In this document: positions 1 through 64,000 of the stretch, in pieces | Layout of the letters: every line of letters begins with the position of its first letter | How positions within the stretch are numbered: the stretch's first letter is position 1 | From: Rhizobium sp. TH2 | GTDB taxonomy: Bacteria > Pseudomonadota > Alphaproteobacteria > Rhizobiales > Rhizobiaceae | Reading direction: 5' to 3' | Assembly: GCF_024707525.1 (NCBI RefSeq) | Contig: NZ_CP062231.1 | Span: 1,488,001 to 1,552,000 of the forward strand | DNA length: 64,000 nucleotides | Made by a program: the position numbers and the translations under genes | The notes under the pieces: model-generated | Databases searched by the model: none | Told to the model about the DNA's origin: nothing | Seen by the model: only the letters and a program-made list of their open reading frames with translations

Positions 1-150
1 GCGGATCTGCGCGTCGATTGGGCCGAGGACGACCCGATCGGCGAACTCGAAACGCTCTGGGGCATCTACAAGCCGCAGCTCAACGATTATGTCACGCGTG
101 CGCTCAATCCGTCTGGCTCGCCGAGCTATGGCGTGCCGGGGGATGAATGA
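1..150 (+). CDS. 3' end of a gene, possibly DUF1028 (Ntn-hydrolase-like) family
   Basis: An open frame enters from the left edge in frame 1 and ends at TGA 148-150, giving the last 49 residues. The tail contains LRVDWAEDDPIGELETLW, which resembles the conserved C-terminal stretch (LRVD...P..EL..L) of DUF1028 proteins, predicted Ntn-type hydrolases often found next to amine and amino-acid catabolic genes. Too little is present to assign function. It ends 277 bp upstream of the aldehyde dehydrogenase start, separated by a palindromic repeat, so it need not belong to the same transcript. Confidence 0.45.
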   Translation, partial: ADLRVDWAEDDPIGELETLWGIYKPQLNDYVTRALNPSGSPSYGVPGDE

Positions 151-179
151 GGTTGTTGGGAGTGCCGCAGCCAGCTTTC

Positions 180-379
180 ACCCCTCACCAACTTCGGCCA
201 AGGGCTCGCAAGCTCGCCCGGCCTGCGTATCCTCTCCCACAAGGGGAGAGGTAAAGGCGCCACAAGCTCGGCCTTGATTTGAGGCGAGGCAGCGCCACAG
301 ATTTACCTCTCCCCTTGTGGGAGAGGATAGCAAGTCCGCGTGAGCCGCAGCGAACGCATGGACGCGCTTGGTGAGGGGT
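180..379. repeat. Nested palindromic intergenic repeat
   Basis: Two inverted-repeat pairs are nested. The outer arms are 180-191 and 368-379 (ACCCCTCACCAA and its complement). The inner arms are a perfect 27-bp pair at 229-255 and 302-328 built around CTCTCCCC/GGGGAGAG. The whole could fold into one long interrupted hairpin. This resembles the abundant palindromic intergenic elements of Rhizobiales. It fills nearly the whole gap before the aldehyde dehydrogenase, whose ribosome-binding site lies just beyond it. Confidence 0.8.
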
Positions 380-427
380 AAGCCACATTCTGATATGGGC
401 TCGTGTGATGACCGACGGAGACAACCA

Positions 428-1918
428 ATGAACGACATGACCAAGACCGGCTGGGAAGCCGAAGCTACCAAGATCCGCTTCCGTGATCGCGCATTCATCG
501 ATGGCAAATACGTCCCCGCCGCGTCGGGCAAGACCTTTGACAGCATTAATCCCGCCACTGGCGCGGTGCTGGCACAGATCGCCTCCTGCGATGCCGCCGA
601 TATCGATCTCGCTGTCCGCGCCGCCCGCCGCGCTTTCGAAGACGGCCGATGGTCGGGCAAGACGCCGGGCGAGCGCAAGGAAATCCTGCTCAGGCTCGCC
701 AATCTAATCCGCGAGAACCTCACGGAGCTTGCCCTGCTCGAAAGCCTCGACATGGGCAAACTGGTGCAGGACGCGGCGGCCATAGACGTGCCCGGCGCCG
801 CTGGCGTTTTCCAGTGGTACGCCGAGGCGATCGACAAGGTCTATGATGAGATTGCGCCTACCGGTTCCGGCAATCTCGCGATGATCCGCCGCGAAGCTCT
901 TGGTGTTATTGCCGCCGTTGTGCCGTGGAATTTTCCGCTCGACATGGCGGCATGGAAATGCGCGCCCGCGCTCGCCATGGGCAACTCGGTGATCCTGAAG
1001 CCGGCCGAACAATCGCCGCTTTCGGCGCTGCGTCTCGCGGAACTCGCGAGCCAAGCCGGCATTCCGGATGGCGTCTTCAATGTCGTGCCCGGCTATGGCG
1101 AAACCGCTGGCAAGGCGCTCGGTCTGCACCCGGATATCGACTGCGTCGCTTTCACCGGCTCGACCGAGGTGGGAAAACTCTTCCTCACCTATTCCGGCCA
1201 ATCCAATATGAAGCAGATCTGGCTCGAATGCGGCGGAAAGAGCCCGAACCTGATCTTCGCCGATTGCGACGATCTCGACGCGGCAGCCGACATGGCGGCT
1301 TTCGGCATCTTCTTCAACCAGGGCGAGGTCTGCTCGGCCAATTCGAGGCTTCTGGTGCAGAAGCCGATCGCCGACGTTTTCATCGAGAAGATGAAGGCGC
1401 GGGCAGGGCGCTATGTACCTGGCAATCCCCTCGATCCGGCATCCACCATGGGCGCAATCGTCGATGAGAAACAGACCGCCCGCATTGCCTCGTTCCTCGA
1501 TTATGGCCGCGCCAATGCCCGGCTGGTCGCGGGCGGCAATCGCGTGACCGTGGATGGCAAGGGTTGCTTTATCGAGCCATCGATTTTCGCTGATGTGAGG
1601 CCTGATGATCGATTGTCGAAGGAGGAGATTTTTGGACCGGTGCTCGCGATCAGCACCTTCGAGACCGAGGACGAGGCGGTCCATATCGCCAACGACTCGA
1701 TCTACGGATTGGCGGCGTCGGTCTGGACCTCGAACCTGTCGCGTGCCCATCGCATGATCGATCGGCTGAAGGTTGGAACGGTATCGGTCAATACGGTCGA
1801 CGCCTTGTCGCCGATGACCCCGTTCGGCGGCTTCAAGCAATCCGGCATCGGCCGTGACCTGTCGCTTCACGCCTTCGACAAGTTCTCCGGCCTCAAGACA
1901 GCATGGATCAAATATTAG
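428..1918 (+). CDS. Aldehyde dehydrogenase, PuuC-like (496 aa)
   Basis: NAD(P)-dependent aldehyde dehydrogenase oxidising an aldehyde to its acid in the cytoplasm. The protein is collinear over its whole length with E. coli PuuC (gamma-glutamyl-gamma-aminobutyraldehyde dehydrogenase). Visible landmarks are the VPWNFPL motif, the FTGS nucleotide-binding turn, the general base in LECGGKSPN (Glu267), the nucleophile in NQGEVCS (Cys302) and EEIFGPVL. I chose the ATG at 428 because GGAG lies just upstream and the length then fits the family (about 495 aa); the frame stays open to 368. The TAG stop is also the first three bases of a 276-bp inverted-repeat element. With a choline-dehydrogenase-like enzyme and amine importers nearby, a betaine-aldehyde or amino-aldehyde substrate is plausible but unproven. 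Confidence 0.93.
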   Translation: MNDMTKTGWEAEATKIRFRDRAFIDGKYVPAASGKTFDSINPATGAVLAQIASCDAADIDLAVRAARRAFEDGRWSGKTPGERKEILLRLANLIRENLTELALLESLDMGKLVQDAAAIDVPGAAGVFQWYAEAIDKVYDEIAPTGSGNLAMIRREALGVIAAVVPWNFPLDMAAWKCAPALAMGNSVILKPAEQSPLSALRLAELASQAGIPDGVFNVVPGYGETAGKALGLHPDIDCVAFTGSTEVGKLFLTYSGQSNMKQIWLECGGKSPNLIFADCDDLDAAADMAAFGIFFNQGEVCSANSRLLVQKPIADVFIEKMKARAGRYVPGNPLDPASTMGAIVDEKQTARIASFLDYGRANARLVAGGNRVTVDGKGCFIEPSIFADVRPDDRLSKEEIFGPVLAISTFETEDEAVHIANDSIYGLAASVWTSNLSRAHRMIDRLKVGTVSVNTVDALSPMTPFGGFKQSGIGRDLSLHAFDKFSGLKTAWIKY

Positions 1919-2191
1919 AGCCTCTTGCATTGAAATGGAACCGGTTCTGTTGGCTCAAGCGGAGTCGCATGTTTGACCGGTGGGCCACGCGTCGTAGCCA
2001 AAGCATACGGCCAAGCCGGCCGGTCAAAGAGGCGGCCCGCTTCAGCCAACCCGAAGGGCCGGGCATCTTTCCGCCAGGATCAGAGGCGATCGGCTCGGCC
2101 GTACATCTGGGTACGACCTTCGCCAATCGCCTCTGTCCTGACGAAAACCTGCTCCGGCAGAACCGATTCCATTTCAACGCAAGAGGCTCTA
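1916..2191. mobile_element. MITE-like inverted-repeat element (276 bp)
   Basis: The left end (1916-1953, starting TAGAGCCTCTTGC) and right end (2154-2191, ending GCAAGAGGCTCTA) are about 38-bp inverted repeats with only a few mismatches. The interior has no plausible gene. The structure is that of a small non-autonomous element or a RIME-type intergenic repeat of rhizobia. Its first TAG is the stop codon of the aldehyde dehydrogenase. I saw no unambiguous target-site duplication. Confidence 0.75.
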
Positions 2192-2195
2192 GGCC

Positions 2196-2342
2196 TCAGA
2201 ACAGGCCGCGGAAGAAGCCTTCGATCACGTTCCAGATCGATGACGCCTCGGCGATGATGAGCCTGATGTAGTAGCCATTGAGCAGGAACAGATCATACGC
2301 GATGAGCCCGGCCGCAACGAGGATAATGACCATTTGCCGCAA
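2196..2342 (-). CDS. Small single-pass membrane protein (48 aa), unknown
   Basis: A short frame with a clear ribosome-binding site (GGAGGAG) six bases before a TTG at 2342-2340; an ATG nine bases further in (2333) is spaced too far from the site to be the better start. The product begins with a hydrophobic helix (MVIILVAAGLIAYDLFLL), followed by an amphipathic tail ending FFRGLF. I do not recognise the family. It is divergent from the LysR gene, with 127 bp between them. The start-site evidence and the coherent membrane helix are the only support, so it could be spurious. Confidence 0.45.
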   Translation of the reverse strand: MRQMVIILVAAGLIAYDLFLLNGYYIRLIIAEASSIWNVIEGFFRGLF

Positions 2343-2469
2343 ACGAATCTCCTCCCTTGGCGGCAGTCTGCACCATGCAGCCTGCAATTGCACCCCCATG
2401 CCGGGCACTTTCGAAACGCTATGCATTTGACAAACCGACGCAAACGCTGAAACTGGTGATGAACCGATA

Positions 2470-3426
2470 ATGGCCCGCTCGATGCGCTTCACACTCCGAC
2501 AGCTCGAATATTTCATTGCCGCCGGGGAGACGGGATCGATCACCCATGCCTCGGAGCGCATCAACATCTCGCAGCCTTCGATCTCCACCGCCATCTCGCA
2601 GCTCGAGCAGGAACTCGACACCCAGCTCTTCATCCGCCATCACGCCCAGGGCCTGTCACTGACGCCGGCCGGGAGGATCATGCTCATGGAGGCCAAGCGG
2701 CTGGTGGAGCAGGCGGAGTCGCTCTATGCGGCCGCGTCCGAGGCGAGCGAGGAGGTGCGCGGCCAGTTGAACGTCGGCTGCCTCACAACGCTCGCGCCTA
2801 TGGTCCTGCCCGAACTCTCGATCTCCTTTATGTCGGCCTTCCCCAAGGCCTCGATCCGCCCACATGCCGATCACCAGGAGATGCTGCTCAACGGCCTGCA
2901 CCGGGCGATGATCGACGTCGCCATCACCTACGACCTGCAAATCCCTGCGGATATCGAATTCACGCCGTTGGTAAATCTGCCGGTCCACGCGATCGTCGGC
3001 GAGAGCCATCCGCTGGCGCGTCACTCGGCGGTGACGCTGTCCGAACTCGCTGAACTACCGCTGATCCTGCTCGACCTGCCGCTGTCGGCGGAATATTTCA
3101 CGGCGCTGTTCATGAAGGAGGGGCTGTCGCCGAACATCGCCTTTCGTTTCAGCCAGCCCGATATCATCCGCACCATGGTCGCCAATGGCTATGGCTATTC
3201 GCTGGCCAATGTCACGCCGCGCTCCGACACTGCGCTCGACGGCCGCAAAGTGGTGCGCGTGAGGCTATCGGGCGAAAACCGGCCGATGACGATCGGCTTT
3301 GCCACGCTCAAGCAACTCAAGAAGTCGCGGCTGCTCGCGGCCTTCGCCACACACGCGAAATCCTTCATTTCGGACGCCTATATTCCCGGCATGGTGGCAC
3401 CCGCCATGGGCCAGAAGAAGCGCTGA
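2470..3426 (+). CDS. LysR-family transcriptional regulator (318 aa)
   Basis: A DNA-binding regulator of LysR type. Residues about 5-64 form the winged helix-turn-helix (LRQLEYFIAAGETGSITHAS, then ISQPSISTAISQLE). The remainder is the two-lobed inducer-binding domain starting near VRGQLNVGC. The length is typical. An internal ATG at 2482 is an alternative start. It lies between the aldehyde dehydrogenase and the importer operon, all on the same strand, with 209 bp to the binding-protein gene, where its operator would be expected. The likely role is to activate the 3.6-8.0 kb importer and oxidoreductase genes in response to their substrate; this is inference from position. Confidence 0.93.
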   Translation: MARSMRFTLRQLEYFIAAGETGSITHASERINISQPSISTAISQLEQELDTQLFIRHHAQGLSLTPAGRIMLMEAKRLVEQAESLYAAASEASEEVRGQLNVGCLTTLAPMVLPELSISFMSAFPKASIRPHADHQEMLLNGLHRAMIDVAITYDLQIPADIEFTPLVNLPVHAIVGESHPLARHSAVTLSELAELPLILLDLPLSAEYFTALFMKEGLSPNIAFRFSQPDIIRTMVANGYGYSLANVTPRSDTALDGRKVVRVRLSGENRPMTIGFATLKQLKKSRLLAAFATHAKSFISDAYIPGMVAPAMGQKKR

Positions 3427-3635
3427 AGCTAACGCTTGGTCTGATTAGGCAATGCCTAAGCCGATGCGCCGAAAATGCTTATTTTTCCGATGCGGGTTTG
3501 ATGCTTTGCTACTGCAATCAAGAGCCGGCACGTCGCGCTTGAATTGTTTGCTGGCTGGGCTCATGATCGAAAAGACGGGAAAAGGCGCCGAAAGCGCAGG
3601 CATATAACGCCACTCAACCAGAGACAGGGAACGCT

Positions 3636-4619
3636 ATGACAAAGACACTTTCGCGCCTTTTGAAAGCCACGCTTGCCGGCGGCGTTGCACTCGTTGCCGC
3701 GACCACAGCCGACGCCGGCACCATGAAGCTCGGCATGACCACCTGGGTCGGCTACGGGGCGCTCTTCCTCGCCCGCGACAAGGGCTTCTTCAAGGAGAAC
3801 GGCCTCGACATCGATCTCCAGATCATCGAGGAGGCCTCGATCTACATGGCCGCGGTGGCTGCTGGCGAGCTCGACGGCAATGCCTCGACCATCGACGAGA
3901 TCATGAAATACCGCTCGCCCGAATTCTGCTTCAAGGCGGTCTACGCCCTTGACGACAGTCACGGCGGTGACGGCGTCCTGGCGCCCGAAGGCGTAAAATC
4001 GCTTGCCGATCTCAAGGGCAAGGAAGTGGGGATGAACGAAGGTTCGGTTTCCCAGTTCTGGTTCAACATCCTGCTCAAGCAGGAAGGTCTTGCCGAATCC
4101 GATTTCAAGATCACCAACATGACCGCCGATGATGCCGCCGCCGCCTTCATGGCCGACCGCATCCCGGTCGCGGTGACCTGGGAGCCGCATCTCACCCTCG
4201 CCAAGAACGCCAAGAAGGGCCAGGTCCTGATCGACTCGACGAAGACGCCGGGCCTGATCGTCGATGTCGTGGCGCTCAATTGCTCCTACATCGAAAAAAA
4301 CCCAAAGGACGTCGAGGCGCTGGTGAAGGGGCTCAACAAGGCCCATGAATTCATCCAGACCAACCAGAAGGAAGCCTACGAGGTCATGGCCAAGGGTGTC
4401 GGCGGCTGGCTCTCCAAGCCGGAGGATTTCACCGCATCGGCCGCAGGCGTGACCTTCTATGGCGCCGACCGCAACGCGGAATTCTTCAAGGATGGCAAGG
4501 ACGGCGAATCCGGCAAGCTGGTGACGCTGGGCGGCGAGATCTGGGGCTCCTACAAGAAGCTGAAGATGGACGTCAAGTATGACGACCTGGTCGACACGAC
4601 CTTCCTTGGCGCCAAGTAA
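3636..4619 (+). CDS. ABC transporter substrate-binding protein, NMT1/SsuA type (327 aa)
   Basis: Periplasmic binding protein of the NMT1/THI5-SsuA-TauA fold that captures a small ligand for the importer encoded next. The first 27 or so residues are a signal peptide with cleavage near ADAG. The mature part starts LKLGMTTW-like and continues with VGYGALFLARDKGFF, the hallmark opening of this family (nitrate, sulfonate, taurine, pyrimidine-precursor and aromatic binders). The ligand cannot be read from the sequence. A ribosome-binding site (GGGA) precedes the ATG. It heads the order binding protein, permease, ATPase, GMC oxidoreductase, and so is probably the most highly expressed gene of the operon. 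Confidence 0.92.
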   Translation: MTKTLSRLLKATLAGGVALVAATTADAGTMKLGMTTWVGYGALFLARDKGFFKENGLDIDLQIIEEASIYMAAVAAGELDGNASTIDEIMKYRSPEFCFKAVYALDDSHGGDGVLAPEGVKSLADLKGKEVGMNEGSVSQFWFNILLKQEGLAESDFKITNMTADDAAAAFMADRIPVAVTWEPHLTLAKNAKKGQVLIDSTKTPGLIVDVVALNCSYIEKNPKDVEALVKGLNKAHEFIQTNQKEAYEVMAKGVGGWLSKPEDFTASAAGVTFYGADRNAEFFKDGKDGESGKLVTLGGEIWGSYKKLKMDVKYDDLVDTTFLGAK

Positions 4620-4728
4620 GACCAGCGCATTCTTCCCAAATATCGGACGCGGATCCATGCCGCCCGCGTCCGGCCTCCCTTCTTGACGTCCCGGACTTCA
4701 GAAATGGCCGGGCACGAGGATCGCTGAC

Positions 4729-5529
4729 GTGATGAGACAATCGCTGCTGAAGGATATCAGCACCCCCTTTCGCGCCATTCCCAAATGGGTCGCGATTCTG
4801 CTGTCGATCCTGATCTGGGTCTTGGTGATCGGCCTGTGGTTCGCGGTCACCTATTCGGGTTTCGTCCGCGAGATGTTCCTGCCGAAGCCCGACAAGGTGG
4901 TCGAAACCACGATCAGCATGGCCATGGACGGCTCGCTTTGGGAGCATGTCTTCTCCAGTGTCCAGGTGGTCCTGATCGGCTTCGTCATATCCAGCGTCGT
5001 CGCGGTGCCGCTCGGCTTGGTCATGGGCACCTACAAGATCGTCCAGAGCTTTCTCGATCCGCTGGTCAATTTCATCCGCTACCTGCCGGTCACATCGCTG
5101 GTGCCGCTCTCCATTCTCTGGATCGGCATCGGCATCGAGCAGCGCGTGGCGATCATCATCTTCGGCATCTTCTTCCAGCAACTGGTGATGATGGCGGATG
5201 CGGCGCGCTCGGTGCCACGCGATCTGGTCAATGCCGCCTATACGCTCGGCACCAGCCGGACCGAAACCGTCTTCCACATCGTCATGCCCGCCACGCTGCC
5301 GCAGGTGCTCGATATCCTGCGCGTCACCATGGGCTGGGCATGGACCTATCTCGTCGTTGCCGAACTTGTCGCCGCGCGCAGCGGGCTTGGCTATATCTCG
5401 CTGAAAGCCATGCGTGGCTTCCAGGTCGATGTGATCTTCATGGCGATCGCCCTGATCGGCATACTGGGTCTCCTGACAGACCAGATTTTCCGCCTGCTTC
5501 GCCGCTATGCCGCCCCCTGGGCAGTTTAA
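4729..5529 (+). CDS. ABC transporter permease, SsuC/TauC type (266 aa)
   Basis: Inner-membrane permease of the SsuC/TauC (BPD_transp_1) family. A first membrane helix lies around residues 20-42 (ILLSILIWVLVIGLWF), with further helices and the cytoplasmic EAA-type coupling loop around DAARSVPRDLVNAAYTLG. The length is typical. The start is GTG 4729 or the immediately following ATG 4732; GAGGA lies 9 and 12 bases before them, respectively. It sits 109 bp after the binding protein and 11 bp before the ATPase. It should form a homodimeric channel with the next gene product. Confidence 0.92.
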   Translation: MMRQSLLKDISTPFRAIPKWVAILLSILIWVLVIGLWFAVTYSGFVREMFLPKPDKVVETTISMAMDGSLWEHVFSSVQVVLIGFVISSVVAVPLGLVMGTYKIVQSFLDPLVNFIRYLPVTSLVPLSILWIGIGIEQRVAIIIFGIFFQQLVMMADAARSVPRDLVNAAYTLGTSRTETVFHIVMPATLPQVLDILRVTMGWAWTYLVVAELVAARSGLGYISLKAMRGFQVDVIFMAIALIGILGLLTDQIFRLLRRYAAPWAV

Positions 5530-5540
5530 TTAAAGGTTTG

Positions 5541-6341
5541 ATGATGCTGATGGCCGTAACCGACCAGAGAAGTGCCGACATAGCCGTCGATCAGGTGACG
5601 CTCCGCTACGGCAAGGGCGATGGCTCGGTCCTGGCGCTGTCGGACATTTCGTTGCATGTCGCGAAAAACGAGTTCTGCGTGATCGTCGGCCCGTCCGGCT
5701 GCGGCAAGTCGAGCCTGCTCTACCTGATTGCAGGCCTCGAGGATCGCTCGGCCGGCGATATCCGCGTCGGCAATCGCACGATCATCGAGCCGGGTCCCGA
5801 TCGCGGCATGGTGTTCCAGGCCTATACGCTGTTTCCATGGCTGACCGTGGCGCAGAATGTCGAATACGGCCCGAAGCGCAAGGGCATCCCCGCCGCAGAG
5901 CGCCGGCAGATCGTCGAATATTACCTCTCGGAGATCGGGCTCACCAAGTTCGCCGGCCATTATCCCTCGCAACTCTCGGGCGGCATGAAGCAGCGCGTGG
6001 CGATCGCCCGCGCAATGGCCAACGATCCCGAGGTGTTGCTGATGGACGAGCCCTTCGGCGCGCTCGACAGCCAGACCCGGCACACGATGCAGAAGCTGCT
6101 CCTGCGCGTATGGGAACACAGCAAGAAGACCGTGCTCTTCGTCACCCACGATATCGACGAGGCGATCCTGCTCGCCGACCGCGTGCTGGTCATGTCCGGC
6201 CGTCCCGGCGTGATCAAGAAGGAGATCGTGGTCGATTTCCCGCGTCCGCGCTCGATCGATATCGCGCTGGAGCCGGATTTCATCGCCCGCAAGCGCGAGA
6301 TACTGGAACTGCTCCGCCACGACGAAGACGAGGAGCATTGA
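5541..6341 (+). CDS. ABC transporter ATP-binding protein, SsuB/TauB type (266 aa)
   Basis: The ATPase subunit driving the importer. All motifs are present: Walker A GPSGCGKSS, Q-loop near VFQAYTLFPW, signature LSGGMKQR, Walker B VLLMDEPFGALD and the switch histidine in VTHDIDEA. The frame is open far upstream, but the family start fits the cluster of ATGs at 5541, 5544 and 5550, with AAAGG just before them. Homologues are SsuB, TauB and NrtD. The stop is followed after 8 bp by the GMC oxidoreductase ATG, so the two are probably co-transcribed. Confidence 0.92.
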   Translation: MMLMAVTDQRSADIAVDQVTLRYGKGDGSVLALSDISLHVAKNEFCVIVGPSGCGKSSLLYLIAGLEDRSAGDIRVGNRTIIEPGPDRGMVFQAYTLFPWLTVAQNVEYGPKRKGIPAAERRQIVEYYLSEIGLTKFAGHYPSQLSGGMKQRVAIARAMANDPEVLLMDEPFGALDSQTRHTMQKLLLRVWEHSKKTVLFVTHDIDEAILLADRVLVMSGRPGVIKKEIVVDFPRPRSIDIALEPDFIARKREILELLRHDEDEEH

Positions 6342-6349
6342 GCCACGCC

Positions 6350-7951
6350 ATGGAAGACGCCGTGTTCGACTATATCGTGATCGGCGCGGGCTCGGCCGGC
6401 TGCGTGCTGGCCAACCGGCTCTCCGCCAACCCGGCGTATCGGGTCTGCCTGATCGAGGGCGGCGGCAGCGACAACGACATCCGCGTCAAGGTGCCGGCCG
6501 GCATCCTCGCGCTCTACGGCAACAAGCGTTTCGACTACGGCTATTACGGCACGCCGCAGCCGGAGATGAACAACCGCCGCCTGCCGGTCAATCGCGGCAA
6601 GGCGCTGGGCGGCTCGTCATCGATCAATTCGATGATCTATATCCGCGGCGCCAAAGAGGATTACGACGAATGGGCGAACCTCGGCTGCCCCGGCTGGTCC
6701 TACGCCGACGTGCTGCCGGTGTTCAAATCGCTCGAAAAGAACCTGCTCAATCAGGATGCCGATTACCACGGCTTCTCGGGCGAATTGCTTGTCGACAAGC
6801 CACGCGACCCGAACCCGCTCTCGAAAATCTGGGTCGAGGCGGGCAAGCAGATCGGCCTGCCCGAGAACACGGATTTCAATGCGAAGAGCCAGTTCGGCCT
6901 CGGCATCTACAATGTCACGCAGGATCGCGGCCAGCGTTTTTCCGCCTACACCGCTTTCGTCAAACCGATCCGCAACCGCTCTAACCTCACCGTGCTCACC
7001 GGTGCCGAAGTGTTGGATCTGGCCATGGACGAGCGCCGCATCACCGGCGTGCATATCATCAAAGACGGCGCGGCGCAGACGATCGCCTGCCAGGGCGAGG
7101 TGGTACTGAGTGCCGGCGCCATCGGTAGCCCACGCATCCTGCTGGCATCCGGCATCGGTTCAGCGGCATCGCTGCAAAAGCTCGGCATCCATTCGCGAGT
7201 CGATCTCCCGGGCGTCGGCCGGAACCTGCGCGATCATATCGACGGCATGATCACCGTGCGCTCGAAAAGCCGCGATACGCTGGGGCTCAGTTTTCCCAAT
7301 GCCGCTGCGATCCTCGCCAGCCCCTTCCGTTATTTCGGCAAGCGGATGGGCATGCTGACCACCAACTATGTCGAGGCCGGCGGCTTTGCCCGCACGAAAT
7401 ATTCCAATGGCGTGCCGGATATCCAGTTCCATTTCGTGCCCGGCTATCGCAGCCATCGCGGCAAGCTGGTCGAATATGGCCACGGCTTTGCAGTCCACAC
7501 CTGCGTGCTTCGGCCGAAAAGCATCGGCGAGATCACGCTGGCCGATGACGGCACGCGCAGAAACGTGTTGATTGACCACCGGTTTTTCACGGCGGAGGAG
7601 GATTGGCGGACCCTAGTCGAGGGCATCAAGATCGCCCGCTCGATTTTTGCCGCGCCTGCCTTCGCGCCGCTCGAGGGTGACGAAATCCTGCCCGGCCCCG
7701 GTGTGCAGACCGACGACGAGATCCTCGCCTATCTCCGCGCCGAGGCGCTCACCGTCTACCATCCCGTCGGCACTGTGAAGATGGGGACCGATGACATGGC
7801 GGTCGTCGATCCCATCTCGCTCAAGGTGCGCGACACGGAAAATCTCCGCGTCGCCGATGCGTCGGTCATGCCGACGCTCATCGGCGGCAACACCAGCGCG
7901 CCGTCGATGATGATCGGCGAAAAGTGCGCACGGGCGATGCTTCCCGCCTGA
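6350..7951 (+). CDS. GMC family FAD oxidoreductase, choline-dehydrogenase-like (533 aa)
   Basis: A flavoprotein oxidising an alcohol to an aldehyde. The N-terminus carries the FAD-binding Rossmann motif (DYIVIGAGSAGCVLANRLS). Further on are GRALGGSSSIN-like GKALGGSSSIN, the GMC signature in GVGRNLRDHI, and the C-terminal His/Asn active-site region in VYHPVGTVKMG and GGNTSAPSMMIGEK. The length (533 aa) matches the choline/alcohol dehydrogenase branch. A long open frame upstream is only read-through of the ATPase region; the ATG at 6350 follows GAGGAG. Paired with the PuuC-like dehydrogenase it could oxidise an imported amino alcohol in two steps. The substrate is unknown. Confidence 0.92.
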   Translation: MEDAVFDYIVIGAGSAGCVLANRLSANPAYRVCLIEGGGSDNDIRVKVPAGILALYGNKRFDYGYYGTPQPEMNNRRLPVNRGKALGGSSSINSMIYIRGAKEDYDEWANLGCPGWSYADVLPVFKSLEKNLLNQDADYHGFSGELLVDKPRDPNPLSKIWVEAGKQIGLPENTDFNAKSQFGLGIYNVTQDRGQRFSAYTAFVKPIRNRSNLTVLTGAEVLDLAMDERRITGVHIIKDGAAQTIACQGEVVLSAGAIGSPRILLASGIGSAASLQKLGIHSRVDLPGVGRNLRDHIDGMITVRSKSRDTLGLSFPNAAAILASPFRYFGKRMGMLTTNYVEAGGFARTKYSNGVPDIQFHFVPGYRSHRGKLVEYGHGFAVHTCVLRPKSIGEITLADDGTRRNVLIDHRFFTAEEDWRTLVEGIKIARSIFAAPAFAPLEGDEILPGPGVQTDDEILAYLRAEALTVYHPVGTVKMGTDDMAVVDPISLKVRDTENLRVADASVMPTLIGGNTSAPSMMIGEKCARAMLPA

Positions 7952-8093
7952 AAAGAACCGATTAGCTTTTCAGAGATTCCTGGCGTCGGCCTCGCCGAAT
8001 TTTTCGGTCCGGCCACATGCCCTGCTGCAAGAACTCTTGCGAATTGCGTCCATCGCCTTTACCCATGAGCCGGTAATGCCCGAGGTGGAAAGA

Positions 8094-9296
8094 ATGCAAG
8101 AAGGCGAGATCGAGATTCTGCACTGGCTGGCTGGCGCCGGTCTGCGGGGCGAAGAGCCGAACGAGATATTCTGGAGCTTCTGCGAGCGATGCAACAATAT
8201 CGGCATCCCGGTCGCTTATGCCGTCGGGTTGATGGACACGCTGCATCCCGAGTTCGAGGGTCATGCCTTTGAGTGGAAGTCGGAAGACACCAAGGTCCGG
8301 CCGCTCCGAACCTATGCGTCCACGGAAGCCGGCCAGACGCGTGCGAACTGGGAAAACTCGGTCTTCAATTACCTGATGACATCGGGCGAGACGGAAGTAC
8401 GCCGCGAGATCTGGAAGGGTGCGCCGCTCGATTTCTACAGGCTGCCGCAGCTCAGCGAAGAGGGCTATACCGACGTCGTCGCCCGCATCGAGCGGTTTAC
8501 CCGCAAGGGCAGCATCGGGGCAATGGACTCCGTCTACATCATATGGGCGACGCGGGAGCCTGAAGGCTTCAGCGAGGAACACCTCGAGGTGCTGCGGCGG
8601 TTTTTGCCGACGCTTGCGCTGGCGCTCAAGAGCGTCGGCAGCATCCGGATCGTCAAGACGCTGGCACGTGTCTATCTCGGCCAGGATGCGGCGACCCGCG
8701 TCATCGATGGACAGGTCGCGCGCGGCCAGGCCGAGATGATCGATGCGGTGATCTGGCTGTCAGATCTCAAGAATTTCACCGCCATCACCGACGCCGCCCG
8801 CCCCGAACAGATCCTCCCACTGCTGAACGACTATGCGTCGGTCGTCATCAGCGCGCTGCACCGCAACGGCGGCAACGTGCTCAAGCTAATCGGCGACGGC
8901 GTGCTGGCGACCTTCAAGGGACCGGACGCCACGGCCGCCGCATCACGCGCACTGAAAACCGAACGCGAATTGCGCCGCGACTTCGAATATCTCAACCAGC
9001 GGCGCGCCGCGCGCGGCGAGCCCTGCACCGGCGTCTATGTCGGCCTGCACAAGGGGCAGATGTTCTATGGCAATGTCGGCAGCCGCAACCGGCTCGACTT
9101 CACCGTCGTCGGCCCCGCCGTCAACGAGGTCAGCCGCATCTGCACCATCTGCAAGACCACTGACAACGACGCACTTGTTTCAGCCGATTTCGCCGACGCC
9201 TGCGCGCCCGAAGCGCGCGAAAAGCTGGCGTCTCTGGGCCAGTTTTCGCTGCGGGGTGTGAGCGAGCCGATGGAGCTGTTTACGGTGGGGCGATGA
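8094..9296 (+). CDS. Class III adenylate/guanylate cyclase (400 aa)
   Basis: Makes cAMP or cGMP from the triphosphate. The C-terminal half, from about residue 215, is a class III catalytic domain. Both metal-binding aspartates are visible (SDLKNFT and GDGVLATF), as are the transition-state Asn and Arg (VNEVSRI). The N-terminal 200 residues form a regulatory region without a recognisable membrane segment, as in the many soluble multi-copy cyclases of rhizobia. I chose the ATG at 8094 because GAGG lies eight bases upstream; earlier ATG 8076 and TTG 8037 are possible. It sits 142 bp after the GMC gene, and its stop overlaps the next start (ATGA). Confidence 0.9.
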   Translation: MQEGEIEILHWLAGAGLRGEEPNEIFWSFCERCNNIGIPVAYAVGLMDTLHPEFEGHAFEWKSEDTKVRPLRTYASTEAGQTRANWENSVFNYLMTSGETEVRREIWKGAPLDFYRLPQLSEEGYTDVVARIERFTRKGSIGAMDSVYIIWATREPEGFSEEHLEVLRRFLPTLALALKSVGSIRIVKTLARVYLGQDAATRVIDGQVARGQAEMIDAVIWLSDLKNFTAITDAARPEQILPLLNDYASVVISALHRNGGNVLKLIGDGVLATFKGPDATAAASRALKTERELRRDFEYLNQRRAARGEPCTGVYVGLHKGQMFYGNVGSRNRLDFTVVGPAVNEVSRICTICKTTDNDALVSADFADACAPEAREKLASLGQFSLRGVSEPMELFTVGR

Positions 9297-9562
9297 CGAA
9301 GGAAGATCATAACCATTGCAGGGTTTGCGGCTTCTATGACGAGGAACCGCAGTGGGGCAACGATGGAACATTGCCGACTTTCGAATTTTGTCCGTGTTGC
9401 GGTGTCCAGCACGGCTACCAAGATTGTTTGAAAGGCGGCGTGTTGCGTTACAGGTCAATTTGGCTGGCTGGTGGCGCCCGATGGTATCATGTCAGGCTCC
9501 AACCCGAGGGTTGGAAGCTGGATAATCAAATGATTGGCATCCCTGCAGAATTTGCAAACTGA
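9293..9562 (+). CDS. Small zinc-ribbon-like protein (89 aa)
   Basis: A short cytoplasmic protein whose N-terminus has two CxxC knuckles (CRVCGFYDEE and CPCCGVQHGYQD), expected to bind one zinc ion. Similar small hypothetical proteins with CxVCG...CPCCGxxFGYxD occur scattered through bacteria, sometimes beside toxin or immunity genes; no function is established that I know of. The start codon overlaps the cyclase stop in an ATGA, implying translational coupling and possibly a shared role. It converges on the amidohydrolase gene, 16 bp away. Confidence 0.75.
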   Translation: MTKEDHNHCRVCGFYDEEPQWGNDGTLPTFEFCPCCGVQHGYQDCLKGGVLRYRSIWLAGGARWYHVRLQPEGWKLDNQMIGIPAEFAN

Positions 9563-9578
9563 ACTTTACCGAGCGGAT

Positions 9579-11213
9579 TCAGCCGCCAAACCCCGGATCC
9601 CGGTGAACTTCCTGTCCGCCCAGCAGCGTCAACATCACCTCCGTCTCCCCAATGTCGTACACATCGCACTCAAAAATATCGCGGTCGAGGACGATGATGT
9701 CGGCATATTTGCCCGGCGTCAGTGAACCGGTATCGGCCGAACGCCAGGCGGCCTCCGCCGCATGGATCGTGTAGCCCTTCACACATTCCTCGCGCGTCAT
9801 CCGCTGCTCGGGCAGGAAGACCGGGTGGGTCTTCGGCCGGCCGGGCGGCTGGCGGGTGATCGCGGTCTCCATGATCTCGAACGGGTTGAGCGTCGATACA
9901 CCCCAGTCTGACGACAGCGCATAGGGCGCGCCGGCATCGATCAGTGAGCGGAAGGCATACATCCACTTGCCGCGCTTTTCTCCGACCATCGGCAGCGCGA
10001 CGTCGGTGACCGAGGGCTCGTGCCGGGCCCAGAGTGGCTGGATGTTTATCATCGCGCCAAGTTCGTGGAAGCGCGGAATGTCTGCGGGATCGATACATTG
10101 GACGTGGGCGATCTGGTGCAGGCTCGGCCATTTGCCATTGGCTTTGCGCGCCGCCTCCAGTCCGTCGAGCGCCGCGCGGCATGCATTGTCGCCGATCACG
10201 TGGATGTGGATCTGGAAGCGCGCCGCATCGAAGGCGGTGAACAGTTCGAGAATCTGGTCGTATTCGAACATCAGTGACGCGTTGCCGCCCAGTTCGTCCG
10301 AATAGGGCTCGATCATCGCGCCGGTGCGGTTTTCCATCACGCCGTCGAGGAAGAATTTCGCCGAATGGACCGTGAACATATCGCTCTGGTGGGCGGCGCG
10401 GAAGGCCCTGATCCGGGCGAGCGCTTCCTCGGTCGTGTCGGACGGCTCCACCAGCGCCGTGGCGCAAATGCGAACAGTCAGTTCGCCTGCCTTCTCCAGT
10501 CCGTCATAGACGCGGACATGGCGGTCGGCGACGCGCGCATCCAGGACGCCGGTTATGCCGTGGCGATTGGCGAGCGAGGCGGCATATTTGACTCCGAATG
10601 CGAAATCCGCATCGGTCGGCTGTGGCATGCGGGCATCGGCCCACTTGATCGCATCCTCGTGCAGCATGCCGGTCGGCACGCCGTTTTCATCCAGCACGAA
10701 ATGCCCGTTCGGCGGATCGGCGAGGCCCTTCACCAGCCCGACATATTCGCAGGCGAGCGAATTCATGCAGGCATTGTGGCCGTCGGAGGCGAGGATGAAG
10801 CTTGGGCGATCCGGCACCGCGCGGTCCAGCACCTCGCGGGTCAGGTTATGGTCGGTGAAGATGCCGGTATACCAGCCGACGCCATCGACCCAGGGCCGGT
10901 CATGCGAGGCGGCGAAGGCGCGCATGATCTCGACCAGTTCGTCAATCGTCCGTGCCTCGTCCAGCGCGGCGTTCTGGCCGTATCCCTGTCCGGAATCCTG
11001 CAGGTGGATGTGTGTGTCCTGGAAACCGGGCAGGACGAGGCGCCCGCCGGCATCGATCACGCGCGTGCCGCTGCCCGCCAGCGCCTTGATCTTGGCCGTC
11101 GTACCGAGCGCGATGACGCGCCCACCAGTCGCTGCCAGCGCTTCGGCCTTCGGCGTCAGCGGGTCCATGGTCACGATATTGCCGTTGATGATGATGAGAT
11201 CGGGGGAGGGCAT
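9579..11213 (-). CDS. Amidohydrolase, YtcJ/NfdA type (544 aa)
   Basis: A metal-dependent amidohydrolase of the Amidohydro_3 family (YtcJ, N-substituted formamide deformylase). It would hydrolyse a C-N bond in a small amide or cyclic imide. Metal ligands are visible: the HxH in DTHIHL, a lysine in AKFFLDG, histidines in HVIGD and HQIAHVQ, and the aspartate in SSDWG. The C-terminal LTPGKYADIIVLD strand is typical of the family. It is the last gene of the - strand operon, 18 bp after the cupin gene. In context it may release the nitrogen or trim an N-acyl or N-formyl intermediate of the imported compound; this is inference. Confidence 0.9.
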   Translation of the reverse strand: MPSPDLIIINGNIVTMDPLTPKAEALAATGGRVIALGTTAKIKALAGSGTRVIDAGGRLVLPGFQDTHIHLQDSGQGYGQNAALDEARTIDELVEIMRAFAASHDRPWVDGVGWYTGIFTDHNLTREVLDRAVPDRPSFILASDGHNACMNSLACEYVGLVKGLADPPNGHFVLDENGVPTGMLHEDAIKWADARMPQPTDADFAFGVKYAASLANRHGITGVLDARVADRHVRVYDGLEKAGELTVRICATALVEPSDTTEEALARIRAFRAAHQSDMFTVHSAKFFLDGVMENRTGAMIEPYSDELGGNASLMFEYDQILELFTAFDAARFQIHIHVIGDNACRAALDGLEAARKANGKWPSLHQIAHVQCIDPADIPRFHELGAMINIQPLWARHEPSVTDVALPMVGEKRGKWMYAFRSLIDAGAPYALSSDWGVSTLNPFEIMETAITRQPPGRPKTHPVFLPEQRMTREECVKGYTIHAAEAAWRSADTGSLTPGKYADIIVLDRDIFECDVYDIGETEVMLTLLGGQEVHRDPGFGG

Positions 11214-11231
11214 GATGCTGCTTTCAGGATT

Positions 11232-11900
11232 TCAGGCGTGGGGATTATCGGCTTCGAGCGCGGGCCAGTCGTCGCACGGCACCATCTCGGCGGGGACGTT
11301 GACGTCCTTGGTCCAGCCGAAGATGCAGAAATAGGGGTTCGGGCCCGCTTTGAAGGCGTGCTGCTCCCATGGTTCGTTCCATTGCGGCTGGTGCGAGGAA
11401 TGCCAGTTGAGCGGCTCACCGGCTTTGAACCGCCAGCCATGTGGCGCGGTCAGCGGCGCGTACATTTCGGGCGCCGCGTGCTTGTGGTCGCGATAGAGAA
11501 TGTTGGGTCCGAAGCCGAACAGGCCGAGATCGAAATCCACCGCGCCGATCTGCCCGCCTTCGCCGATCAGCGAGGCCATCGTGTGGTTGTCGGCATAGAC
11601 ATCGCCGATCAGTTCGCGCGGATAGGGATCGTAGGCAAGCCATTCAAGATAGGGCATGGCCGCGCGGATCGCTGTGGCAAGCGGATGGTCGCCACTGGCG
11701 TCCATCCAGTCGAGAGCGGCATCGATATGCTCGACTTGTTTTATCCGCTTCGGTGCCACCTCACGGATAGGTCCGCCCTTCCAGCGGGCGATCCCGGCGT
11801 GGACGTCGGCTATGCCGGGCCCCTCGAACCGGCCGAGATAGGTCTCGATCTCGTCGATCAGATTGCGGATCGCGATTTCCCTGTTCATGCTCTCACTCAT
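11232..11900 (-). CDS. Cupin of the DMSP-lyase-like family (222 aa)
   Basis: A small metalloenzyme whose C-terminal half matches the cupin core of the dimethylsulfoniopropionate lyases DddQ/DddW/DddK (cupin-DLL superfamily). The ligands HKHAAPEMY (His139, His141, Glu145, Tyr147) align with the HxHxxxExY of DddQ, and His181 in WEQHAF fits motif 2. Characterised relatives cleave DMSP to dimethyl sulfide and acrylate, but many cupin-DLL members act on other, unknown substrates. The start overlaps the end of the upstream permease gene by 8 bp; an inner ATG at 11888 is also possible. Being embedded between a transporter and an amidohydrolase argues that it acts on the imported molecule. DMSP itself is only one possibility. 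Confidence 0.82.
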   Translation of the reverse strand: MSESMNREIAIRNLIDEIETYLGRFEGPGIADVHAGIARWKGGPIREVAPKRIKQVEHIDAALDWMDASGDHPLATAIRAAMPYLEWLAYDPYPRELIGDVYADNHTMASLIGEGGQIGAVDFDLGLFGFGPNILYRDHKHAAPEMYAPLTAPHGWRFKAGEPLNWHSSHQPQWNEPWEQHAFKAGPNPYFCIFGWTKDVNVPAEMVPCDDWPALEADNPHA

Positions 11901-12732
11901 TTGCCGCTGTTGCCATGTGGATATCGCGCTCGCGGCGCCGCTCCGCCCGCATCATGATGATGCCGGCAATGCCGACACAGATGCCGACGATCATGATGAC
12001 GATCGAGGCGAGCGCGTTGATATCCGGCGTTACCCCAAGCTTGACCTTCGACCAGATCAGGATCGGCAGCGTCGTGGCACCTGGGCCGGTGGTGAAGTTG
12101 GTGATCACCACATCGTCGAGCGAGATGGTGAAGGCGAGCAGCCAGCCGGACATGATCGCAGGCGCGATGATCGGCAGCGTCACGTCCTTGAGCACCTGCC
12201 AGGGCTTTGAGCCGAGGTCCATCGCGGCCTCCTCGATCGAGATATCCATGGAGGTGAGGCGCGATTGTACGATCGTCGTCACGAAGGTCAGCGAGAAGGT
12301 GATGTGGGCGATGGTGACCGTCGTGAAGCCGCGCTTGCTCGGCCAGCCGATATATTGACCCATCAGGATGAAGAGCATCAGCATGGAAATGCCGGTGATG
12401 ACCTCCGGCATGATCAGCGGCGCGGTGACGAAACCGGAAAAGATCGTGCGGCCGCGAAAGCGCTTGAACCGGGCGAGCGCAATGCCGGCCATCGTGCCGA
12501 GGATGGTGGCGATCGTGGCACTGACCAGCGCGATCTCCAGCGACAGCAGCGCTGCGTTCATCACCTGCTTGTTGGCGAACAGCTTCCAGTACCACTCGGT
12601 CGAGAACCCGCCCCAGACGGTGGCCAGCCGCGACTTGTTGAACGAGAAGAAGATCATCGACAGGATCGGGATATAGAAAAACGCAAAGCCGACGAAGAGG
12701 CAGGTCTTCAGGAAATAATGCTTCTGGTTCAT
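11893..12732 (-). CDS. ABC transporter permease, PotC-like (279 aa)
   Basis: Second permease of a spermidine/putrescine-type importer. The protein starts MNQKHYFLKT, has a first membrane helix (LFVGFAFFYIPILSMIFFSF) and carries the EAA coupling loop in EEAAMDLGSKPWQVLKDV. The ATG shares its A with the last base of the upstream permease's TGA (TGATG), so translation is coupled. The frame is open further upstream, but that part is antisense-like read-through of the preceding gene. Together with the PotB-like and PotA-like proteins it should form the membrane channel. The ligand class (polyamine, or a quaternary or N-methylated amine) fits the operon. Confidence 0.93.
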   Translation of the reverse strand: MNQKHYFLKTCLFVGFAFFYIPILSMIFFSFNKSRLATVWGGFSTEWYWKLFANKQVMNAALLSLEIALVSATIATILGTMAGIALARFKRFRGRTIFSGFVTAPLIMPEVITGISMLMLFILMGQYIGWPSKRGFTTVTIAHITFSLTFVTTIVQSRLTSMDISIEEAAMDLGSKPWQVLKDVTLPIIAPAIMSGWLLAFTISLDDVVITNFTTGPGATTLPILIWSKVKLGVTPDINALASIVIMIVGICVGIAGIIMMRAERRRERDIHMATAANE

Positions 12733-13667
12733 CACCCATTCTCCCGTCCGGCCTGCGCCTTGGCATCGAAATGGGTATAGGCCATCATCGGAATGACCAG
12801 CAGCAGCAGCAGTGCTACTGCCACCGCGGCGGCCATCGGCCAATCGCGCGCAGAGGAGAATTCGTCCGAAATCACCCGGCCGATCATCGGGTCATAGGCA
12901 TTGCCGACCAGGCTCGGGATCACCAGTTCGCCGGAAGCCGGAATGAACACCAGCAGCCCGCCGGCGATGATGCCGGGGATCGAGAGCGGCAGCGTCACGT
13001 CGCGGAACACCTGGCTCGGCCGCGAGCCGAGATCCATGGCCGCTTCGTTGAGCGTGTTGTCGAGCTTTTCGAGATTGGCATAGAGCGGCAGGATCATGAA
13101 GGGCAGGTAGGTGTAGACCATGACCAGGATGACCGCGAAATTCGAGTTCATCATCGGGATCGAGGTCAATTCCCAGCTTTGCGGAACAAGCGTATTCCAG
13201 ATCGCGGTCAGGCCCCTGTTGAACCAACTGTTGGAGCCCATCAGGCCCATCCAGGCATAAACCCTGAGCAGGAACGAGGTCCAGAACGGCAGGATGACGA
13301 GGATCAGCAGGAAGCTCCGCCAGCTGCGGCTGACACGGGTCAGCCCCAGCGCCATCGGATAGCCGACCAGCAGGCAGAGCGCCGTGGCGATCGCCGCATT
13401 GTAGACCGAGACGAAATAGGCCCTGATATAGAGCGTGTCGGTGAACAGGCGGCCGTAGCCCTGGAGGTAGATCCAAGGAAATTCCGGCTTGAAGATGAAG
13501 GGCGGCGAGACAGGCGCCGTTTTGCCGAGGCTGATCCATACGATGATCAGGAACGGAATGAAGAAGAAGATGGTGAGCCAGACATAGGGCGTGGCGATGA
13601 TGACTTGGCGCCAGCCATTGCCGTTGAACCAGCGGGAGAGGGGGGAGCCGTGCGGGAGTTCGTCCAT
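12732..13667 (-). CDS. ABC transporter permease, PotB-like (311 aa)
   Basis: First permease of the polyamine-type importer. Six or so hydrophobic segments are visible, beginning with TPYVWLTIFFFIPFLIIVW. The PotB-type EAA loop is in LNEAAMDLGSRPSQVFRDV, and a cytoplasmic N-terminus is rich in polar residues. The length is typical. Its stop overlaps the PotC-like start by one base. It is separated from the ATPase gene upstream by 244 bp containing a palindromic repeat, which is unusual inside such an operon and may set differential expression. Confidence 0.93.
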   Translation of the reverse strand: MDELPHGSPLSRWFNGNGWRQVIIATPYVWLTIFFFIPFLIIVWISLGKTAPVSPPFIFKPEFPWIYLQGYGRLFTDTLYIRAYFVSVYNAAIATALCLLVGYPMALGLTRVSRSWRSFLLILVILPFWTSFLLRVYAWMGLMGSNSWFNRGLTAIWNTLVPQSWELTSIPMMNSNFAVILVMVYTYLPFMILPLYANLEKLDNTLNEAAMDLGSRPSQVFRDVTLPLSIPGIIAGGLLVFIPASGELVIPSLVGNAYDPMIGRVISDEFSSARDWPMAAAVAVALLLLLVIPMMAYTHFDAKAQAGRENG

Positions 13668-13704
13668 CAGCGTTGCGTCTCCATCAAGGAGGGGCGGGTG
13701 GCGC

Positions 13705-13883
13705 TACCCCCCTCTGTCCTGCCGGACATCTCCCCCTCAAGGGGGGAGATCGGATGGAGCGCGCTCATCGCTCCATCGAAACGGCGGTTTACCAGAATGC
13801 GACGTTGAGAGATGAGTTGGCGGGTAGCCACTTGCCGATCTCCCCCCTTGAGGGGGAGATGCCCGGCAGGGCAGAGGGGGGTA
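13705..13883. repeat. Palindromic repeat inside the transporter operon
   Basis: Two 49-bp arms, 13705-13753 and 13835-13883, are inverted copies with two mismatches. Each contains its own smaller palindrome (CTCCCCCTCAAGGGGGGAG). The element lies between the ATPase and the PotB-like permease genes, which are otherwise one operon. It is of the same general kind as the 180-379 element but of different sequence. In RNA it would fold into a strong hairpin that could attenuate transcription or stabilise the upstream mRNA. Confidence 0.85.
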
Positions 13884-13911
13884 CCACGAAGAACAAGCAT
13901 GCCCATCACCC

Positions 13912-15030
13912 TCAATCCCTCAGCAGAATAACGGAGGAGGGCTCGAAGGAAAGCCAGACCCGGTCTTCCCACTGCGCCACGCGCTCGCTCTCGGCCGCGC
14001 GCCGCGAGTTCACATTGTTGACGGCGATCACCGTGCCGCTATCGAGCTTGATGCGGTAGAGCGAATCCTTGCCGAAATAGCCGAGGTCCTGAACCGTGCC
14101 CTGCACGGCATTGGCCCCGGCCAGAGGCTGGTCTCGGGTGATGTGGATCTTTTCCGGTCGCACCGCGACCTTGATCTTCTCGCCCTGGCGGATCGTCGAG
14201 CTTTGCGGCGCGGTGACGGTCGCGCCGAGCTTCGGCACCACCACGGATGCCGTGCCGTTCATCGACTGGACTTCGCCGTCGAACATGTTGATCGAGCCGA
14301 TGAAACCCGCCACGAAGGCGCAGTTAGGATATTCGTAGACCTCAGTCGCCGAGCCGATCTGGCGCACTTCGCCCTTATCCATCACGGCGATGCGGGTTGC
14401 CAGCGTCATCGCCTCTTCCTGGTCATGGGTCACGACCACGAAGGTGATGCCTGTCTTGTCCTGGATATTGGCGATCTCGAACTGGGTATGCTCGCGCAGC
14501 TTCTTGTCGAGCGCACCGAGCGGCTCGTCGAGCAGCAGCACTTTGGGATGCTTGGCGAGCGAACGGGCAAGCGCCACCCGCTGGCGCTGGCCGCCGGAGA
14601 GCTGGTGCGGCTTGCGATGGCCGAGTTCGGAAAGCTGCACGAGATCAAGCATCTGCCTGACGCGATCCTTGCGCTCCGCTGCGCTCATCCTGTCATGCTT
14701 GAGGCCGTATCCCACATTCTTCTCGACGGTCATGTGCGGGAAGAGCGCATAGGACTGGAACATCATGTTGACCGGCCGCTCATAGGCCGGCACGCCGGTC
14801 ATGTCCTTGCCGTCGATGAAGATCCGGCCAGATGTTGGCGTTTCGAAGCCGGCCAGCATCCTCAGAAGCGTGGTCTTGCCGCAACCGGAGCCGCCGAGCA
14901 GGGCGAACAGTTCGCCCTTGGCGATGTCGATCGACACATTCTTGACAGCGGGCAGGCCCGCAAAGGTTTTCGTGACATTCTCGATTTTCACGAAGGCCTT
15001 TGAATTGGCCTGCTCGTTGCTTTGAACCAT
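13912..15030 (-). CDS. ABC transporter ATP-binding protein, PotA-like (372 aa)
   Basis: ATPase of the polyamine-type importer. It has Walker A (GGSGCGKTT), signature LSGGQRQR, Walker B (VLLLDEPLGALD), H-loop VTHDQEEA and a C-terminal TOBE-type beta domain from about residue 240, which regulates many PotA/MalK proteins. The length of 372 fits PotA or PotG. GAGG precedes the ATG. It is 48 bp downstream of the binding-protein gene. Confidence 0.94.
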   Translation of the reverse strand: MVQSNEQANSKAFVKIENVTKTFAGLPAVKNVSIDIAKGELFALLGGSGCGKTTLLRMLAGFETPTSGRIFIDGKDMTGVPAYERPVNMMFQSYALFPHMTVEKNVGYGLKHDRMSAAERKDRVRQMLDLVQLSELGHRKPHQLSGGQRQRVALARSLAKHPKVLLLDEPLGALDKKLREHTQFEIANIQDKTGITFVVVTHDQEEAMTLATRIAVMDKGEVRQIGSATEVYEYPNCAFVAGFIGSINMFDGEVQSMNGTASVVVPKLGATVTAPQSSTIRQGEKIKVAVRPEKIHITRDQPLAGANAVQGTVQDLGYFGKDSLYRIKLDSGTVIAVNNVNSRRAAESERVAQWEDRVWLSFEPSSVILLRD

Positions 15031-15078
15031 GATGACCTCGATTGTGGATTCGTCTGACAGTGAAATGAAAGGCGGGCC

Positions 15079-16182
15079 TCAGCCCGACTTCACATCCGTC
15101 CAGACGCGGGTCAGCGCGCGTTCCTGTTCTTCCGTCTGGGCCTTGGTGACGAAGAGGCGGTTCATCGTCTCGGCATCCGGATAGACGGCCGGATTGTTGG
15201 CGACCGCCGGATCGAGGAAGGGCTTGGCCTTGGCGTTGGCGTTGGCATAGTTGGTGAAATTCGAGCACTTGGCGGCCACTTCGGGCTGCAGCATGTATTC
15301 GATGAACTTGTAGGCGTTGTCGACACTTGCGGAATCCGACGGGATGCACATCGTATCGACCCAGGCGGGAGAACCGGTCTTCGGCACGTAGTAGGCGAGG
15401 TTGATCTCCACGCCCGCTTCCTTGGCGCGCGTCTTGGCCGTGGCATAGTCGCCCGACCAGTTGTTGATGAGGCAGAGTTCCTTGTTGGGAATGGCGTTGA
15501 GATAGTTCGAATTGTCGAACGTCTTGATGTACTGGCGGATCGGCTTGAACACCTCCGCGGCAGCGCGGTAATCGGCCTCGGTCGCCGTATTGGGATCCTT
15601 GCCGATATATTTCAGCACCATGTACATGATGTCGGTCGGGCTATCGAGCACGGATATGCCGCAATCGGCGAGCTTCGCGGCATTCTCCGGCTTGAACAGA
15701 ATGTCGAGCGATTGAAGGTCGGCGTTGGGCAGCCGCTCCTTGACCATGTCGAGGTTGAAGCTCAAGCCGACGGAGCCCCACATATACGGCGCCGCGTACT
15801 CATTGCCCGGGTCCCAGGTCTCCATGATCTTCAGGATGGCCGGATCGAGATTGGTCCAGCCCGGCAGCTTGGTCTTGTCCAGCTTGTGGTAGATTTTCGC
15901 CTTGATGAAGTTCGGAAGGCTCACCCCGGCCATGAAGACGACGTCGTAACCGGTTGAACCCGCAAGCATCTTGGCCTGCATTTCCTCGGCCGAGGAATAG
16001 TTGTCATAGGTCACCGCAATGCCGGAGGCATTCTGGAAATCCTCGATCGTCGTCTCGCCGATATAGTCCGCCCAGTTATAGACATTGAGCGTGCCTTCGG
16101 CGCGTGCGCGCCGGATAAAGGGTGCCGAAAGGGCCGTGGCGCCGATCAGGGTGAGTGCTGTGCGTCTGGTAATTTCAGTCAT
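15079..16182 (-). CDS. ABC transporter substrate-binding protein, PotF/PotD-like (367 aa)
   Basis: Periplasmic binding protein of the spermidine/putrescine family. The N-terminus (MTEITRRTALTLIGATAL...) contains a twin arginine before a hydrophobic core and an ARA-type cleavage site, so export through Tat is possible. The mature protein opens GTLNVYNWADYIG, the classic PotD/PotF start. I chose the ATG at 16182 because the signal peptide begins there and GAGG precedes it; the longer open frame overlaps the Rieske gene. Relatives bind putrescine, spermidine or other cationic amines. The residues deciding the ligand were not assessed. Confidence 0.94.
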   Translation of the reverse strand: MTEITRRTALTLIGATALSAPFIRRARAEGTLNVYNWADYIGETTIEDFQNASGIAVTYDNYSSAEEMQAKMLAGSTGYDVVFMAGVSLPNFIKAKIYHKLDKTKLPGWTNLDPAILKIMETWDPGNEYAAPYMWGSVGLSFNLDMVKERLPNADLQSLDILFKPENAAKLADCGISVLDSPTDIMYMVLKYIGKDPNTATEADYRAAAEVFKPIRQYIKTFDNSNYLNAIPNKELCLINNWSGDYATAKTRAKEAGVEINLAYYVPKTGSPAWVDTMCIPSDSASVDNAYKFIEYMLQPEVAAKCSNFTNYANANAKAKPFLDPAVANNPAVYPDAETMNRLFVTKAQTEEQERALTRVWTDVKSG

Positions 16183-16211
16183 GGTCTCGACCTCTTCTCT
16201 TTCCTCTGGAG

Positions 16212-17360
16212 CTAGTTCTGTTCCATGCGATCGCGGATCCATGACTGGAACCGGTAGACATCGAATTCCTGCGGCATCAGCACGCCTTCGGTGAATTTCG
16301 AGGATTTGAGGCCGCGCTGGTTCATCTCGCAGGCGGCGCCGTCCTGGCTCATTACGAGCGTGGCGAAATCCACCACGTTGCCGAGGTCGAAATCGGGCTG
16401 TGCCAGCGTCTCGGCCGGGAACAGCCATTCGGCCTTGAGTTCGGTTCTCTCCGGCCCCAGCGGCTTGAGCGACACGGCTCTGATGTAATCGACATGGGCG
16501 ACGATGAACATGGTCGGAACCAGGGTCACGAAGGTCTGGCCGGCATCGCGCTCGGCCTGGGTCAGCGTGGTGAATTCAGGGCCGCAGGCCAGCCCATTCA
16601 TCGACCAGGTCATCGCGCCTTCGCGGAGCGCATGTTCGGCTTCCTGCTCCGGCGTCCAATCGGGCGCTTCGTTGGGTGCCATGTAGCCCTTGGAATAGAT
16701 CGGCACGGCGGCCGAAAGTTCGGGATGGATGCCCGGACAATGCAGGCATTCATTGTAGTTTTCCCAGAAGACCTTCCAGTTGCAGTCGAGCGTCTTGGTA
16801 AATGTGTGGCCGGTGACGAGGCTCTCCGTCGGCCAGTTGTCGAGGGCGTGCGCGCCGAGATCAGGCACATCTGCGAAATCCGGCGGATCGTCAGCCAGGC
16901 AGAGGTAGATGAAGCCGTTCCACAGCTTCACATGCACCTTGAAGAGCGTGAAATCGTCCTTGTTGAAATCCGGCGTGATCGATACGAAAGGCGTGCGCAC
17001 CAGCCTGCCGTCGAGCCCGTAACTACACTGGTGATAGGGACAGGCGATCAGCCGGGAATTCAGCTTGCGCGCCGGCTCGGCGCAAAGTTCGGAGCCGCGA
17101 TGCCGGCAGGTATTGTGGAAGGCGGTGATCGCGCCTTCGCGGTCGCGGACCAGGATCAGGTTCTGCCCGGCGATCTCGACGCGGCGCATGGTCATCACAG
17201 GCAGGTCGTTGACGCGGCCCGCATAGACCCAGCTCCGCGCCCAGATCGTCTTCTGTTCCTCGGCGAACCAGTCGGCATCGTAGTAGGCGAGGGCCGGGAG
17301 CGAAGGCTCGCAATGAGGAAGAAGCGGGGATGCCGGGTGGGGGATCTGCATCTGGTTCAT
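16212..17360 (-). CDS. Rieske [2Fe-2S] oxygenase, GbcA/stachydrine-demethylase-like (382 aa)
   Basis: The catalytic alpha subunit of a ring-hydroxylating-type oxygenase. The Rieske cluster ligands are CRH and CPYH (C-x-H ... C-x2-H), and the mononuclear iron site is NYNECLHCPGIH. By overall pattern it belongs to the branch that demethylates or hydroxylates quaternary amines (choline monooxygenase, GbcA, Stc2) rather than aromatics. The start at 17360 follows GAGAGGAG. It is the first gene of the - strand operon, 29 bp ahead of the binding protein. No ferredoxin or reductase gene is seen nearby, so electrons must come from elsewhere. The likely role is oxidative N-demethylation of the imported compound; this is inferred from family and context. 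Confidence 0.9.
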   Translation of the reverse strand: MNQMQIPHPASPLLPHCEPSLPALAYYDADWFAEEQKTIWARSWVYAGRVNDLPVMTMRRVEIAGQNLILVRDREGAITAFHNTCRHRGSELCAEPARKLNSRLIACPYHQCSYGLDGRLVRTPFVSITPDFNKDDFTLFKVHVKLWNGFIYLCLADDPPDFADVPDLGAHALDNWPTESLVTGHTFTKTLDCNWKVFWENYNECLHCPGIHPELSAAVPIYSKGYMAPNEAPDWTPEQEAEHALREGAMTWSMNGLACGPEFTTLTQAERDAGQTFVTLVPTMFIVAHVDYIRAVSLKPLGPERTELKAEWLFPAETLAQPDFDLGNVVDFATLVMSQDGAACEMNQRGLKSSKFTEGVLMPQEFDVYRFQSWIRDRMEQN

Positions 17361-17568
17361 TGCGCGCTCCTCTCTCAACAGAATTCGTAGGAAGAGGACA
17401 TCAGGAATTCGAGGCACTGGACGGGCCCCGAAAACAGCAACGGCACGACGGCGGCCGCAATCGCGGTCGGTCCACATGCATCCAGCATGATCCGGTTATC
17501 TCCCAATTGCCAGTTCCCTATCGCCCACTTTTGTGGGTCGCATCATCGTTGGCGCCTAGCTTTTTTCA

Positions 17569-17592
17569 TTTTGACTGAACTGTCAATCAATA
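17569..17592. promoter_or_regulatory. Putative BetI-like operator
   Basis: An interrupted inverted repeat, TTGAC (17571-17575) and GTCAA (17582-17586), sits in the 318-bp gap between the divergent Rieske and TetR genes. With flanking ATCAAT it resembles the ATTGATT...TTCAATAT boxes bound by BetI in E. coli. The AT-rich tract 17610-17640 beside it probably contains the TetR promoter. The rest of the gap shows nothing else. The assignment is by eye. Confidence 0.5.
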
Positions 17593-17678
17593 AATTTTGC
17601 CGCATGGGGTCGATTTTTTTGTTTTTTTCGTTCAGGATTTGATCGTCGAGTGAAAATGCAATGGGGCCAGGACTGCGC

Positions 17679-18353
17679 ATGGAAGAGAGCAAACTTGCGG
17701 TTATCGAGCCGTCGCCCCGCAAGGCGAGCCGGGAATTCCGCCGTCAGCAGCTCATCGATGCGACGATCGCGACGCTTGCCCGGGTCGGCTTTTCCCGCAC
17801 GACCCTGACCGAGGTGGCCGCGACCGCCGGCCTGTCGCACGGCCTCATCATCTTCCACTTCCAGACGAAGGAGAAGTTGCTCGCCGAGACGCTGCAATAT
17901 ATGGCGCGGGAGTACCGCGACAATTGGGTGGGGGCGCTTGCGACATGCCGCCAGACGCCTGCTGCGCGGATGGAGGCGTTGATCCGCGCCGATATCGACG
18001 ACACGATCAGCGCGCCGGAACGGATGGCCGCGTGGTCTGCCCTCTGGGCAGAGGCGCAGAGCCGGCCGATCTATCAGGAGAATTGCGCCGAGTTCGACCT
18101 TGAGTACCTTCACGCCATGGAGAAACTCTGCGCTGAACTGACGGAGGAGGGCGGTTATCCATCGCTCCCCGAACACACGGCACGTGCGATCCGCGTCACG
18201 CTGAACGGCATGTGGTTCGATCTGATGACGATGACCGGACCCTATAGCCGCCAGGAATCGCTCGGCACCATGTTCAATATGCTCACGGCGTTCTATCCCC
18301 GGCACTTCGATCACCATGGCGCGATCGAATGCGGCCAGCGGGCTGCATCCTAG
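17679..18353 (+). CDS. TetR-family regulator, BetI-like (224 aa)
   Basis: A repressor with an N-terminal helix-turn-helix (RRQQLIDATIATLARVGFSR, then VAATAGLSHGLIIFHFQTKEKLL) closely following the BetI pattern, and a C-terminal ligand-binding domain with BetI-like spacing (LNGMWFDLMTM). BetI represses choline uptake and oxidation genes until choline binds. I chose the ATG at 17679, which has AGGA six bases before it; ATG 17661 lacks a site. It is divergent from the Rieske-importer-cupin operon and most likely controls it. The effector should be a quaternary amine-type compound; this is inference. Confidence 0.87.
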   Translation: MEESKLAVIEPSPRKASREFRRQQLIDATIATLARVGFSRTTLTEVAATAGLSHGLIIFHFQTKEKLLAETLQYMAREYRDNWVGALATCRQTPAARMEALIRADIDDTISAPERMAAWSALWAEAQSRPIYQENCAEFDLEYLHAMEKLCAELTEEGGYPSLPEHTARAIRVTLNGMWFDLMTMTGPYSRQESLGTMFNMLTAFYPRHFDHHGAIECGQRAAS

Positions 18354-18371
18354 CTCTTTTGACGCCACGGG

Positions 18372-18704
18372 TTAGTGGACAATCAGTTCGGGGAAGCGTT
18401 GACCCAGTTCGCCCTCGGACGCGACCGACTCGGGCGGTGTTGTCAGAAGCACCGACAGCGGCGCCGTCGCGTCAAGGTGGTCTTCGGCATGCACGGACTG
18501 TCGGGTGCCGTCCTCGCGGATCAACACCGCTTCGGACTTGAAACCGCGAGCCACCAGCCAGTCGCGCGGCAGGCTGACTTCGATATGCACGCTGGTGCGC
18601 GCGCCGTCGTCGAGTGGCCTTGCAATGACGTGATAGGAGACCGGCGACACGGTGCCGCCGATATCGATCTCGCCTGTTCCATCGGCCTGGTTGATACTGG
18701 TCAT
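18372..18704 (-). CDS. Hypothetical protein (110 aa)
   Basis: A soluble, acidic protein with no recognised domain, starting MTSINQADGTGEIDIGG. The central stretch (VSYHVIARPLDDGARTSVHIEV) looks like beta strands. The start is supported by GAGGAG and AGGAC before the ATG at 18704. It follows the sorbosone-dehydrogenase-like gene by 11 bp, so the two are probably co-transcribed. I do not recognise a family. Confidence 0.7.
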   Translation of the reverse strand: MTSINQADGTGEIDIGGTVSPVSYHVIARPLDDGARTSVHIEVSLPRDWLVARGFKSEAVLIREDGTRQSVHAEDHLDATAPLSVLLTTPPESVASEGELGQRFPELIVH

Positions 18705-18715
18705 GTCCTTGCTCC

Positions 18716-20074
18716 TCAGTTGCTGGTGGCTTGTTTGGGTAGTTCGGGCGTGACCCGCCAGACGATGTTGCCGACATCGTCGGCGACGAGCAGCGCGCCC
18801 GCCCGGTCGATGGCCACGCCAACCGGCCGGCCGCGCGCCTTGTCGTCGGGACCGATGAAACCGGTCAGGATATCGACGGGCCGGCCATCCGGCTTGCCCG
18901 CCTTGAAGGGCACGAAGATCACTTTGTAACCGCTGCGCGGAACCCGGTTCCACGAGCCATGCTGGCCGACGAAGGCGCCGTTCTTGTATTCGGGTGGAAA
19001 CAGATCGCCCGTATTGAACGTCAGGCCGAGCGAGGCGGTATGCGGCCCGAGCGCGTAATCCGGCACGATGGCCTTGGCGACGAGATCAGGCTTCTGCGGC
19101 TCGATGCGCACATCGACATGCTGGCCGTAATAGCTATAGGGCCAGCCATAGAAGCCGCCGTCCTTCACCGAGGTCATATAGTCGGGCACGAGGTCGCTGC
19201 CGATCTCATCGCGCTCGTTGACCGCGACCCAGAGCGCTTTCGATTCCGGATTCCAGGTGATGCCGTTGGGATTGCGCAGCCCTGATGCGAAGAGCCGCGT
19301 CTTCTTCGCCGCGATGTCCACTTCAAGCACGGCTGCCCGGTTCTCCTCGTTCTTCATACCGTTCTCGCCGACATTGCTGTTGGAGCCGACGGTCACGTAA
19401 AGCTTGCTGCCATCAGGACTCGCGACGAGATCCTTGGTCCAGTGATGATTGATGGGCCCGGCCGGCAGGTCGACGATCTTCTCGCCAGCCGCCGATATCT
19501 TCGTGTCGCCGTCCTTATACGGGAAGGCCATGATCGCATCGGTATTGGCGACATAGAGCGTCCCTTTCGAAAGCGTCATGCCGAACGGCGAGTGGAGGTT
19601 TTCGAGGAAAACCTCCTGGGTCTCCGCGACCCCATCGCCATCGGCGTCGCGCAGAAGGGAGATGCGGTTGGCGCTGCCGGTCTGCGCGCCGGCTCGGCCC
19701 ATCAGGAACTCCTCGGCAAGGCCTCTTATCGAAAAGCCGGTGTCTTCTTTCGCAGGCTTGTTCGTCTCGGCAACAAGCACATCTCCATTCGGCAGGACGA
19801 GCAGCGTGCGCGGGTGGTCTAGTCCCTTGGCGAAGGCCACGACCTTCATGCCGTTTGCGACAACAGGCGTCTCGCCCTCGGGCCAGCTTGATGCTTCGGC
19901 TATATTCACCGTCGGGAAAACGGTTGCATTCGGCGGCGGTAGCTTGGGCTCCGTGCCGTATCCATCCTCTGCATTCAGCGTCGCCGACTCCCGGTCGAAA
20001 TAATAGACGGCGGCTACCGCGCCGACGGCGATCAGGATGACGACGAGGATCGAAACGAGGAATCGCCGAAGCAT
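18716..20074 (-). CDS. Membrane-anchored PQQ-type sorbosone/glucose dehydrogenase-like protein (452 aa)
   Basis: A six-bladed beta-propeller of the GSDH/L-sorbosone dehydrogenase family. The N-terminus is a single membrane anchor ([20 protein letters not shown]), placing the propeller in the periplasm. Family motifs seen are [40 protein letters not shown] and GQHGSWNR. Characterised relatives oxidise aldoses or sorbosone with PQQ, but many homologues lack demonstrated activity. I chose the ATG at 20074, with AAGGG six bases before it; the frame stays open to 23602 only as the complement of the glucan synthase. It is divergent from ndvB with 150 bp between. Confidence 0.88.
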
Positions 20075-20162
20075 TGCGCACCCTTTTGCATGTTTGATGA
20101 CGCGACGGAAACGAGCCTGCGCGAATTTGGTTGCATGGCTGGCGCTTACGGCGCAAGCCTCT

Positions 20163-20188
20163 GGAACATTTTCGCAGGCGCGAACGTT
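20163..20188 (+). promoter_or_regulatory. EcfG-type promoter candidate before ndvB
   Basis: GGAAC at 20163-20167 and CGTT at 20185-20188, spaced 17 bp, 37 bp before the ndvB ATG. This fits the alphaproteobacterial general-stress sigma consensus. It also argues against translation starting upstream at 20090. Confidence 0.5.
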
Positions 20189-20224
20189 ACCGTGGGCAGA
20201 ACCCAGCGGGCGAGAACAACAATA

Positions 20225-23200
20225 ATGAATGTCCATTCTCAAAGAACGGAGCCCTCGGACTCCGTCAAGACCATTATCGATTCCTCGTCGCCGATCAGAA
20301 GCGATTTCCAGACCGCTGACGAACTCGCAGCGCTCGGGCGCAACCTTGCGGTCACCAAATCGGCCGAACTCGTCGGTTTCTCGGAGTTCCGCTTCCCGCA
20401 CCGGCTGAACGAGAACGAGCGCGCCATCCTCGAAAACTACAGCGCGATCGCCGATGCCTCGCGCCGCAAGCAGATGATCACACCCGCCGCCGAATGGCTG
20501 CTCGATCATCATCATACGGTCAAGGAGAACTTTCGTCAGGTAAGGCGCGATCTGCCGGTGAAGTTCTTCCGCCAATTGCCCGATATGCAGATGACCGCCG
20601 GCATGCGGCTGCCGCGCATGTTCGCACTGACCTGGGATTACGTCGCTCATACGGACAGCACATTCACGCCGGATTCGCTGACCTCCATCGTCGAGGGCTT
20701 CCAGGAGATTGAGACGCTGACGATCGGCGAGATATGGGCCATTCCCGCGATCCTGCGCTATGTGCTTCTGGAAAACCTCCGTCGCCTCTCGGATCGCGTC
20801 GATGTTTCCCGCCGCATGCGCGACGAGGCCAACCGGTTCGCCGATTTCCTCGCTTCGAACCGGGAGAATACCGATCCAGGTCGCGCATTCCGAGAGCAAG
20901 AAAAATTCACCACCGACAACAGCTTCACCGCCCAGCTTCTCTATCGCCTGCGCGAGGATTCGGCCTCCGCCGCGGAGGCGCTCACTTGGCTCGAGGAGCA
21001 GCTTGAGGCGCGCGGCATCGATGCCGAGGAAGCCATTGTCCTCGAGCATAGCCGGATCTCGACCGGCAACCTCACGGTCGGCAATATCATCCGCAGCCTC
21101 AAGCGGATCGATGATTTCGACTGGACCCAATGGTTCGAGGAGATTTCCAAGGTCGACGTCGCACTCCGGGAAGCCTCGGATTTCGCGACGCTGGATGCAC
21201 GGACCCGCAATCATTATCGCACCGCGATCGAACGGGTCGCGCGCCGTTCGCCGAAATCGGAAATGGAAGTCGCTCAACTGGCCCTCGAAATGTCGGTGGG
21301 TGCCAAATCCGGCGACCCGCGCACCGACAATGTCGGCTACTACCTCGCCGACAAGGGCGCCGCAGAACTGAAGCAGGCCGTTGGCTACAAAGCGCCGCTT
21401 TCGGAACGCATCGAGCATGTCGTTAGAATAGCCGGTTTGGCCTCGCTGGTCGTCCCCAGCCTGGTGCTGACCTGCATTGTCATCGCGCTGGCGTGGTGGT
21501 TCCTGGCGACCACTCCGCTTGCTGCCATCGGCATCATGATGCTCTTGCTCGCCTTCGCTCTGCCGGCACTCGAAGCCGCATCCGCACTCTACCGCTCCAT
21601 CGTCTTCGCCACCGTTCCGCCGTCCCATCTGCCGGGCTTCGAGTTCAAGTCGGGCGTGCCCGAAACCGCCCGCACATTGGTCGTCATCCCCTGCCTGTTT
21701 TCGAACCGCGATAGCGTCGATGGGCTCGCGCGCAATATCGAGGTTCACTACCTCGCCAATCCCGACCGGGAGATATTCTTCGCGCTTCTCGCCGACTGGG
21801 CCGACAGCCCGGTGGAGGAGAGTGCCGAGGATCGCGACTTGCTGACTTTCGCGGAAGCCGAGATCGACCGGCTCGCTGCGAAATACGCTTCGGCCGGGCC
21901 GCGCCGATTCTTCCTGCTTCACCGCCGCCGGCTCTACAATCCCTCGGAAGGCGTGTGGATGGGCTGGGAGCGCAAGCGCGGCAAGCTGCATGAACTCAAC
22001 CTGCTCATCCGAGGCGATCACGACACGACGTTTCTTCCGCCATCCGCGCCGTTGCCCGAGAATATCCAGTATGTATTGACGCTCGATTCCGATACGCGGC
22101 TGCCGCGCGATTCCGCCCGTATGCTGATCGGCAAGATGGCCCACCCGCTCAACGCGCCGGTGATCGATTCCGAGAGCCGCCGCGTGACCGATGGATATGC
22201 CATCCTCCAGCCGCGCATCACGCCATCGCTGACGACGGGCGACGAGGCCTCCGTGTTCCAGCGCATCTTCTCGCGCGACCGGGGGCTCGACCCTTACGTC
22301 TTTGCGGTGTCCGACATCTATCAGGACCTGTTCGGCGAAGGCTCTTTCACCGGCAAGGGCCTCTATCATGTCGATGCATTCCAGGCCGCACTGGAGGGCC
22401 GGATCGAGGAAAATACCGTCCTCAGCCATGACCTGCTCGAGGGTTCGTTTGCCCGCAGCGGGCTGGTCACCGATCTTGCCTTCATCGAGGATTTCCCGGT
22501 TCGTTATGAAGTCGAGGCTTCGCGCCAGCATCGCTGGGCGCGTGGCGATTGGCAGTTGCTGCCCTATATCTTCGGCGGCAAGGCGAATGTGACTGCGCTG
22601 TCGCGGTTCAAGATGCTGGACAATCTGCGCCGTTCGCTGATGCCAGGCACATGGATCGTGGCGTCGCTGCTCGGCTGGTGTCTGCTGGGACCGGCCCCTG
22701 CGGCGCTCTGGCAGATGATCCTGATAGCAGCACTCTTCGTGGGGCCGGTGATTTCGCTCTTCACTGGCGTGGTGCCGCGCCAGGTCGGAGTCTCGCCCGA
22801 AAGCCATGCCCGGGCGCTGATCAACGATGTCATCGACCTGATGGCGCAGATGGGGCTGTCCATCGCCTTCATGGCCCACAATGCCGGATTGATGGTGGAT
22901 GCCATTGTCCGCACCCTGCATCGCATGTTCGTGAGCCGTGCGAAATTGCTCGAATGGCGAACTGCCCAGCAGGTGCTGAGCGAGGGAGCGGGCGGCATCG
23001 TCTATTATTACAGGCAGATGTGGGCATCGCCGCTGATTGCCGTCGCGTCCATGCTTCTCGTCTTCGCCGTCAATCCGGCCGATGCGGTGATCGCGTCCGT
23101 CTTCGGCCTGATCTGGCTTGTGGCGCCTGCTCTCGCATGGTGGACGAGCCAGACGCTGGAAAACGAGGATTGCCTCGACGTTTCGGATGCCGATGCCGCG

Positions 23201-26200
23201 ACGCTGCGCACGATCGGGCGCCGGACCTGGCGCTTCTTCGAGACTTTCGTGACAGCTGAACACAATTTCCTGCCACCGGATAATTTCCAGGAATTGCCGG
23301 TGCCGCTTGTGGCGGCTCGTACCTCGCCGACCAATATCGGCCTCTATATGCTGTCCAGCATCACCGCCCGCGACATGGGCTGGATCAGCTTCTTCGATTG
23401 CGTTGGTCGGCTCGAACAGACCATTTCGACGGTCGAGAGGATGGAGAAGTTCAAGGGCCATATCTACAATTGGTACGACACGAACGACCTGCACGTGATG
23501 CATCCGCATTATGTCTCGACGGTCGATAGCGGCAATCTTGCCGGCCACCTGATCGTCGTGTCCTCTACCCTCAAGGACTGGTCGGCGGCGCTGGCCGTCC
23601 ACCTAATTGGAGACATAAGGGGCATCGGCGACACTGCGCGCGTGTTCAGGGCGACGCTGGCGACAGTCCCGGACGATCGCCGCAGCATCCGCCCCTTGAG
23701 GCGTCGTCTTGAAGAACGGCTGGAAGGCTTCGAAAAGACACTGCAAGCTTATCTCGGCGAGCCGCAATTCGCCCCGGTCCGCACGATCGGGCTCTCTGTG
23801 GTCGCAAGCGAGATTCTGGGCTTTGCCCACGACCTCGATCGAGAGATCGGCAGTGATGGCACGAAGCTTCTCGTCGAATGGGCCGATCGCCTGCACAGGA
23901 ATTGCGAGGCGCATTTCGCCGACGCGGTCTTCGACCGCGAGGGACAGGACGAGGTGCGCGCGCGACTCGACAGTCTCGGCGAACGGGCGAGGGCGCTCGC
24001 CTTCAACATGGATTTTGGTTTCCTGCTCAACAAGGAACGTCGCCTGCTTTCGATCGGCTATCGCGGCGAGGAGGGCAAGCTCGACGAATCCTGCTACGAT
24101 CTGCTGGCATCGGAAGCGCGCCTCACCAGCCTGTTCGCTATCGCCAAGGGCGATATCGCCAGCGAGCACTGGTTCCGCCTCGGCCGTCCCGTCACCACGA
24201 TCGGCGGCCGGGCAACGCTCGTTTCCTGGTCGGGCTCGATGTTCGAATATCTGATGCCGCCGGTGGTGATGCACGAGCGTCAGGGCGGCATCCTCAACCA
24301 GTCCGACAACCTCTCTATCGAACGCCAGATCGCCTACGGCAAGTCACTCGGCATCCCCTGGGGAGTCTCGGAATCGGCCTATCATGCCCGCGACCGGGAA
24401 CTGAACTACCAGTATCACAATTTCGGCGTGCCCGGCCTCGGTCTGAAGCGTGATCTCGGCAACAATGTCGTCATCGCGCCCTATGCGAGCCTGCTGGCCA
24501 GCCAGTTCAAGCCGCGCGAGGCGGTCGCCAATATGGCCAAGCTTGACGCGATCGGGGCGCTCGGCGTCTATGGCTATTACGACGCCATCGACTTCACAGA
24601 AGCACGTTTGCCGGAGGGCAAGGATTACGCGGTGGTGCACAATTACATGGCCCATCACCAGGGCATGTCGATCACCGCGATCGGCAACGCCGTGCTGAAC
24701 GGCCGCCTGCGTGACCGCTTCCACAGCGATCCTGTCATCGAAGCCGCCGAACTGCTGCTTCAGGAAAAGGCGCCGCGCGAGGCTGTCCCGATCCGCACAC
24801 CAGATGCCGGCGAACCGATTTCGGACGCGTCCGATCTGATGACGGTCCAGAAATACCGGATGATCGAAGATCCGATGCAGGCGCGTCGCTCGGTCAACGT
24901 GCTGTCGAACGGTCATTACTCCGTGATGGTGACCGCGACCGGTTCGGGATATTCGATGTGGAACGGCCAGGCCGTGACTCGCTGGCGCCCCGACCCGAGC
25001 ATCGACGACTGGGGTTCGCACATATTCCTCCGTGATGTCCGTTCGGGCGAATGGTGGTCGGCCGCACCCGGGCCGAAATCCGTCGAGGGCGAGGAGGCCA
25101 TCACCGTCTTCGCCGACGAGAAGGCGGAGTTCAGCAAGGTTGTCGGCACAATCAAATCCAAGCTCGAAGTCATCGTCGGTACCGAGGCGGATGCCGAGGG
25201 GCGCCGGATCACCATCATCAATTCAGGCACGACCGACCGCCATATCGAGATCACGTCCTATGGCGAATTCGTGCTTTCGCCACCGGATAACGATGTGGCT
25301 CATCCGGTGTTCTCCAAGATGTTCCTCAAGACCGAGATCGGTGAAAGCGGTGATGTCATCTATGCCCGGCGCAACAAGCGCAGCCACGACGAGCCGGATA
25401 TCGAGGTCGCGCATCTGATCGCCGGCTCGACAAGCCGCTCGCCGGTTCAGGCCGAGACCGACCGCCGCGCCTTCATCGGCCGGGGCCGGGATATCGGCAG
25501 CGCGCGCGCCTTCGACAAGGATGCCAAGCTCGAAGCGCATCAGGGCTTCACGCTCGATCCGATCTTCGCGCTCCGCAAGACCATCCGCGTGCCGGCGGGC
25601 AAGGAAGCCAACCTCGTCTTCTGGACGATCGCGGCACCCAACCGCACCGAACTCGAGGCACAGGTAGCACGCTACCGGCATGCCGAGAATTTCGAACATG
25701 AGGCCCGGCTCGCCTGGACGCGCACCCAGGTACAGATACGCCATCTCGATATGACGCATGCCGAAGCGCTGCTCTTCCAGCGCATCGCTTCCTTCCTGAT
25801 CTATCCCGACACACGGCTGCGGCAGATCCTGACGCCGGGCAATGTCGTCAGCGCCCAGCAATCGGCGCTCTGGCCGATGTCGATCTCGGGCGACTTCCCG
25901 ATCTTTGCGCTGAGGATCGACGACGAGGCGGATCTGGCGATCATCCAGAAAGCGTTTCGGATGCAGGAATATCTCCGCTCGCGGGGCATTATTTCCGATC
26001 TCGTGATCATCAACGAGCGCGCTGCTTCCTATGCGCAGAGCGTTCAGCACGCCATCGACTTCATGTGCGAAAATGCCCGCCGGCGCGGCTTGTCGTCGGG
26101 GCCGGCGCAGCATATTTTCTCGGTGCGCCGCGACCTGATGGAGCCCGAAACCTACCAGGCGCTGATCAGTGCGGCCCGCATCATGCTCCACACCCGCAAC

Positions 26201-28735
26201 GGCGCGATCTCCGAGCAGATCGACCGGCTCGAAAAGCTGGCCCACGAGGAGCAGGCGGCAGCGTCGAGCGTCGCTCCGGCTGAGGACAGAAAGTTCGCCG
26301 AACATTTGGCACGCCGGGCCGTGGTGCCTGCAAACCAGAGTCCCGCGGTGGTCGAAGGTGGGGATCTCCTGTTCTGGAACGGCTATGGCGGCTTCGATCC
26401 GCATAGCCGCGATTATGTAGTCAGGCTCCGGGGCGGGGAGGCGACGCCGCATCCCTGGATCAACGTCATCTCCAATGGAACATTCGGCTTTCACATCTCG
26501 GCGGAAGGTGCGGCCTTCACCTGGAGCTCGAATTCGCGCGACTACCAGCTGACGCCCTGGACCAACGACACGGTCGTCAATCGGCCCGGCGAGGCCTTTT
26601 ACATCAGGGATCTCCCCGCGAGAAAGACGTTCTCGCCCTTCGCGGCCATCGGCCGGGATCCCGCAGCTCTCTACGAAGTACGTCATGCTCCTGGTTGTTC
26701 GACGTTCAGGACGGAGAGCGAGGGTCTGCAGATCGAGATGACCCAGATCGTCGCCGACAACGATCCGGCAAAGCTGTTACGCCTTCGGATTACCAACAAG
26801 AACGGCAATGCCAGGACGCTGCGCATCTATGCCTATGCCGAATGGGTGCTCGGCAACAATCGTGCCCGGACGGCGCCCTATCTCCGCAACTGGCATGAGG
26901 CTGGTGTCAACGCGCTGATGGCGCAAAACCCGTTCTCGATCGACAACAACACGCGGACCGCCTTCCTGGCGGCCAGCCGTCCTCTGCAATCCTACACCGT
27001 GGCACGCGGCGAATTTCTCGACGGCAATTCGGATACGTTTGCGCCCTCGGCAGTGGAGGTGGGGCTTACCCTTTCGAATTCCGCGGAGAGCGGCGGCGAT
27101 CCATGCGCGGCCATCGCAATCGATCTCACCATCCCCGAGGGCGAGACATCGGAGACGCTCTTCCTTGTCGGCGATGTCGATACCTCGGAACTGGCAGTGC
27201 CCCTGATCGAGCGGCTCATGGCCGTCGGCTTCGAGACGGAGCTGGAAAAGACCAAGGCGCAGTGGGAGGACTTCCTCGGAACGCTGCAAGTCTCGACGCC
27301 CGACCCGGCTTTCGACCGCATGGTCAATACCTGGTTGCCCTACCAGAACCTCGCTTGCCGCATCCGTGCCCGCAGCGCCTTCTATCAGGCCTCCGGCGCC
27401 TTCGGTTTCCGCGACCAGCTGCAGGATACCCTGGCCTTGATGCTGCAGGATCCGGGGCTCGCCCGGGCGCAGATCATCAACGCAGCCAGCCGACAGTTCA
27501 CCGAGGGCGATGTCCAGCATTGGTGGCTGCCCAAGTCAGGCGCAGGGGTCCGCACGCTGATCTCGGACGACGTCGTTTGGCTCGGCTATGCCACGGCCTA
27601 CTATCTGTCGGTAACCGGTGACGCTTCCCTGCTTGACGAGAAGATCGGCTTCCTCAAGGGCGAGCCGCTTGGCGAAAAGCACGAATCCTTCTTCCCGCCG
27701 GAGAAATCCGACGAGACCGCGACGCTCTACGACCATTGCGTCCGGGCGCTCGATCTCGCCATCCAGCGCACCGGGGCGAACGGCCTGCCGCTCATCCTCG
27801 GCGGCGACTGGAACGACGGCATGAACCGGGTCGGCATCGAAGGCAGGGGCGAGAGCACATGGCTCGGCTGGTTCCTGATGCTGGCGCTGGAGAAGATGAT
27901 CCCAATCGCCGAATCCCGCAAGGACAAGGCACATGCCAAGGCTTGGACAGCCCATCGCGAAAAGCTGAAGGCTTCAATCGAAGCCAATGCCTGGGACGGC
28001 GAATGGTACCGGCGCGGCTATTTCGACGATGGTTCACCGCTCGGCTCGAAGGACAGCGACGAATGCCGCATCGATTCCATCGCCCAGTCGTGGAGCGTGA
28101 TCTCGGGCGCCGGCGACCCGGCGCGCGCCAATCAGGCCATGGACAGCGTCTCGTCGAAGCTGATCGATGTAGAAGGCAAGATCATCCGGCTCTTCACCCC
28201 GCCCTTCGAGCATTCCGACAAGGACCCCGGCTATATCAAGAGCTATCCGCCCGGCGTGCGCGAGAATGGCGGCCAATATACCCATGCCGCGATCTGGACC
28301 GCCTATGCGCTGGCAAAGATGGGCCGCGCCGACGATGCCTACAAGGCGTTCTCGATGCTCAACCCGGTCAATCACGCACTGTCCAAAGAGGATGCGGACA
28401 TCTACCGCGTCGAGCCCTATGTCGTTGCCGCCGACATCTATGGTGCCGCCGACCGCACCGGCCGGGGCGGCTGGACCTGGTACACCGGTTCGGCCGGCTG
28501 GCTCTATCGCACGGCGGTCGAGGCTATCCTAGGCATCCGCCGCGAGGGCCCTCGCATACGGATCGAGCCGGTCCTGCCCTCCGCCTGGCCGGGCTTCGAG
28601 GCCGTGCTGGTGCTGGATAGCGTGCGCTACGAGATCATGGTGACGCGGGACGGATCGGAAAAGCTGGCCGTCGCCGTCAACGGAGAGGTGTCACCCGACG
28701 GAACGTTTGCGCTCGCATCAGTCAAAGCGTCGTAG
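20225..28735 (+). CDS. ndvB: Cyclic beta-1,2-glucan synthase (2836 aa)
   Basis: The giant inner-membrane enzyme that initiates, elongates and cyclises periplasmic beta-1,2-glucan from UDP-glucose; needed for osmoadaptation and, in symbionts, nodule invasion. The length matches ChvB/NdvB (about 2830 aa). Membrane helices lie near residues 402-450, 806-850 and 933-975. The family-84 glycosyltransferase core contains [13 protein letters not shown] (about 619) and a QHRW motif in [12 protein letters not shown] (about 770). A glycoamylase-like domain ([19 protein letters not shown]) is near 1380-1405. The C-terminus is a GH94 phosphorylase-type module with catalytic Asp2531 in GGDWNDGMN, which controls ring size. 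The ATG at 20225 gives the family length and lies after an EcfG-type promoter. Confidence 0.96.
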
Positions 28736-28760
28736 GCGAACAGCGGCTGATACATGATGG

Positions 28761-28798
28761 AAATGGAAAAGGCCGGAGCGATCCGGCCTTTTCCATTT
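28761..28798. terminator. Bidirectional terminator
   Basis: A perfect 16-bp stem (28761-28776 with 28783-28798) with a 6-base loop; the outer bases give A/T tracts on both sides. It lies between ndvB (ending 28735) and the convergent DUF3008 gene (ending 28797) and serves both. Confidence 0.9.
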
Positions 28799-28988
28799 AA
28801 TGCTTGGTCGTCTTATGCTCGGGTTTGCCCTTGCGCTTGGTCGACGCCATCTTGTCGAGTTCTTTCTCGCTCATCGATTCTTCCATCGATTTCGAGGCGC
28901 CCTTGAGTTTGCTTTTGGGCATGTCGCCGCGCTTGGCAGCGAGTGCGGCGCCGGCAGCCTTCTGCTGGGCCTGGGATTTTGCGGGCAT
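28797..28988 (-). CDS. DUF3008 family small basic protein (63 aa)
   Basis: A lysine-rich soluble protein beginning MPAKSQAQQKAAGAALAAKRG and ending in KRKGKPEHKTTKH, matching DUF3008. The function is unknown; the composition suggests a nucleic-acid-binding or disordered stress protein. I chose the ATG at 28988 because AAGGAG is seven bases before it; the earlier ATG at 28994 almost touches the site. An EcfG-type promoter lies 55 bp upstream, fitting stress induction. Confidence 0.88.
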   Translation of the reverse strand: MPAKSQAQQKAAGAALAAKRGDMPKSKLKGASKSMEESMSEKELDKMASTKRKGKPEHKTTKH

Positions 28989-29042
28989 GATCATACTCCT
29001 TCCGGAACGGGTTGAGACGGATGCGCTCTCCCCAGACCAGAA

Positions 29043-29067
29043 AACGCGGCATCGCTGCCTTCGTTCC
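29043..29067 (-). promoter_or_regulatory. EcfG-type promoter candidate before the DUF3008 gene
   Basis: On the - strand, GGAAC (29067-29063) and CGTT (29046-29043) are 16 bp apart, upstream of the DUF3008 start. Confidence 0.6.
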
Positions 29068-29083
29068 TGAAGGCTTTTCGAGT

Positions 29084-29461
29084 TCAGAAGGAAACGGTCA
29101 TCTCGCGGATGGTCGTGATGACCCGGTCGAGATTATACGGCTTGTCGAAGAAGCGACACTCCGCCGGCATCTCGTTCGCGGTAACCCGGCGATAGCCCGA
29201 CGTGATGATGATCTTGAGTGGCGGCCAGCGGTCGCGCGCGAATGCCGCAAGCCTTACCCCGTCCATGCCGCCGGGCATGTCGACATCGGTGAACATCGCC
29301 TGGATATCGGAGTTCTTGTCCAGGATCGCGATTGCCTCGCGTGCATTGCCGGCTTCATGAACAACAAAGCCAGCTCTTTCCAGGCTGTCGGCAATGTCCA
29401 TGCGGATCAGGAATTCATCTTCCACGACGAGGACTGCGATTTTGTAACTGCTGGCGATCAA
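29084..29461 (-). CDS. Single-domain response regulator (125 aa)
   Basis: A CheY-like receiver without an output domain. The acidic pocket is VEDE, the phosphorylation site is the first Asp of DVDMPGG, the switch residue region is ITSGY and the conserved lysine is in DKPYN. Such stand-alone receivers in Rhizobiales often act in phosphorelays with HWE or hybrid kinases. It lies 115 bp downstream of a (broken) GAF-type histidine kinase gene on the same strand, a possible partner. No EcfG-type site was found. Confidence 0.9.
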   Translation of the reverse strand: MIASSYKIAVLVVEDEFLIRMDIADSLERAGFVVHEAGNAREAIAILDKNSDIQAMFTDVDMPGGMDGVRLAAFARDRWPPLKIIITSGYRRVTANEMPAECRFFDKPYNLDRVITTIREMTVSF

Positions 29462-29576
29462 ATGACTAAAACCGAGGCTAATGAAGAGAATTGTGCAGGT
29501 TTACTCATGCTTGCGTATCATTCTGGTGCCCATCTTACAAAGAAGACGTTCCTGAACGGCTAATATTCATTCTTAA

Positions 29577-30747
29577 TCATGCGGCGGGCATTGTCAGTGT
29601 GAAGCGAGTCTTCTCCGGCGTCGAGTGGGCGTTGAGTTGTCCACCGTGCGCTTTGGCGATTTCCGACGCGATATAGAGGCCGAGGCCGAGTCCGACTTGA
29701 GGCGCATTGTCCGCGCTCTGCGAAAACGGCTCGAAAAGCCTGGGCAGGACTTCAGCCGGAATGGGTGTTCCATGGTTCTCGACCGCCAGTTCGAATTGAC
29801 CGTCACGCGTTTTCGCTTCGACGCGAACCTCGCGATCCGGATCGCCATGCGCCAAGGCGTTGCCGACGAGATTTGACAGTAATTGACCAAGGCGGATCTT
29901 ATCCACTTTGACCGGGCTGGTAACGTGTAAATCCGTGAGAATCATCCGTTCCGGCGCTGCCGAGCGAAACTCATCGACCACCTGCATCAGGTCGCTTTGC
30001 AGCGAGTCGATCTCCTTGATCTCGAGCTTGATGCCGCCGCCCAAACGCCCGCGTGTCAAATCCATAACGTTGCCGACAAGGCCGAGCATGCGATCGATGC
30101 TGTTCTGCATCATCATCAGAATCTTGAGCGTGCCCTCGTCCTCGGTGCGGCGCCTGATCATCTTGATGCCCGCCTGAAGCGACGCCAGCGGGTTTCTCAG
30201 GTCATGTCCGAGCACACCGACGAAGCGCTCGCGAAGCTCGGAAAGTGCGAACTGCTCCGAAAGCGTCTGTTCGTTCGCGACCATTCTTCTGTCGGCATCG
30301 AGATGGCGAGCGATCAGTTCGGCAAACAGCTTGAACATGCCGATGACCTGCGGGTTGTCCACCTTGGCGGGCAATGGATCGATCGCGCAGAGCGTTCCGA
30401 AAAAAGAGCCGTCCTCGAGAAAAATCGGCGTCGAGATATAGCTCTGGAACCCGTACATCGCTGCTGTCGGATGGCCGCAATAGACGGCGCTTTCCTCGAC
30501 GTGATCGATCGCCACCGTTTCCTGGTGCTGGCGTATCTCATGACAGATCGTCGTCTCGACCTTGAGTTCGTCGCCGGGCTTCAGTCCGAAATCGATGCTG
30601 TCGAGCGTCGCACGTGACCCAGCGATCGCTGGTGACGCGGGCGATCGCGGCAAAGCGCATCCCGGTCGTCCTGCAGATGACGTCCAGGATCGTGGGCACG
30701 GCCGCCACACGGCCAATTGCATCGATATCGGATTGAAAATTGTGCAT
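29577..30747 (-). pseudogene. GAF-domain histidine kinase, frameshifted
   Basis: The N-terminal GAF sequence (MHNFQSDIDAIGRVAAVPTI to about VTSDRWVTC) is in one frame from 30747, and the rest (TLDSIDFGLKPGDELKVETT onward) is in another. The shift lies near 30590-30615. Downstream of it the protein continues intact: the rest of GAF, HisKA with LGHDLRNPL, and a HATPase with NLVGNALAHGD and GLGLGLYIASEIAKAHGG. Reading the two parts together recovers the usual GAF-HisKA-HATPase kinase of about 390 residues. It is either a real inactivating indel or a sequencing error; a shorter protein could start within the second frame but would lack part of the GAF fold. Confidence 0.75.
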
Positions 30748-30947
30748 CCGGCCGCTTGACGGTACGTCTATGTTGCTAATCGAAGTTTCTCTCGCGGTGG
30801 TTGTTTGAACAGATGGTCAATATGGAAGTTTCCCTCGGTTTTTGCAAATGCACCGGGAACAAATCTATCCGAGTTGTGTAACGTTTTCGAAGGTTAGTGG
30901 TTCGCCTGCAAACAGCGCAGGAACGCAATTTCCGGCCGTCTTTGCGA

Positions 30948-30972
30948 GGAACAATTCAGAGTCCCAGCGGTT
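30948..30972 (+). promoter_or_regulatory. EcfG-type promoter candidate before the 31022 gene
   Basis: GGAAC 30948-30952, GGTT 30969-30972, 16-bp spacing, 50 bp before the ATG of the PepSY-like gene. Confidence 0.6.
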
Positions 30973-31021
30973 ATCTCCCATACGCCGTTTGGCAGCGGCA
31001 GAACAAATCGGAGGTAACACC

Positions 31022-31330
31022 ATGAAAAGATACGTCTTTTTCGCGGCGTTCCTGGCTTTGACGCCTGCGGCCGCCATTGCGCAGGAGGGAGACACGACGG
31101 GAAGCATTAATCCGCCCGTCGTCACTGATGACGGCAATGCAAATATGCCTGTTCCTGGTGAAAACAGCTTCACCGAACCGCAGGTTCGCGAACGGCTGGC
31201 TGCTGCCGGCTATACCGGTATCGGTCATCTGGATCTGGAGTCGGACGGTGTCTGGCGCACGACGGCCATGAAGGATGACACTCTGGTGTCGCTCGGCGTC
31301 GATCACCAGGGCAATATCGTGGAGAAATAA
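31022..31330 (+). CDS. Secreted PepSY-like small protein (102 aa)
   Basis: A signal peptide (MKRYVFFAAFLALTPAAAIAQ) precedes a short linker and a C-terminal block, SFTEPQVRERLAAAGYTGIGHL, followed by GVWRTTAM and VDHQGNI. This is the layout of small PepSY-like periplasmic proteins. GGAGGTAACACC lies before the ATG. A paralogue of the same length is encoded at 51984-52292; the two share the block from SFTE to the end (GNSFTE/GYT/GVWR.TAMK/QGNIV). The function is unknown; an EcfG-type promoter suggests a stress-induced envelope role. Confidence 0.85.
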   Translation: MKRYVFFAAFLALTPAAAIAQEGDTTGSINPPVVTDDGNANMPVPGENSFTEPQVRERLAAAGYTGIGHLDLESDGVWRTTAMKDDTLVSLGVDHQGNIVEK

Positions 31331-31366
31331 GTCATCGAAGTTGAGAGTTCTACGCGAGGACTGCGG

Positions 31367-31394
31367 AAAGGGCCGGCAAGCAAGCTGGCTCTTT
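31367..31394. terminator. Imperfect terminator hairpin between convergent genes
   Basis: Arms 31367-31377 (AAAGGGCCGGC) and 31384-31394 (GCTGGCTCTTT) pair with two mismatches and end in a T tract. It lies between the PepSY-like gene and selO. Confidence 0.5.
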
Positions 31395-31401
31395 CTGTGT
31401 C

Positions 31402-32865
31402 TCACGTACCGCAGAAGGTCCGGTAGGGCGCACGGTCACCGGGAGCGGGTTCGGTGTAGCGCTCGGCGCCCGGCTGTTCTTCATAGGGCTTCGAAAGCAC
31501 GGCATTCATGCGTTCAAAGGGACCGAGATCGTCTTCATTGATCGCCGCCGCCAGCGCTTCCTCGACCAGATGGTTGCGCGGGATGTAGACCGGGTTGACA
31601 TTGTCCATGCCAGCGGCCCTTTGCTCGTCAAAGCCCGGCTCGCGTGAAAGCCGTGCGCGCCACTCCGCCAGCCACTTGTCAGCCGCCGCCCTGTCTTTAA
31701 AGAGACTCCAGAACGGCATGTCGTCGCCCCCGGCTGAGTTTCCGAGCGCCCGGAAGGCCGATGTCCAGTCCACCGCGTCCTGATGCATCAGGGACAGCAG
31801 CGCCTGGACGAATTCGCCATCCGCATCTTCATTCGTGTGAAGGCCGATCTTCAGGCGAAGCCCCGCCAGCCAGTATTGCTGGAACGCGCCGGCATAGTCG
31901 ATCACCACCTGGTTGGCGGTCTCGACGGCCCTTTCGCTGTCCTCATCGATCAGCGGCAGCAGCGTCTCGGCCAGCCGGGCGAGGTTCCACTGCATGATTC
32001 CCGGCTGGTTCTGATACTGATACCGCCCGCCGCGATCGATCGAGCTGAAAACCGTGGCCGGGTCATAGGCATCCATGAAGGCGCAAGGCCCGAAATCGAT
32101 GGTCTCACCCGAAATCGACGAATTGTCCGTGTTCATCACGCCATGGATGAAGCCGACATGCATCCAGCGGGCCACGAGTGCCGCCTGGCGATCCGCAACC
32201 GCGTTGAGCAGCGCAAGATAGGGCGGCCCCGAGCCTTCGAGTTCCGGATAGAGCCGCTGGATCACATAATCTGCAAGCGACTTGAGGCCCTCGACATCGC
32301 CGCGCGCGGCGAAGAACTGAAATGTGCCGACCCGGATATGGCTTGCCGCGACGCGCGTCAGAACCGCACCGGGCAGCACCGTCTCGCGATGGACATCGTC
32401 GCCGGTCGCCACTGCCGCCAGCGCCCGCGTTGTCGGCACGCCAAGCGCATGCATCGCTTCGCTCACGAGATATTCCCGCAGCACCGGTCCCACCGCCGCA
32501 CGGCCATCGCCGCCGCGCGAATAGGGGGTGCGGCCAGCGCCCTTGAGCTGGATGTCGCGGCGGATACCGTTCCGGTCGATCACTTCCCCAAGCAGGATCG
32601 CGCGGCCGTCGCCGAGTTGAGGTACGAAGCCGCCGAACTGATGGCCGGCATAGGCCATGGCGATCGGATGCGTGCCTTCAAGAACCTTGTTGCCGGAAAA
32701 TATCGCAGCACCCTCGGCCGAATCGAGCATCGCCCCATCTAGTCCAAGCTCATCCGCAAGCGCGTGATTGAACTTGAGCATTTTCGGGGCAGGCACCAGT
32801 GTCGGCTTCACATGCGCGAAGAAGCGGTCGGGCAGTTCGGAATAGGTGTTGGAGAACTCGAGCAT
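31402..32865 (-). CDS. selO: Protein adenylyltransferase SelO/YdiU (487 aa)
   Basis: A pseudokinase-fold enzyme that transfers AMP from ATP to Ser, Thr or Tyr of target proteins, linked in E. coli to redox stress through glutaredoxin and SucA. Family landmarks are PTLVPAPKMLKFN near the start, YAGHQFGGFVPQLGDGRA, LKGAGRTPYSRGGDGRA, HGVMNTDNSSISGETIDFGP and a C-terminal Cys in RTFCGT (the SelO cysteine). I chose the start at 32865 for its match to the family N-terminus; the frame is open to 32910. No EcfG-type site precedes it. Confidence 0.93.
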   Translation of the reverse strand: MLEFSNTYSELPDRFFAHVKPTLVPAPKMLKFNHALADELGLDGAMLDSAEGAAIFSGNKVLEGTHPIAMAYAGHQFGGFVPQLGDGRAILLGEVIDRNGIRRDIQLKGAGRTPYSRGGDGRAAVGPVLREYLVSEAMHALGVPTTRALAAVATGDDVHRETVLPGAVLTRVAASHIRVGTFQFFAARGDVEGLKSLADYVIQRLYPELEGSGPPYLALLNAVADRQAALVARWMHVGFIHGVMNTDNSSISGETIDFGPCAFMDAYDPATVFSSIDRGGRYQYQNQPGIMQWNLARLAETLLPLIDEDSERAVETANQVVIDYAGAFQQYWLAGLRLKIGLHTNEDADGEFVQALLSLMHQDAVDWTSAFRALGNSAGGDDMPFWSLFKDRAAADKWLAEWRARLSREPGFDEQRAAGMDNVNPVYIPRNHLVEEALAAAINEDDLGPFERMNAVLSKPYEEQPGAERYTEPAPGDRAPYRTFCGT

Positions 32866-32940
32866 AGGTCTTTCCCAGGCACGCGGTTGCGGCGCGCCGT
32901 CATCAGGCAAAAATAATGTCGCGAGCGCCCATCGGCAAGA

Positions 32941-33105
32941 TCAGTCCGGCCCGACATCGACCTCAGGCTGATTCTTCTCCGGCAGCGAACCCGTGCCGGG
33001 CGTCTTCTCACGATCGGTGAGCTTTTCCTTGGCGTGCGGTCCTGCCGGCGGCGTCTTCTTGGGATCGGCGAGGCTGTCCTTGCGGGACTGGGGACTGTTT
33101 TGCAT
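32941..33105 (-). CDS. Small hydrophilic protein (54 aa), unknown
   Basis: A highly charged, proline-rich, probably disordered protein starting MQNSPQSRKDSLADPKK. AAGGAG is nine bases before the ATG at 33105. An EcfG-type promoter (33159-33134) lies immediately upstream, back to back with that of the 33220 gene. No family is recognised; similar tiny disordered stress proteins are encoded at 55406-56237. Confidence 0.65.
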   Translation of the reverse strand: MQNSPQSRKDSLADPKKTPPAGPHAKEKLTDREKTPGTGSLPEKNQPEVDVGPD

Positions 33106-33133
33106 GGCGCGCACTCCTTGTTGCTTCCCTCGC

Positions 33134-33159
33134 AACGTGTCCGGGCCGCATCTCGTTCC
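33134..33159 (-). promoter_or_regulatory. EcfG-type promoter candidate before the 33105 gene
   Basis: On the - strand, GGAAC (33159-33155) and CGTT (33137-33134), 17-bp spacing. It is divergent from the promoter at 33162. Confidence 0.6.
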
Positions 33160-33161
33160 CC

Positions 33162-33186
33162 GGAACAAACGGCAAGCGCAGCGGTT
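33162..33186 (+). promoter_or_regulatory. EcfG-type promoter candidate before the 33220 gene
   Basis: GGAAC 33162-33166 and GGTT 33183-33186, 16-bp spacing, 33 bp before the ATG. Its -35 element is only two bases from that of the opposite promoter. Confidence 0.65.
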
Positions 33187-33219
33187 GTCGAAATGACGGA
33201 CAGCATAAGGAGACTCGTC

Positions 33220-33534
33220 ATGAACTTGAAAATCCGCACGATCCCGATCGCCGTTGTGATCGCCGCGCTATTTGCCGGAACCGCCTCCTATGCCCAGACG
33301 GTCAATTCCAGCGATTGCGATGCCGCAATGCCGCCCCTCACGGGCCTGGACAAGGATTCGGGCGATGCGCAGGCCGGTATTGTTCCACACGATTCGCTGA
33401 GCGACCAGCTCGCGACATGCGGTAGCGTGCTCAATCCGCCAGCGATCGGAGACACTGATTTCATCCAGCCCGCCCCCGCGATTGACGATCCGATGGCGAT
33501 CCATCCGCGGGATCCGCAACTGAAGAAGAAATGA
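33220..33534 (+). CDS. Secreted small protein (104 aa), unknown
   Basis: A signal peptide (MNLKIRTIPIAVVIAALFAGTASYAQ) precedes a proline- and aspartate-rich tail with two cysteines (SSDCDAAM and LATCGS) that could form a disulfide. AAGGAG is placed well before the ATG at 33220. It is preceded by an EcfG-type promoter. No family is recognised. Confidence 0.75.
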   Translation: MNLKIRTIPIAVVIAALFAGTASYAQTVNSSDCDAAMPPLTGLDKDSGDAQAGIVPHDSLSDQLATCGSVLNPPAIGDTDFIQPAPAIDDPMAIHPRDPQLKKK

Positions 33535-33549
33535 GCCACGGCGGTTTTC

Positions 33550-33574
33550 GGAACCAAGCCGCCGTCCGGCCGTT
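33550..33574 (+). promoter_or_regulatory. EcfG-type promoter candidate before the 33617 gene
   Basis: GGAAC 33550-33554 and CGTT 33571-33574, 16-bp spacing, 42 bp before the ATG. Confidence 0.65.
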
Positions 33575-33616
33575 CAATCTCCAGCAGAAGGCTGTAAACA
33601 GTAGAGGAATACGACC

Positions 33617-33940
33617 ATGGCAATCCATGAACCCCATGGCGACCGAGACGATCGCCGCGTGGAACTGAGCCCCGTCGAGGCCCGGCAGGGCGTGCTCGGG
33701 CGGCCCGTTCTTTATGTGCTTGTCGTCGGCCTGCTCCTTGCAATGCTGGCTTGGGCCGCGTCCGAATTCTGGGGCATGAGCATCGACACCCAGACCCCGA
33801 AGGATAACGCACAGATCACGGCCCCGGCGACCGAACCGGTCACCGAGAACGAGAACATCGTCAATGACAATCCTCCGGCAGGCGAGAAGTTGGAAAAGGC
33901 GCCCGCAGTCATCGACCCGACCACGCCCACCAACCAGTAA
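33617..33940 (+). CDS. Single-pass membrane protein (107 aa), unknown
   Basis: A polar N-terminus of about 28 residues, one membrane helix (PVLYVLVVGLLLAMLAWAA) and a proline/asparagine-rich tail that should face the periplasm. AGAGGA precedes the ATG. It has its own EcfG-type promoter and a terminator hairpin just after the stop, so it is a one-gene stress unit. No family is recognised. Confidence 0.75.
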   Translation: MAIHEPHGDRDDRRVELSPVEARQGVLGRPVLYVLVVGLLLAMLAWAASEFWGMSIDTQTPKDNAQITAPATEPVTENENIVNDNPPAGEKLEKAPAVIDPTTPTNQ

Positions 33941-33947
33941 GGTTTCG

Positions 33948-33977
33948 AAGTCCCGGATCGTGCTCGATCCGGGACTT
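33948..33977 (+). terminator. Terminator after the 33617 gene
   Basis: A perfect 13-bp stem (33948-33960 with 33965-33977), 4-base loop, ending CTTTCC. It begins 8 bp after the stop codon. Confidence 0.75.
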
Positions 33978-34105
33978 TCCGTCTGGCCCGCCGATGGCCG
34001 CGCCGTACGAAATGTCGCGCACACAGACCAAATACGCTCAAATCTCAATGCGATGTCATAAAGGGCTTGATATCGGCGGTGAGCTTGTCTAATCACGCCG
34101 GTGAC

Positions 34106-34195
34106 GGAGAGGTGGCCGAGTGGTCGAAGGCGCTCCCCTGCTAAGGGAGTATACCCGGAAGGGTATCGTGGGTTCGAATCCCATCTTCTCCGCCA
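34106..34195 (+). tRNA. tRNA-Ser (anticodon GCU)
   Basis: A 90-base type II tRNA with an encoded CCA end. The acceptor stem GGAGAGG pairs with the 3' strand ending CTTCTCC with one G-T pair. The anticodon stem CTCCC/GGGAG encloses CTGCTAA, giving GCU. A long variable arm (TACCC/GGGTA) and GGTTCGAATCC complete it. The decayed dnaE2 begins 21 bp downstream; tRNA 3' ends are common integration sites. Confidence 0.97.
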
Positions 34196-34216
34196 TATCC
34201 CCTTGTATTGTCTAGT

Positions 34217-36021
34217 TTATTTGCGATGTAGTGGCAATAGGCCCACTTGGAGGCCCACTTTGGGTTCCATTGGCAGCGTCAGCGCGTATTCACGAACGAT
34301 TCGCGAACTTAAGACGCGGCACTGCTTTCTACAGGCCTCCATCCTGCGAAGATGCGTTATGAAGACGTGTGCCGATCTTCCATCCGTTCGATCAGGCATC
34401 GGCATCCGGGCGGCAATACCAGCTTTCCGCACTGTTTTCTCGCGTCGTTCGAGGCCGAGATTCGGACGAAACGCATCCGCCTTTGCCAGTTGGACAAGAG
34501 CGGGTACCGGAACACGGGCTCGGCGCCAGATGTCATCGACGGAGGCAAACGGTTCGTCGGCACGTTCATTGACGATTGTCACGCCATGCGCGTTGGCCAA
34601 CGTCTTGACCATCCGGAAGCCGAGGCGGACGGCAAAGCGACTCTCATCGGCTGTCGGCTCCAGTGTGCAGTCCCAGCGTGAGGCGCTGACCGCAAACTGG
34701 TCGCACGTCGATGCCGTGGTTAATGGCATCGCGGACAATCTCCGCCGGCGCATAGAAGCCCAGGGCTGGGCATTGAGCAGTGCACAGCAGAAGACATCCG
34801 GATGCCAGCACTTCACCCAGGATGAAGCGTAGGCAATCAGGGCGAAGGAGGTGGCATGGCTCTCGGGAAAGCCGTAGGAACCAAAGCCTTCGATCTGGCT
34901 GAACGTCTTATAGGCAAAATCCTGATCGTAGCCACTGGCCCTCATGCCATTGATCAGCTTCATCTTGAACTGGCTGACACCACCGGTGAACTTGAAGGTC
35001 GCCATGGACCGGAGCTGGTCGGCTTCACCAGGCGAGGTCGCCACCCGCATGGCCTGTTCCTGAAACAGCGGCACGCCGAGCGTCTTGCCGAGCAATTTCT
35101 CCAGCTCCGGACGCGGGAACACGACCGGCTCCTTGCCTTCTCGCCTCCGGAGATAGGGATGCACAATGTCACCCTGAATTGGACCCGGTCGGACGATGGC
35201 GACTTCGATGACCAGGTCATAGAATGTCCGAGGCTTCAACCGTGGCAGCATCGACATCTGCGCCCGCTTTCGATCTGGAACGTCCCGAGCGTATCGGGCT
35301 TGCGGACCATCTGGTAGGTGCGCGGATCTTCAGGCGGGATCGTCGAGAGGTCGTGCTTGATGCCCTTGTGCTGTTCTAGCAGATCGAAGCCACGCTTCAT
35401 GCAAGACAGCATGCCGAGCGCCAGGACATCGATCTTCATGAAACTTCAGGATATCGATGTCGTCCTTGTCCCGCTCGACAACCTGGCGATCGATCATGGC
35501 TGCCGGCTCGATCGGCGCGATGTCATCCAGCCAATCGCGTGTCAGGACGAAGCCACCAGGATGCTGGGATAGGTGACGCGGAAAGCCGACGAGCTTTTGC
35601 GCCAGTTCGATCGTCAGCCTCAGTCGGCGGTCACCAAGATTGGAATTGAGCTCACGCGCCGGCGTGCCATCGATGTCCTCGCCATGACCCCAAACATGCG
35701 ACGAGAGAATCTTGGTCATATCCTCCGGCAGGCCGAGTGCTTTGCCCACATCGCGGACAGCTCCCTTCGAGCGATAGCGAATGACTGTCGAACAGAGTGC
35801 GGCGTGGTCCCGGCCATAGGTCTCGAAGATCCATTGCATGACGATCTCACGTCGCTCATGCTCGAAGTCGACATCGATATCAGGCAGTTCACGTCGCTCC
35901 TCGGACACGAACGCTCGAAGAGCAGATCGTTCCGGGCCGAGTCGATTGCTGTGATGCCGAGCACATAGCAGACGGCGGAATTGACTGCCGAGCCTCGCCT
36001 CTGGCAGAGGATGTCCCTCAA
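34217..36021 (-). pseudogene. dnaE2: Remnant of error-prone DNA polymerase DnaE2 (ImuC)
   Basis: Pieces of the polymerase core run collinearly on the - strand but in several frames: [19 protein letters not shown] (from about 36018), [58 protein letters not shown], then [20 protein letters not shown] and [10 protein letters not shown]. The whole N-terminal PHP region of the roughly 1080-residue enzyme is missing. At least four shifts are needed; one is a lost A turning CCCATGGGC into CCCTGGGC near 34770. The two catalytic aspartates in PDIDVDFE survive, but the gene cannot make a polymerase. No imuA or imuB is in the window. It starts 21 bp from tRNA-Ser. Confidence 0.9.
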
Positions 36022-36128
36022 TCAACCTGGGTGGAGTCTCCGCAATCGGGAATTGACCGAACGACAGGAGGCCAACGCAGGCGTTATATTTGCAAGCCTC
36101 CCCCTATCACAGCAATCACTGGCAAAAA

Positions 36129-36506
36129 TCAGCGTGCGTCACAATGGCAGTATTCTTCGATAGCTTCGTGAACGACGTCCTGGGAGATTGGCTTGGCAAT
36201 GAAGATCGTCGATGGCGGAAGCTCGCCATCGACTGGACGCCCGGCGCCTGACGCAACAACGACGCAAATATGAGGCCAGCGGTTCGCCACCTCCCAAGCC
36301 AGCTGGCATCCGGTCATCGATCCCGGCGTCTCAATGTCAGTTACGACAAGTTTGAGTGATGGACAGTCGGTCAGGAATTTGAATGCATCCTCGAGCGTTC
36401 TCGCCTTGATGACCTCAAAGCCCTCCTCGGCGACCATATCGGCTGTGTCCATCCGAATAATTGGTTCGTCATCGACGACGAGGGCAATCGGCTGATTGGC
36501 GGTCAT
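36129..36506 (-). CDS. Single-domain response regulator (125 aa)
   Basis: A CheY-like receiver: acidic pocket VDDE, phospho-acceptor Asp in TDIETPGS, the usual Thr/Ser replaced around VASGAG, and lysine in AKPIS. No output domain. The ATG shares one base with the stop of the YidB-like gene (TGATG), so the pair is translationally coupled and probably under the EcfG-type promoter upstream of yidB. It resembles the receiver at 29084 in length and layout. Confidence 0.9.
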   Translation of the reverse strand: MTANQPIALVVDDEPIIRMDTADMVAEEGFEVIKARTLEDAFKFLTDCPSLKLVVTDIETPGSMTGCQLAWEVANRWPHICVVVASGAGRPVDGELPPSTIFIAKPISQDVVHEAIEEYCHCDAR

Positions 36507-37054
36507 CAGACCACCCGACCGACACTTGGAACGGATGTCGGCGCTGCCGAGCGATCGGTCGTGCCGTTAAATTGGTCCTCGCTCGGCACCACGCCATCAG
36601 GTGTCAGGTCATCGACGGCCTTCGGTAGCTCGCGCGATAGGCGGCTGAGGATTTCCTCTTTCGACAGCCCAGTCTTTGCCGTCAACTCACTGAGGACATC
36701 GTCTCCGAGGGCTTGGGAAAGATCGGGTTCGTTGATGGGTTGATTGGGGCCGGTCGTCACCCAAGAGTCCGCGCGGTCGCCGAGACCATTTTGCTTGAAC
36801 TGATCGAGAAGGCCCCCAAGGCCACCGCTAAGGATGCCGCCTGGGGACGAACCGCCAAAGATGCTGCCCAGGCCGCCCTTGGTAAGGCCGCCCAGCAGGT
36901 CGCTGAGACCTCCCTGGTTTTGTGCCACGGTGCCATCAGGATTGGTCGATTGGCCGTTCTGCAGGCCGCGTAGCATTTCGGCGATCTTGTCGCGATTCTG
37001 ATAACCGGCGACGGTGAGAACGGCGAGAAGAGCGGTAAGTGGTCCACGGGACAT
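36506..37054 (-). CDS. YidB-family (DUF937) protein (182 aa)
   Basis: Starts MSRGPLTALLAVLTVAGYQNRDKI, then a Gly/Leu-rich repeat stretch (GGLSDLLGGLTKGGLGSIFGG) and a conserved helical end (LSQALGDDVLSELTAKTGLS, LSRLSRELPKAVDDLTP) typical of YidB/DUF937. The function is unknown. An EcfG-type site is at 37124-37099. It is coupled to the following receiver. Confidence 0.88.
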   Translation of the reverse strand: MSRGPLTALLAVLTVAGYQNRDKIAEMLRGLQNGQSTNPDGTVAQNQGGLSDLLGGLTKGGLGSIFGGSSPGGILSGGLGGLLDQFKQNGLGDRADSWVTTGPNQPINEPDLSQALGDDVLSELTAKTGLSKEEILSRLSRELPKAVDDLTPDGVVPSEDQFNGTTDRSAAPTSVPSVGRVV

Positions 37055-37098
37055 CGGGGTTTTCCTTCGGTTTCAGTGAAACGATTTTGCTCACGTCT

Positions 37099-37124
37099 AA
37101 CTGGTTCAGAGGTGTGAGAGTTCC
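37099..37124 (-). promoter_or_regulatory. EcfG-type promoter candidate before the yidB-like gene
   Basis: On the - strand, GGAAC (37124-37120) and AGTT (37102-37099), 17-bp spacing, 45 bp before the start. Confidence 0.5.
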
Positions 37125-37164
37125 CTGCAGATGGTTCGGGGCTCGCCGTGCTGGATTGACGGAT

Positions 37165-37403
37165 TTATCGCGCGAATTCTTTAGGATCGGGCAGGTCGAT
37201 CCTTTCAAGGACGTTGCCATGCTCATCACTGATGTGGACCTGCAGCCCAGCCAGCATTTCCGGCAATCCGAGCAAGGCTCCTACAACCAGGTCAGCTTCT
37301 CGGTGGCTTCCACAATTGCTGCCTCTATATCCGGTAGGTCGATTCCGATGTTGTCTTTAAGAATTGGATGACCGACTCGGAGATTGAAGAAATATCGCGG
37401 CAT
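37165..37403 (-). pseudogene. DUF6894-like small protein, frameshifted
   Basis: After an ideal AAGGAG site, ATG 37403 opens MPRYFFNLRVGHPILKDNIG and continues to about KLTWL, then hits TAG. Shifting frame there gives VGALLGLPEMLAGLQVHISD and ends LPDPKEFAR at 37165. Joined, this is the normal 80-residue DUF6894 layout (MPRYFF... to a beta-rich C-terminus). A one-base loss near 37295 explains it. Other rhizobia carry many copies, so loss of one would be tolerated. Confidence 0.75.
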
Positions 37404-37490
37404 GTTCACTCCTTAGGCTTGAGCATTCAAAGTCCGCGACACCACAGAGAGTTCGGGTAACGAAGCAAGGTGTTGGTAAATCGAACTCAC

Positions 37491-37515
37491 GGAACTCGGA
37501 CCGCCGGAAATGGTT
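37491..37515 (+). promoter_or_regulatory. EcfG-type promoter candidate before the 37537 gene
   Basis: GGAAC 37491-37495 and GGTT 37512-37515, 16-bp spacing. Its -10 region overlaps the ATG at 37510, showing that translation starts at 37537 instead. Confidence 0.6.
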
Positions 37516-37536
37516 ATCGCTGCGAAGGAGAATTTA

Positions 37537-37743
37537 ATGAAACTTGCTCGCCGCGCCTTAAGCGACCCTGATCGCCGAATTGAACTAGAAGCCGCAATGG
37601 ACGATCAAGTTTCAGAGCTGCTCGCCGACGCAAACGATGCCGGTTACAGCACCGAAGAGGCCATCAACGCTCTGGTGAAGGTGGTGAACAACCAACGTCT
37701 AATTCTGTACAGGGATACCGATCCCGTCGATGATCCGAGCTGA
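37537..37743 (+). CDS. Small acidic protein (68 aa), unknown
   Basis: Starts MKLARRALSDPDRRIELEAA and is mostly helical and acidic (DDQVSELLADANDAGYSTEEA). AAGGAG is six bases before the ATG. It has an EcfG-type promoter 22 bp upstream and a terminator hairpin 21 bp downstream, i.e. a one-gene unit. Similar short proteins occur in rhizobia; no function is known to me. Confidence 0.75.
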   Translation: MKLARRALSDPDRRIELEAAMDDQVSELLADANDAGYSTEEAINALVKVVNNQRLILYRDTDPVDDPS

Positions 37744-37763
37744 GCATCGTCGACAAGCATGAG

Positions 37764-37791
37764 AAGGCCGCAGTGCATCAACCGCGGCCTT
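37764..37791. terminator. Terminator between convergent genes
   Basis: Stem AAGGCCGC (37764-37771) with GCGGCCTT (37784-37791), 12-base loop. It serves the 37537 gene and possibly the alcohol dehydrogenase gene. Confidence 0.75.
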
Positions 37792-37810
37792 GCTATTTAC
37801 CCCGGCAATC

Positions 37811-38980
37811 CTATGGTCGTAGAACGACCTTGATCACGCCGTCTTCCTTGTCACGAAACTTGTTGTACATCTCCGGCGCGTCTTCGAGCGATGCGGGGTG
37901 AGTGACGACGAAACTCGGGTCGATTTCCCCGGCAACAATCTTTTCGAGAAGCGGCTTGGTATATTTCTGAACATGGGTCTGGCCCATCTTCAGGGTAAGC
38001 CCTTTGTTCATCGCGGCGCCGAGCGGGATTTTGTCGCCAAATCCCACATAGACGCCAGGAATCGAAATCGTGCCTGCTTTCCTACAGGACATAATTGCTT
38101 CCCGAAGAACGTGGACCCGATCCGTCGCCAGGTAGGTTGCTGCCTTGACCTTGTCGACGACGGCGTCGACCGCACCATGTCCTGATGCCTCGCACCCGAC
38201 GGCATCGATGCAGCTATCCGGGCCGCGCCCTTTGCTTCGCTCCATCAGTTCATCATAGACATCGGTTTGCGAGAAGCTGATTGTCTCGGCTCCGCCGGCT
38301 TCCGCCATAGCCAAGCGTTCTGGGACTTCGTCGATGGCGATGACCCGCCCAGCACCCATCATTAACGCGGCGCGAATAGCGAACTGGCCCACGGGACCAC
38401 AGCCCCAAATCGCGACGGTGTCGCCATCCTTGATCTGGGCGTTCTCGGCGGCCATGTAGCCCGTCGGGAAGATGTCGCTCAGAAACAGCGCCTGCTCATC
38501 CGTAACGCTATCTGGCACTTTGATTGGTCCGACATCGGCCATAGGAACGCGAAGGTACTCCGCCTGACCGCCGCTATAGCCACCAAGCATATGCGAGAAG
38601 CCAAACAAACCAGCCGGGGACTGGCCCATGGCCTTGATCGCCAATTCGGCGTTCGGATTCGTCCGATCACAGCAGGAAAATAGTCCCTGCTCACAGAACC
38701 AGCATTCACCGCAGCTGATCGTGAATGGCACGACCACGCGGTCTCCGACCTTCAGGTTGCTGACCTCCGAACCTAGCTCAATCACCTCACCCATGTTTAC
38801 ATGGCCGAGGATGTCGCCGCTCTTCATCGTCGGTTGGTATCTGTCAAGTAGGTGCAGGTCAGAGCCGCAGATCGCGCAGCAGGTTATCTTGATGATGGCA
38901 TCTCGGGGATGCTGAATTTTGGGGTCGGGAACGGTATCGACGCGCACGTCGCCTTTCCCATGCCAGCAAAGCGCACGCAT
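37811..38980 (-). CDS. Zinc-dependent alcohol dehydrogenase (389 aa)
   Basis: Medium-chain dehydrogenase of the formaldehyde-dehydrogenase-like branch. Catalytic zinc ligands are in [10 protein letters not shown] and GHVNMGEV, the structural zinc cysteines are in [17 protein letters not shown], and the NAD-binding turn is [14 protein letters not shown]. Relatives without a glutathione step oxidise alcohols or act as dismutases in stress clusters next to Mn catalase. GGAG precedes the ATG at 38980. No EcfG-type site was found, unlike its neighbours. Confidence 0.92.
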
Positions 38981-39063
38981 GGTAATTCTCCACTGTTTTG
39001 AATAACCGCGAGCTTGGACGTTGACGACAACGCGCAAGCGGCCATTGGGCTCATGGCCCGTGA

Positions 39064-39288
39064 TTAAAGGTCGTTGATTGATGGCAGAAGTGTTTCAATC
39101 TCTTCGCGCTTTCTGCGGGCGAGAGGCGCCACGTTAGTGGCCCAAAATTTCTCCGCCTTTTCCGGTTCAACATCCCAGAGACGAGTCGAAATCTTGTTGT
39201 CGTCCGTGACGACTTTCCTCTTGCCTCTTAGGCGAAGGTATTCCTTCGCAAGGTCGGAGGCGGTGGAGTTGGGAGCAAAACCGATCAT
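39064..39288 (-). CDS. Small basic protein (74 aa), unknown
   Basis: Starts [20 protein letters not shown] and continues with a charged helix ([23 protein letters not shown]). No clear ribosome-binding site; a TTG at 39300 is an alternative start. It lies between the Mn catalase terminator and the alcohol dehydrogenase gene, all on the - strand. No family is recognised. Confidence 0.5.
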
Positions 39289-39334
39289 TGAAATATCCAA
39301 TCGAAATGCGAGAGGGCTGCGCACGCGGCCTTTA

Positions 39335-39368
39335 AAGTGGCCTGCCGGATGGCTCTTGCAGGCCACTT
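39335..39368 (-). terminator. Terminator after the Mn catalase gene
   Basis: A perfect 11-bp stem, 39335-39345 with 39358-39368, directly after the catalase stop. On the - strand the 3' arm ends in CTTTAAA. Confidence 0.75.
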
Positions 39369-39369
39369 A

Positions 39370-40296
39370 TTACCTGGACGCCTTGTAAAGACGGTCTGCG
39401 ATTTCCATCATTTCTTCCGGCGCGTAATCCGGGGTAAAGGCTGAAGGAACGCCAGTTAGCTGGTGGATTTTGCCGCCCTCGGGGTGGCCGTCGATCACCT
39501 CCAGCTCGCCAGGAGGATCGCCAGGCAGCGCCATTTCTCCTTCGCCTCCCCAGATGCCGGAGATGCTCTTGTAATCTTTCGGGCTCCAGGTGTAGAGGCG
39601 ACGATGCGAGCCCTCAGCAAGATACTTCTGGCATTCGGGAATGTTGCTCAGACGGATGTTGGGGGTCGGCAGCATCTTCTCGATTTCCACGCCAGTGATT
39701 TTCTTGATCGCAAGCGCATAAGCGTGGGCATGCACGGAGCCACGAACCAGAAGGTAGCCGCATACTTCGCGGCCGGTCGGATCGGTGAGCGTTTCATAGA
39801 CCCGGAGCTTATGGAGACGAGCACCGCACTCGAGGTGGAAGTTGTGCAGTAAATCTACAATCACGTTTCCGGTCGTGGTTATGAAGTCGTTGTTCCAGCC
39901 GACGCCGTTGCCGTTGACCGGCGTCGCTCCACCCGCATTCGACAAAAATGCCGCTGCCAGGCGAATGTCCTTCATCGCTTCGTACGGTGCGCCGGAGATA
40001 TCGCCGCCGTCGGCTTCATCACCATCGTTGTCCGGCCCATTGTTGAGCATAGCAACGCCGTTGCTGACCAATTCAACATGGCCGATTTCTTCAGCCGTGA
40101 TGCTCGCGACCAGATCGTAGAAGGGTCTTAGCTTTGCTTTCGAACGGAAATTGAAGCTCTGGAACATGTAGTTGCCCAGCGTGGACATCTCGCCGTATTT
40201 ACCGCCGAGAAGTTCTTGGAGGGCCGCCGCCGCATTTGGGTCCTTTTTCTTCGGCGCGGGCAGTTCCGCCTGAAGCTGGTCGATTCTCATAAACAT
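39370..40296 (-). CDS. Manganese catalase (308 aa)
   Basis: A non-haem catalase disproportionating H2O2 with a dimanganese site. Ligands expected from the family are visible: Glu in YGEMSTLGNY, Glu and His in EEIGHVEL, Glu in HLECGARLHKLRV and His in RGSVHAHAYA. The length and ferritin-like helices fit. I chose ATG 40296 (AAGGA eight bases before it); ATG 40290 is close behind. An EcfG-type promoter is at 40352-40328, divergent from that of the DUF4142 remnant. It is a typical general-stress-regulon gene. Confidence 0.95.
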   Translation of the reverse strand: MFMRIDQLQAELPAPKKKDPNAAAALQELLGGKYGEMSTLGNYMFQSFNFRSKAKLRPFYDLVASITAEEIGHVELVSNGVAMLNNGPDNDGDEADGGDISGAPYEAMKDIRLAAAFLSNAGGATPVNGNGVGWNNDFITTTGNVIVDLLHNFHLECGARLHKLRVYETLTDPTGREVCGYLLVRGSVHAHAYALAIKKITGVEIEKMLPTPNIRLSNIPECQKYLAEGSHRRLYTWSPKDYKSISGIWGGEGEMALPGDPPGELEVIDGHPEGGKIHQLTGVPSAFTPDYAPEEMMEIADRLYKASR

Positions 40297-40327
40297 ATAG
40301 TGGTCCTTAGGTATGAGTATGGTCCTC

Positions 40328-40352
40328 AACCTTTGGACCGAGTGCATGTTCC
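40328..40352 (-). promoter_or_regulatory. EcfG-type promoter candidate before the Mn catalase gene
   Basis: On the - strand, GGAAC (40352-40348) and GGTT (40331-40328), 16-bp spacing. Confidence 0.65.
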
Positions 40353-40382
40353 TCTCGACTTCTGATTTATTTCTGGCCGAGC

Positions 40383-40408
40383 GGAACGAAGCAGAGTTGC
40401 AGCGGGTT
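40383..40408 (+). promoter_or_regulatory. EcfG-type promoter candidate before the DUF4142 remnant
   Basis: GGAAC 40383-40387 and GGTT 40405-40408, 17-bp spacing, divergent from the catalase promoter. Confidence 0.55.
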
Positions 40409-40438
40409 GGTTGAAGCAAGCCCCGAGGAAAATTCAAT

Positions 40439-40917
40439 ATGAAACAAATCATTCCGAGGATTGTGATGGCACTTGCCATTTATCCTGTGACCGTGTCAGC
40501 GGCGGAAATGCGGCCCCACCAGTTCGTTGATAAGGCCGCGATATCCGACATGATCGAGATCGAAACTGCAAAAATTCAAATTGAGAAGAGCGAGAGCGCC
40601 AAACTCAAGGCCTTCGCCCAATAGATGGTGAACGATCATGGCGGTAGCACTAGGATGCGCTGCGAAGGAGGGGCACACTCCCCAAGGCACTCGATGCAAA
40701 GCGCCAGGAGAACCTTGACGCGCTAAAGCCGTTGGCGGATGTCGAGTTCGACGCGGCCTACGCATCCACTCAGATTCCGTGCACACTGAAGCCGTCAACC
40801 TGTTCGATGGCTATTCCCAAGATGGCAGGGGTGGGCCGTTAAGGCGTTCGCTCAGCAGACCTTCCGACGATCCGCATGCACCTCGTCCGCATCATGGGGC
40901 TTAACTCAGGAGAGTAG
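40439..40917 (+). pseudogene. DUF4142 periplasmic protein, broken
   Basis: The signal peptide and first domain half are intact (MKQIIPRIVMALAIYPVTVS, then FVDKAAISDMIEIETAKIQI) up to KAFAQ, where TAG replaces a codon; MVNDHGGSTR follows in frame. Further pieces of the same domain appear in other frames: LPKALDAKRQENLDALKPLA (from about 40682), HTEAVNLFDGYSQDG (about 40785) and LPTIRMHL-like PTIRMHLVRIMG near the end. One nonsense change and at least three shifts are needed. Its promoter and ribosome-binding region still look sound. Confidence 0.85.
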
Positions 40918-41064
40918 TCGCACTCATTTCGCCGTCTTTCATGTCTATGGATCACACAGAATCCTGTCGCGAGCCGCTGCGTCATTGCTCTTGTCGTAGC
41001 GCCGGATGGAGAAAAGGCGCATGGTGTTGGCCCCGTGCTGATGTAACGGGAAAAGTGAGGCACA

Positions 41065-42075
41065 GTGACGAGCGCGGATACTGACGACCATCCCGCCTGG
41101 AACCAGGAACAGCTTCGGCGTGCTATCAAGGCAGCCGGGATAGCTCTTTGGACATGGAACGTCGACAGCGATGCGTTCACAATGGACCGACGCGGCTATG
41201 AGTTGTGGGATGTCTCAACTGAAGACGCGACGCTGACATTCGAGCACCTTTCGGAAAAGATTCATCCGGCCGATCGCGATAGGGTGAGGGCGGCGTTTGT
41301 TGCGACAAGGGCCGTCGTCGGGCAATATGAAATCGACTTTCGAATGCTGACCAATCCGGGAGAGGTCCGTTGGATATCCGCTCGCGGGCAAGGCGACGAT
41401 TTCGAGATAGCTGCGCGTATCATGTCGGGCGTATTTCTCGATGTCACCGGGCGCAAACAGGCCGAGGAAGGTCACGAGCTGCTCGCGGGCGAGATGAGTC
41501 ACCGCGTGAAAAACCTTTTGGCCATTGCTAGCGGCCTTACCCAGATCACTTCACGGTCGTCTACATCGGTCGACGAGATGGCTTCCCAATTGACCCAGCG
41601 ACTGGCTGCTTTAGGTCGTGCCCACGACCTGGTACGCCCGTTGCCCGGAGGTCAGGGAAGTGCGGCTTTGCTAGGCGACCTGTTCACGGTGTTACTTGCG
41701 CCCTATGACGACGAAGGAGCGTTTTCCGGACGGATTAGGGTCGCGGTCCCACGAATGGGCGTGGGGGAGAACGCCGCGACAGGGGTCGCTCTCGTGATCC
41801 ATGAGTTGGCGACCAACTCCCTCAAATACGGTGCGCTCTCAGCAGCCGCGGGAAACCTCGATATTTCTGGCAAGATGGTCGGCGACGATGTTGACGTAGT
41901 CTGGACGGAGCAGGGCGGCCCAGGTGTGGAGCCACCGGAGGGTTCAGGTGGCTATGGCAGCAAGCTCGTGCAAAGGACCATGAGTGGCCATCTCGGCGGC
42001 TCGATTACCTACAATTGGACACCAAGTGGTGCGGTTGTGACATTGCGTATGAAGGGGGACCGACTTTCCGCATAG
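41065..42075 (+). CDS. PAS-HWE sensor histidine kinase (336 aa)
   Basis: A soluble kinase with an N-terminal PAS domain (about residues 15-130: AGIALWTWNVDSDAFTMDRR to VFLDVTGRK) and a C-terminal HWE-type kinase: the phospho-His in EMSHRVKNLLAIA, the N-box ALVIHELATNSLKYGAL and the WTEQGGP motif that names the family. HWE kinases often feed the PhyR-EcfG stress pathway in Alphaproteobacteria. Start GTG 41065 has GTGAGG five bases upstream. No partner gene is adjacent; the stand-alone receivers at 29084 and 36129 are candidates. Confidence 0.9.
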   Translation: MTSADTDDHPAWNQEQLRRAIKAAGIALWTWNVDSDAFTMDRRGYELWDVSTEDATLTFEHLSEKIHPADRDRVRAAFVATRAVVGQYEIDFRMLTNPGEVRWISARGQGDDFEIAARIMSGVFLDVTGRKQAEEGHELLAGEMSHRVKNLLAIASGLTQITSRSSTSVDEMASQLTQRLAALGRAHDLVRPLPGGQGSAALLGDLFTVLLAPYDDEGAFSGRIRVAVPRMGVGENAATGVALVIHELATNSLKYGALSAAAGNLDISGKMVGDDVDVVWTEQGGPGVEPPEGSGGYGSKLVQRTMSGHLGGSITYNWTPSGAVVTLRMKGDRLSA

Positions 42076-42186
42076 GTCAAGTGGGGCACTAGCTCGACAC
42101 CAGCGCCCCGGGCGGGACGGGCTGCGCATCATCACTCGTTTGGAAACTTCGACGAGTCGGCGGCGATGAATCGCATCGCGCTTGTG

Positions 42187-42211
42187 GGAACGTTCAACCG
42201 CCGCTGCAGTT
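42187..42211 (+). promoter_or_regulatory. EcfG-type promoter candidate before the 42241 gene
   Basis: GGAAC 42187-42191 and AGTT 42208-42211, 16-bp spacing, 29 bp before the ATG. Confidence 0.55.
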
Positions 42212-42240
42212 GAACCGTAGCTCCTTTTGAAAGGATTCTT

Positions 42241-43146
42241 ATGCGCGATTGCATCATTGTAGGCGGCGGCCCCGCAGGGCTGACCGCGGCGCTCTATCTT
42301 GCGCGCTACCATCTTTCCGTAACCTTGATTGACGGGGGCAAGAGCCGCGCGGGCCTCATTCCGATGTCGCACAATCATGCGGGATTCCCCGATGGGGTGA
42401 CCGGAGAGGAGCTCCTAGGGCGGATACGCCGTCAGCTCTCATCATATCCCGTCACATTCTGGGACGCCACGGTAGAAAGCATAGTCGTTCGGGACGAGAT
42501 GTTCCACGTCAAAGCCGGTGACCACACCGTCCAGGCCAGAACAGTCGTTATCGCGACCGGGGTCATCAACCACCGCCCGAACATGTCTGACGAACTTCAT
42601 GACAAAGCTCTTGCCCGCGGTTCATTGCGATATTGCCCAGTGTGTGATGGCTATGAGGTCACCGACAAGGAAATCGCTGTTACGGGGTCCGGTTCCCATG
42701 CCCTCGCCGAGGCCAAATTTCTTCGAAGCTACACCGCATCAGTCACTGTTTATCCGAATGAAGGGACGCTTGATTTGGATGAAGGTCAGCGACGGGAATT
42801 ATTGGATCTCGGCGTGACACTGTTGGAAGCGCCACCGCTGGCCTACTCGCTGGCCGAGGAGGGATTGGAGGTCAAATTTGCGGATAGATCCCGAAGGTTC
42901 ACCTCTCTTTATCCAGCTCTGGGTTCCGACATCCAGTCAGCGTTGGCGCTGTCGATCGGCGCTGACCGGACTGAAGGCGGTTGCCTATGGGTCGATGCCC
43001 ATCAGCGGACAACGATCCCTGGCCTCTATGCAGCGGGGGACGTGGTGCTCGGCCTCGATCAGATTTCCCATGCCATGGGGCAAGCTGCTGTTGCTGCTAC
43101 CACTATCAGAAATGATCTCTCTGCGGTGCGGGTCTTGGTTCGCTAG
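42241..43146 (+). CDS. Thioredoxin-reductase-like flavoprotein (301 aa)
   Basis: An NAD(P)H/FAD disulfide reductase fold: FAD site CIIVGGGPAGLTAALYLA, redox pair in CPVCDGYE, and C-terminal GLYAAGDVVLGLDQISHAMGQAA. It is shorter in the second nucleotide-binding region (VTGSGSHALAEAKF in place of a classic GxGxxA) and probably not the housekeeping TrxB. The ATG follows GAAAGG. It has an EcfG-type promoter, suggesting a stress-specific redox role. Confidence 0.88.
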   Translation: MRDCIIVGGGPAGLTAALYLARYHLSVTLIDGGKSRAGLIPMSHNHAGFPDGVTGEELLGRIRRQLSSYPVTFWDATVESIVVRDEMFHVKAGDHTVQARTVVIATGVINHRPNMSDELHDKALARGSLRYCPVCDGYEVTDKEIAVTGSGSHALAEAKFLRSYTASVTVYPNEGTLDLDEGQRRELLDLGVTLLEAPPLAYSLAEEGLEVKFADRSRRFTSLYPALGSDIQSALALSIGADRTEGGCLWVDAHQRTTIPGLYAAGDVVLGLDQISHAMGQAAVAATTIRNDLSAVRVLVR

Positions 43147-43225
43147 TTTTTCGTGAGACCTGACGGCGACGAATGCTCCCGCCCATTTCTCTGCTCGTCA
43201 GAATCGCGTCTCACCGCGCACCTTC

Positions 43226-43250
43226 GGAACATCGATGAAATCCGCGGGTT
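43226..43250 (+). promoter_or_regulatory. EcfG-type promoter candidate before the SDR gene
   Basis: GGAAC 43226-43230 and GGTT 43247-43250, 16-bp spacing, 30 bp before the ATG. Confidence 0.6.
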
Positions 43251-43280
43251 GTCGCCTCGTGAACATGAAAGATATCAAGT

Positions 43281-44144
43281 ATGACCGACGACAACCGACC
43301 CATGCCACCCCAGCCGGAACAGCAGCAGTCCCCGCCTGGCGTGACCAGGCTGATGAAGCCAATCCCTGATCATGGCGAGAAGAGCTACAAAGGCAGTGGC
43401 AAGCTTGATGGAAAGGTCGCTCTGATCACGGGCGCTGATTCAGGAATCGGAAGAGCGGTCGCGATCGCGTATGCCCGAGAGGGTGCAGACATTGTCATCT
43501 CCTATCTGAACGAAGATGAGGATGCCGCAGAGACCGCTCGATGGGTGGAGGATACCGGCCGCCGTGCACCCATTATCGCAGGCGATATCACGTCTGAGGA
43601 GCACTGTATCTCATTGGTGAACCGGGCCGTGTCAGAACTCGGCGGGATCGACATTCTCGTCAACAATGCTGCTTTCCAACGGACCTATTCTTCGATCACG
43701 GATATCACTGCGCAGGCGTGGGACGAGACGTTCCGAACCAACATCTACGCGCCGTTCTACCTATCCAAGGCCGCGGTTCCTCACATGAAACCTGGTGCAA
43801 CAATCATCAACACGACCTCGATCCAGTCGCGCCAGCCGTCATCCAGTCTTCTTGCCTATGCCTCGACCAAGGGAGCCGTATCCAATTTCACGGCAGGCCT
43901 TGCGGAAATGCTCGCCCCCAAAGGCATTCGGGTCAACGCTGTGGCGCCTGGGCCGATTTGGACGCCGTTGATCCCCTCGACCATGCCGCCAGAGAAGTCA
44001 GCGTCCTTCGGCAAGCAAACGCTGATCGGCCGTGCGGGACAACCTGCGGAGTTGTCAGGAGCCTATGTGCTGCTGGCTTCAGAGGATGGCAGCTACATCA
44101 CCGGCGCGGTGATCCCCGTCACTGGTGGCGAGATCATGATCTGA
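43281..44144 (+). CDS. Short-chain dehydrogenase, YghA/general-stress type (287 aa)
   Basis: A classical SDR with an extra N-terminal tail rich in Pro and Gln (PPQPEQQQSPPG) as in YghA and the Bacillus general stress protein 39. The cofactor motif is GADSGIGRA, NNAA follows, and the catalytic Ser-Tyr-Lys set is in TTSIQ and YASTKGA. The substrate is unknown. It shares an EcfG-type promoter region and precedes the DUF72 gene by 48 bp. Confidence 0.92.
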   Translation: MTDDNRPMPPQPEQQQSPPGVTRLMKPIPDHGEKSYKGSGKLDGKVALITGADSGIGRAVAIAYAREGADIVISYLNEDEDAAETARWVEDTGRRAPIIAGDITSEEHCISLVNRAVSELGGIDILVNNAAFQRTYSSITDITAQAWDETFRTNIYAPFYLSKAAVPHMKPGATIINTTSIQSRQPSSSLLAYASTKGAVSNFTAGLAEMLAPKGIRVNAVAPGPIWTPLIPSTMPPEKSASFGKQTLIGRAGQPAELSGAYVLLASEDGSYITGAVIPVTGGEIMI

Positions 44145-44192
44145 AACACTGTGACTTGGGTCAACGATCTGACAGTCGAGAGAGAAGTCACG

Positions 44193-45089
44193 ATGCCAGC
44201 CCGCTCTCCGGAGGAGATTGAACGACGACGCGTCCGGCGTGCGGAGCGTCGGGAGGTTCAGAGACGTACAAATCTCGAACGCGCCGCCAAGATGCATGCT
44301 GCCAGAATGAAAGTCGAGGCGGACGTTGACGTTGATGCACCCAGGCAGTGGCAGCCGGTTGGCCCCTCTGGAACGATAAATATTGGTTGCTCTGGATGGT
44401 ACTATTGGCATTGGAAGGGTCATTTCTATCCAGATGACGTTCCCCGGGCCCAGTGGTTCTCGATCTATCAGGATCAGTTCAGCACTGTTGAGCTCAACGC
44501 TCCGTTTTATGGTTGGCCCACGGTTGCCACCATAAAGACCTGGCTGAGACAGGCGCACGGTGATTTTATATATACGGTCAAGGTCTGTGAGCTGATCACT
44601 CATATCAAACGGTTCGAAGAGACCGAGACACTTGTGAAGGACTTTAGCTACATCGCAGATTTACTCGGACCACGGATGGGTTGTTTTCTCTTCCAGCTTC
44701 CGCCCAGTGTCCGCTATGACGCGGGCACACTCGAGATGATCCTGGCGCAGCTCGACCCTCGCCATCGCAATGTCGTGGAGTTTCGCCACAAGAGTTGGTG
44801 GAACGACGATGTCTTCAACGCTTTCGAGGCGGCTGGAGCGATCTTCTGCTCGACAAGCGGGCCGCGTTTGCCGGATCAGCTCGTCAGAACAGCTGACGAT
44901 ATCTACGTCCGTTTCCATGGAATCAATCAATGGTATCGCCACGACTACACCGAGGGAGAACTTCAAGTTTGGGCCGATCGTATAAGGGAAAGCGGTGCTA
45001 AAACTGTTTGGGTCTACTTCAACAATGATCGCGACGGGTTCGCGATTAGGAATGCAAAGATGCTGACTGCATTGTTGTCCAAAAAATAG
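44193..45089 (+). CDS. DUF72 protein (298 aa)
   Basis: A TIM-barrel protein of the DUF72 (YecE) family, recognised by IGCSGWYYWHWKGHFYP, VELNAPFYGWP, FTVKV-like YTVKVCELITH and a C-terminal WVYFNND. An unusual N-terminal basic extension (RRRVRRAERREVQRRTNLER) could bind nucleic acid or be disordered. ATG 44193 is chosen; GTG 44151 would add 14 residues. Probably co-transcribed with the SDR gene. The biochemical role of DUF72 is not settled. Confidence 0.88.
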   Translation: MPARSPEEIERRRVRRAERREVQRRTNLERAAKMHAARMKVEADVDVDAPRQWQPVGPSGTINIGCSGWYYWHWKGHFYPDDVPRAQWFSIYQDQFSTVELNAPFYGWPTVATIKTWLRQAHGDFIYTVKVCELITHIKRFEETETLVKDFSYIADLLGPRMGCFLFQLPPSVRYDAGTLEMILAQLDPRHRNVVEFRHKSWWNDDVFNAFEAAGAIFCSTSGPRLPDQLVRTADDIYVRFHGINQWYRHDYTEGELQVWADRIRESGAKTVWVYFNNDRDGFAIRNAKMLTALLSKK

Positions 45090-45149
45090 CGGAACGCACA
45101 GGTATTTGCACTTCGCGTCCAGCATTCGAGCATAGTGCGTTTGACATCG

Positions 45150-46187
45150 TTATGGCTCGATTTGCTCGAACTTGCACTGATCGGGCCGCTTGTCGGGCCG
45201 CCATCGCATCAACTTTGTCCCATGGCGAAATCGCTGCGCTGTCACATGATCGAATCGAACTTCGACAACCAACTCCGGCTTCAACGGTTGCCATTCGCCG
45301 CTGCGCGCCGTGCTCCAACGGCTCGGACCTCCCGGTGCCTTCCCCGTAAAGCCAGGTGGTGCGCGCAGTCGCTCCAGTTTCTTCGTGAGTTCGGCGCGCT
45401 CTTGGTCCGTGATCGTCGATGTAAAGCCCACGTGGTCGAGCTTGCCCGCATCATTGAACAGTCCGAGCAGCAGGGATCCAACCTTGTCACTGTCGCTCTC
45501 ATAGCGAAACCCACCCACAACGCAGTCGGCGGTGCGAAGCCGCTTGACCTTTCTCATTGCCCGCTCACCGGAAAGATAGGGTTCAGCGAGTGGCTTAGCA
45601 ATTACCCCATCCGTGCCATTCGGACCGGAAACCGCCAGCCATGTTTTCGCCAGGTAAAGGTCGCGCGTCATTGGGGAAAGCTGGGCCTGCTTGGGAGCTT
45701 TGAGCGCGCCGGCGAACCGCTCCAACAGCGTTCTTCGCTCAGAAAGAGATTGCCCGGTCACAACGTATCCACCCGGCGAAGCCAGGATATCGAACATCAC
45801 GAAGCGAGCCGGTGTCTCGGTGGAAAGTTTGCGGATGCGGCTCTCGGCAGGATGAAGACGCATCTGCAGCGCATCGAACGCGAGATGACCGCCAATTTCG
45901 ATGACGAGTTCGCCGTCAATGACGAACCGGTCGGCCCTCACACTTTGGAAAAATGTTACGACCTCGGGGAAATACCTGCCGAGTGGCTTACCCGATTTCG
46001 CGCGGAGATCCACATCCGGACCCTCCCTGAATACCAGACACCGAAAACCATCCCATTTTGGCTCGAACTGCCATTCGCCTTCTGCTGGAAGGTCGGTGGC
46101 CGATTTCGATTCCATCGGTTCCGTTGCGAGCGGCAGCGCATATCCATCAAAAGGGGCATCCAGGTTCACTTCACGCGCTTTCGGCAT
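45150..46187 (-). CDS. ATP-dependent DNA ligase, LigC-like (345 aa)
   Basis: A small ATP-dependent ligase. The adenylation site is EPKWDGFRC (lysine nucleophile), followed by DGELV and a C-terminal OB-fold region with VVEVRFDHV and FRHGTKLMRWRPD, as in mycobacterial LigC. Such enzymes back up LigD in Ku-dependent end joining or base-excision repair. It lies 8 bp after ligD on the same strand, so the two form an operon. It converges with the DUF72 gene. Confidence 0.92.
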   Translation of the reverse strand: MPKAREVNLDAPFDGYALPLATEPMESKSATDLPAEGEWQFEPKWDGFRCLVFREGPDVDLRAKSGKPLGRYFPEVVTFFQSVRADRFVIDGELVIEIGGHLAFDALQMRLHPAESRIRKLSTETPARFVMFDILASPGGYVVTGQSLSERRTLLERFAGALKAPKQAQLSPMTRDLYLAKTWLAVSGPNGTDGVIAKPLAEPYLSGERAMRKVKRLRTADCVVGGFRYESDSDKVGSLLLGLFNDAGKLDHVGFTSTITDQERAELTKKLERLRAPPGFTGKAPGGPSRWSTARSGEWQPLKPELVVEVRFDHVTAQRFRHGTKLMRWRPDKRPDQCKFEQIEP

Positions 46188-46195
46188 CGGCTACC

Positions 46196-48838
46196 CTAAC
46201 GGCTTTGAACGCGGCCCAGCCGCTTGATTGCCTGTTCCAGCGGGCGCTGTCCGTCGCAATAATCCTTCCAGGCAGTGCTCTTCTGGATGAGGGCAGGGAC
46301 CGTGCGGATCGTATATTTCTTCGGATCGAGATCGGCCTTTACCTGCGTCCAATTCAGAGGCATCGAGACCGTTGCTCCGGGACGGGCACGAGGCGATAGT
46401 AGTGCCACCGCGGTGGCCATCCGATCGTTGCGAAGGTAATCCAGGAAGATGCGGTTAGTCCGCTGGTTCTTCGCCATCTTGGTAAGATACCGTTCCGGAT
46501 TATCGCTCGCCATCGCCCGGCATACATTGTGTGCGAATGCCTTTGCCTGATCCCAGTCGAGCTTCTTGCCCTTTGCAACAGCTAGAGGCGTGACCACATG
46601 CAGCCCCTTGCCGCCTGTTGTCTTGCAAAAACCCACGAGTCCAAGCGCGTCCAACCGATCCCGGATTTCTTTTGCGGCCTCGACGACCGCCCCAAACGCA
46701 ACCTCGGGGCCGGGATCGAGATCGAAGACCAACCGACCGGGGACTTCCGGCAGACCGGGTTCGCAATTCCATGGATGGAGCTCAACTGCACCGATCTGTG
46801 CCGCAGCGATGAGCCCCTCGACACGATCGATTTGAAGATAGGGCTTGCGGTCGCCAAAGACCGTCACCAGTTCAATTAGGTTTGACGTGCCCGGCATGGC
46901 ATGGCGCTGGAAGAATTGCTCACCACTTAACCCGTCGGGCGTACGGATAATCGAGCAGGGGCGTCCTTTGAGGTGACCGATCAGCCAGTCGCCTACGGTC
47001 TCGAAATATCTTGCTAGATCTTCTTTCGTGACAGGCTTGTTGTCGCCGGCGTCTGGCCAGAGCGCCTTGTCCGGGCTCGATATCAACACGCCCATCACAT
47101 CGGCTTTCGCGCCTTTTCGACGACGGTTGCTCTTGGCTTGAGCCTCTGGATCAGGCACCTCGACTTTTGAGGGTTCGGCTGGCTTTTCGGCCTCGACTTC
47201 TGCGGCAGGCTTGTCTTCCCGCAGTCCTTTGAACGCTGCCTGACGGACCAATCCGTCCGCCGTCCAGCCAGCAAACTCGATCTCGGCTACGAGTTCCGGC
47301 TCTAGCCATACAACACTGGATTTCTTTTTAGGCGCGCCAATGCCTGTAAACGGCGACTTCCTGGCCTCGAATTGCTTCAGCTTCGGCAGCAGTTTTGCCA
47401 GCTTGCCCACTCCATACCCCGTGCCCACGCGACCGACATAAACAAAGTGATCACCGCGATTGACGCCGACAAGCAGCGAACGAAACTTGCCGTTGGTCGT
47501 GGCATAGGCGCCGATGACCACTTCGTGCCCGGCACGGCATTTGGATTTAGCCCAGGTGTCGCTGCGACCGGAAACATAGGGGGCGTTTGCTTGTTTCGAA
47601 ACGATGCCTTCCAGTGAAAGCTTGCAGGCTGATTTGAGAACGGCGTCGCCACCTGTTTCAAAATGCTCAACGTAGCGCAGCCGAGGGTCATCGCCGGCAT
47701 CGGAGAGAAGCTTGGCGAGATGCTCCTTTCGCTCGGCGAGCGGCAGGTTCCGAAGATCTTCGCCACCTTCGAAGAGCAGGTCGAACCCGAAGTAAACAAG
47801 TTCGTCCGTCTTACCTTCGGATAGAGCTGCCTGAAGTGCGGCAAAGTCTGGCGCGCCGTGTTCATCAAGCGCGCAGATTTCTCCATCGATAATGCCATCA
47901 GGCAATGCCGAGCCTGCGTCCGCAATTCCAGGATAGCGCTTGGTCCAATCCAGGCCCTTCCGGGTCAGGAGCTCGACCTCGCCGTTCTCGACCCGCATCT
48001 GGATACGGTACCCATCGAACTTGATTTCATGAAGCCAACCATCTGCGGATGGCGGACGAGCGAGCGTCTCACAGAGCTGAGGGGGAATGAAATCGGGCAG
48101 CGGAGTGCTCTGGTTCTTATTGGGGGCCTTCTTCGATGCTCTTGCATCTGCCGCCCGTTCGTCCGCGGCCAGTCCCTTGTTGCTATCCCAGACAGCGTCG
48201 GCGGTGACGTTGCCGTTCTGAATCATAAATGGCTTGGGCTTTCGTCCTTGGCCGGATGCGATCGCATCCAGACTGCGTCCAGAGGCCACCGAAGTGTCAT
48301 TTTCCTCGAGGATTTGCTCGCCGTTTTCATCGACAGCAAATTCATCCCGATGCTTGATCAAGAGCCAGTTCGTCCGCTTGCCGCCATCGCGGTCGTGACG
48401 CATGCGCACGAGCACGAAGCTCCCATGCAGCCGCTTTCCCTCTAGCGTGAACTTGAAGTCGCCTTTCGCCAAAGCCTCTTCCGGCGATCTGGTGCCCTCT
48501 GGCTCCCAGTAGCCTCGGTCCCACAGCATGACCGTGCCACCGCCATATTGGCCTTTAGGGATCGTCCCTTCGAAGTCGCCGTAGTCGAGGGGGTGATCCT
48601 CAACCTCCACAGCAAGGCGCTTGTCATGAGGATCGAGCGAAGGACCTTTGGTGACCGCCCATGATTTGAACACGCCGTCCAGTTCCAGGCGCAGATCGTA
48701 ATGGAGCCGGGTGGCGTCATGTTTCTGAATAATGAACCTGCGGCGATTGCTAGGCTTTATCTCCGCTTCGCCACTCGGCTCCGCCGTAAGCTTGAAATCG
48801 CGCTTCTGTTTATATTTGGAAAGTTTGTCGGCTGCCAT
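46196..48838 (-). CDS. ligD: Multifunctional DNA repair ligase LigD (880 aa)
   Basis: Joins double-strand breaks in bacterial non-homologous end joining. Domain order is phosphoesterase (about residues 30-190: [20 protein letters not shown], then [11 protein letters not shown]), ligase (about 250-560: [11 protein letters not shown] with the catalytic lysine, IIDGEI, LEGIVSK) and primase/polymerase (about 620-880: [12 protein letters not shown] with the metal aspartates, [11 protein letters not shown]). This PE-LIG-POL order is typical of rhizobia. I chose ATG 48838 to match the family; the frame is open to 48919. No ku gene is in the window. Confidence 0.95.
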
Positions 48839-49228
48839 GATCGCCTCGGAACGCAACGCGGAAAGAGATAAAGTGCGAACCGGACAGGTTGGGCGCTCGA
48901 CTGCCATTTCGTTGGCCACAGTGGGAAACGGGAAAAACCGCTGTGTTCACCATCCCTGCCACGTCCGATTGACGCGGCTCGCAATACGAGATCAGAAAGC
49001 GGACCTCACCCTTTGGTTCCAACCGACCGGAACAGCTTCGCTGCCAAGGCTGACGACCAACGGCTGGCATGGTGTGTCAGCCTACGATCAAGCCCCCAAT
49101 TTCCAGCAGACGACATTAGGGGCCCGCGTGGGAACATTGCACACTTTCTGCCGTTTCACCGTCAACGATACGGCTCACTCCATCCGTGTCGGATTACCTC
49201 ACCAAGTAAATCTCAGGAGGAGATCACC
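48839..49228. other. 390-bp divergent intergenic region
   Basis: It separates ligD (-) from the stress gene at 49229 (+). The only recognisable element is the EcfG-type promoter of the latter at 49131-49155. No ligD promoter was recognised, and I see no gene or repeat. Confidence 0.6.
49131..49155 (+). promoter_or_regulatory. EcfG-type promoter candidate before the 49229 gene
   Basis: GGAAC 49131-49135 and CGTT 49152-49155, 16-bp spacing, 73 bp before the ATG. Confidence 0.6.
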
Positions 49229-49819
49229 ATGGACCCCGTCAGCCAGCACACCCTCACTACTTTTTTCCGTGACCGTAGCGATGCGGAGGAGGCCACTCGC
49301 GAATTGATGTCGGCCGGAATCGCCGAAGCCAATGTTCGTCTCGTTCCGGGCAAGGAGCCCGAAAGCATCGCGGCGACGGACGTGGACGACGACGGCAAAG
49401 GATTCTGGGAATCGCTCGGAGATTTCTTTTTTCCGGAGGGCGACCGCGAGGTGTATGCCGAAGGTCTGCGCCGAGGAGGCTATCTTGTTACTGTGACTAA
49501 CCTGACCGAAACGCAACATCAGACAGCGCTCGACATTCTAGACGACGAAGGAACAATCGACGTCGACGAATGGTCGGACAGCTGGCGCGCGGATGGCTGG
49601 GTGCCGACAAACCCAGGCTTCGACAGCACTCGTTCAGCTTCGAACACGCAGGCAAGCCAGGCCGCCAGCTCAACAGAAGACGCCTTCGCCGAGGATCGGC
49701 GAATCCGTGACGAGCAACCCATTGGCAAGCGCGACGCCGACGTTGGCGGTTCGCGAGTACGGTCCTACTCCTATGACAGATCAGAAGACAATTTGGGTGC
49801 GCCCCCGCGTGTGATGTGA
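49229..49819 (+). CDS. YflT/YsnF-like general stress protein (196 aa)
   Basis: The N-terminus (TLTTFFRDRSDAEEATRELM...GIAEANVRLVPG) has the YflT-type (heat-induced stress) fold: a strand, a helix pairing i with i+1, then a loop. A conserved YAEGLRRGGYLVTV block follows, then a disordered Ser/Asp-rich tail. AGGAGG precedes the ATG. It is paralogous to the 51364 product, which shares YAEG.RRGG.LVT and W+..GW. Role unknown; the EcfG-type promoter supports stress induction. Confidence 0.8.
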   Translation: MDPVSQHTLTTFFRDRSDAEEATRELMSAGIAEANVRLVPGKEPESIAATDVDDDGKGFWESLGDFFFPEGDREVYAEGLRRGGYLVTVTNLTETQHQTALDILDDEGTIDVDEWSDSWRADGWVPTNPGFDSTRSASNTQASQAASSTEDAFAEDRRIRDEQPIGKRDADVGGSRVRSYSYDRSEDNLGAPPRVM

Positions 49820-50509
49820 ATCTGAACGTCAATCCGCTCGGCGAGATGGCGGACTATGAGTTGCCGGAGCGAATTCGGGTGCTAGACGGGAGCTTTAACC
49901 CATGCTCATGACTCGCTCAAGCCGGACTGCTCTCCGAGCCCTGCAGGGCGTCACTGGCTCTGACGAAAATTCGGCACGTCGTGGAGCCCTGCCGTGCAAA
50001 TGGAGATGTTGAAGTCTTTGCCAGTGTGATGCTCATCAACCTCGAAGGTTCGGCTATTTCCGTATATTGCCCCTCGGGCGTAGCGAACGGGCCTTGGGTG
50101 GCGGAACTTGGCAGTCTGCTTTGGATCTCGGTGCGCTACTCGCAAAGCAGATCAATCAGCCGCTTCTCCTTGTCCCGTCAGATACAAGCAGTTGGTGGCT
50201 CGTCGGCCTGACATTGGTCGGCAACGCTGACGATGTTCGCCGCGAAGGGGGAGGCGACGATTAGCAGCCGACCGTAGATTGGAAGCAAACCAGTCGGCCT
50301 TATAACGAAGCAGCGCGCCTCGCACCGCAGCACAGCTTTAGGAAATGAGCGACTTCAGTGCCTGTGCTTACCGAGTGGCGTCATAGAATGCGTGGCCAAA
50401 GGCTGTTATGAGATAGTCCCTCTGCGGCTTCGCCATGACGTGCCCGCCTTATGTGTTCCGATGCCAATGAAAACCGGCAGTGCCACAACCTCGTCCTCAT
50501 TGTCGCGCT

Positions 50510-50767
50510 ATTTTTTGGCCCTGTTGCGTGGGTGGGCCTTGATCTTCATCGCGTCCCAACAATCTACACGGCTCGCGCGGCGAGAGCAGCGGTGAGGCAA
50601 TATCCTGCATTCGGCATGATCGGCGTACCGCGAAAACTCGGTGGATGGTGTCCAGACCAGAGCCACTCGCCGTTTTTCAGACTTTCGCGATCCAACCTAA
50701 TTCTTCCGGCATACATATCGCGATCGAAAACAGTGTAGTCCTCCAAAGGCTTGCCGTCGATGTCCAA
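50510..50767 (-). pseudogene. Fragment of an unknown small protein, frameshifted
   Basis: From about 50767 the frame reads LDIDGKPLEDYTVFDRDMYA, GEWLWSGHHPPSFRGTPIMP and stops after AARAV. In the next frame VDCWDAMKIKAHP continues it smoothly. No start with a ribosome-binding site is present. I cannot name the family; the coherence of the two pieces is the only evidence. Confidence 0.35.
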
Positions 50768-51072
50768 CTCGTCCGGCCAAGTCCGGCCATCGGTATTTCT
50801 TGTTAGACTCCGTCATTCTTGGCTATCGCGCCGCTCCCGGCGTCACCCGTTCGCGCTCCTTCATGAGTGTCTTAACCGTGCGCTTGATCGACCTTGCCGC
50901 CTCGGTCCGGGCTCGCATCTGCGCTCTGCTGCTATTCCTCGGCTGCCAAAGCGACGTGCCAGGCATGTGGCATCACGCGCCAGGGACCGTTCGGATATGA
51001 TCTGCCTTTCAGGCATCGCAACTCTCCATCACGCAACTAAAGCGAGTCAATCGCCGGCCGCTCGACTCGTTC

Positions 51073-51102
51073 CGCAGGTGAGAAAAGAATCTTCGCAACC
51101 GA
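51073..51102. repeat. Copy 1 of a short dispersed repeat
   Basis: AGAAAAGAATCTTCGCAAC (51081-51099) is identical at 54719-54737. Preceding GTTCCG and about 35 following bases are also similar but diverged. It is in intergenic DNA. Confidence 0.55.
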
Positions 51103-51363
51103 GTTGTAAGGGAACTGTGCGGCTCAATTGTTGACGTTGAGCAAGGCGTGGACTGATCTCAGGTGAACACCACACGCTGCAAGGATATCGTGCCAGACGG
51201 CGGCTTTGTTCGAGGCAAGGCCGCGAAGCCGATGAGGCGGCGGAGTTGGTTCCCGGCCTAGACGTCGGGTGTAGCCGACGATATCGCGTACCGTTGTGCA
51301 GCCACGCCGTCGATTATCGAAAGGTTGCGCCGCCGATCTCTGTTGCCGGCGGCGCGTCGGAAA

Positions 51364-51960
51364 TCAGACCAGCGGATATCGATTCCGTTCCGCCGCGATC
51401 TGGTCGCGGGAATAGGGATCGAGGCTCGAGTCGAAACCCTTCCAGCCCTGCTGCTCATAGGCGCTTCGACGCAAGGCGGGATCGACGGGCTGGTTGCCCC
51501 TCAGGATGCCCTCCGCTTCCGCGACACGGCTCTCGTCAACCCGGGCGGTCACCAACGAACCACCGCGACGGACGCCCTCGGCATAGACATGCGCGTCATT
51601 TTCCGGCACGCCTGACTCTGTCAGTGCGCCGATGATGCCGCCGGCCGCGCCGCCTACTGCTGCACCAGCGACCGCGCCGACGGCCGTGGCTGCGAGCCAG
51701 CCGGCAGCCACAACGGGGCCTACGCCTGGGATGGCAAGCATGCCGAGCCCGGCCAACAGGCCACCTGCTCCGCCCGCCACAGCGCCGAGACCAGCACCGG
51801 TGCCCGCGCCTTCGGCGGCATCGGTGTCGCCGTCATAGCGGCCGTCGCCATTGTTGGAGACGATGCTGATGTCATCATGCGAAATGCCAGCGCTTTCGAG
51901 CTGGGATATAGCAGAGCGGGCATTGTCGTAATTGTCGAATAGTCCTGTAACTGTTCTCAT
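51364..51960 (-). CDS. Glycine-rich YflT-like stress protein (198 aa)
   Basis: An N-terminal YflT-like module (VTGLFDNYDNARSAISQLES...GISHDDISIVS) is followed by a long Gly/Ala hydrophobic tract (AGLGAVAGGAGGLLAGLGML...) that may insert in or coat a membrane, then YAEGVRRGGSLVTARVDESR and a C-terminal RDQIAAERNRYPLV. AAGGA precedes the ATG at 51960. It follows the PepSY-like gene by 23 bp and is probably co-transcribed from the EcfG-type promoter at 52359-52335. Confidence 0.85.
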   Translation of the reverse strand: MRTVTGLFDNYDNARSAISQLESAGISHDDISIVSNNGDGRYDGDTDAAEGAGTGAGLGAVAGGAGGLLAGLGMLAIPGVGPVVAAGWLAATAVGAVAGAAVGGAAGGIIGALTESGVPENDAHVYAEGVRRGGSLVTARVDESRVAEAEGILRGNQPVDPALRRSAYEQQGWKGFDSSLDPYSRDQIAAERNRYPLV

Positions 51961-51983
51961 GGGTCATTCCTTCCCTAAAATTC

Positions 51984-52292
51984 TTATTGAGAGACGATGT
52001 TGCCTTGATAATCGAGGCCGACCGGCATCGACTTGCCGCCCTTCATGGCGGTGCCGCGCCATACGCCCTTGTCGTCCAGCTTGAGCGCCGAAACTTCCGT
52101 GTATCCGGCCTCGACGATCCGCTCCTGCGCCTGTGCTTCCGTGAAGCTGTTGGCGCCTTCAACCGGTGCCGTAGCGTTCTTCGAGTCAGGCGTTGCGACG
52201 GCTGGCGTGTCGCCGTCTGTTGCGGCCGTCTGGGCAAAGGCCTGCATTGAGACGGCGCTGAGCAGCGCCGCTGCGATAAGTGTCATTTTCAT
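51984..52292 (-). CDS. Secreted PepSY-like small protein (102 aa)
   Basis: Signal peptide MKMTLIAAALLSAVSMQAFAQ, then a Thr/Ala linker and the block SFTEAQAQERIVEAGYTEVSAL, GVWRGTAMKGG, LDYQGNIVSQ. It is the paralogue of the 31022 product: same length, same layout. AAGGA is seven bases before the ATG. It is the first gene of a two-gene unit with the YflT-like gene. Function unknown. Confidence 0.85.
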   Translation of the reverse strand: MKMTLIAAALLSAVSMQAFAQTAATDGDTPAVATPDSKNATAPVEGANSFTEAQAQERIVEAGYTEVSALKLDDKGVWRGTAMKGGKSMPVGLDYQGNIVSQ

Positions 52293-52334
52293 GATTTTTC
52301 CTTATTGTGGAACGAGTTAGCCTCGTGTCTTGGA

Positions 52335-52359
52335 AACTCGCACTGGCGATGGAGGTTCC
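52335..52359 (-). promoter_or_regulatory. EcfG-type promoter candidate before the 52292 gene
   Basis: On the - strand, GGAAC (52359-52355) and AGTT (52338-52335), 16-bp spacing. Confidence 0.55.
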
Positions 52360-52435
52360 TTGCCCGCGAAGATTTAAAATGCTCGTTCACTTCGGTTTCG
52401 GGAGCTGCGCTTTTTTCCGTACCGGCTCGGTAGTG

Positions 52436-52610
52436 CTATTCAGCGTTCTGATTGACGACAGAAGTCGCAATCGATGTCAGAGCCAAATCGGTCGCCTGTT
52501 CCTCGTCAAGTGTCGTCTGCAACAGGCCGGCGGCATCGGTCAGACCCAATTCCAGCACCCATGTCCTCAGCGTGCCGTAGCGCGACATTTCGTACGTCCC
52601 ACGGCACGTG
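52436..52610 (-). pseudogene. 3' fragment of a YciE/YciF-type (DUF892) ferritin-like gene
   Basis: The - strand reads YEMSRYGTLRTWVLELGLTD then LLQTTLDEEQATDLALTSIA and stops at 52436, matching the last two helices of DUF892 proteins. Upstream, RAV appears one frame off, and the rest of the gene (about 110 residues) is absent; the hybrid kinase gene ends only 34 bp away. It is a deletion remnant. DUF892 genes are frequent in stress regulons. Confidence 0.75.
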
Positions 52611-52643
52611 CTGCTGAAAGGAAACTCGCGACGGGGCGCGCCC

Positions 52644-54567
52644 TCAAAGACATTTTATTGCTTTCGAGACCGCCTCAGCCAATTGTTGCTCGGTGAAGGG
52701 CTTTGGTAGTCGGGGAAGCTGAGCGTCAGCACCTGGCGGCAGATCGGCGTAGCCTGTTGCCAGTATCATCTGTGTTGTCGGCCATTTCATCCGAATCTGT
52801 GTCGCCAATTCCGCCCCCGTCATTCTCGGCATCGCGTGATCGGTAATGACCAATTGAACTTCCGATTCTGACAAGATGCGTATCGCTTCGCTTCCGGAAT
52901 TTGCTTCAAACACATGGTGGCCGAGGTCTTGGAGCATCAAGACGGTATTCATCAGCACCAGCGGATCGTCGTCTACGGCAAGAATGACGATGCGGTCATC
53001 TGTTAAGGGTACAGTCTCTGGCTGCCCAGTTTCCAGGCCCCTTATTGCCTCGTCAGCGATGGGGAGCCAGAGTTCGGCTGTTGTTCCAACATTTTTTTGG
53101 GACTGTAGAACGAGTTTGCCCCCTGATTGGGCCATTAAGCCGTGGACCATAGGCAATCCAAGCCCTGTGCCTTTGCCAACGCCCTTGGTCGTGAAAAACG
53201 GTGTAGTCGCCTTTGCAAGCGTCTCCTCGTCCATGCCTTCGCCTTCGTCTCTGACCCAGAGACAGACGTATTGGCCGCTTTCTAGATCCGCGTCGTTCTT
53301 TCGACCTTCGAAATGGACTTTGGCGCCGATCGTCAGAAAACCGCCTTTAGGCATTGCATCCTTGGCGTTCAGAGCAAGATTGAGGAGCGCGCTTTCAAGC
53401 TGGTTAGAGTCAGTACGGACTAACGGAAGCTGCGACGCTAGCTTATTCTCAAGTAATACCGAGGGTCCAAGCGTCCGCTGAAGGAGGTCGGTCATATTTG
53501 CTACGATGCTCGGTATATCGACTGCTTGCAGCGTCAGTTCCTGCTTGCGCGAAAACGCCAGCATTCGTTGCGTCAAGGAAGTGCCTCGCTGTGTGGCCTG
53601 AAGAGCATTTGCGAGGAGAGGCGCCGTGTGGGGATTGTAAGGAAGTCTCTTCCTAAGCAGTTCAAGGCTTCCTTGAACTGCCATCAACAGATTGTTGAAG
53701 TCGTGAGCCACCCCACCGGTCAGTTGACCGACCGCCTCCATCTTCTGGGCTTGAAACAGCTCTTCCCGGGCGACCGCCAACTGCCGCTCAGTTTCACGCT
53801 TTTGCGATATGTCTCGTGTAATTTTTGCGAAGCCAATGAGAGCACCGCGTTCATCACGGATGGCGTCGATGATCGCGTTCGCCCAGAATCTAGATCCGTC
53901 CTTTCGGATGCGCCATCCTTCGGACTCGAACCTCCCATCTTTTGCTGCCGTTTCCAGCGCCCTTTGTGGGAAGCCAGACTCTCGATCCTCGGACTGGAAA
54001 AAGCGGGAAAAATGTTCGCCGATAATCTCTTCAGCCGAATACATCTTGATCCGCTCGGCACCCGCATTCCAACTTGAGACGTGGCCCTCGACATCCATCA
54101 TGTAGATGGCGTAGTCGGTAACCCCTTGAACCAGCAAACGGAACTGTTGCTCGCTCTTTCTAAGAAGTTCCTGAGTGGCCTTCCGTTCCGACAGATCGCG
54201 CGTGATTTTCGCAAACCCATAGTGTCCTGTTTTTGTCACGGATCGGATCGATGATGACATGCGCCCAGAATCGGGTGCCATCTTTCCTCACACGCCATCC
54301 TTCGCCTTCAAATCGGCCTTCTTCCGTTGCGGTGCGCAACGCTAGTTCGGGTCGATTGTTGTCCCGGTCATCAGGAAGATAAAAGGTCGAGAAGTGCTTC
54401 CCAATAATCTCGCTCTCGGTATAGAGCTTGAACCTCTCGGCGCCAGGATTCCAACTCGACACGATACCATCCACGTCGAGCATGTAGATGGCGTAATCAG
54501 TTATAGAGTCAATCAGTAGGCGATAACGCTCTTCCGCGCTCCGCATTGAGCCGGTGTCTTCGATCAT
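52644..54567 (-). pseudogene. PAS-PAS hybrid histidine kinase with a one-base frameshift
   Basis: The first PAS domain (from MIEDTGSMRSAEERYRLL) is in one frame to IIDPIRDKN; the rest is in the next. Removing one A from the run of five (T run at 54230-54234 on the + strand) gives IRDKTGHYGFAKITRDLSER, a perfect PAS end. Then come a second PAS (QFRLLVQGVTDYAIYMMDVE), the kinase core (GGVAHDFNNLLMA; GVGKGTGLGLPMVHGL) and a C-terminal receiver (AVDDD; ITDHAMP; KPF). Start 54567 follows AAGGA. Intact length would be about 640 residues. The break lies in a homopolymer, so a base-calling error or slippage is possible. Confidence 0.8.
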
Positions 54568-54598
54568 GCTATTTATCCTTGCGCCCATCAGGCACGTA

Positions 54599-54623
54599 AA
54601 CGTCCTTGCAGCCGGTATGTTCC
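54599..54623 (-). promoter_or_regulatory. EcfG-type promoter candidate before the hybrid kinase gene
   Basis: On the - strand, GGAAC (54623-54619) and CGTT (54602-54599), 16-bp spacing. It supports the start at 54567 over the ATG at 54588. Confidence 0.6.
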
Positions 54624-55405
54624 ACCTTCACGGCAGTGGACTGTCGGCAATGTCGGCTCCGTTGGTCGCTCAACTGAGGCACGTTAATGGACGATGCTTG
54701 CGAGATGTTCCGAGATCAGAAAAGAATCTTCGCAACTGAATTTAAGTTAAGTAGCGCGGCTTACTGGCGCTGAACTCAATCCCAACTAGTCCGGACGCAT
54801 TAGGTTCCCGAAGTTAGCCGATCTGAGACGTCTTGCAATTTCCATAACCTTGGGCTCGGGTGTTTAGCCCAGCGATGCGACAATTTGGTCCGTCGCCTAA
54901 TACGTTTCCCACGGAACGGACCGACGCTGCATGTGTTCGGGGCCGGTAAGGTCGTCTCTTTGAAGCCTTGCTAACTATGCCGTTCTCTGACGTTCACCAA
55001 TTTCGTCTCTCCGGGAACCAAGCGGAGGACGGCATCTTTTTAGAACAATAGACTGCCGACGTTGCGTCCGCATCCTCTGCCGAGTCAGGGTTTTTGCCTC
55101 CTATGTCGCTTTGGTTTTTCGCCGCGCTCATCATCGCCGCGACCGCTTCCTCAAGACCGTACCCTGGCTTCGGCCACCATCGCGCCGATCTGAACGTCGA
55201 ATACTGCTTCAAGTTCAATGCGCCGTACTGATCGTTAAGGGCGCGATGGGCGAGTTTGATCGGTGCTGAACACGCGAACGTATCGCGCTGGAGAACGGCA
55301 CAGTTGGCAGCACCCAAGAAGCCTGGTTCTGCGAGCATCAAACAGGCAGAACGCTTTCCGTTCCACAATCATTTATGCCGCAGTGTAACCGATGGTCCGA
55401 TGTCC
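54624..55405. other. 780-bp region without a convincing gene
   Basis: It holds the second copy of a short dispersed repeat (54719-54737). An open - strand frame at 54994-55368 has a low-complexity, non-conserved-looking product and no ribosome-binding site. I see nothing else. Confidence 0.55.
54712..54740. repeat. Copy 2 of a short dispersed repeat
   Basis: AGAAAAGAATCTTCGCAAC (54719-54737) is identical to 51081-51099; flanks are similar but diverged. Confidence 0.55.
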
Positions 55406-55624
55406 TCATTCCTTCGGCGGTGCGCCTTTGTCCCATGTGGTCTTAAAGCCATCCGAGAGATCTCGCTTGCGCGGATCCTGCAAGGTCTCGCCATTGGCGT
55501 CCCGATCGACGTCCGGATCGTCGGCAGGCAGGTAACCCCGCTGCCGGGTCTCTTCCGGACCTTTCCACCGCGGGAATTGACCGGTGGTGCCAGGGGCAAC
55601 GTCTTGGGGTGATTTGATGGACAT
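55406..55624 (-). CDS. Small hydrophilic protein (72 aa), unknown
   Basis: Starts MSIKSPQDVAPGTTGQFPRW, with many charged and Pro residues (DDPDVDRDANGETLQDPRKR) and no hydrophobic core, so probably disordered. AAAGGA precedes the ATG at 55624. Third gene of a three-gene unit transcribed from the EcfG-type site at 56289. No family is recognised. Confidence 0.7.
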   Translation of the reverse strand: MSIKSPQDVAPGTTGQFPRWKGPEETRQRGYLPADDPDVDRDANGETLQDPRKRDLSDGFKTTWDKGAPPKE

Positions 55625-55637
55625 CGGGAGTCCTTTC

Positions 55638-55835
55638 TCAGTCTCGTTTGTTGGTTTGCGTGCGGATGCCGAAACCTGGGTTCGGGGAAGGTTTCTTGTC
55701 GGCATTTTCTAGAGTGGCGTCGTCCTTCCCCGTCACCGCGCGCGGGGTAGCACTGGCGAGACCATTGTTCTTTCGGTCACCCTGTGACTTGGCGAACTGA
55801 CCCTTGGCGTCCTGCTGAATTTCAGTTTTGGCCAT
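55638..55835 (-). CDS. Small hydrophilic protein (65 aa), unknown
   Basis: Starts MAKTEIQQDAKGQFAKSQGD and is Lys/Asn/Asp-rich without hydrophobic segments. Its ATG directly follows the TAA of the preceding gene, with GAGGGA inside that gene's end, so translation is coupled. Stress-regulon context; function unknown. Confidence 0.7.
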   Translation of the reverse strand: MAKTEIQQDAKGQFAKSQGDRKNNGLASATPRAVTGKDDATLENADKKPSPNPGFGIRTQTNKRD

Positions 55836-56237
55836 TTAATTTTCCCTCGGTGGCATTTCGTTGCGGACGTCGTTCGGATCGATCCCGATTTCCGGATTGC
55901 CCTCGAACTGTGGACCGTCCAATTCCGTCGGGCCGAATCCAGGTTGAGCGCGCGGGTCAAGCGTGCCGGTGCCATCGACAGCCGCCATTTCGTCAAGCAG
56001 GTTCGGCTTCTGCGTTTCCGTAAAGGCGAGCGTTTCGGTCTCTTCGGAGACGGACAGCTTCGTTGCGGGGAGGCTGCCGTCGCCAGCCGGCACTAGCTCG
56101 TCGATCGGATCAGGATCGGGACCGCGCCTCTCACTCGTATGCTCATGCCCACCGTGTGGGTCGTTCGCGCTGCCTCCGGTCCTGCGATGGTCGCTGTTGG
56201 GGTTGGAGCCGGGATTGTTGATTGCTTCGCCTGGCAT
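55836..56237 (-). CDS. Acidic disordered protein (133 aa), unknown
   Basis: Starts MPGEAINNPGSNPNSDHRRT and is rich in Pro, Asp, Glu and Gly, with a short hydrophobic patch near LLDEMAAV. AAAGGAG is eight bases before the ATG at 56237. First gene of a three-gene unit with an EcfG-type promoter 28 bp upstream. I do not recognise a domain. Confidence 0.7.
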   Translation of the reverse strand: MPGEAINNPGSNPNSDHRRTGGSANDPHGGHEHTSERRGPDPDPIDELVPAGDGSLPATKLSVSEETETLAFTETQKPNLLDEMAAVDGTGTLDPRAQPGFGPTELDGPQFEGNPEIGIDPNDVRNEMPPREN

Positions 56238-56264
56238 TGCCGCTTCTCCTTTGTTCCCCTGTAG

Positions 56265-56289
56265 AACTCTGTCTAGACGGCACAGTTCC
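56265..56289 (-). promoter_or_regulatory. EcfG-type promoter candidate before the 56237 operon
   Basis: On the - strand, GGAAC (56289-56285) and AGTT (56268-56265), 16-bp spacing. Confidence 0.55.
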
Positions 56290-56872
56290 ATGGCGGTTGG
56301 ATGGAGGACATACCGCCAGACGGTCAGTGGTGGTCGGATCCTCGACGGATAGGATACCGCCAAGCTCACATGCATAAGTCCAATCAGACTTTGAACGTCC
56401 CGCTCAAACGGCTGGCGTCTGCTATCGAAGGGATCGGGACGATGCAGGACGCCAAGAAATTCGCTGGACGATATCTGGTCTTCGCTGTCACCGACGGACC
56501 GAGGGGTGAAGGGGTGATTGCATTGGCGCCTACGCCCGCCTTCCTAGTGTCGAGCGATCCATGAGCCGGCTACAACCCTATCCAGCGTTTGCGCATTTTT
56601 TTGACACCGAGCATCATACGCTTCTCAATTTCATTACATCGGCTATTTCGGGTGAGGCGGCCGGGTGGTTCTAGTTGTCACAAGCTGGAAGCACCGGGTT
56701 TGCTGGTTGGGTTATCGCTTATTTAGCCGGTCACAGAATGAGGTCAGACCCTCAAGCTTTGGCCTGCGCAATTCATAGATGGCGTTGCGGACTCCTCCCA
56801 TCGAGACGATGCTTTCGTAAACCGCAGGGTTCACAAGGCCGGATCCATGTTGAGCGTGTCTTCTCGCATACG
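56290..56872. other. 580-bp region without a convincing gene
   Basis: An open + strand frame at 56301-56564 has no ribosome-binding site and an unremarkable product; I do not call it. No repeat, terminator or promoter was recognised, although the kinase gene at 56873 must terminate here. Confidence 0.5.
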
Positions 56873-58567
56873 TTACGCGATCTGTTTTCTTCTATCATAT
56901 GGCGTGGAGAGAACGTTGGCGATGGCGGCGCTGAGTTGTGCCTCATCGAAAGGCTTCGTCAGTCGCGGTAGCACACCGAACCTCTTTTCGTTCGGCAAAT
57001 CGACATAACCCGACGCCAAAATGATGGGGAGATCGGGGAAGTTGGTACCGATGTGCTCCGCAAGCTCCATGCCGGTCATTCCAGGCATGGCGTGGTCGGT
57101 AATAACCAAATCCGGGACCTCGACTGTTTTCAGGAGTTCCAGCGCGTGGACGCCAGAATGCGCTTCCAAGGTTTTGTGGCCCATGTCCTCCAACATCGCG
57201 ACAGTGCCGAGGCTGACGAGCGCGTCGTCGTCCACCACCAGTATTCGGAGGCCCCGCGCCTCGGGCTCCGCACCAGCCGGCTCGGTGCTGGCTAGCTCGG
57301 CGACGGTCAGGCGGCCACTCTCGCTCGCGACCGGAAGCCAGACGGAGACCTTCGTGCCCACTCCAACGGTGCTCGAAATTCTGAGCGACCCTCCGGACTG
57401 CGCCGCAAGGCCATGCACCATCGAGAGTCCCAGGCCGGTGCCTTTGCCGACGCCTTTGGTGGTAAAGAAGGGTTCGGCAGCTTTTTCAGCGGTCTCGCTG
57501 TCCATCCCGTGACCGGTATCGGCCACAACTATTTCTATGTATTCGCCCGGAGCCAATTCCGCTGACGCATGGCTGGAATGGATGCGAGTGGCGCTTATCG
57601 AGAGGGTTCCCCCTCCACTCATGGCGTCCCGGGCGTTGACGCACAGATTGAGAAGGGCAAGCTCCAGTTGGTTGGCATCAACGAGGATCGGGGGCAGGGC
57701 GGGTGGAAGGTTGTTGCTAATTACAATTGATGAGCCAACCGCCCTTCCAAGAAGATCCTCCATGCTGTCAACGAGCTCAATGAGATCAACTGCCTCTGGC
57801 TTTAGTTCCTGGCGGCGCGCGAACGCCAATAAACGCTGGGTCAGAGCTGTACCGCGTTCGGCCGCGTGAATTGCATTATTAAGAAGCCGGTCGTTGGTCT
57901 CGTCCGGTGTGAGGCGCTTTTTCAGAATGTTCAAGCTGCTCAGCGCGGCCATAAGCAGATTGTTGAAATCGTGTGCGACCCCGCCAGTCAGTTGTCCGAT
58001 CGTGTCGAGTTTCTGCGCTTCAAATAGCTGAGCCAATGCCTCCTCTCGCTCGCGTGTGCGTTCGTCCACGCGTCGTTCCAACTCCCCGTTCAAGGCCACG
58101 AGCTGGGCCGAAGACGCTTCCAGCTGGGCGGTGCGCTCCAGAACACGCTGCTCGAGTTTGAGATTCAGCGTCTCAAGGTCTCTTGTTTTTCGGTAGAGTT
58201 CAGCAAAGACCCTGACCTTCGCCCGCAGGAGTTCGGGAACAATCGGGACGGATACGTAGTCGACTGCACCCGCTTCGTAACCCCTCAAGCGGTCTGGCTC
58301 GGCCATCATAATGGCCGAAACAAAGATGATGGCGGTCTTCTGGAAACGGGGATGTTCCCGGATCATTGCGACCAGTTCAAAGCCATCCTGTTCGGGCATA
58401 CAGACGTCCACGAGGATGACGGCGACGTCTTTTTTCAGAAGATGTTCAAGGGCCTCACGGCCAGACGTTGCCTTGATCAAGGTTTCCCCGAGTTCCTGAA
58501 GGATGACTTCATAACTCAGAAGCTTGGCAGGCTGATCATCAACGAGCAGAATGTTAACCGGGTCCAT
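56873..58567 (-). CDS. Receiver-kinase-receiver hybrid protein (564 aa)
   Basis: Order: N-terminal receiver (residues about 4-120; LLVDDQ, phospho-Asp in VDVCMPEQDG), a coiled coil (LNLKLEQRVLERTAQLEAS onward), a kinase core with GGVAHDFNNLLMA (phospho-His), NLCVNARDAM and GVGKGTGLGLSMVHGL, and a C-terminal receiver (VVDDD, TDHAMPG, TKPFD). The second ATG (58567) has AAGGA six bases upstream, overlapping the stop of the giant kinase gene; the first ATG (58573) abuts it. With a three-base gap between the genes, the two kinases form an operon and probably one phosphorelay. The kinase core is closely related to that of the broken 52644 kinase. Confidence 0.92.
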   Translation of the reverse strand: MDPVNILLVDDQPAKLLSYEVILQELGETLIKATSGREALEHLLKKDVAVILVDVCMPEQDGFELVAMIREHPRFQKTAIIFVSAIMMAEPDRLRGYEAGAVDYVSVPIVPELLRAKVRVFAELYRKTRDLETLNLKLEQRVLERTAQLEASSAQLVALNGELERRVDERTREREEALAQLFEAQKLDTIGQLTGGVAHDFNNLLMAALSSLNILKKRLTPDETNDRLLNNAIHAAERGTALTQRLLAFARRQELKPEAVDLIELVDSMEDLLGRAVGSSIVISNNLPPALPPILVDANQLELALLNLCVNARDAMSGGGTLSISATRIHSSHASAELAPGEYIEIVVADTGHGMDSETAEKAAEPFFTTKGVGKGTGLGLSMVHGLAAQSGGSLRISSTVGVGTKVSVWLPVASESGRLTVAELASTEPAGAEPEARGLRILVVDDDALVSLGTVAMLEDMGHKTLEAHSGVHALELLKTVEVPDLVITDHAMPGMTGMELAEHIGTNFPDLPIILASGYVDLPNEKRFGVLPRLTKPFDEAQLSAAIANVLSTPYDRRKQIA

Positions 58568-58576
58568 AGGCATTCC

Positions 58577-61500
58577 TTAGCGGTGAAGCCACATGCGCAA
58601 AGCGTTCAGCAACTGCTCGGTGTTCACGGGCTTGGCGAGATAGTCGGACGCGCCGGCCTCGAGACACTTTTCCCGATCGCCCTTCATAGCCTTCGCCGTA
58701 AGTGCCACAATTGGAAGACGCCTAAACTCTGGATTTGTACGTATTGCCTGGATCGTTTCATATCCATCCATTCCCGGCATCATGATATCCATCAGCACAA
58801 TCGCCACGTCTGGTTCGGTGTTGATGATGGCGATGGCATCAAGGCCGGTGGTAGCGGTGAGGACCTTCATGCCACGTCGCTCGAGCACACTGCTAAGCGC
58901 GAAGATATTGCGGGCATCGTCGTCGACGAGCAGAACTGTGCATCCTTGAAGATCTTCGTCCGAACCGTGCAAGAGCTCCAGCATAAGCTGCTTTTGAGGC
59001 GGCATGTCCGCTACGACACGGTGGAGGAATAACGCAGTCTCATCAAGCAGCCTCTCGGGGGACTCGACACCCTTGACGACGACACTCCGAGCCATGGTGT
59101 GCAATTGCGCGTCTTCCTCGGGAGAGAGTTCCCGCCCTGTGAAAACGACAACCGGCAGCTCAGCGATGGAGGCGTCATCTCTGATCCGTTCGAGCACCTC
59201 GAATCCGGACATGTCGGGCAACTTCAGGTCAAGAACCATGCAGTCCGCAGAGTCTGTTCTCAGGATTTCGAGCGCCCGCTCACCAGTTCCAACGCTGGTT
59301 ATGTCGATGTCGTCATGTCCCAGCAGTTCACTCACGCTGACGCGCTCGCGCTCGTCATCCTCGACAACAAGCAGCCGTTTACGGCGCGGCTTCGCGAATT
59401 CCTTTAGCTTGGCGAGAGCGGCTTGCAAACTGTCGGTACTCGTCGGCTTGACCATAAAGTCGTATGCGCCGCGCGCGAGGCCATGCTGCCGGTCTTCGTC
59501 GAGAGTCAGCATTTGCACGGGAATATGGCGCGTCGCGGGATCTTGCTTGAGTTGGCTGAGCACGGTCCAGCCAAGCATGTCGGGAAGGAAAACATCCAGC
59601 GATATTGCGGTGGGCGTGTATTCGCGTGCCAGTGCCAGGGCATCGGCGCCTCTTGCCGCAATCAGAATCTTGAATCCGCGGTCGCGGGCCAGGTCTGCGA
59701 CAATCGCAGCATAGTGAAGATCATCCTCAACGATAAGCAGGACTGGCTCGCCGGCGGTGATGGAATGGCGATCGTCACTGAGGGTCTCCGCGGCAGGCTC
59801 GCTCAACAACAGATGACTGCGCGCGACGGAAATCTTTTCAGACTGATCGGAAAGTGTCAGGCGTGATGCTGACAAGCCAGCTCCGAAATGTGTGAGCGGG
59901 AGATAGAGCGTAAACGTGCTTCCTACGCCGGGCGTGCTTCGCAACTGGATTTCCCCGCCAAGGAGATTGGCCAGCTCTCGGCTGATAGCCAGCCCAAGTC
60001 CGGTGCCGCCATACTTACGGCTCGTCGACGCATCCGCCTGCTGGAAAGCCTCAAAGATAAGTCGCTGTTTTTCCGGTGGAATGCCAATGCCAGTGTCCGT
60101 CACTTCGAACGAAACGACCGACGAGGCAAGCCTTAGCGAAGTGTTGTCTGCGCTCCAGCCACTCGTTACCGGAGCAACCTTCAGTGTCACCCCACCATCC
60201 GCCGTGAACTTGAAGGCATTGGACAGCAAGTTCTTGAGTACCTGCTGTAGGCGTTTGGAATCCGTGAAAATGCTTCGTTCGAGGTCTTCGGCAAGCTCGA
60301 CATCGAACGCAAGACGCCGGTTCTCAGCCTCATGCCGGAACGGCCGTGTTAGGCCATCGATCAGGCTACTGAAGAAGATTTCCTCGGCCTCTACCGAAAC
60401 CGTGCCGGATTCGATTTTCGAAAGGTCCAGGATGTCGCTGATCAGATTCAGAAGGTCCGTACCTGCGCCGTGGATCGTGCGTGCGAACTCCACTTGCTTG
60501 CCCGACAAGTTCCCTTCGGGATTTTCGCCGAGCTGCTGCCCCAGAATAAGGATCGAATTCAGAGGCGTGCGCAACTCATGGGACATATTGGCTAGGAACT
60601 CGGACTTGTATTTCGACGTGAGCGCGAGCTCAGTCGCCTTTTCCTCCAATGCACGTCGAGCTTGTTCAATCTCCTGGTTCTTGGCTTCCACCTCGACATT
60701 GCGTTCCGCGAGCTGTTGAGCTTTCTGACCAAGCTGCTCGTTTGTCTGCTGGAGTTCGCCCTGCTGAGACTGCAACTCGGTCGCGAGCTTCTGGGACTGC
60801 TTGAGCAAGCCTTCCGTCTGCATGGTCGCCTCGATCGAATTCAACACGATGCCGATAGAGGTGGTCAGCTGATCAAGGAAAGAAAGCTGGAGTTCTGTAA
60901 AGCTTCCGACGGATGCGAGTTCGATGACAGCCTTGACCTGGCCTTCAAAAAGCACCGGCAGAACGATTGCGCTACGCGGCTTCGCTTTGAATATCCCCGA
61001 TCCGACCGGAACCACTTGCTTCGGCATTTCCGTGATCAGAATAGGACGCCCATCCTGTGCGCATTGTCCTATGAGCCCCTGGCCAAGTCGAATTCTATCT
61101 GGATGGCCGTCGACCGCGTCACCTGCATAGGTCGAAAGCAGCCTCAGGCTCTTTCCGTCTCCGTCACTTTCGATCTGATAAATGACGCCATTCTGGGCGC
61201 CAACGAGAGGCGCCAACTCCGACAGCAGCATTCGGCCGACGGTTGATAGCTCGCGCTGACCCTGCAGCATGTTCGTGAAACGCGCCAGATTCGTCTTGAG
61301 CCAATCCTGCTCCTTGTTCTGATCGGTCGTCAGACGAAGATTCCCGATCATGGTGTTGATATTGTCTTTGAGCTCTGCCACCTCACCGCGCGCTTCGACC
61401 TGGATCGATCGGGTAAGGTCGCCCTTGGTCACTGCGGTGGCGACTTCGGCGATGGCGCGCACCTGGGTCGTCAGGTTGGCGGCAAGAAGATTGACATTGC

Positions 61501-64000
61501 CGGTCAAGTCCTTCCAGGTCCCGGCAGTTCCGGGCACATTGGCCTGCCCACCGAGGCGTCCCTCGACGCCGACTTCACGGGCAACCGTCGTCACCTGATC
61601 CGCAAACGTGGCCAGCGTGTTCGTCATATTGTTGATCGTTTCGGCGAGCGCCGCCACTTCGCCTTTGGATGCCACGGTCAGATTCTGCTCAAGATCGCCA
61701 TTTGCAACCGCGGTCACCACCTTGACGATGCCTCGGACCTGTTCTGTCAGATTGGCCGCCATGACATTGACAGTGTCTGTCAGGTCCTTCCATGTGCCCG
61801 CGACGCCAGGCACCTGCGCTTGGCCACCGAGCTTTCCTTCCGTGCCCACTTCGCGCGCCACGCGCGTTACTTCGCCAGCAAAGGCGTTGAGCTGGTCCAC
61901 CATCGTGTTGATGGTGTTCTTGAGCTCGAGGATTTCACCCTTCACATCGACGGTAATCTTGCGCGACAGGTCGCCTCGCGCGACGGCCGTCGTGACTTCG
62001 GCAATGTTGCGAACCTGCGTTGTCAGATTTGCTGCAAGCAGGTTGACGTTGTCCGTGAGATCCTTCCATGTACCTGCCACGCCCGGCACGACTGCCTGAC
62101 CACCGAGCCGACCATCGGTACCGACTTCACGGGCAACGCGCGTTACCTCACCAGCAAACGAGCGAAGCTGGTCCACCATGGTGTTCAAAGTGTCCTTCAG
62201 AAGAAGAATTTCGCCGCGAACGTCCACCGTAATCTTGCGCGAGAGGTCACCGTTGGCGATGGCCGTGGCGACCTCCGCGATGTTGCGCACCTGGGCCGTC
62301 AAGTTGCCGGCCATAGAGTTCACGGAATCCGTGAGGTCCTTCCACGTTCCGGCGACACCCGAGACTTGGGCTTGTCCGCCGAGCTTGCCTTCCGTACCCA
62401 CCTCACGCGCCACGCGTGTAACCTCGCCGGCGAAGGCATTAAGCTGATCAACCATCGTGTTGATCGTGTTCTTGAGCTCAAGAATTTCACCTTTCACGTC
62501 CACGGTGATCTTGCGCGAAAGGTCGCCGCGCGCCACAGCGGTGGTCACTTCGGCGATGTTACGGACTTGGCCGGTGAGGTTCGATGCCATGGAATTCACG
62601 TTCTCGGTCAGATCCTTCCAGGTACCCGCGACACCCGGAACCTGCGCCTGACCACCAAGCTTCCCTTCTGTGCCGACTTCGCGGGCCACGCGGGTGACCT
62701 CGGACGCAAATCGGTTGAGCTGGTCAACCATCGTGTTAAGCGTTTCTTTAAGCTGAAGAATTTCGCCCTTAACGTCGACGGTGATTTTGCGTGAGAGGTC
62801 GCCGTTGGCGATCGCGGTGGAGACTTCCGCAATGTTTCGGACCTGCGCGGTTAGGTTCCCGGCCATCGAATTCACGGAATCCGTCAAGTCCTTCCAAGTG
62901 CCAGCGACGCCCAACACATTGGCCTGCCCGCCAAGTCGGCCCTCTGTGCCGACTTCGCGTGCAACACGGGTAACTTCACCGGCAAAACCGTTAAGCTGAT
63001 CGACCATCGTATTGATGGTCTCCTTGAGTTCGAGAATCTCGCCCGAAACCGCAACTGTGATCTTTTTGGATAGGTCACCCTGCGCCACGGCCGTCGCGAC
63101 TTCGGCGATGTTTCGGACCTGAGCAGTCAGGTTGGACGCCATGGAATTCACGGAATCCGTCAAGTCCTTCCACGTACCAGCAACGCCCTTGAGCTGCGCC
63201 TGACCGCCAAGCTTACCTTCGGTGCCGACCTCGCGGGCCACGCGAGTCACTTCCGACGCGAAAGCGTTCAACTGATCGACGGTCGTGTTGATTGTTTCCT
63301 TCAATTGAAGAATTTCACCCTTCACATCGACGGTGATCTTCTTTGAAAGGTCGCCGTTTGCGATAGCCGTTGAAACCTCAGCGATGTTACGCACCTGCGC
63401 CGTCAAGTTGGACGCCATCGAATTGACGTTGTCGGTCAGGTCCTTCCATGTGCCGGCGACGCCTGGGACCTGCGCTTGCCCGCCCAGCCTGCCTTCAGTA
63501 CCCACTTCGCGCGCCACGCGCGTCACTTCGCCGGCAAAACCATTCAACTGATCGACCATCGTGTTGATCGTTTCCTTGAGTTCAAGGATTTCGCCGGACA
63601 CCGACACGGTGATCTTCTTGGATAAGTCGCCATTGGCAATGGCTGTCGAGACGTCCGCGATATTCCGCACCTGGGCCGTGAGATTAGACGCCATGGAATT
63701 GACGTTGTCGGTCAGGTCTTTCCACGTGCCGGCAACGCCCGGGACCTGCGCTTGCCCACCCAACCGACCTTCGGTACCGACTTCGCGCGCCACACGCGTG
63801 ACTTCGCCCGCAAACCCGTTGAGCTGATCCACCATCGTGTTGATGGTTTCCTTGAGTTCCAGGATTTCGCCCGACACGTCCACCGTGATCTTGCGCGACA
63901 GGTCGCCTCGGGCAACGGCGGTGGTCACCTGGGCGATGTTGCGGACCTGTGCGGTAAGATTGCCGCACATGGCGTTGACCGAGTCGGTCAAGTCCTTCCA
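58577..64000 (-). CDS. Giant hybrid histidine kinase with tandem HAMP domains (partial, >1800 aa)
   Basis: The gene enters from the right edge. In order from the N-terminal side it has at least ten HAMP-type units of 92 residues (61.3-64.0 kb, each with [10 protein letters not shown]...GDLSRKITV...GEILELK), a GAF domain (about 60.8-61.25 kb), a coiled coil, HisKA-HATPase ([24 protein letters not shown]) and three receivers with phospho-Asp in [18 protein letters not shown] and [10 protein letters not shown]. This is the layout of bacterial relatives of fungal group III (Nik1-type) osmosensing kinases. No membrane segment is seen in the part present, so it may be cytoplasmic. It is followed in an operon by the receiver-kinase-receiver gene. 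Confidence 0.94.
61340..64000. repeat. Tandem 276-bp coding repeat (HAMP array)
   Basis: Ten copies at 276-bp period encode the HAMP units; the phrase for GTWKDLT recurs at each boundary (for example near 63711 and 63987). Copies are about as similar in DNA as in protein and differ mainly at synonymous sites, so the array is old or under selection against recombination. The last two copies (61340-61890) are the most diverged. Confidence 0.9.

Follow-up and report, generated by a model that had tools for sequence, protein, structure and literature searches.

Dense EcfG-type promoter sites in a chromosomal island of Rhizobium sp. TH2 and a possible common pool of pre-wired stress genes

INTRODUCTION

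General stress regulons are usually pictured as genes that are scattered over the genome and linked by a promoter. In the established mechanism stress activates PhyR, PhyR binds NepR, and the freed sigma factor EcfG switches on its targets. Regulons of the EcfG (ECF15) type have been described for Sinorhizobium meliloti RpoE2, Rhizobium etli EcfG1/RpoE4 and Sphingomonas melonis EcfG (PMC3616915, PMC3892343, PMC3188799, PMC6599016); in the portions of these papers used here, the targets of S. melonis EcfG include catalases, thioredoxin reductase, ferritin-like proteins, Ku and a PRC-barrel protein. In Pseudomonas aeruginosa the 57 genes of the 60.7-kb region PA2134-PA2190 share an expression profile. 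Quorum sensing and/or RpoS regulates 32 of these genes, and the region includes the catalase gene katN, Zn alcohol dehydrogenases, glycogen genes and a hybrid sensor (PMC1525188). Here we analyse a 64-kb stretch of the Rhizobium sp. TH2 chromosome (the window), and in particular its part from 28.8 to 56.3 kb (the island).

RESULTS

EcfG-type sites and their genes

An exact scan of both strands of the window for GGAAC-N16-NGTT and GGAAC-N17-NGTT gave 18 sites, 17 of them in 28.8-56.3 kb and one at 20163-20188. Correctly oriented ORFs of at least 54 aa follow 16 of the 18, and the start codon chosen by us lies 21-73 nt past the end of the -10 element; 12 of these 16 have 16-bp spacing and 15 lie in 28.8-56.3 kb. 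A preliminary description had listed sixteen correctly oriented sites 22-74 bp before genes, twelve with exact 16-bp spacing and fifteen in 28.8-56.3 kb, and the rescan bears this out. Genes were called as ORF choices by codon score and not by an annotation tool. Searches of the 64-kb window for EcfG, NepR and PhyR gave no match, as had also been described.

The site outside the island (20163..20188, 17 bp, plus strand) lies at the 5' end of a cyclic-glucan-synthase-like gene (20090/20225-28735) and falls within this ORF when translation is taken to start at the first ATG. The first predicted promoter of the island (29043..29067, 16 bp, minus) stands 48 nt before the gene of a 65-aa DUF3008 small protein (28797..28994, minus; DUF3008 E 1.9e-29). 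The next one (30948..30972, 16 bp, plus) is found 49 nt before a small exported PepSY-like gene (31022-31330), whose product matches PepSY_2 only at E 0.04 and a PepSY-like protein at 850 kb of the chromosome (C1) at 46%. Two predicted promoters stand back to back: 33134..33159 (17 bp, minus), 28 nt before a 54-aa ORF (33105-32941) in frame upstream of SelO (31402-32910), and 33162..33186 (16 bp, plus), 33 nt before a small exported protein gene (33220-33534). Another at 33550..33574 (16 bp, plus) is located 42 nt before a membrane-anchored small protein gene (33617-33940). By eye, the product of the latter resembles site-preceded proteins of loci L087 and L091, with no match in BLAST. A yidB-like gene (37054-36506), with a response regulator gene (36506-36129) behind it, has its predicted promoter 44 nt upstream (37099..37124, 17 bp, minus), and the one at 37491..37515 (16 bp, plus) precedes a 68-aa gene (37537-37743) by 21 nt. 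A FATGUY-type identity was considered for the two single-domain response regulators of the island and rejected, as the motif was not seen in them by eye.

The Mn catalase (39370..40296, minus; 308 aa from the promoter-proximal ATG) is preceded at 31 nt by a predicted promoter (40328..40352, 16 bp, minus) and followed on the same strand by an ORF (39366-39064) and a Zn-dependent alcohol/formaldehyde dehydrogenase-like gene (38986-37811). Divergent from this promoter, a predicted promoter at 40383..40408 (17 bp, plus) stands 30 nt before a broken DUF4142-like gene (40439-40905). A PAS-HWE histidine kinase gene (41065..42075, plus) has no exact site of its own; related kinases occur near Mn catalase on plasmids, and we consider this kinase a candidate input to PhyR. 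Further predicted promoters lie at 42187..42211 (16 bp, plus), 29 nt before a FAD/NAD(P) disulphide-oxidoreductase-like gene (42241-43146), and at 43226..43250 (16 bp, plus), 30 nt before an SDR gene (43281-44144) that is followed by a DUF72 gene (44151-45089). The NHEJ ligase gene LigD (46196..48919, minus), with a second ATP-dependent ligase (46187-45150), has no exact site before it; an sRNA of the Atu_At1 family is found at its 5' side.

In the right part of the island, a predicted promoter (49131..49155, 16 bp, plus) precedes by 73 nt a gene for a distantly YflT-like protein of 196 aa (49229-49819), which matches YflT-like ORFs of loci L121 and L087 at 32-40% and gave no Pfam match. Another (52335..52359, 16 bp, minus) is located 42 nt before a PepSY-like gene (52292-51984) and a YflT-domain gene (51960-51364). 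Of a YciF (DUF892)-like gene, named by eye, only a C-terminal part is left at 52436..52588 (minus), and a longer copy with a 16-bp site is present at C1:850 kb. A PAS hybrid kinase gene, with a reading frame that is divided between two ORFs (54567-54160 and 54281-52644), has its predicted promoter 31 nt upstream (54599..54623, 16 bp, minus). The two sites that lack an ORF both have 16-bp spacing: 54784..54808 (minus), possibly a tandem promoter for the hybrid kinase, and 54913..54937 (plus), with a weak terminator-like site at 55075-55090 that is not above chance. Small-RNA promoters were considered for these two sites and rejected, since there was no Rfam match there and terminators were not above chance. 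The last predicted promoter (56265..56289, 16 bp, minus) stands 27 nt before a low-complexity small-protein gene (56237-55836), which is followed by a small gene (55835-55638).

Spacing, density and placement

The 27.7-kb island contains 14 sites with 16-bp spacing against 0.79 expected from the rate in the same genome (28 in 980 kb; Poisson P 2e-13). Each of 18 control spacings, which exclude 16 and 17 bp, gave 0-4 island sites, and the reversed motif occurred once; the 15-bp class (3 sites versus 0.79 expected) was taken as background and left out of the 14. An RBS-preceded start 15-90 nt downstream follows 11 of the 14 island sites versus 7 of 28 background sites, and for control spacings the corresponding counts are 40/165 in the background and 3/11 in the island. 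Three of the 14 lie inside an ORF when ORFs are called from the longest start. As the preliminary description had proposed, density was compared with the background: with 179 listed 16-bp sites in C1:1-5,159,163, no other 27.5 kb in the 5.16 Mb scanned is as dense as the island, which has 14 sites; the next stretches have 9, 8, 7 and 6. When the sites were placed uniformly 5000 times, the largest 27.5-kb count was 9, attained in 7 placements. Direct scans of 1.3 Mb of fetched DNA agreed with the chromosome site lists for 74 of 74 sites.

Genome-wide counts of the 16-bp pattern exceed those of a backward control only modestly (252 versus 199) and in a 0.98-Mb sample there is no excess (28 versus 35), hence the motif signal is local and not genome-wide. 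Some island sites may be weak, because only 4 of the 14 have C directly before GTT, as the R. etli EcfG consensus does; among the Mn-catalase sites of relatives the base is likewise C in only 13 of 35.

The EcfG module and other clusters of the genome

The sole NepR match of the genome is encoded 750 kb from the island on the same contig, beside EcfG (C1:764 kb) and PhyR and adjoined by kinase-like genes. EcfG and PhyR exceed the NCBIfam cut-offs, and NepR exceeds the Pfam cut-off and falls short of the NCBIfam one. The motif of the island also stands 45 nt before nepR-ecfG and 50 nt before phyR in this genome, and a gene that by eye is csbD-like has it 55 nt upstream. The three regulators are encoded side by side and are preceded by this motif, and GGAAC and NGTT at 16-17 bp likewise stand shortly before the gene starts of the island. 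At E up to 1e-8 the genome has eight matches to EcfG, counting EcfG itself, and only one matches clearly; the second (C1:2,914,483) is 33% identical and lies near two divergent 16-bp sites.

At least four further clusters of EcfG-type sites are present in this genome, at C1:842-862 kb, 3.98-4.00 Mb, 4.84-4.86 Mb and 28-90 kb of contig C3, and several of their sites precede paralogs of island genes. A 1.3-kb duplication that includes the promoter 52335..52359 is shared between the island and C1:850 kb with 91% identity, and contig C3 carries paralogs of the island LigD, dehydrogenase and DUF4142. Gene names used outside the window, such as YciF, DUF1236, CsbD and ImuA, were given by eye or from plasmid annotation.

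Relatives, plasmids and island boundaries

Mn-catalase loci of relatives were sampled as the best 80 of at least 515 (1.48 Mb), which places them close to the query; one filed under a cyanobacterium (L069), probably a mis-binned contig, was kept. Among the 79 of these best 80 that passed filters, the exact 16-bp form stands upstream of Mn catalase in 45, the 17-bp form in 5 and the 15-bp form in 2, and the remaining 17 spacings total 16. The motif is thus kept before this orthologous target gene across Alphaproteobacteria. Across all 80 loci the 16-bp form occurs 161 times and the 17-bp form 44 times; 18 other spacings give 19-46 each. Dense neighbourhoods are the minority of these best 80, with at least seven 16/17-bp sites in 8 and none in 12, and other island genes have 0-8 homologs each there, many without a site (SDR 0/8). 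The Mn-catalase locus of Brucella sp. 21LCYQ03 contains an EcfG-like sigma gene.

Much of the island gene set is present, in shuffled order, on plasmids of Pararhizobium and Bosea. Plasmid p3 of Pararhizobium qamdonense, typed conjugative, has 12 sites within 27 kb, along with kinases, DUF4142, the dehydrogenase (90%), Mn catalase (85%), the FAD oxidoreductase (56%) and the SDR (82%), and additionally treY, treZ and glycogen/starch synthase. A Bosea sp. Tri-49 plasmid, typed non-mobilizable, has 12+4 sites. Of 25 plasmid records with Mn catalase six were fetched, and two of these six loci show dense site clusters.

At E to 1e-60, Mn catalase turned up in 2/9 genomes of the genus and in 5/61 of those searched, and PhyR at E to 1e-20 in 9/9 and 41/61. 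The GC content of 36.1-56.4 kb is 0.571 versus 0.606 (sd 0.016) in 48 stretches, two of which are lower. Atypical composition and patchy presence, the latter judged from Mn catalase, go together here as in genomic islands. A tRNA-Ser gene (34106-34195) lies inside the island; no repeat of its last 16-25 nt was found in the window or in 160 kb of fetched flanks, and no integrase among the subset of genes scanned. All five congeners (18-40 kb fetched each) differ from the window after the glucan-synthase gene, with only few distant matches (26-35%) beyond it, and they differ from each other as well, except for a short block common to two. Hence a clean insertion at this point, sought in the five congeners, is not shown.

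DISCUSSION

Most island sites are very probably EcfG promoters, as judged from the spacing enrichment, the top density, the motif before nepR and phyR and the conservation at Mn catalase. On sequence grounds we consider it likely, with a probability of roughly 0.8, that the island is an accessory pool of stress genes, in units with their own EcfG promoters, wired to the conserved chromosomal sigma factor. The region would then be a compositionally atypical, accessory part of the chromosome with about 15 transcription units, controlled in trans by the module 750 kb away, whose EcfG, once freed, would switch on the island genes together. Mn catalase would remove peroxide; the FAD oxidoreductase, Zn dehydrogenase and SDR probably handle thiols and aldehydes; the PepSY-like, YidB, YflT and DUF3008 products would add small envelope or low-complexity proteins, and the NHEJ ligase, without an exact site, is encoded in the same stretch. 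The similar, reshuffled gene collections elsewhere in the genome and on plasmids of other bacteria suggest a common pool of stress genes that come already wired. Since several of its units are paralogous to units of other clusters and to plasmid sets of another genus and family, the island may be one deposit of such a circulating pool, arriving pre-fitted with a promoter for the conserved host sigma factor. More tentatively, at somewhat less than even odds, Alphaproteobacteria may share a mobile general-stress pool of small units that work at once in any host with EcfG, NepR and PhyR and gather in dense plasmid or chromosome islands, so that tolerance would spread by adding targets and not by moving the regulator. 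The 'dedicated stress locus' of the preliminary description holds insofar as its sites are spacing-specific, gene-preceding and densest; as worded it is not supported, for the genome has other such clusters and the genes of the set occur in different arrangements on different replicons and in different species.

Other explanations have to be weighed. That the density merely reflects base composition would fit the lower GC of the island relative to the rest of the window, but the spacing control refutes it, as the 18 other spacings of the same two elements are not enriched, and the placement before starts and the conserved spacing before Mn-catalase genes speak against it as well. It is improbable that the sites are real promoters of another ECF sigma factor, either a second EcfG-like one or another GGAAC-reading group, which would leave the island outside the PhyR-NepR response. 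The eight EcfG matches, the two divergent sites near the second and the sigma gene in the Brucella locus would be in line with such a factor, yet spacing and core equal those before the genome's own nepR-ecfG and phyR and the R. etli EcfG1 motif as published in the part consulted, and the clear EcfG match exists in only one copy. A stronger contender, although still unlikely, is that stress genes with EcfG promoters gathered here through chance and local shuffling, in a chromosome part prone to rearrangement and with no history of transfer. The missing attachment repeat, the different genes of the examined congeners after glucan synthase and the ongoing decay seen in dnaE2, yciF, DUF4142 and kinase remnants would agree with this; against it stand the similar sets on the conjugative plasmid of another genus, with high protein identity, and on the Bosea plasmid, and the patchiness of Mn catalase in relatives that generally, within the genus, have PhyR.

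A sizeable share of the EcfG-type sites is packed into dense deposits, and the types of gene found in these recur on plasmids. This provides a testable picture of regulon growth through horizontal transfer and may help to guess at the stress roles of uncharacterised small proteins.

With the known EcfG (ECF15) regulons, as far as the consulted parts of the sources go, the island has in common the promoter core and spacing and also target types, such as the Mn catalase of R. etli. Those regulons were defined by expression and motif (PMC3616915, PMC3892343, PMC3188799, PMC6599016), and the portions used do not describe dense target islands or plasmid sets of the same content. PA2134-PA2190 resembles the island in gene content by analogy only and differs in being linked to RpoS and not EcfG and in belonging to another class. 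Lower GC, patchiness in relatives and plasmid counterparts liken the island to genomic islands and accessory regions of plasmids. Unlike genomic islands it showed no attachment repeat in the window and the fetched flanks and no integrase among the scanned genes, and its genes are united by one promoter type rather than by a function or an element.

Results

Scanning both strands of the window for GGAAC and NGTT separated by 16 or 17 bp, we found 18 sites: 14 of the 16-bp form and three of the 17-bp form at 28.8–56.3 kb (the island), and one 17-bp site at 20163. A correctly oriented ORF of at least 54 aa begins 21–73 nt downstream of 16 of the 18, and 12 of these 16 have the 16-bp spacing; our exact scan gave the same numbers as the preliminary description, which had reported sixteen gene-preceding sites, twelve with 16-bp spacing. 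The 16-bp sites at 54784 (minus) and 54913 (plus) have no ORF downstream. An RBS-preceded start lies 15–90 nt downstream of 11/14 island sites, versus 7/28 background sites and 40/165 background sites at control spacings (the same two elements at 18 other spacings).

A sample of 49 20-kb stretches of this genome contained 28 sites of the 16-bp form, so that 0.79 sites would be expected in the island's 27.7 kb, where 14 are found (Poisson P = 2e-13 at this sample rate, 1e-11 at the whole-genome rate of 252 sites). Other spacings (7–26 bp, excluding 16 and 17) gave 0–4 sites each in the island, and the reversed 16-bp motif gave one. We also compared all 179 listed 16-bp sites on positions 1–5,159,163 of the chromosome contig (C1), on which the window spans 1,488,001–1,552,000, with 5000 uniform placements. 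In this genome scan, proposed earlier as a check of density against background, the island exceeded every other 27.5 kb (14 sites), followed by 4.84–4.86 Mb (9), the nepR-ecfG-phyR locus (8), 3.98–4.00 Mb (7) and 842–860 kb (6); the maximum in uniform placements was 9, reached in 7/5000. Scanning 1.3 Mb directly reproduced the site lists in 74/74 cases. For the whole genome the 16-bp pattern counts 252 versus 199 for the pattern read backwards, and in a 0.98-Mb sample 28 versus 35, with a mean of 19.3 over the 18 control spacings. The promoter-pattern signal is local. Depending on the control, the genome-wide excess over chance is 53 to 125 sites, and hence between about one tenth and one quarter of this excess lies within the island, which makes up 0.4% of the genome.

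The sole NepR match lies at C1:764.7 kb, adjoined by EcfG (NCBIfam PRK12516) and PhyR (NF006623), each above cut-off, and by ORFs that look kinase-like by eye. Here the 16-bp motif stands 45 nt upstream of nepR-ecfG, 50 nt upstream of phyR and 55 nt upstream of a csbD-like gene. The next-best sigma match to EcfG has 33% identity; it is a candidate second EcfG, near C1:2,914 kb, and two divergent 16-bp sites occur about 1.3 kb from it (C1:2,913,120–2,914,959).

Among the best 80 of at least 515 Mn-catalase loci of relatives (1.48 Mb), the 16-bp form was found 161 times, the 17-bp form 44 times and the 18 other spacings 19–46 times each. Immediately upstream of the Mn catalase itself, 45 of 79 loci carry the 16-bp form, five the 17-bp and two the 15-bp spacing, with 16 for the other 17 spacings together; in 35 cases of strict context the site-to-start distance is 26–64 nt. 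The remaining island genes have 0–8 homologs each in the 80 loci, many without a site: a site precedes 0/8 SDR and 3/5 dehydrogenase homologs. Seven or more sites of either form were present in 8/80 loci and none in 12/80, which disfavours a universal island at Mn-catalase loci. One locus, on a Brucella sp. contig, includes an EcfG-like sigma gene with its own 16-bp site (L091:13886–14377).

The left edge of the island is the end of a glucan-synthase gene (28735). Past it, the called genes have few and distant matches (26–35%) in five congeners (18–40 kb fetched from each), which also differ from one another there. GC falls from 0.615 to 0.571 in the island, a value undercut by 2/48 background stretches. 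The island is likely accessory; no attachment repeat was found for it, and a discrete integrated element is not demonstrated. At 58577–64000, continuing to about 65062 in the genome, lies a hybrid kinase (about 2161 aa) that combines at least ten HAMP repeats with a GAF domain, a kinase domain and three receiver domains.

Further site-rich clusters occur in the same genome (6.44 Mb, four contigs) at C1:842–862 kb, 3.98–4.00 Mb and 4.84–4.86 Mb and at 28–90 kb of contig C3 (223 kb), and the genes behind their sites include YciF-, PepSY-, DUF1236-, DUF4142-, SDR- and dehydrogenase-like ones. Paralogs of LigD, the Zn dehydrogenase and a DUF4142 gene lie on C3. Another contig, C2, matches mostly plasmids of Rhizobium, Sinorhizobium and Agrobacterium. 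Window 51328–52620 duplicates C1:850 kb at 91% identity together with the promoter, and its yciF is shortened to the last ~50 codons. Short similarities to ORFs of the 842–862 kb cluster (50567–50785, 51024–51107, 55066–55260) hint at a bigger old duplication. The window's DUF4142 gene and PAS kinase are broken with their sites retained, and dnaE2-like polymerase remnants (34217–36025) adjoin tRNA-Ser, all of which shows turnover in the island. DNA similar to these remnants (76%) lies at C1:1.57 Mb, with an imuA-like gene (by eye) and a 17-bp EcfG-type site.

Six plasmid loci were fetched of 25 plasmid records with Mn catalase. Pararhizobium qamdonense p3, typed conjugative, also bears two kinases, DUF4142 and treY/treZ, and has 12 16-bp sites in 27 kb versus 0.83 per control spacing. 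Its identities to the window (dehydrogenase 90%, Mn catalase 85%, SDR 82%, FAD oxidoreductase 56%) are by themselves no proof of transfer; Mn catalase may simply evolve slowly. On a Bosea plasmid, which is typed as non-mobilizable, there are 12 plus 4 sites, and the remaining four plasmids carry 1–5 each. In all but the Bosea plasmid (5/6) a site lies ~30 nt upstream of Mn catalase. Mn catalase was found in 5/61 relatives and 2/9 within the genus (E limit 1e-60), PhyR in 41/61 and 9/9 (E limit 1e-20). An Atu_At1 sRNA (Rfam, 106.7 bits; 48877–48984, minus) lies on the 5' side of ligD; since LigD relatives are found on many Rhizobium and Agrobacterium plasmids, it may travel with ligD.

Discussion

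In this study we confirm a dense run of EcfG-type sites, 17 at 28.8–56.3 kb. It had been suggested to be a dedicated stress locus. The EcfG reading of the predicted promoters is very likely, but the other site clusters in the genome argue against one dedicated locus. The island is better described as the densest of several deposits of a predicted EcfG-wired accessory gene pool. In this family PhyR binds NepR and thereby frees EcfG. In strain TH2 the same chain would probably switch on the island genes, and with the three regulators at C1:764.7 kb such control would act in trans over 750 kb.

A GGAAC-N17-20-GTT motif is described for EcfG of Sphingomonas melonis, among whose targets are a thioredoxin reductase, Ku, a PRC-barrel protein, catalases and ferritin-like proteins (PMC6599016). 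For S. meliloti, the RpoE2-dependent promoters have been located across the genome (PMC3616915). Among the matches listed, in partial literature coverage, titles and abstract openings contained no description of dense EcfG islands. A notable parallel in content, with a different sigma factor, is PA2134–PA2190 of Pseudomonas aeruginosa, likened here by gene content alone: this 60.7-kb run has 57 genes, among which are katN, glycogen genes, Zn dehydrogenases and a hybrid sensor, and quorum sensing and/or RpoS regulates 32 of the 57 (PMC1525188).
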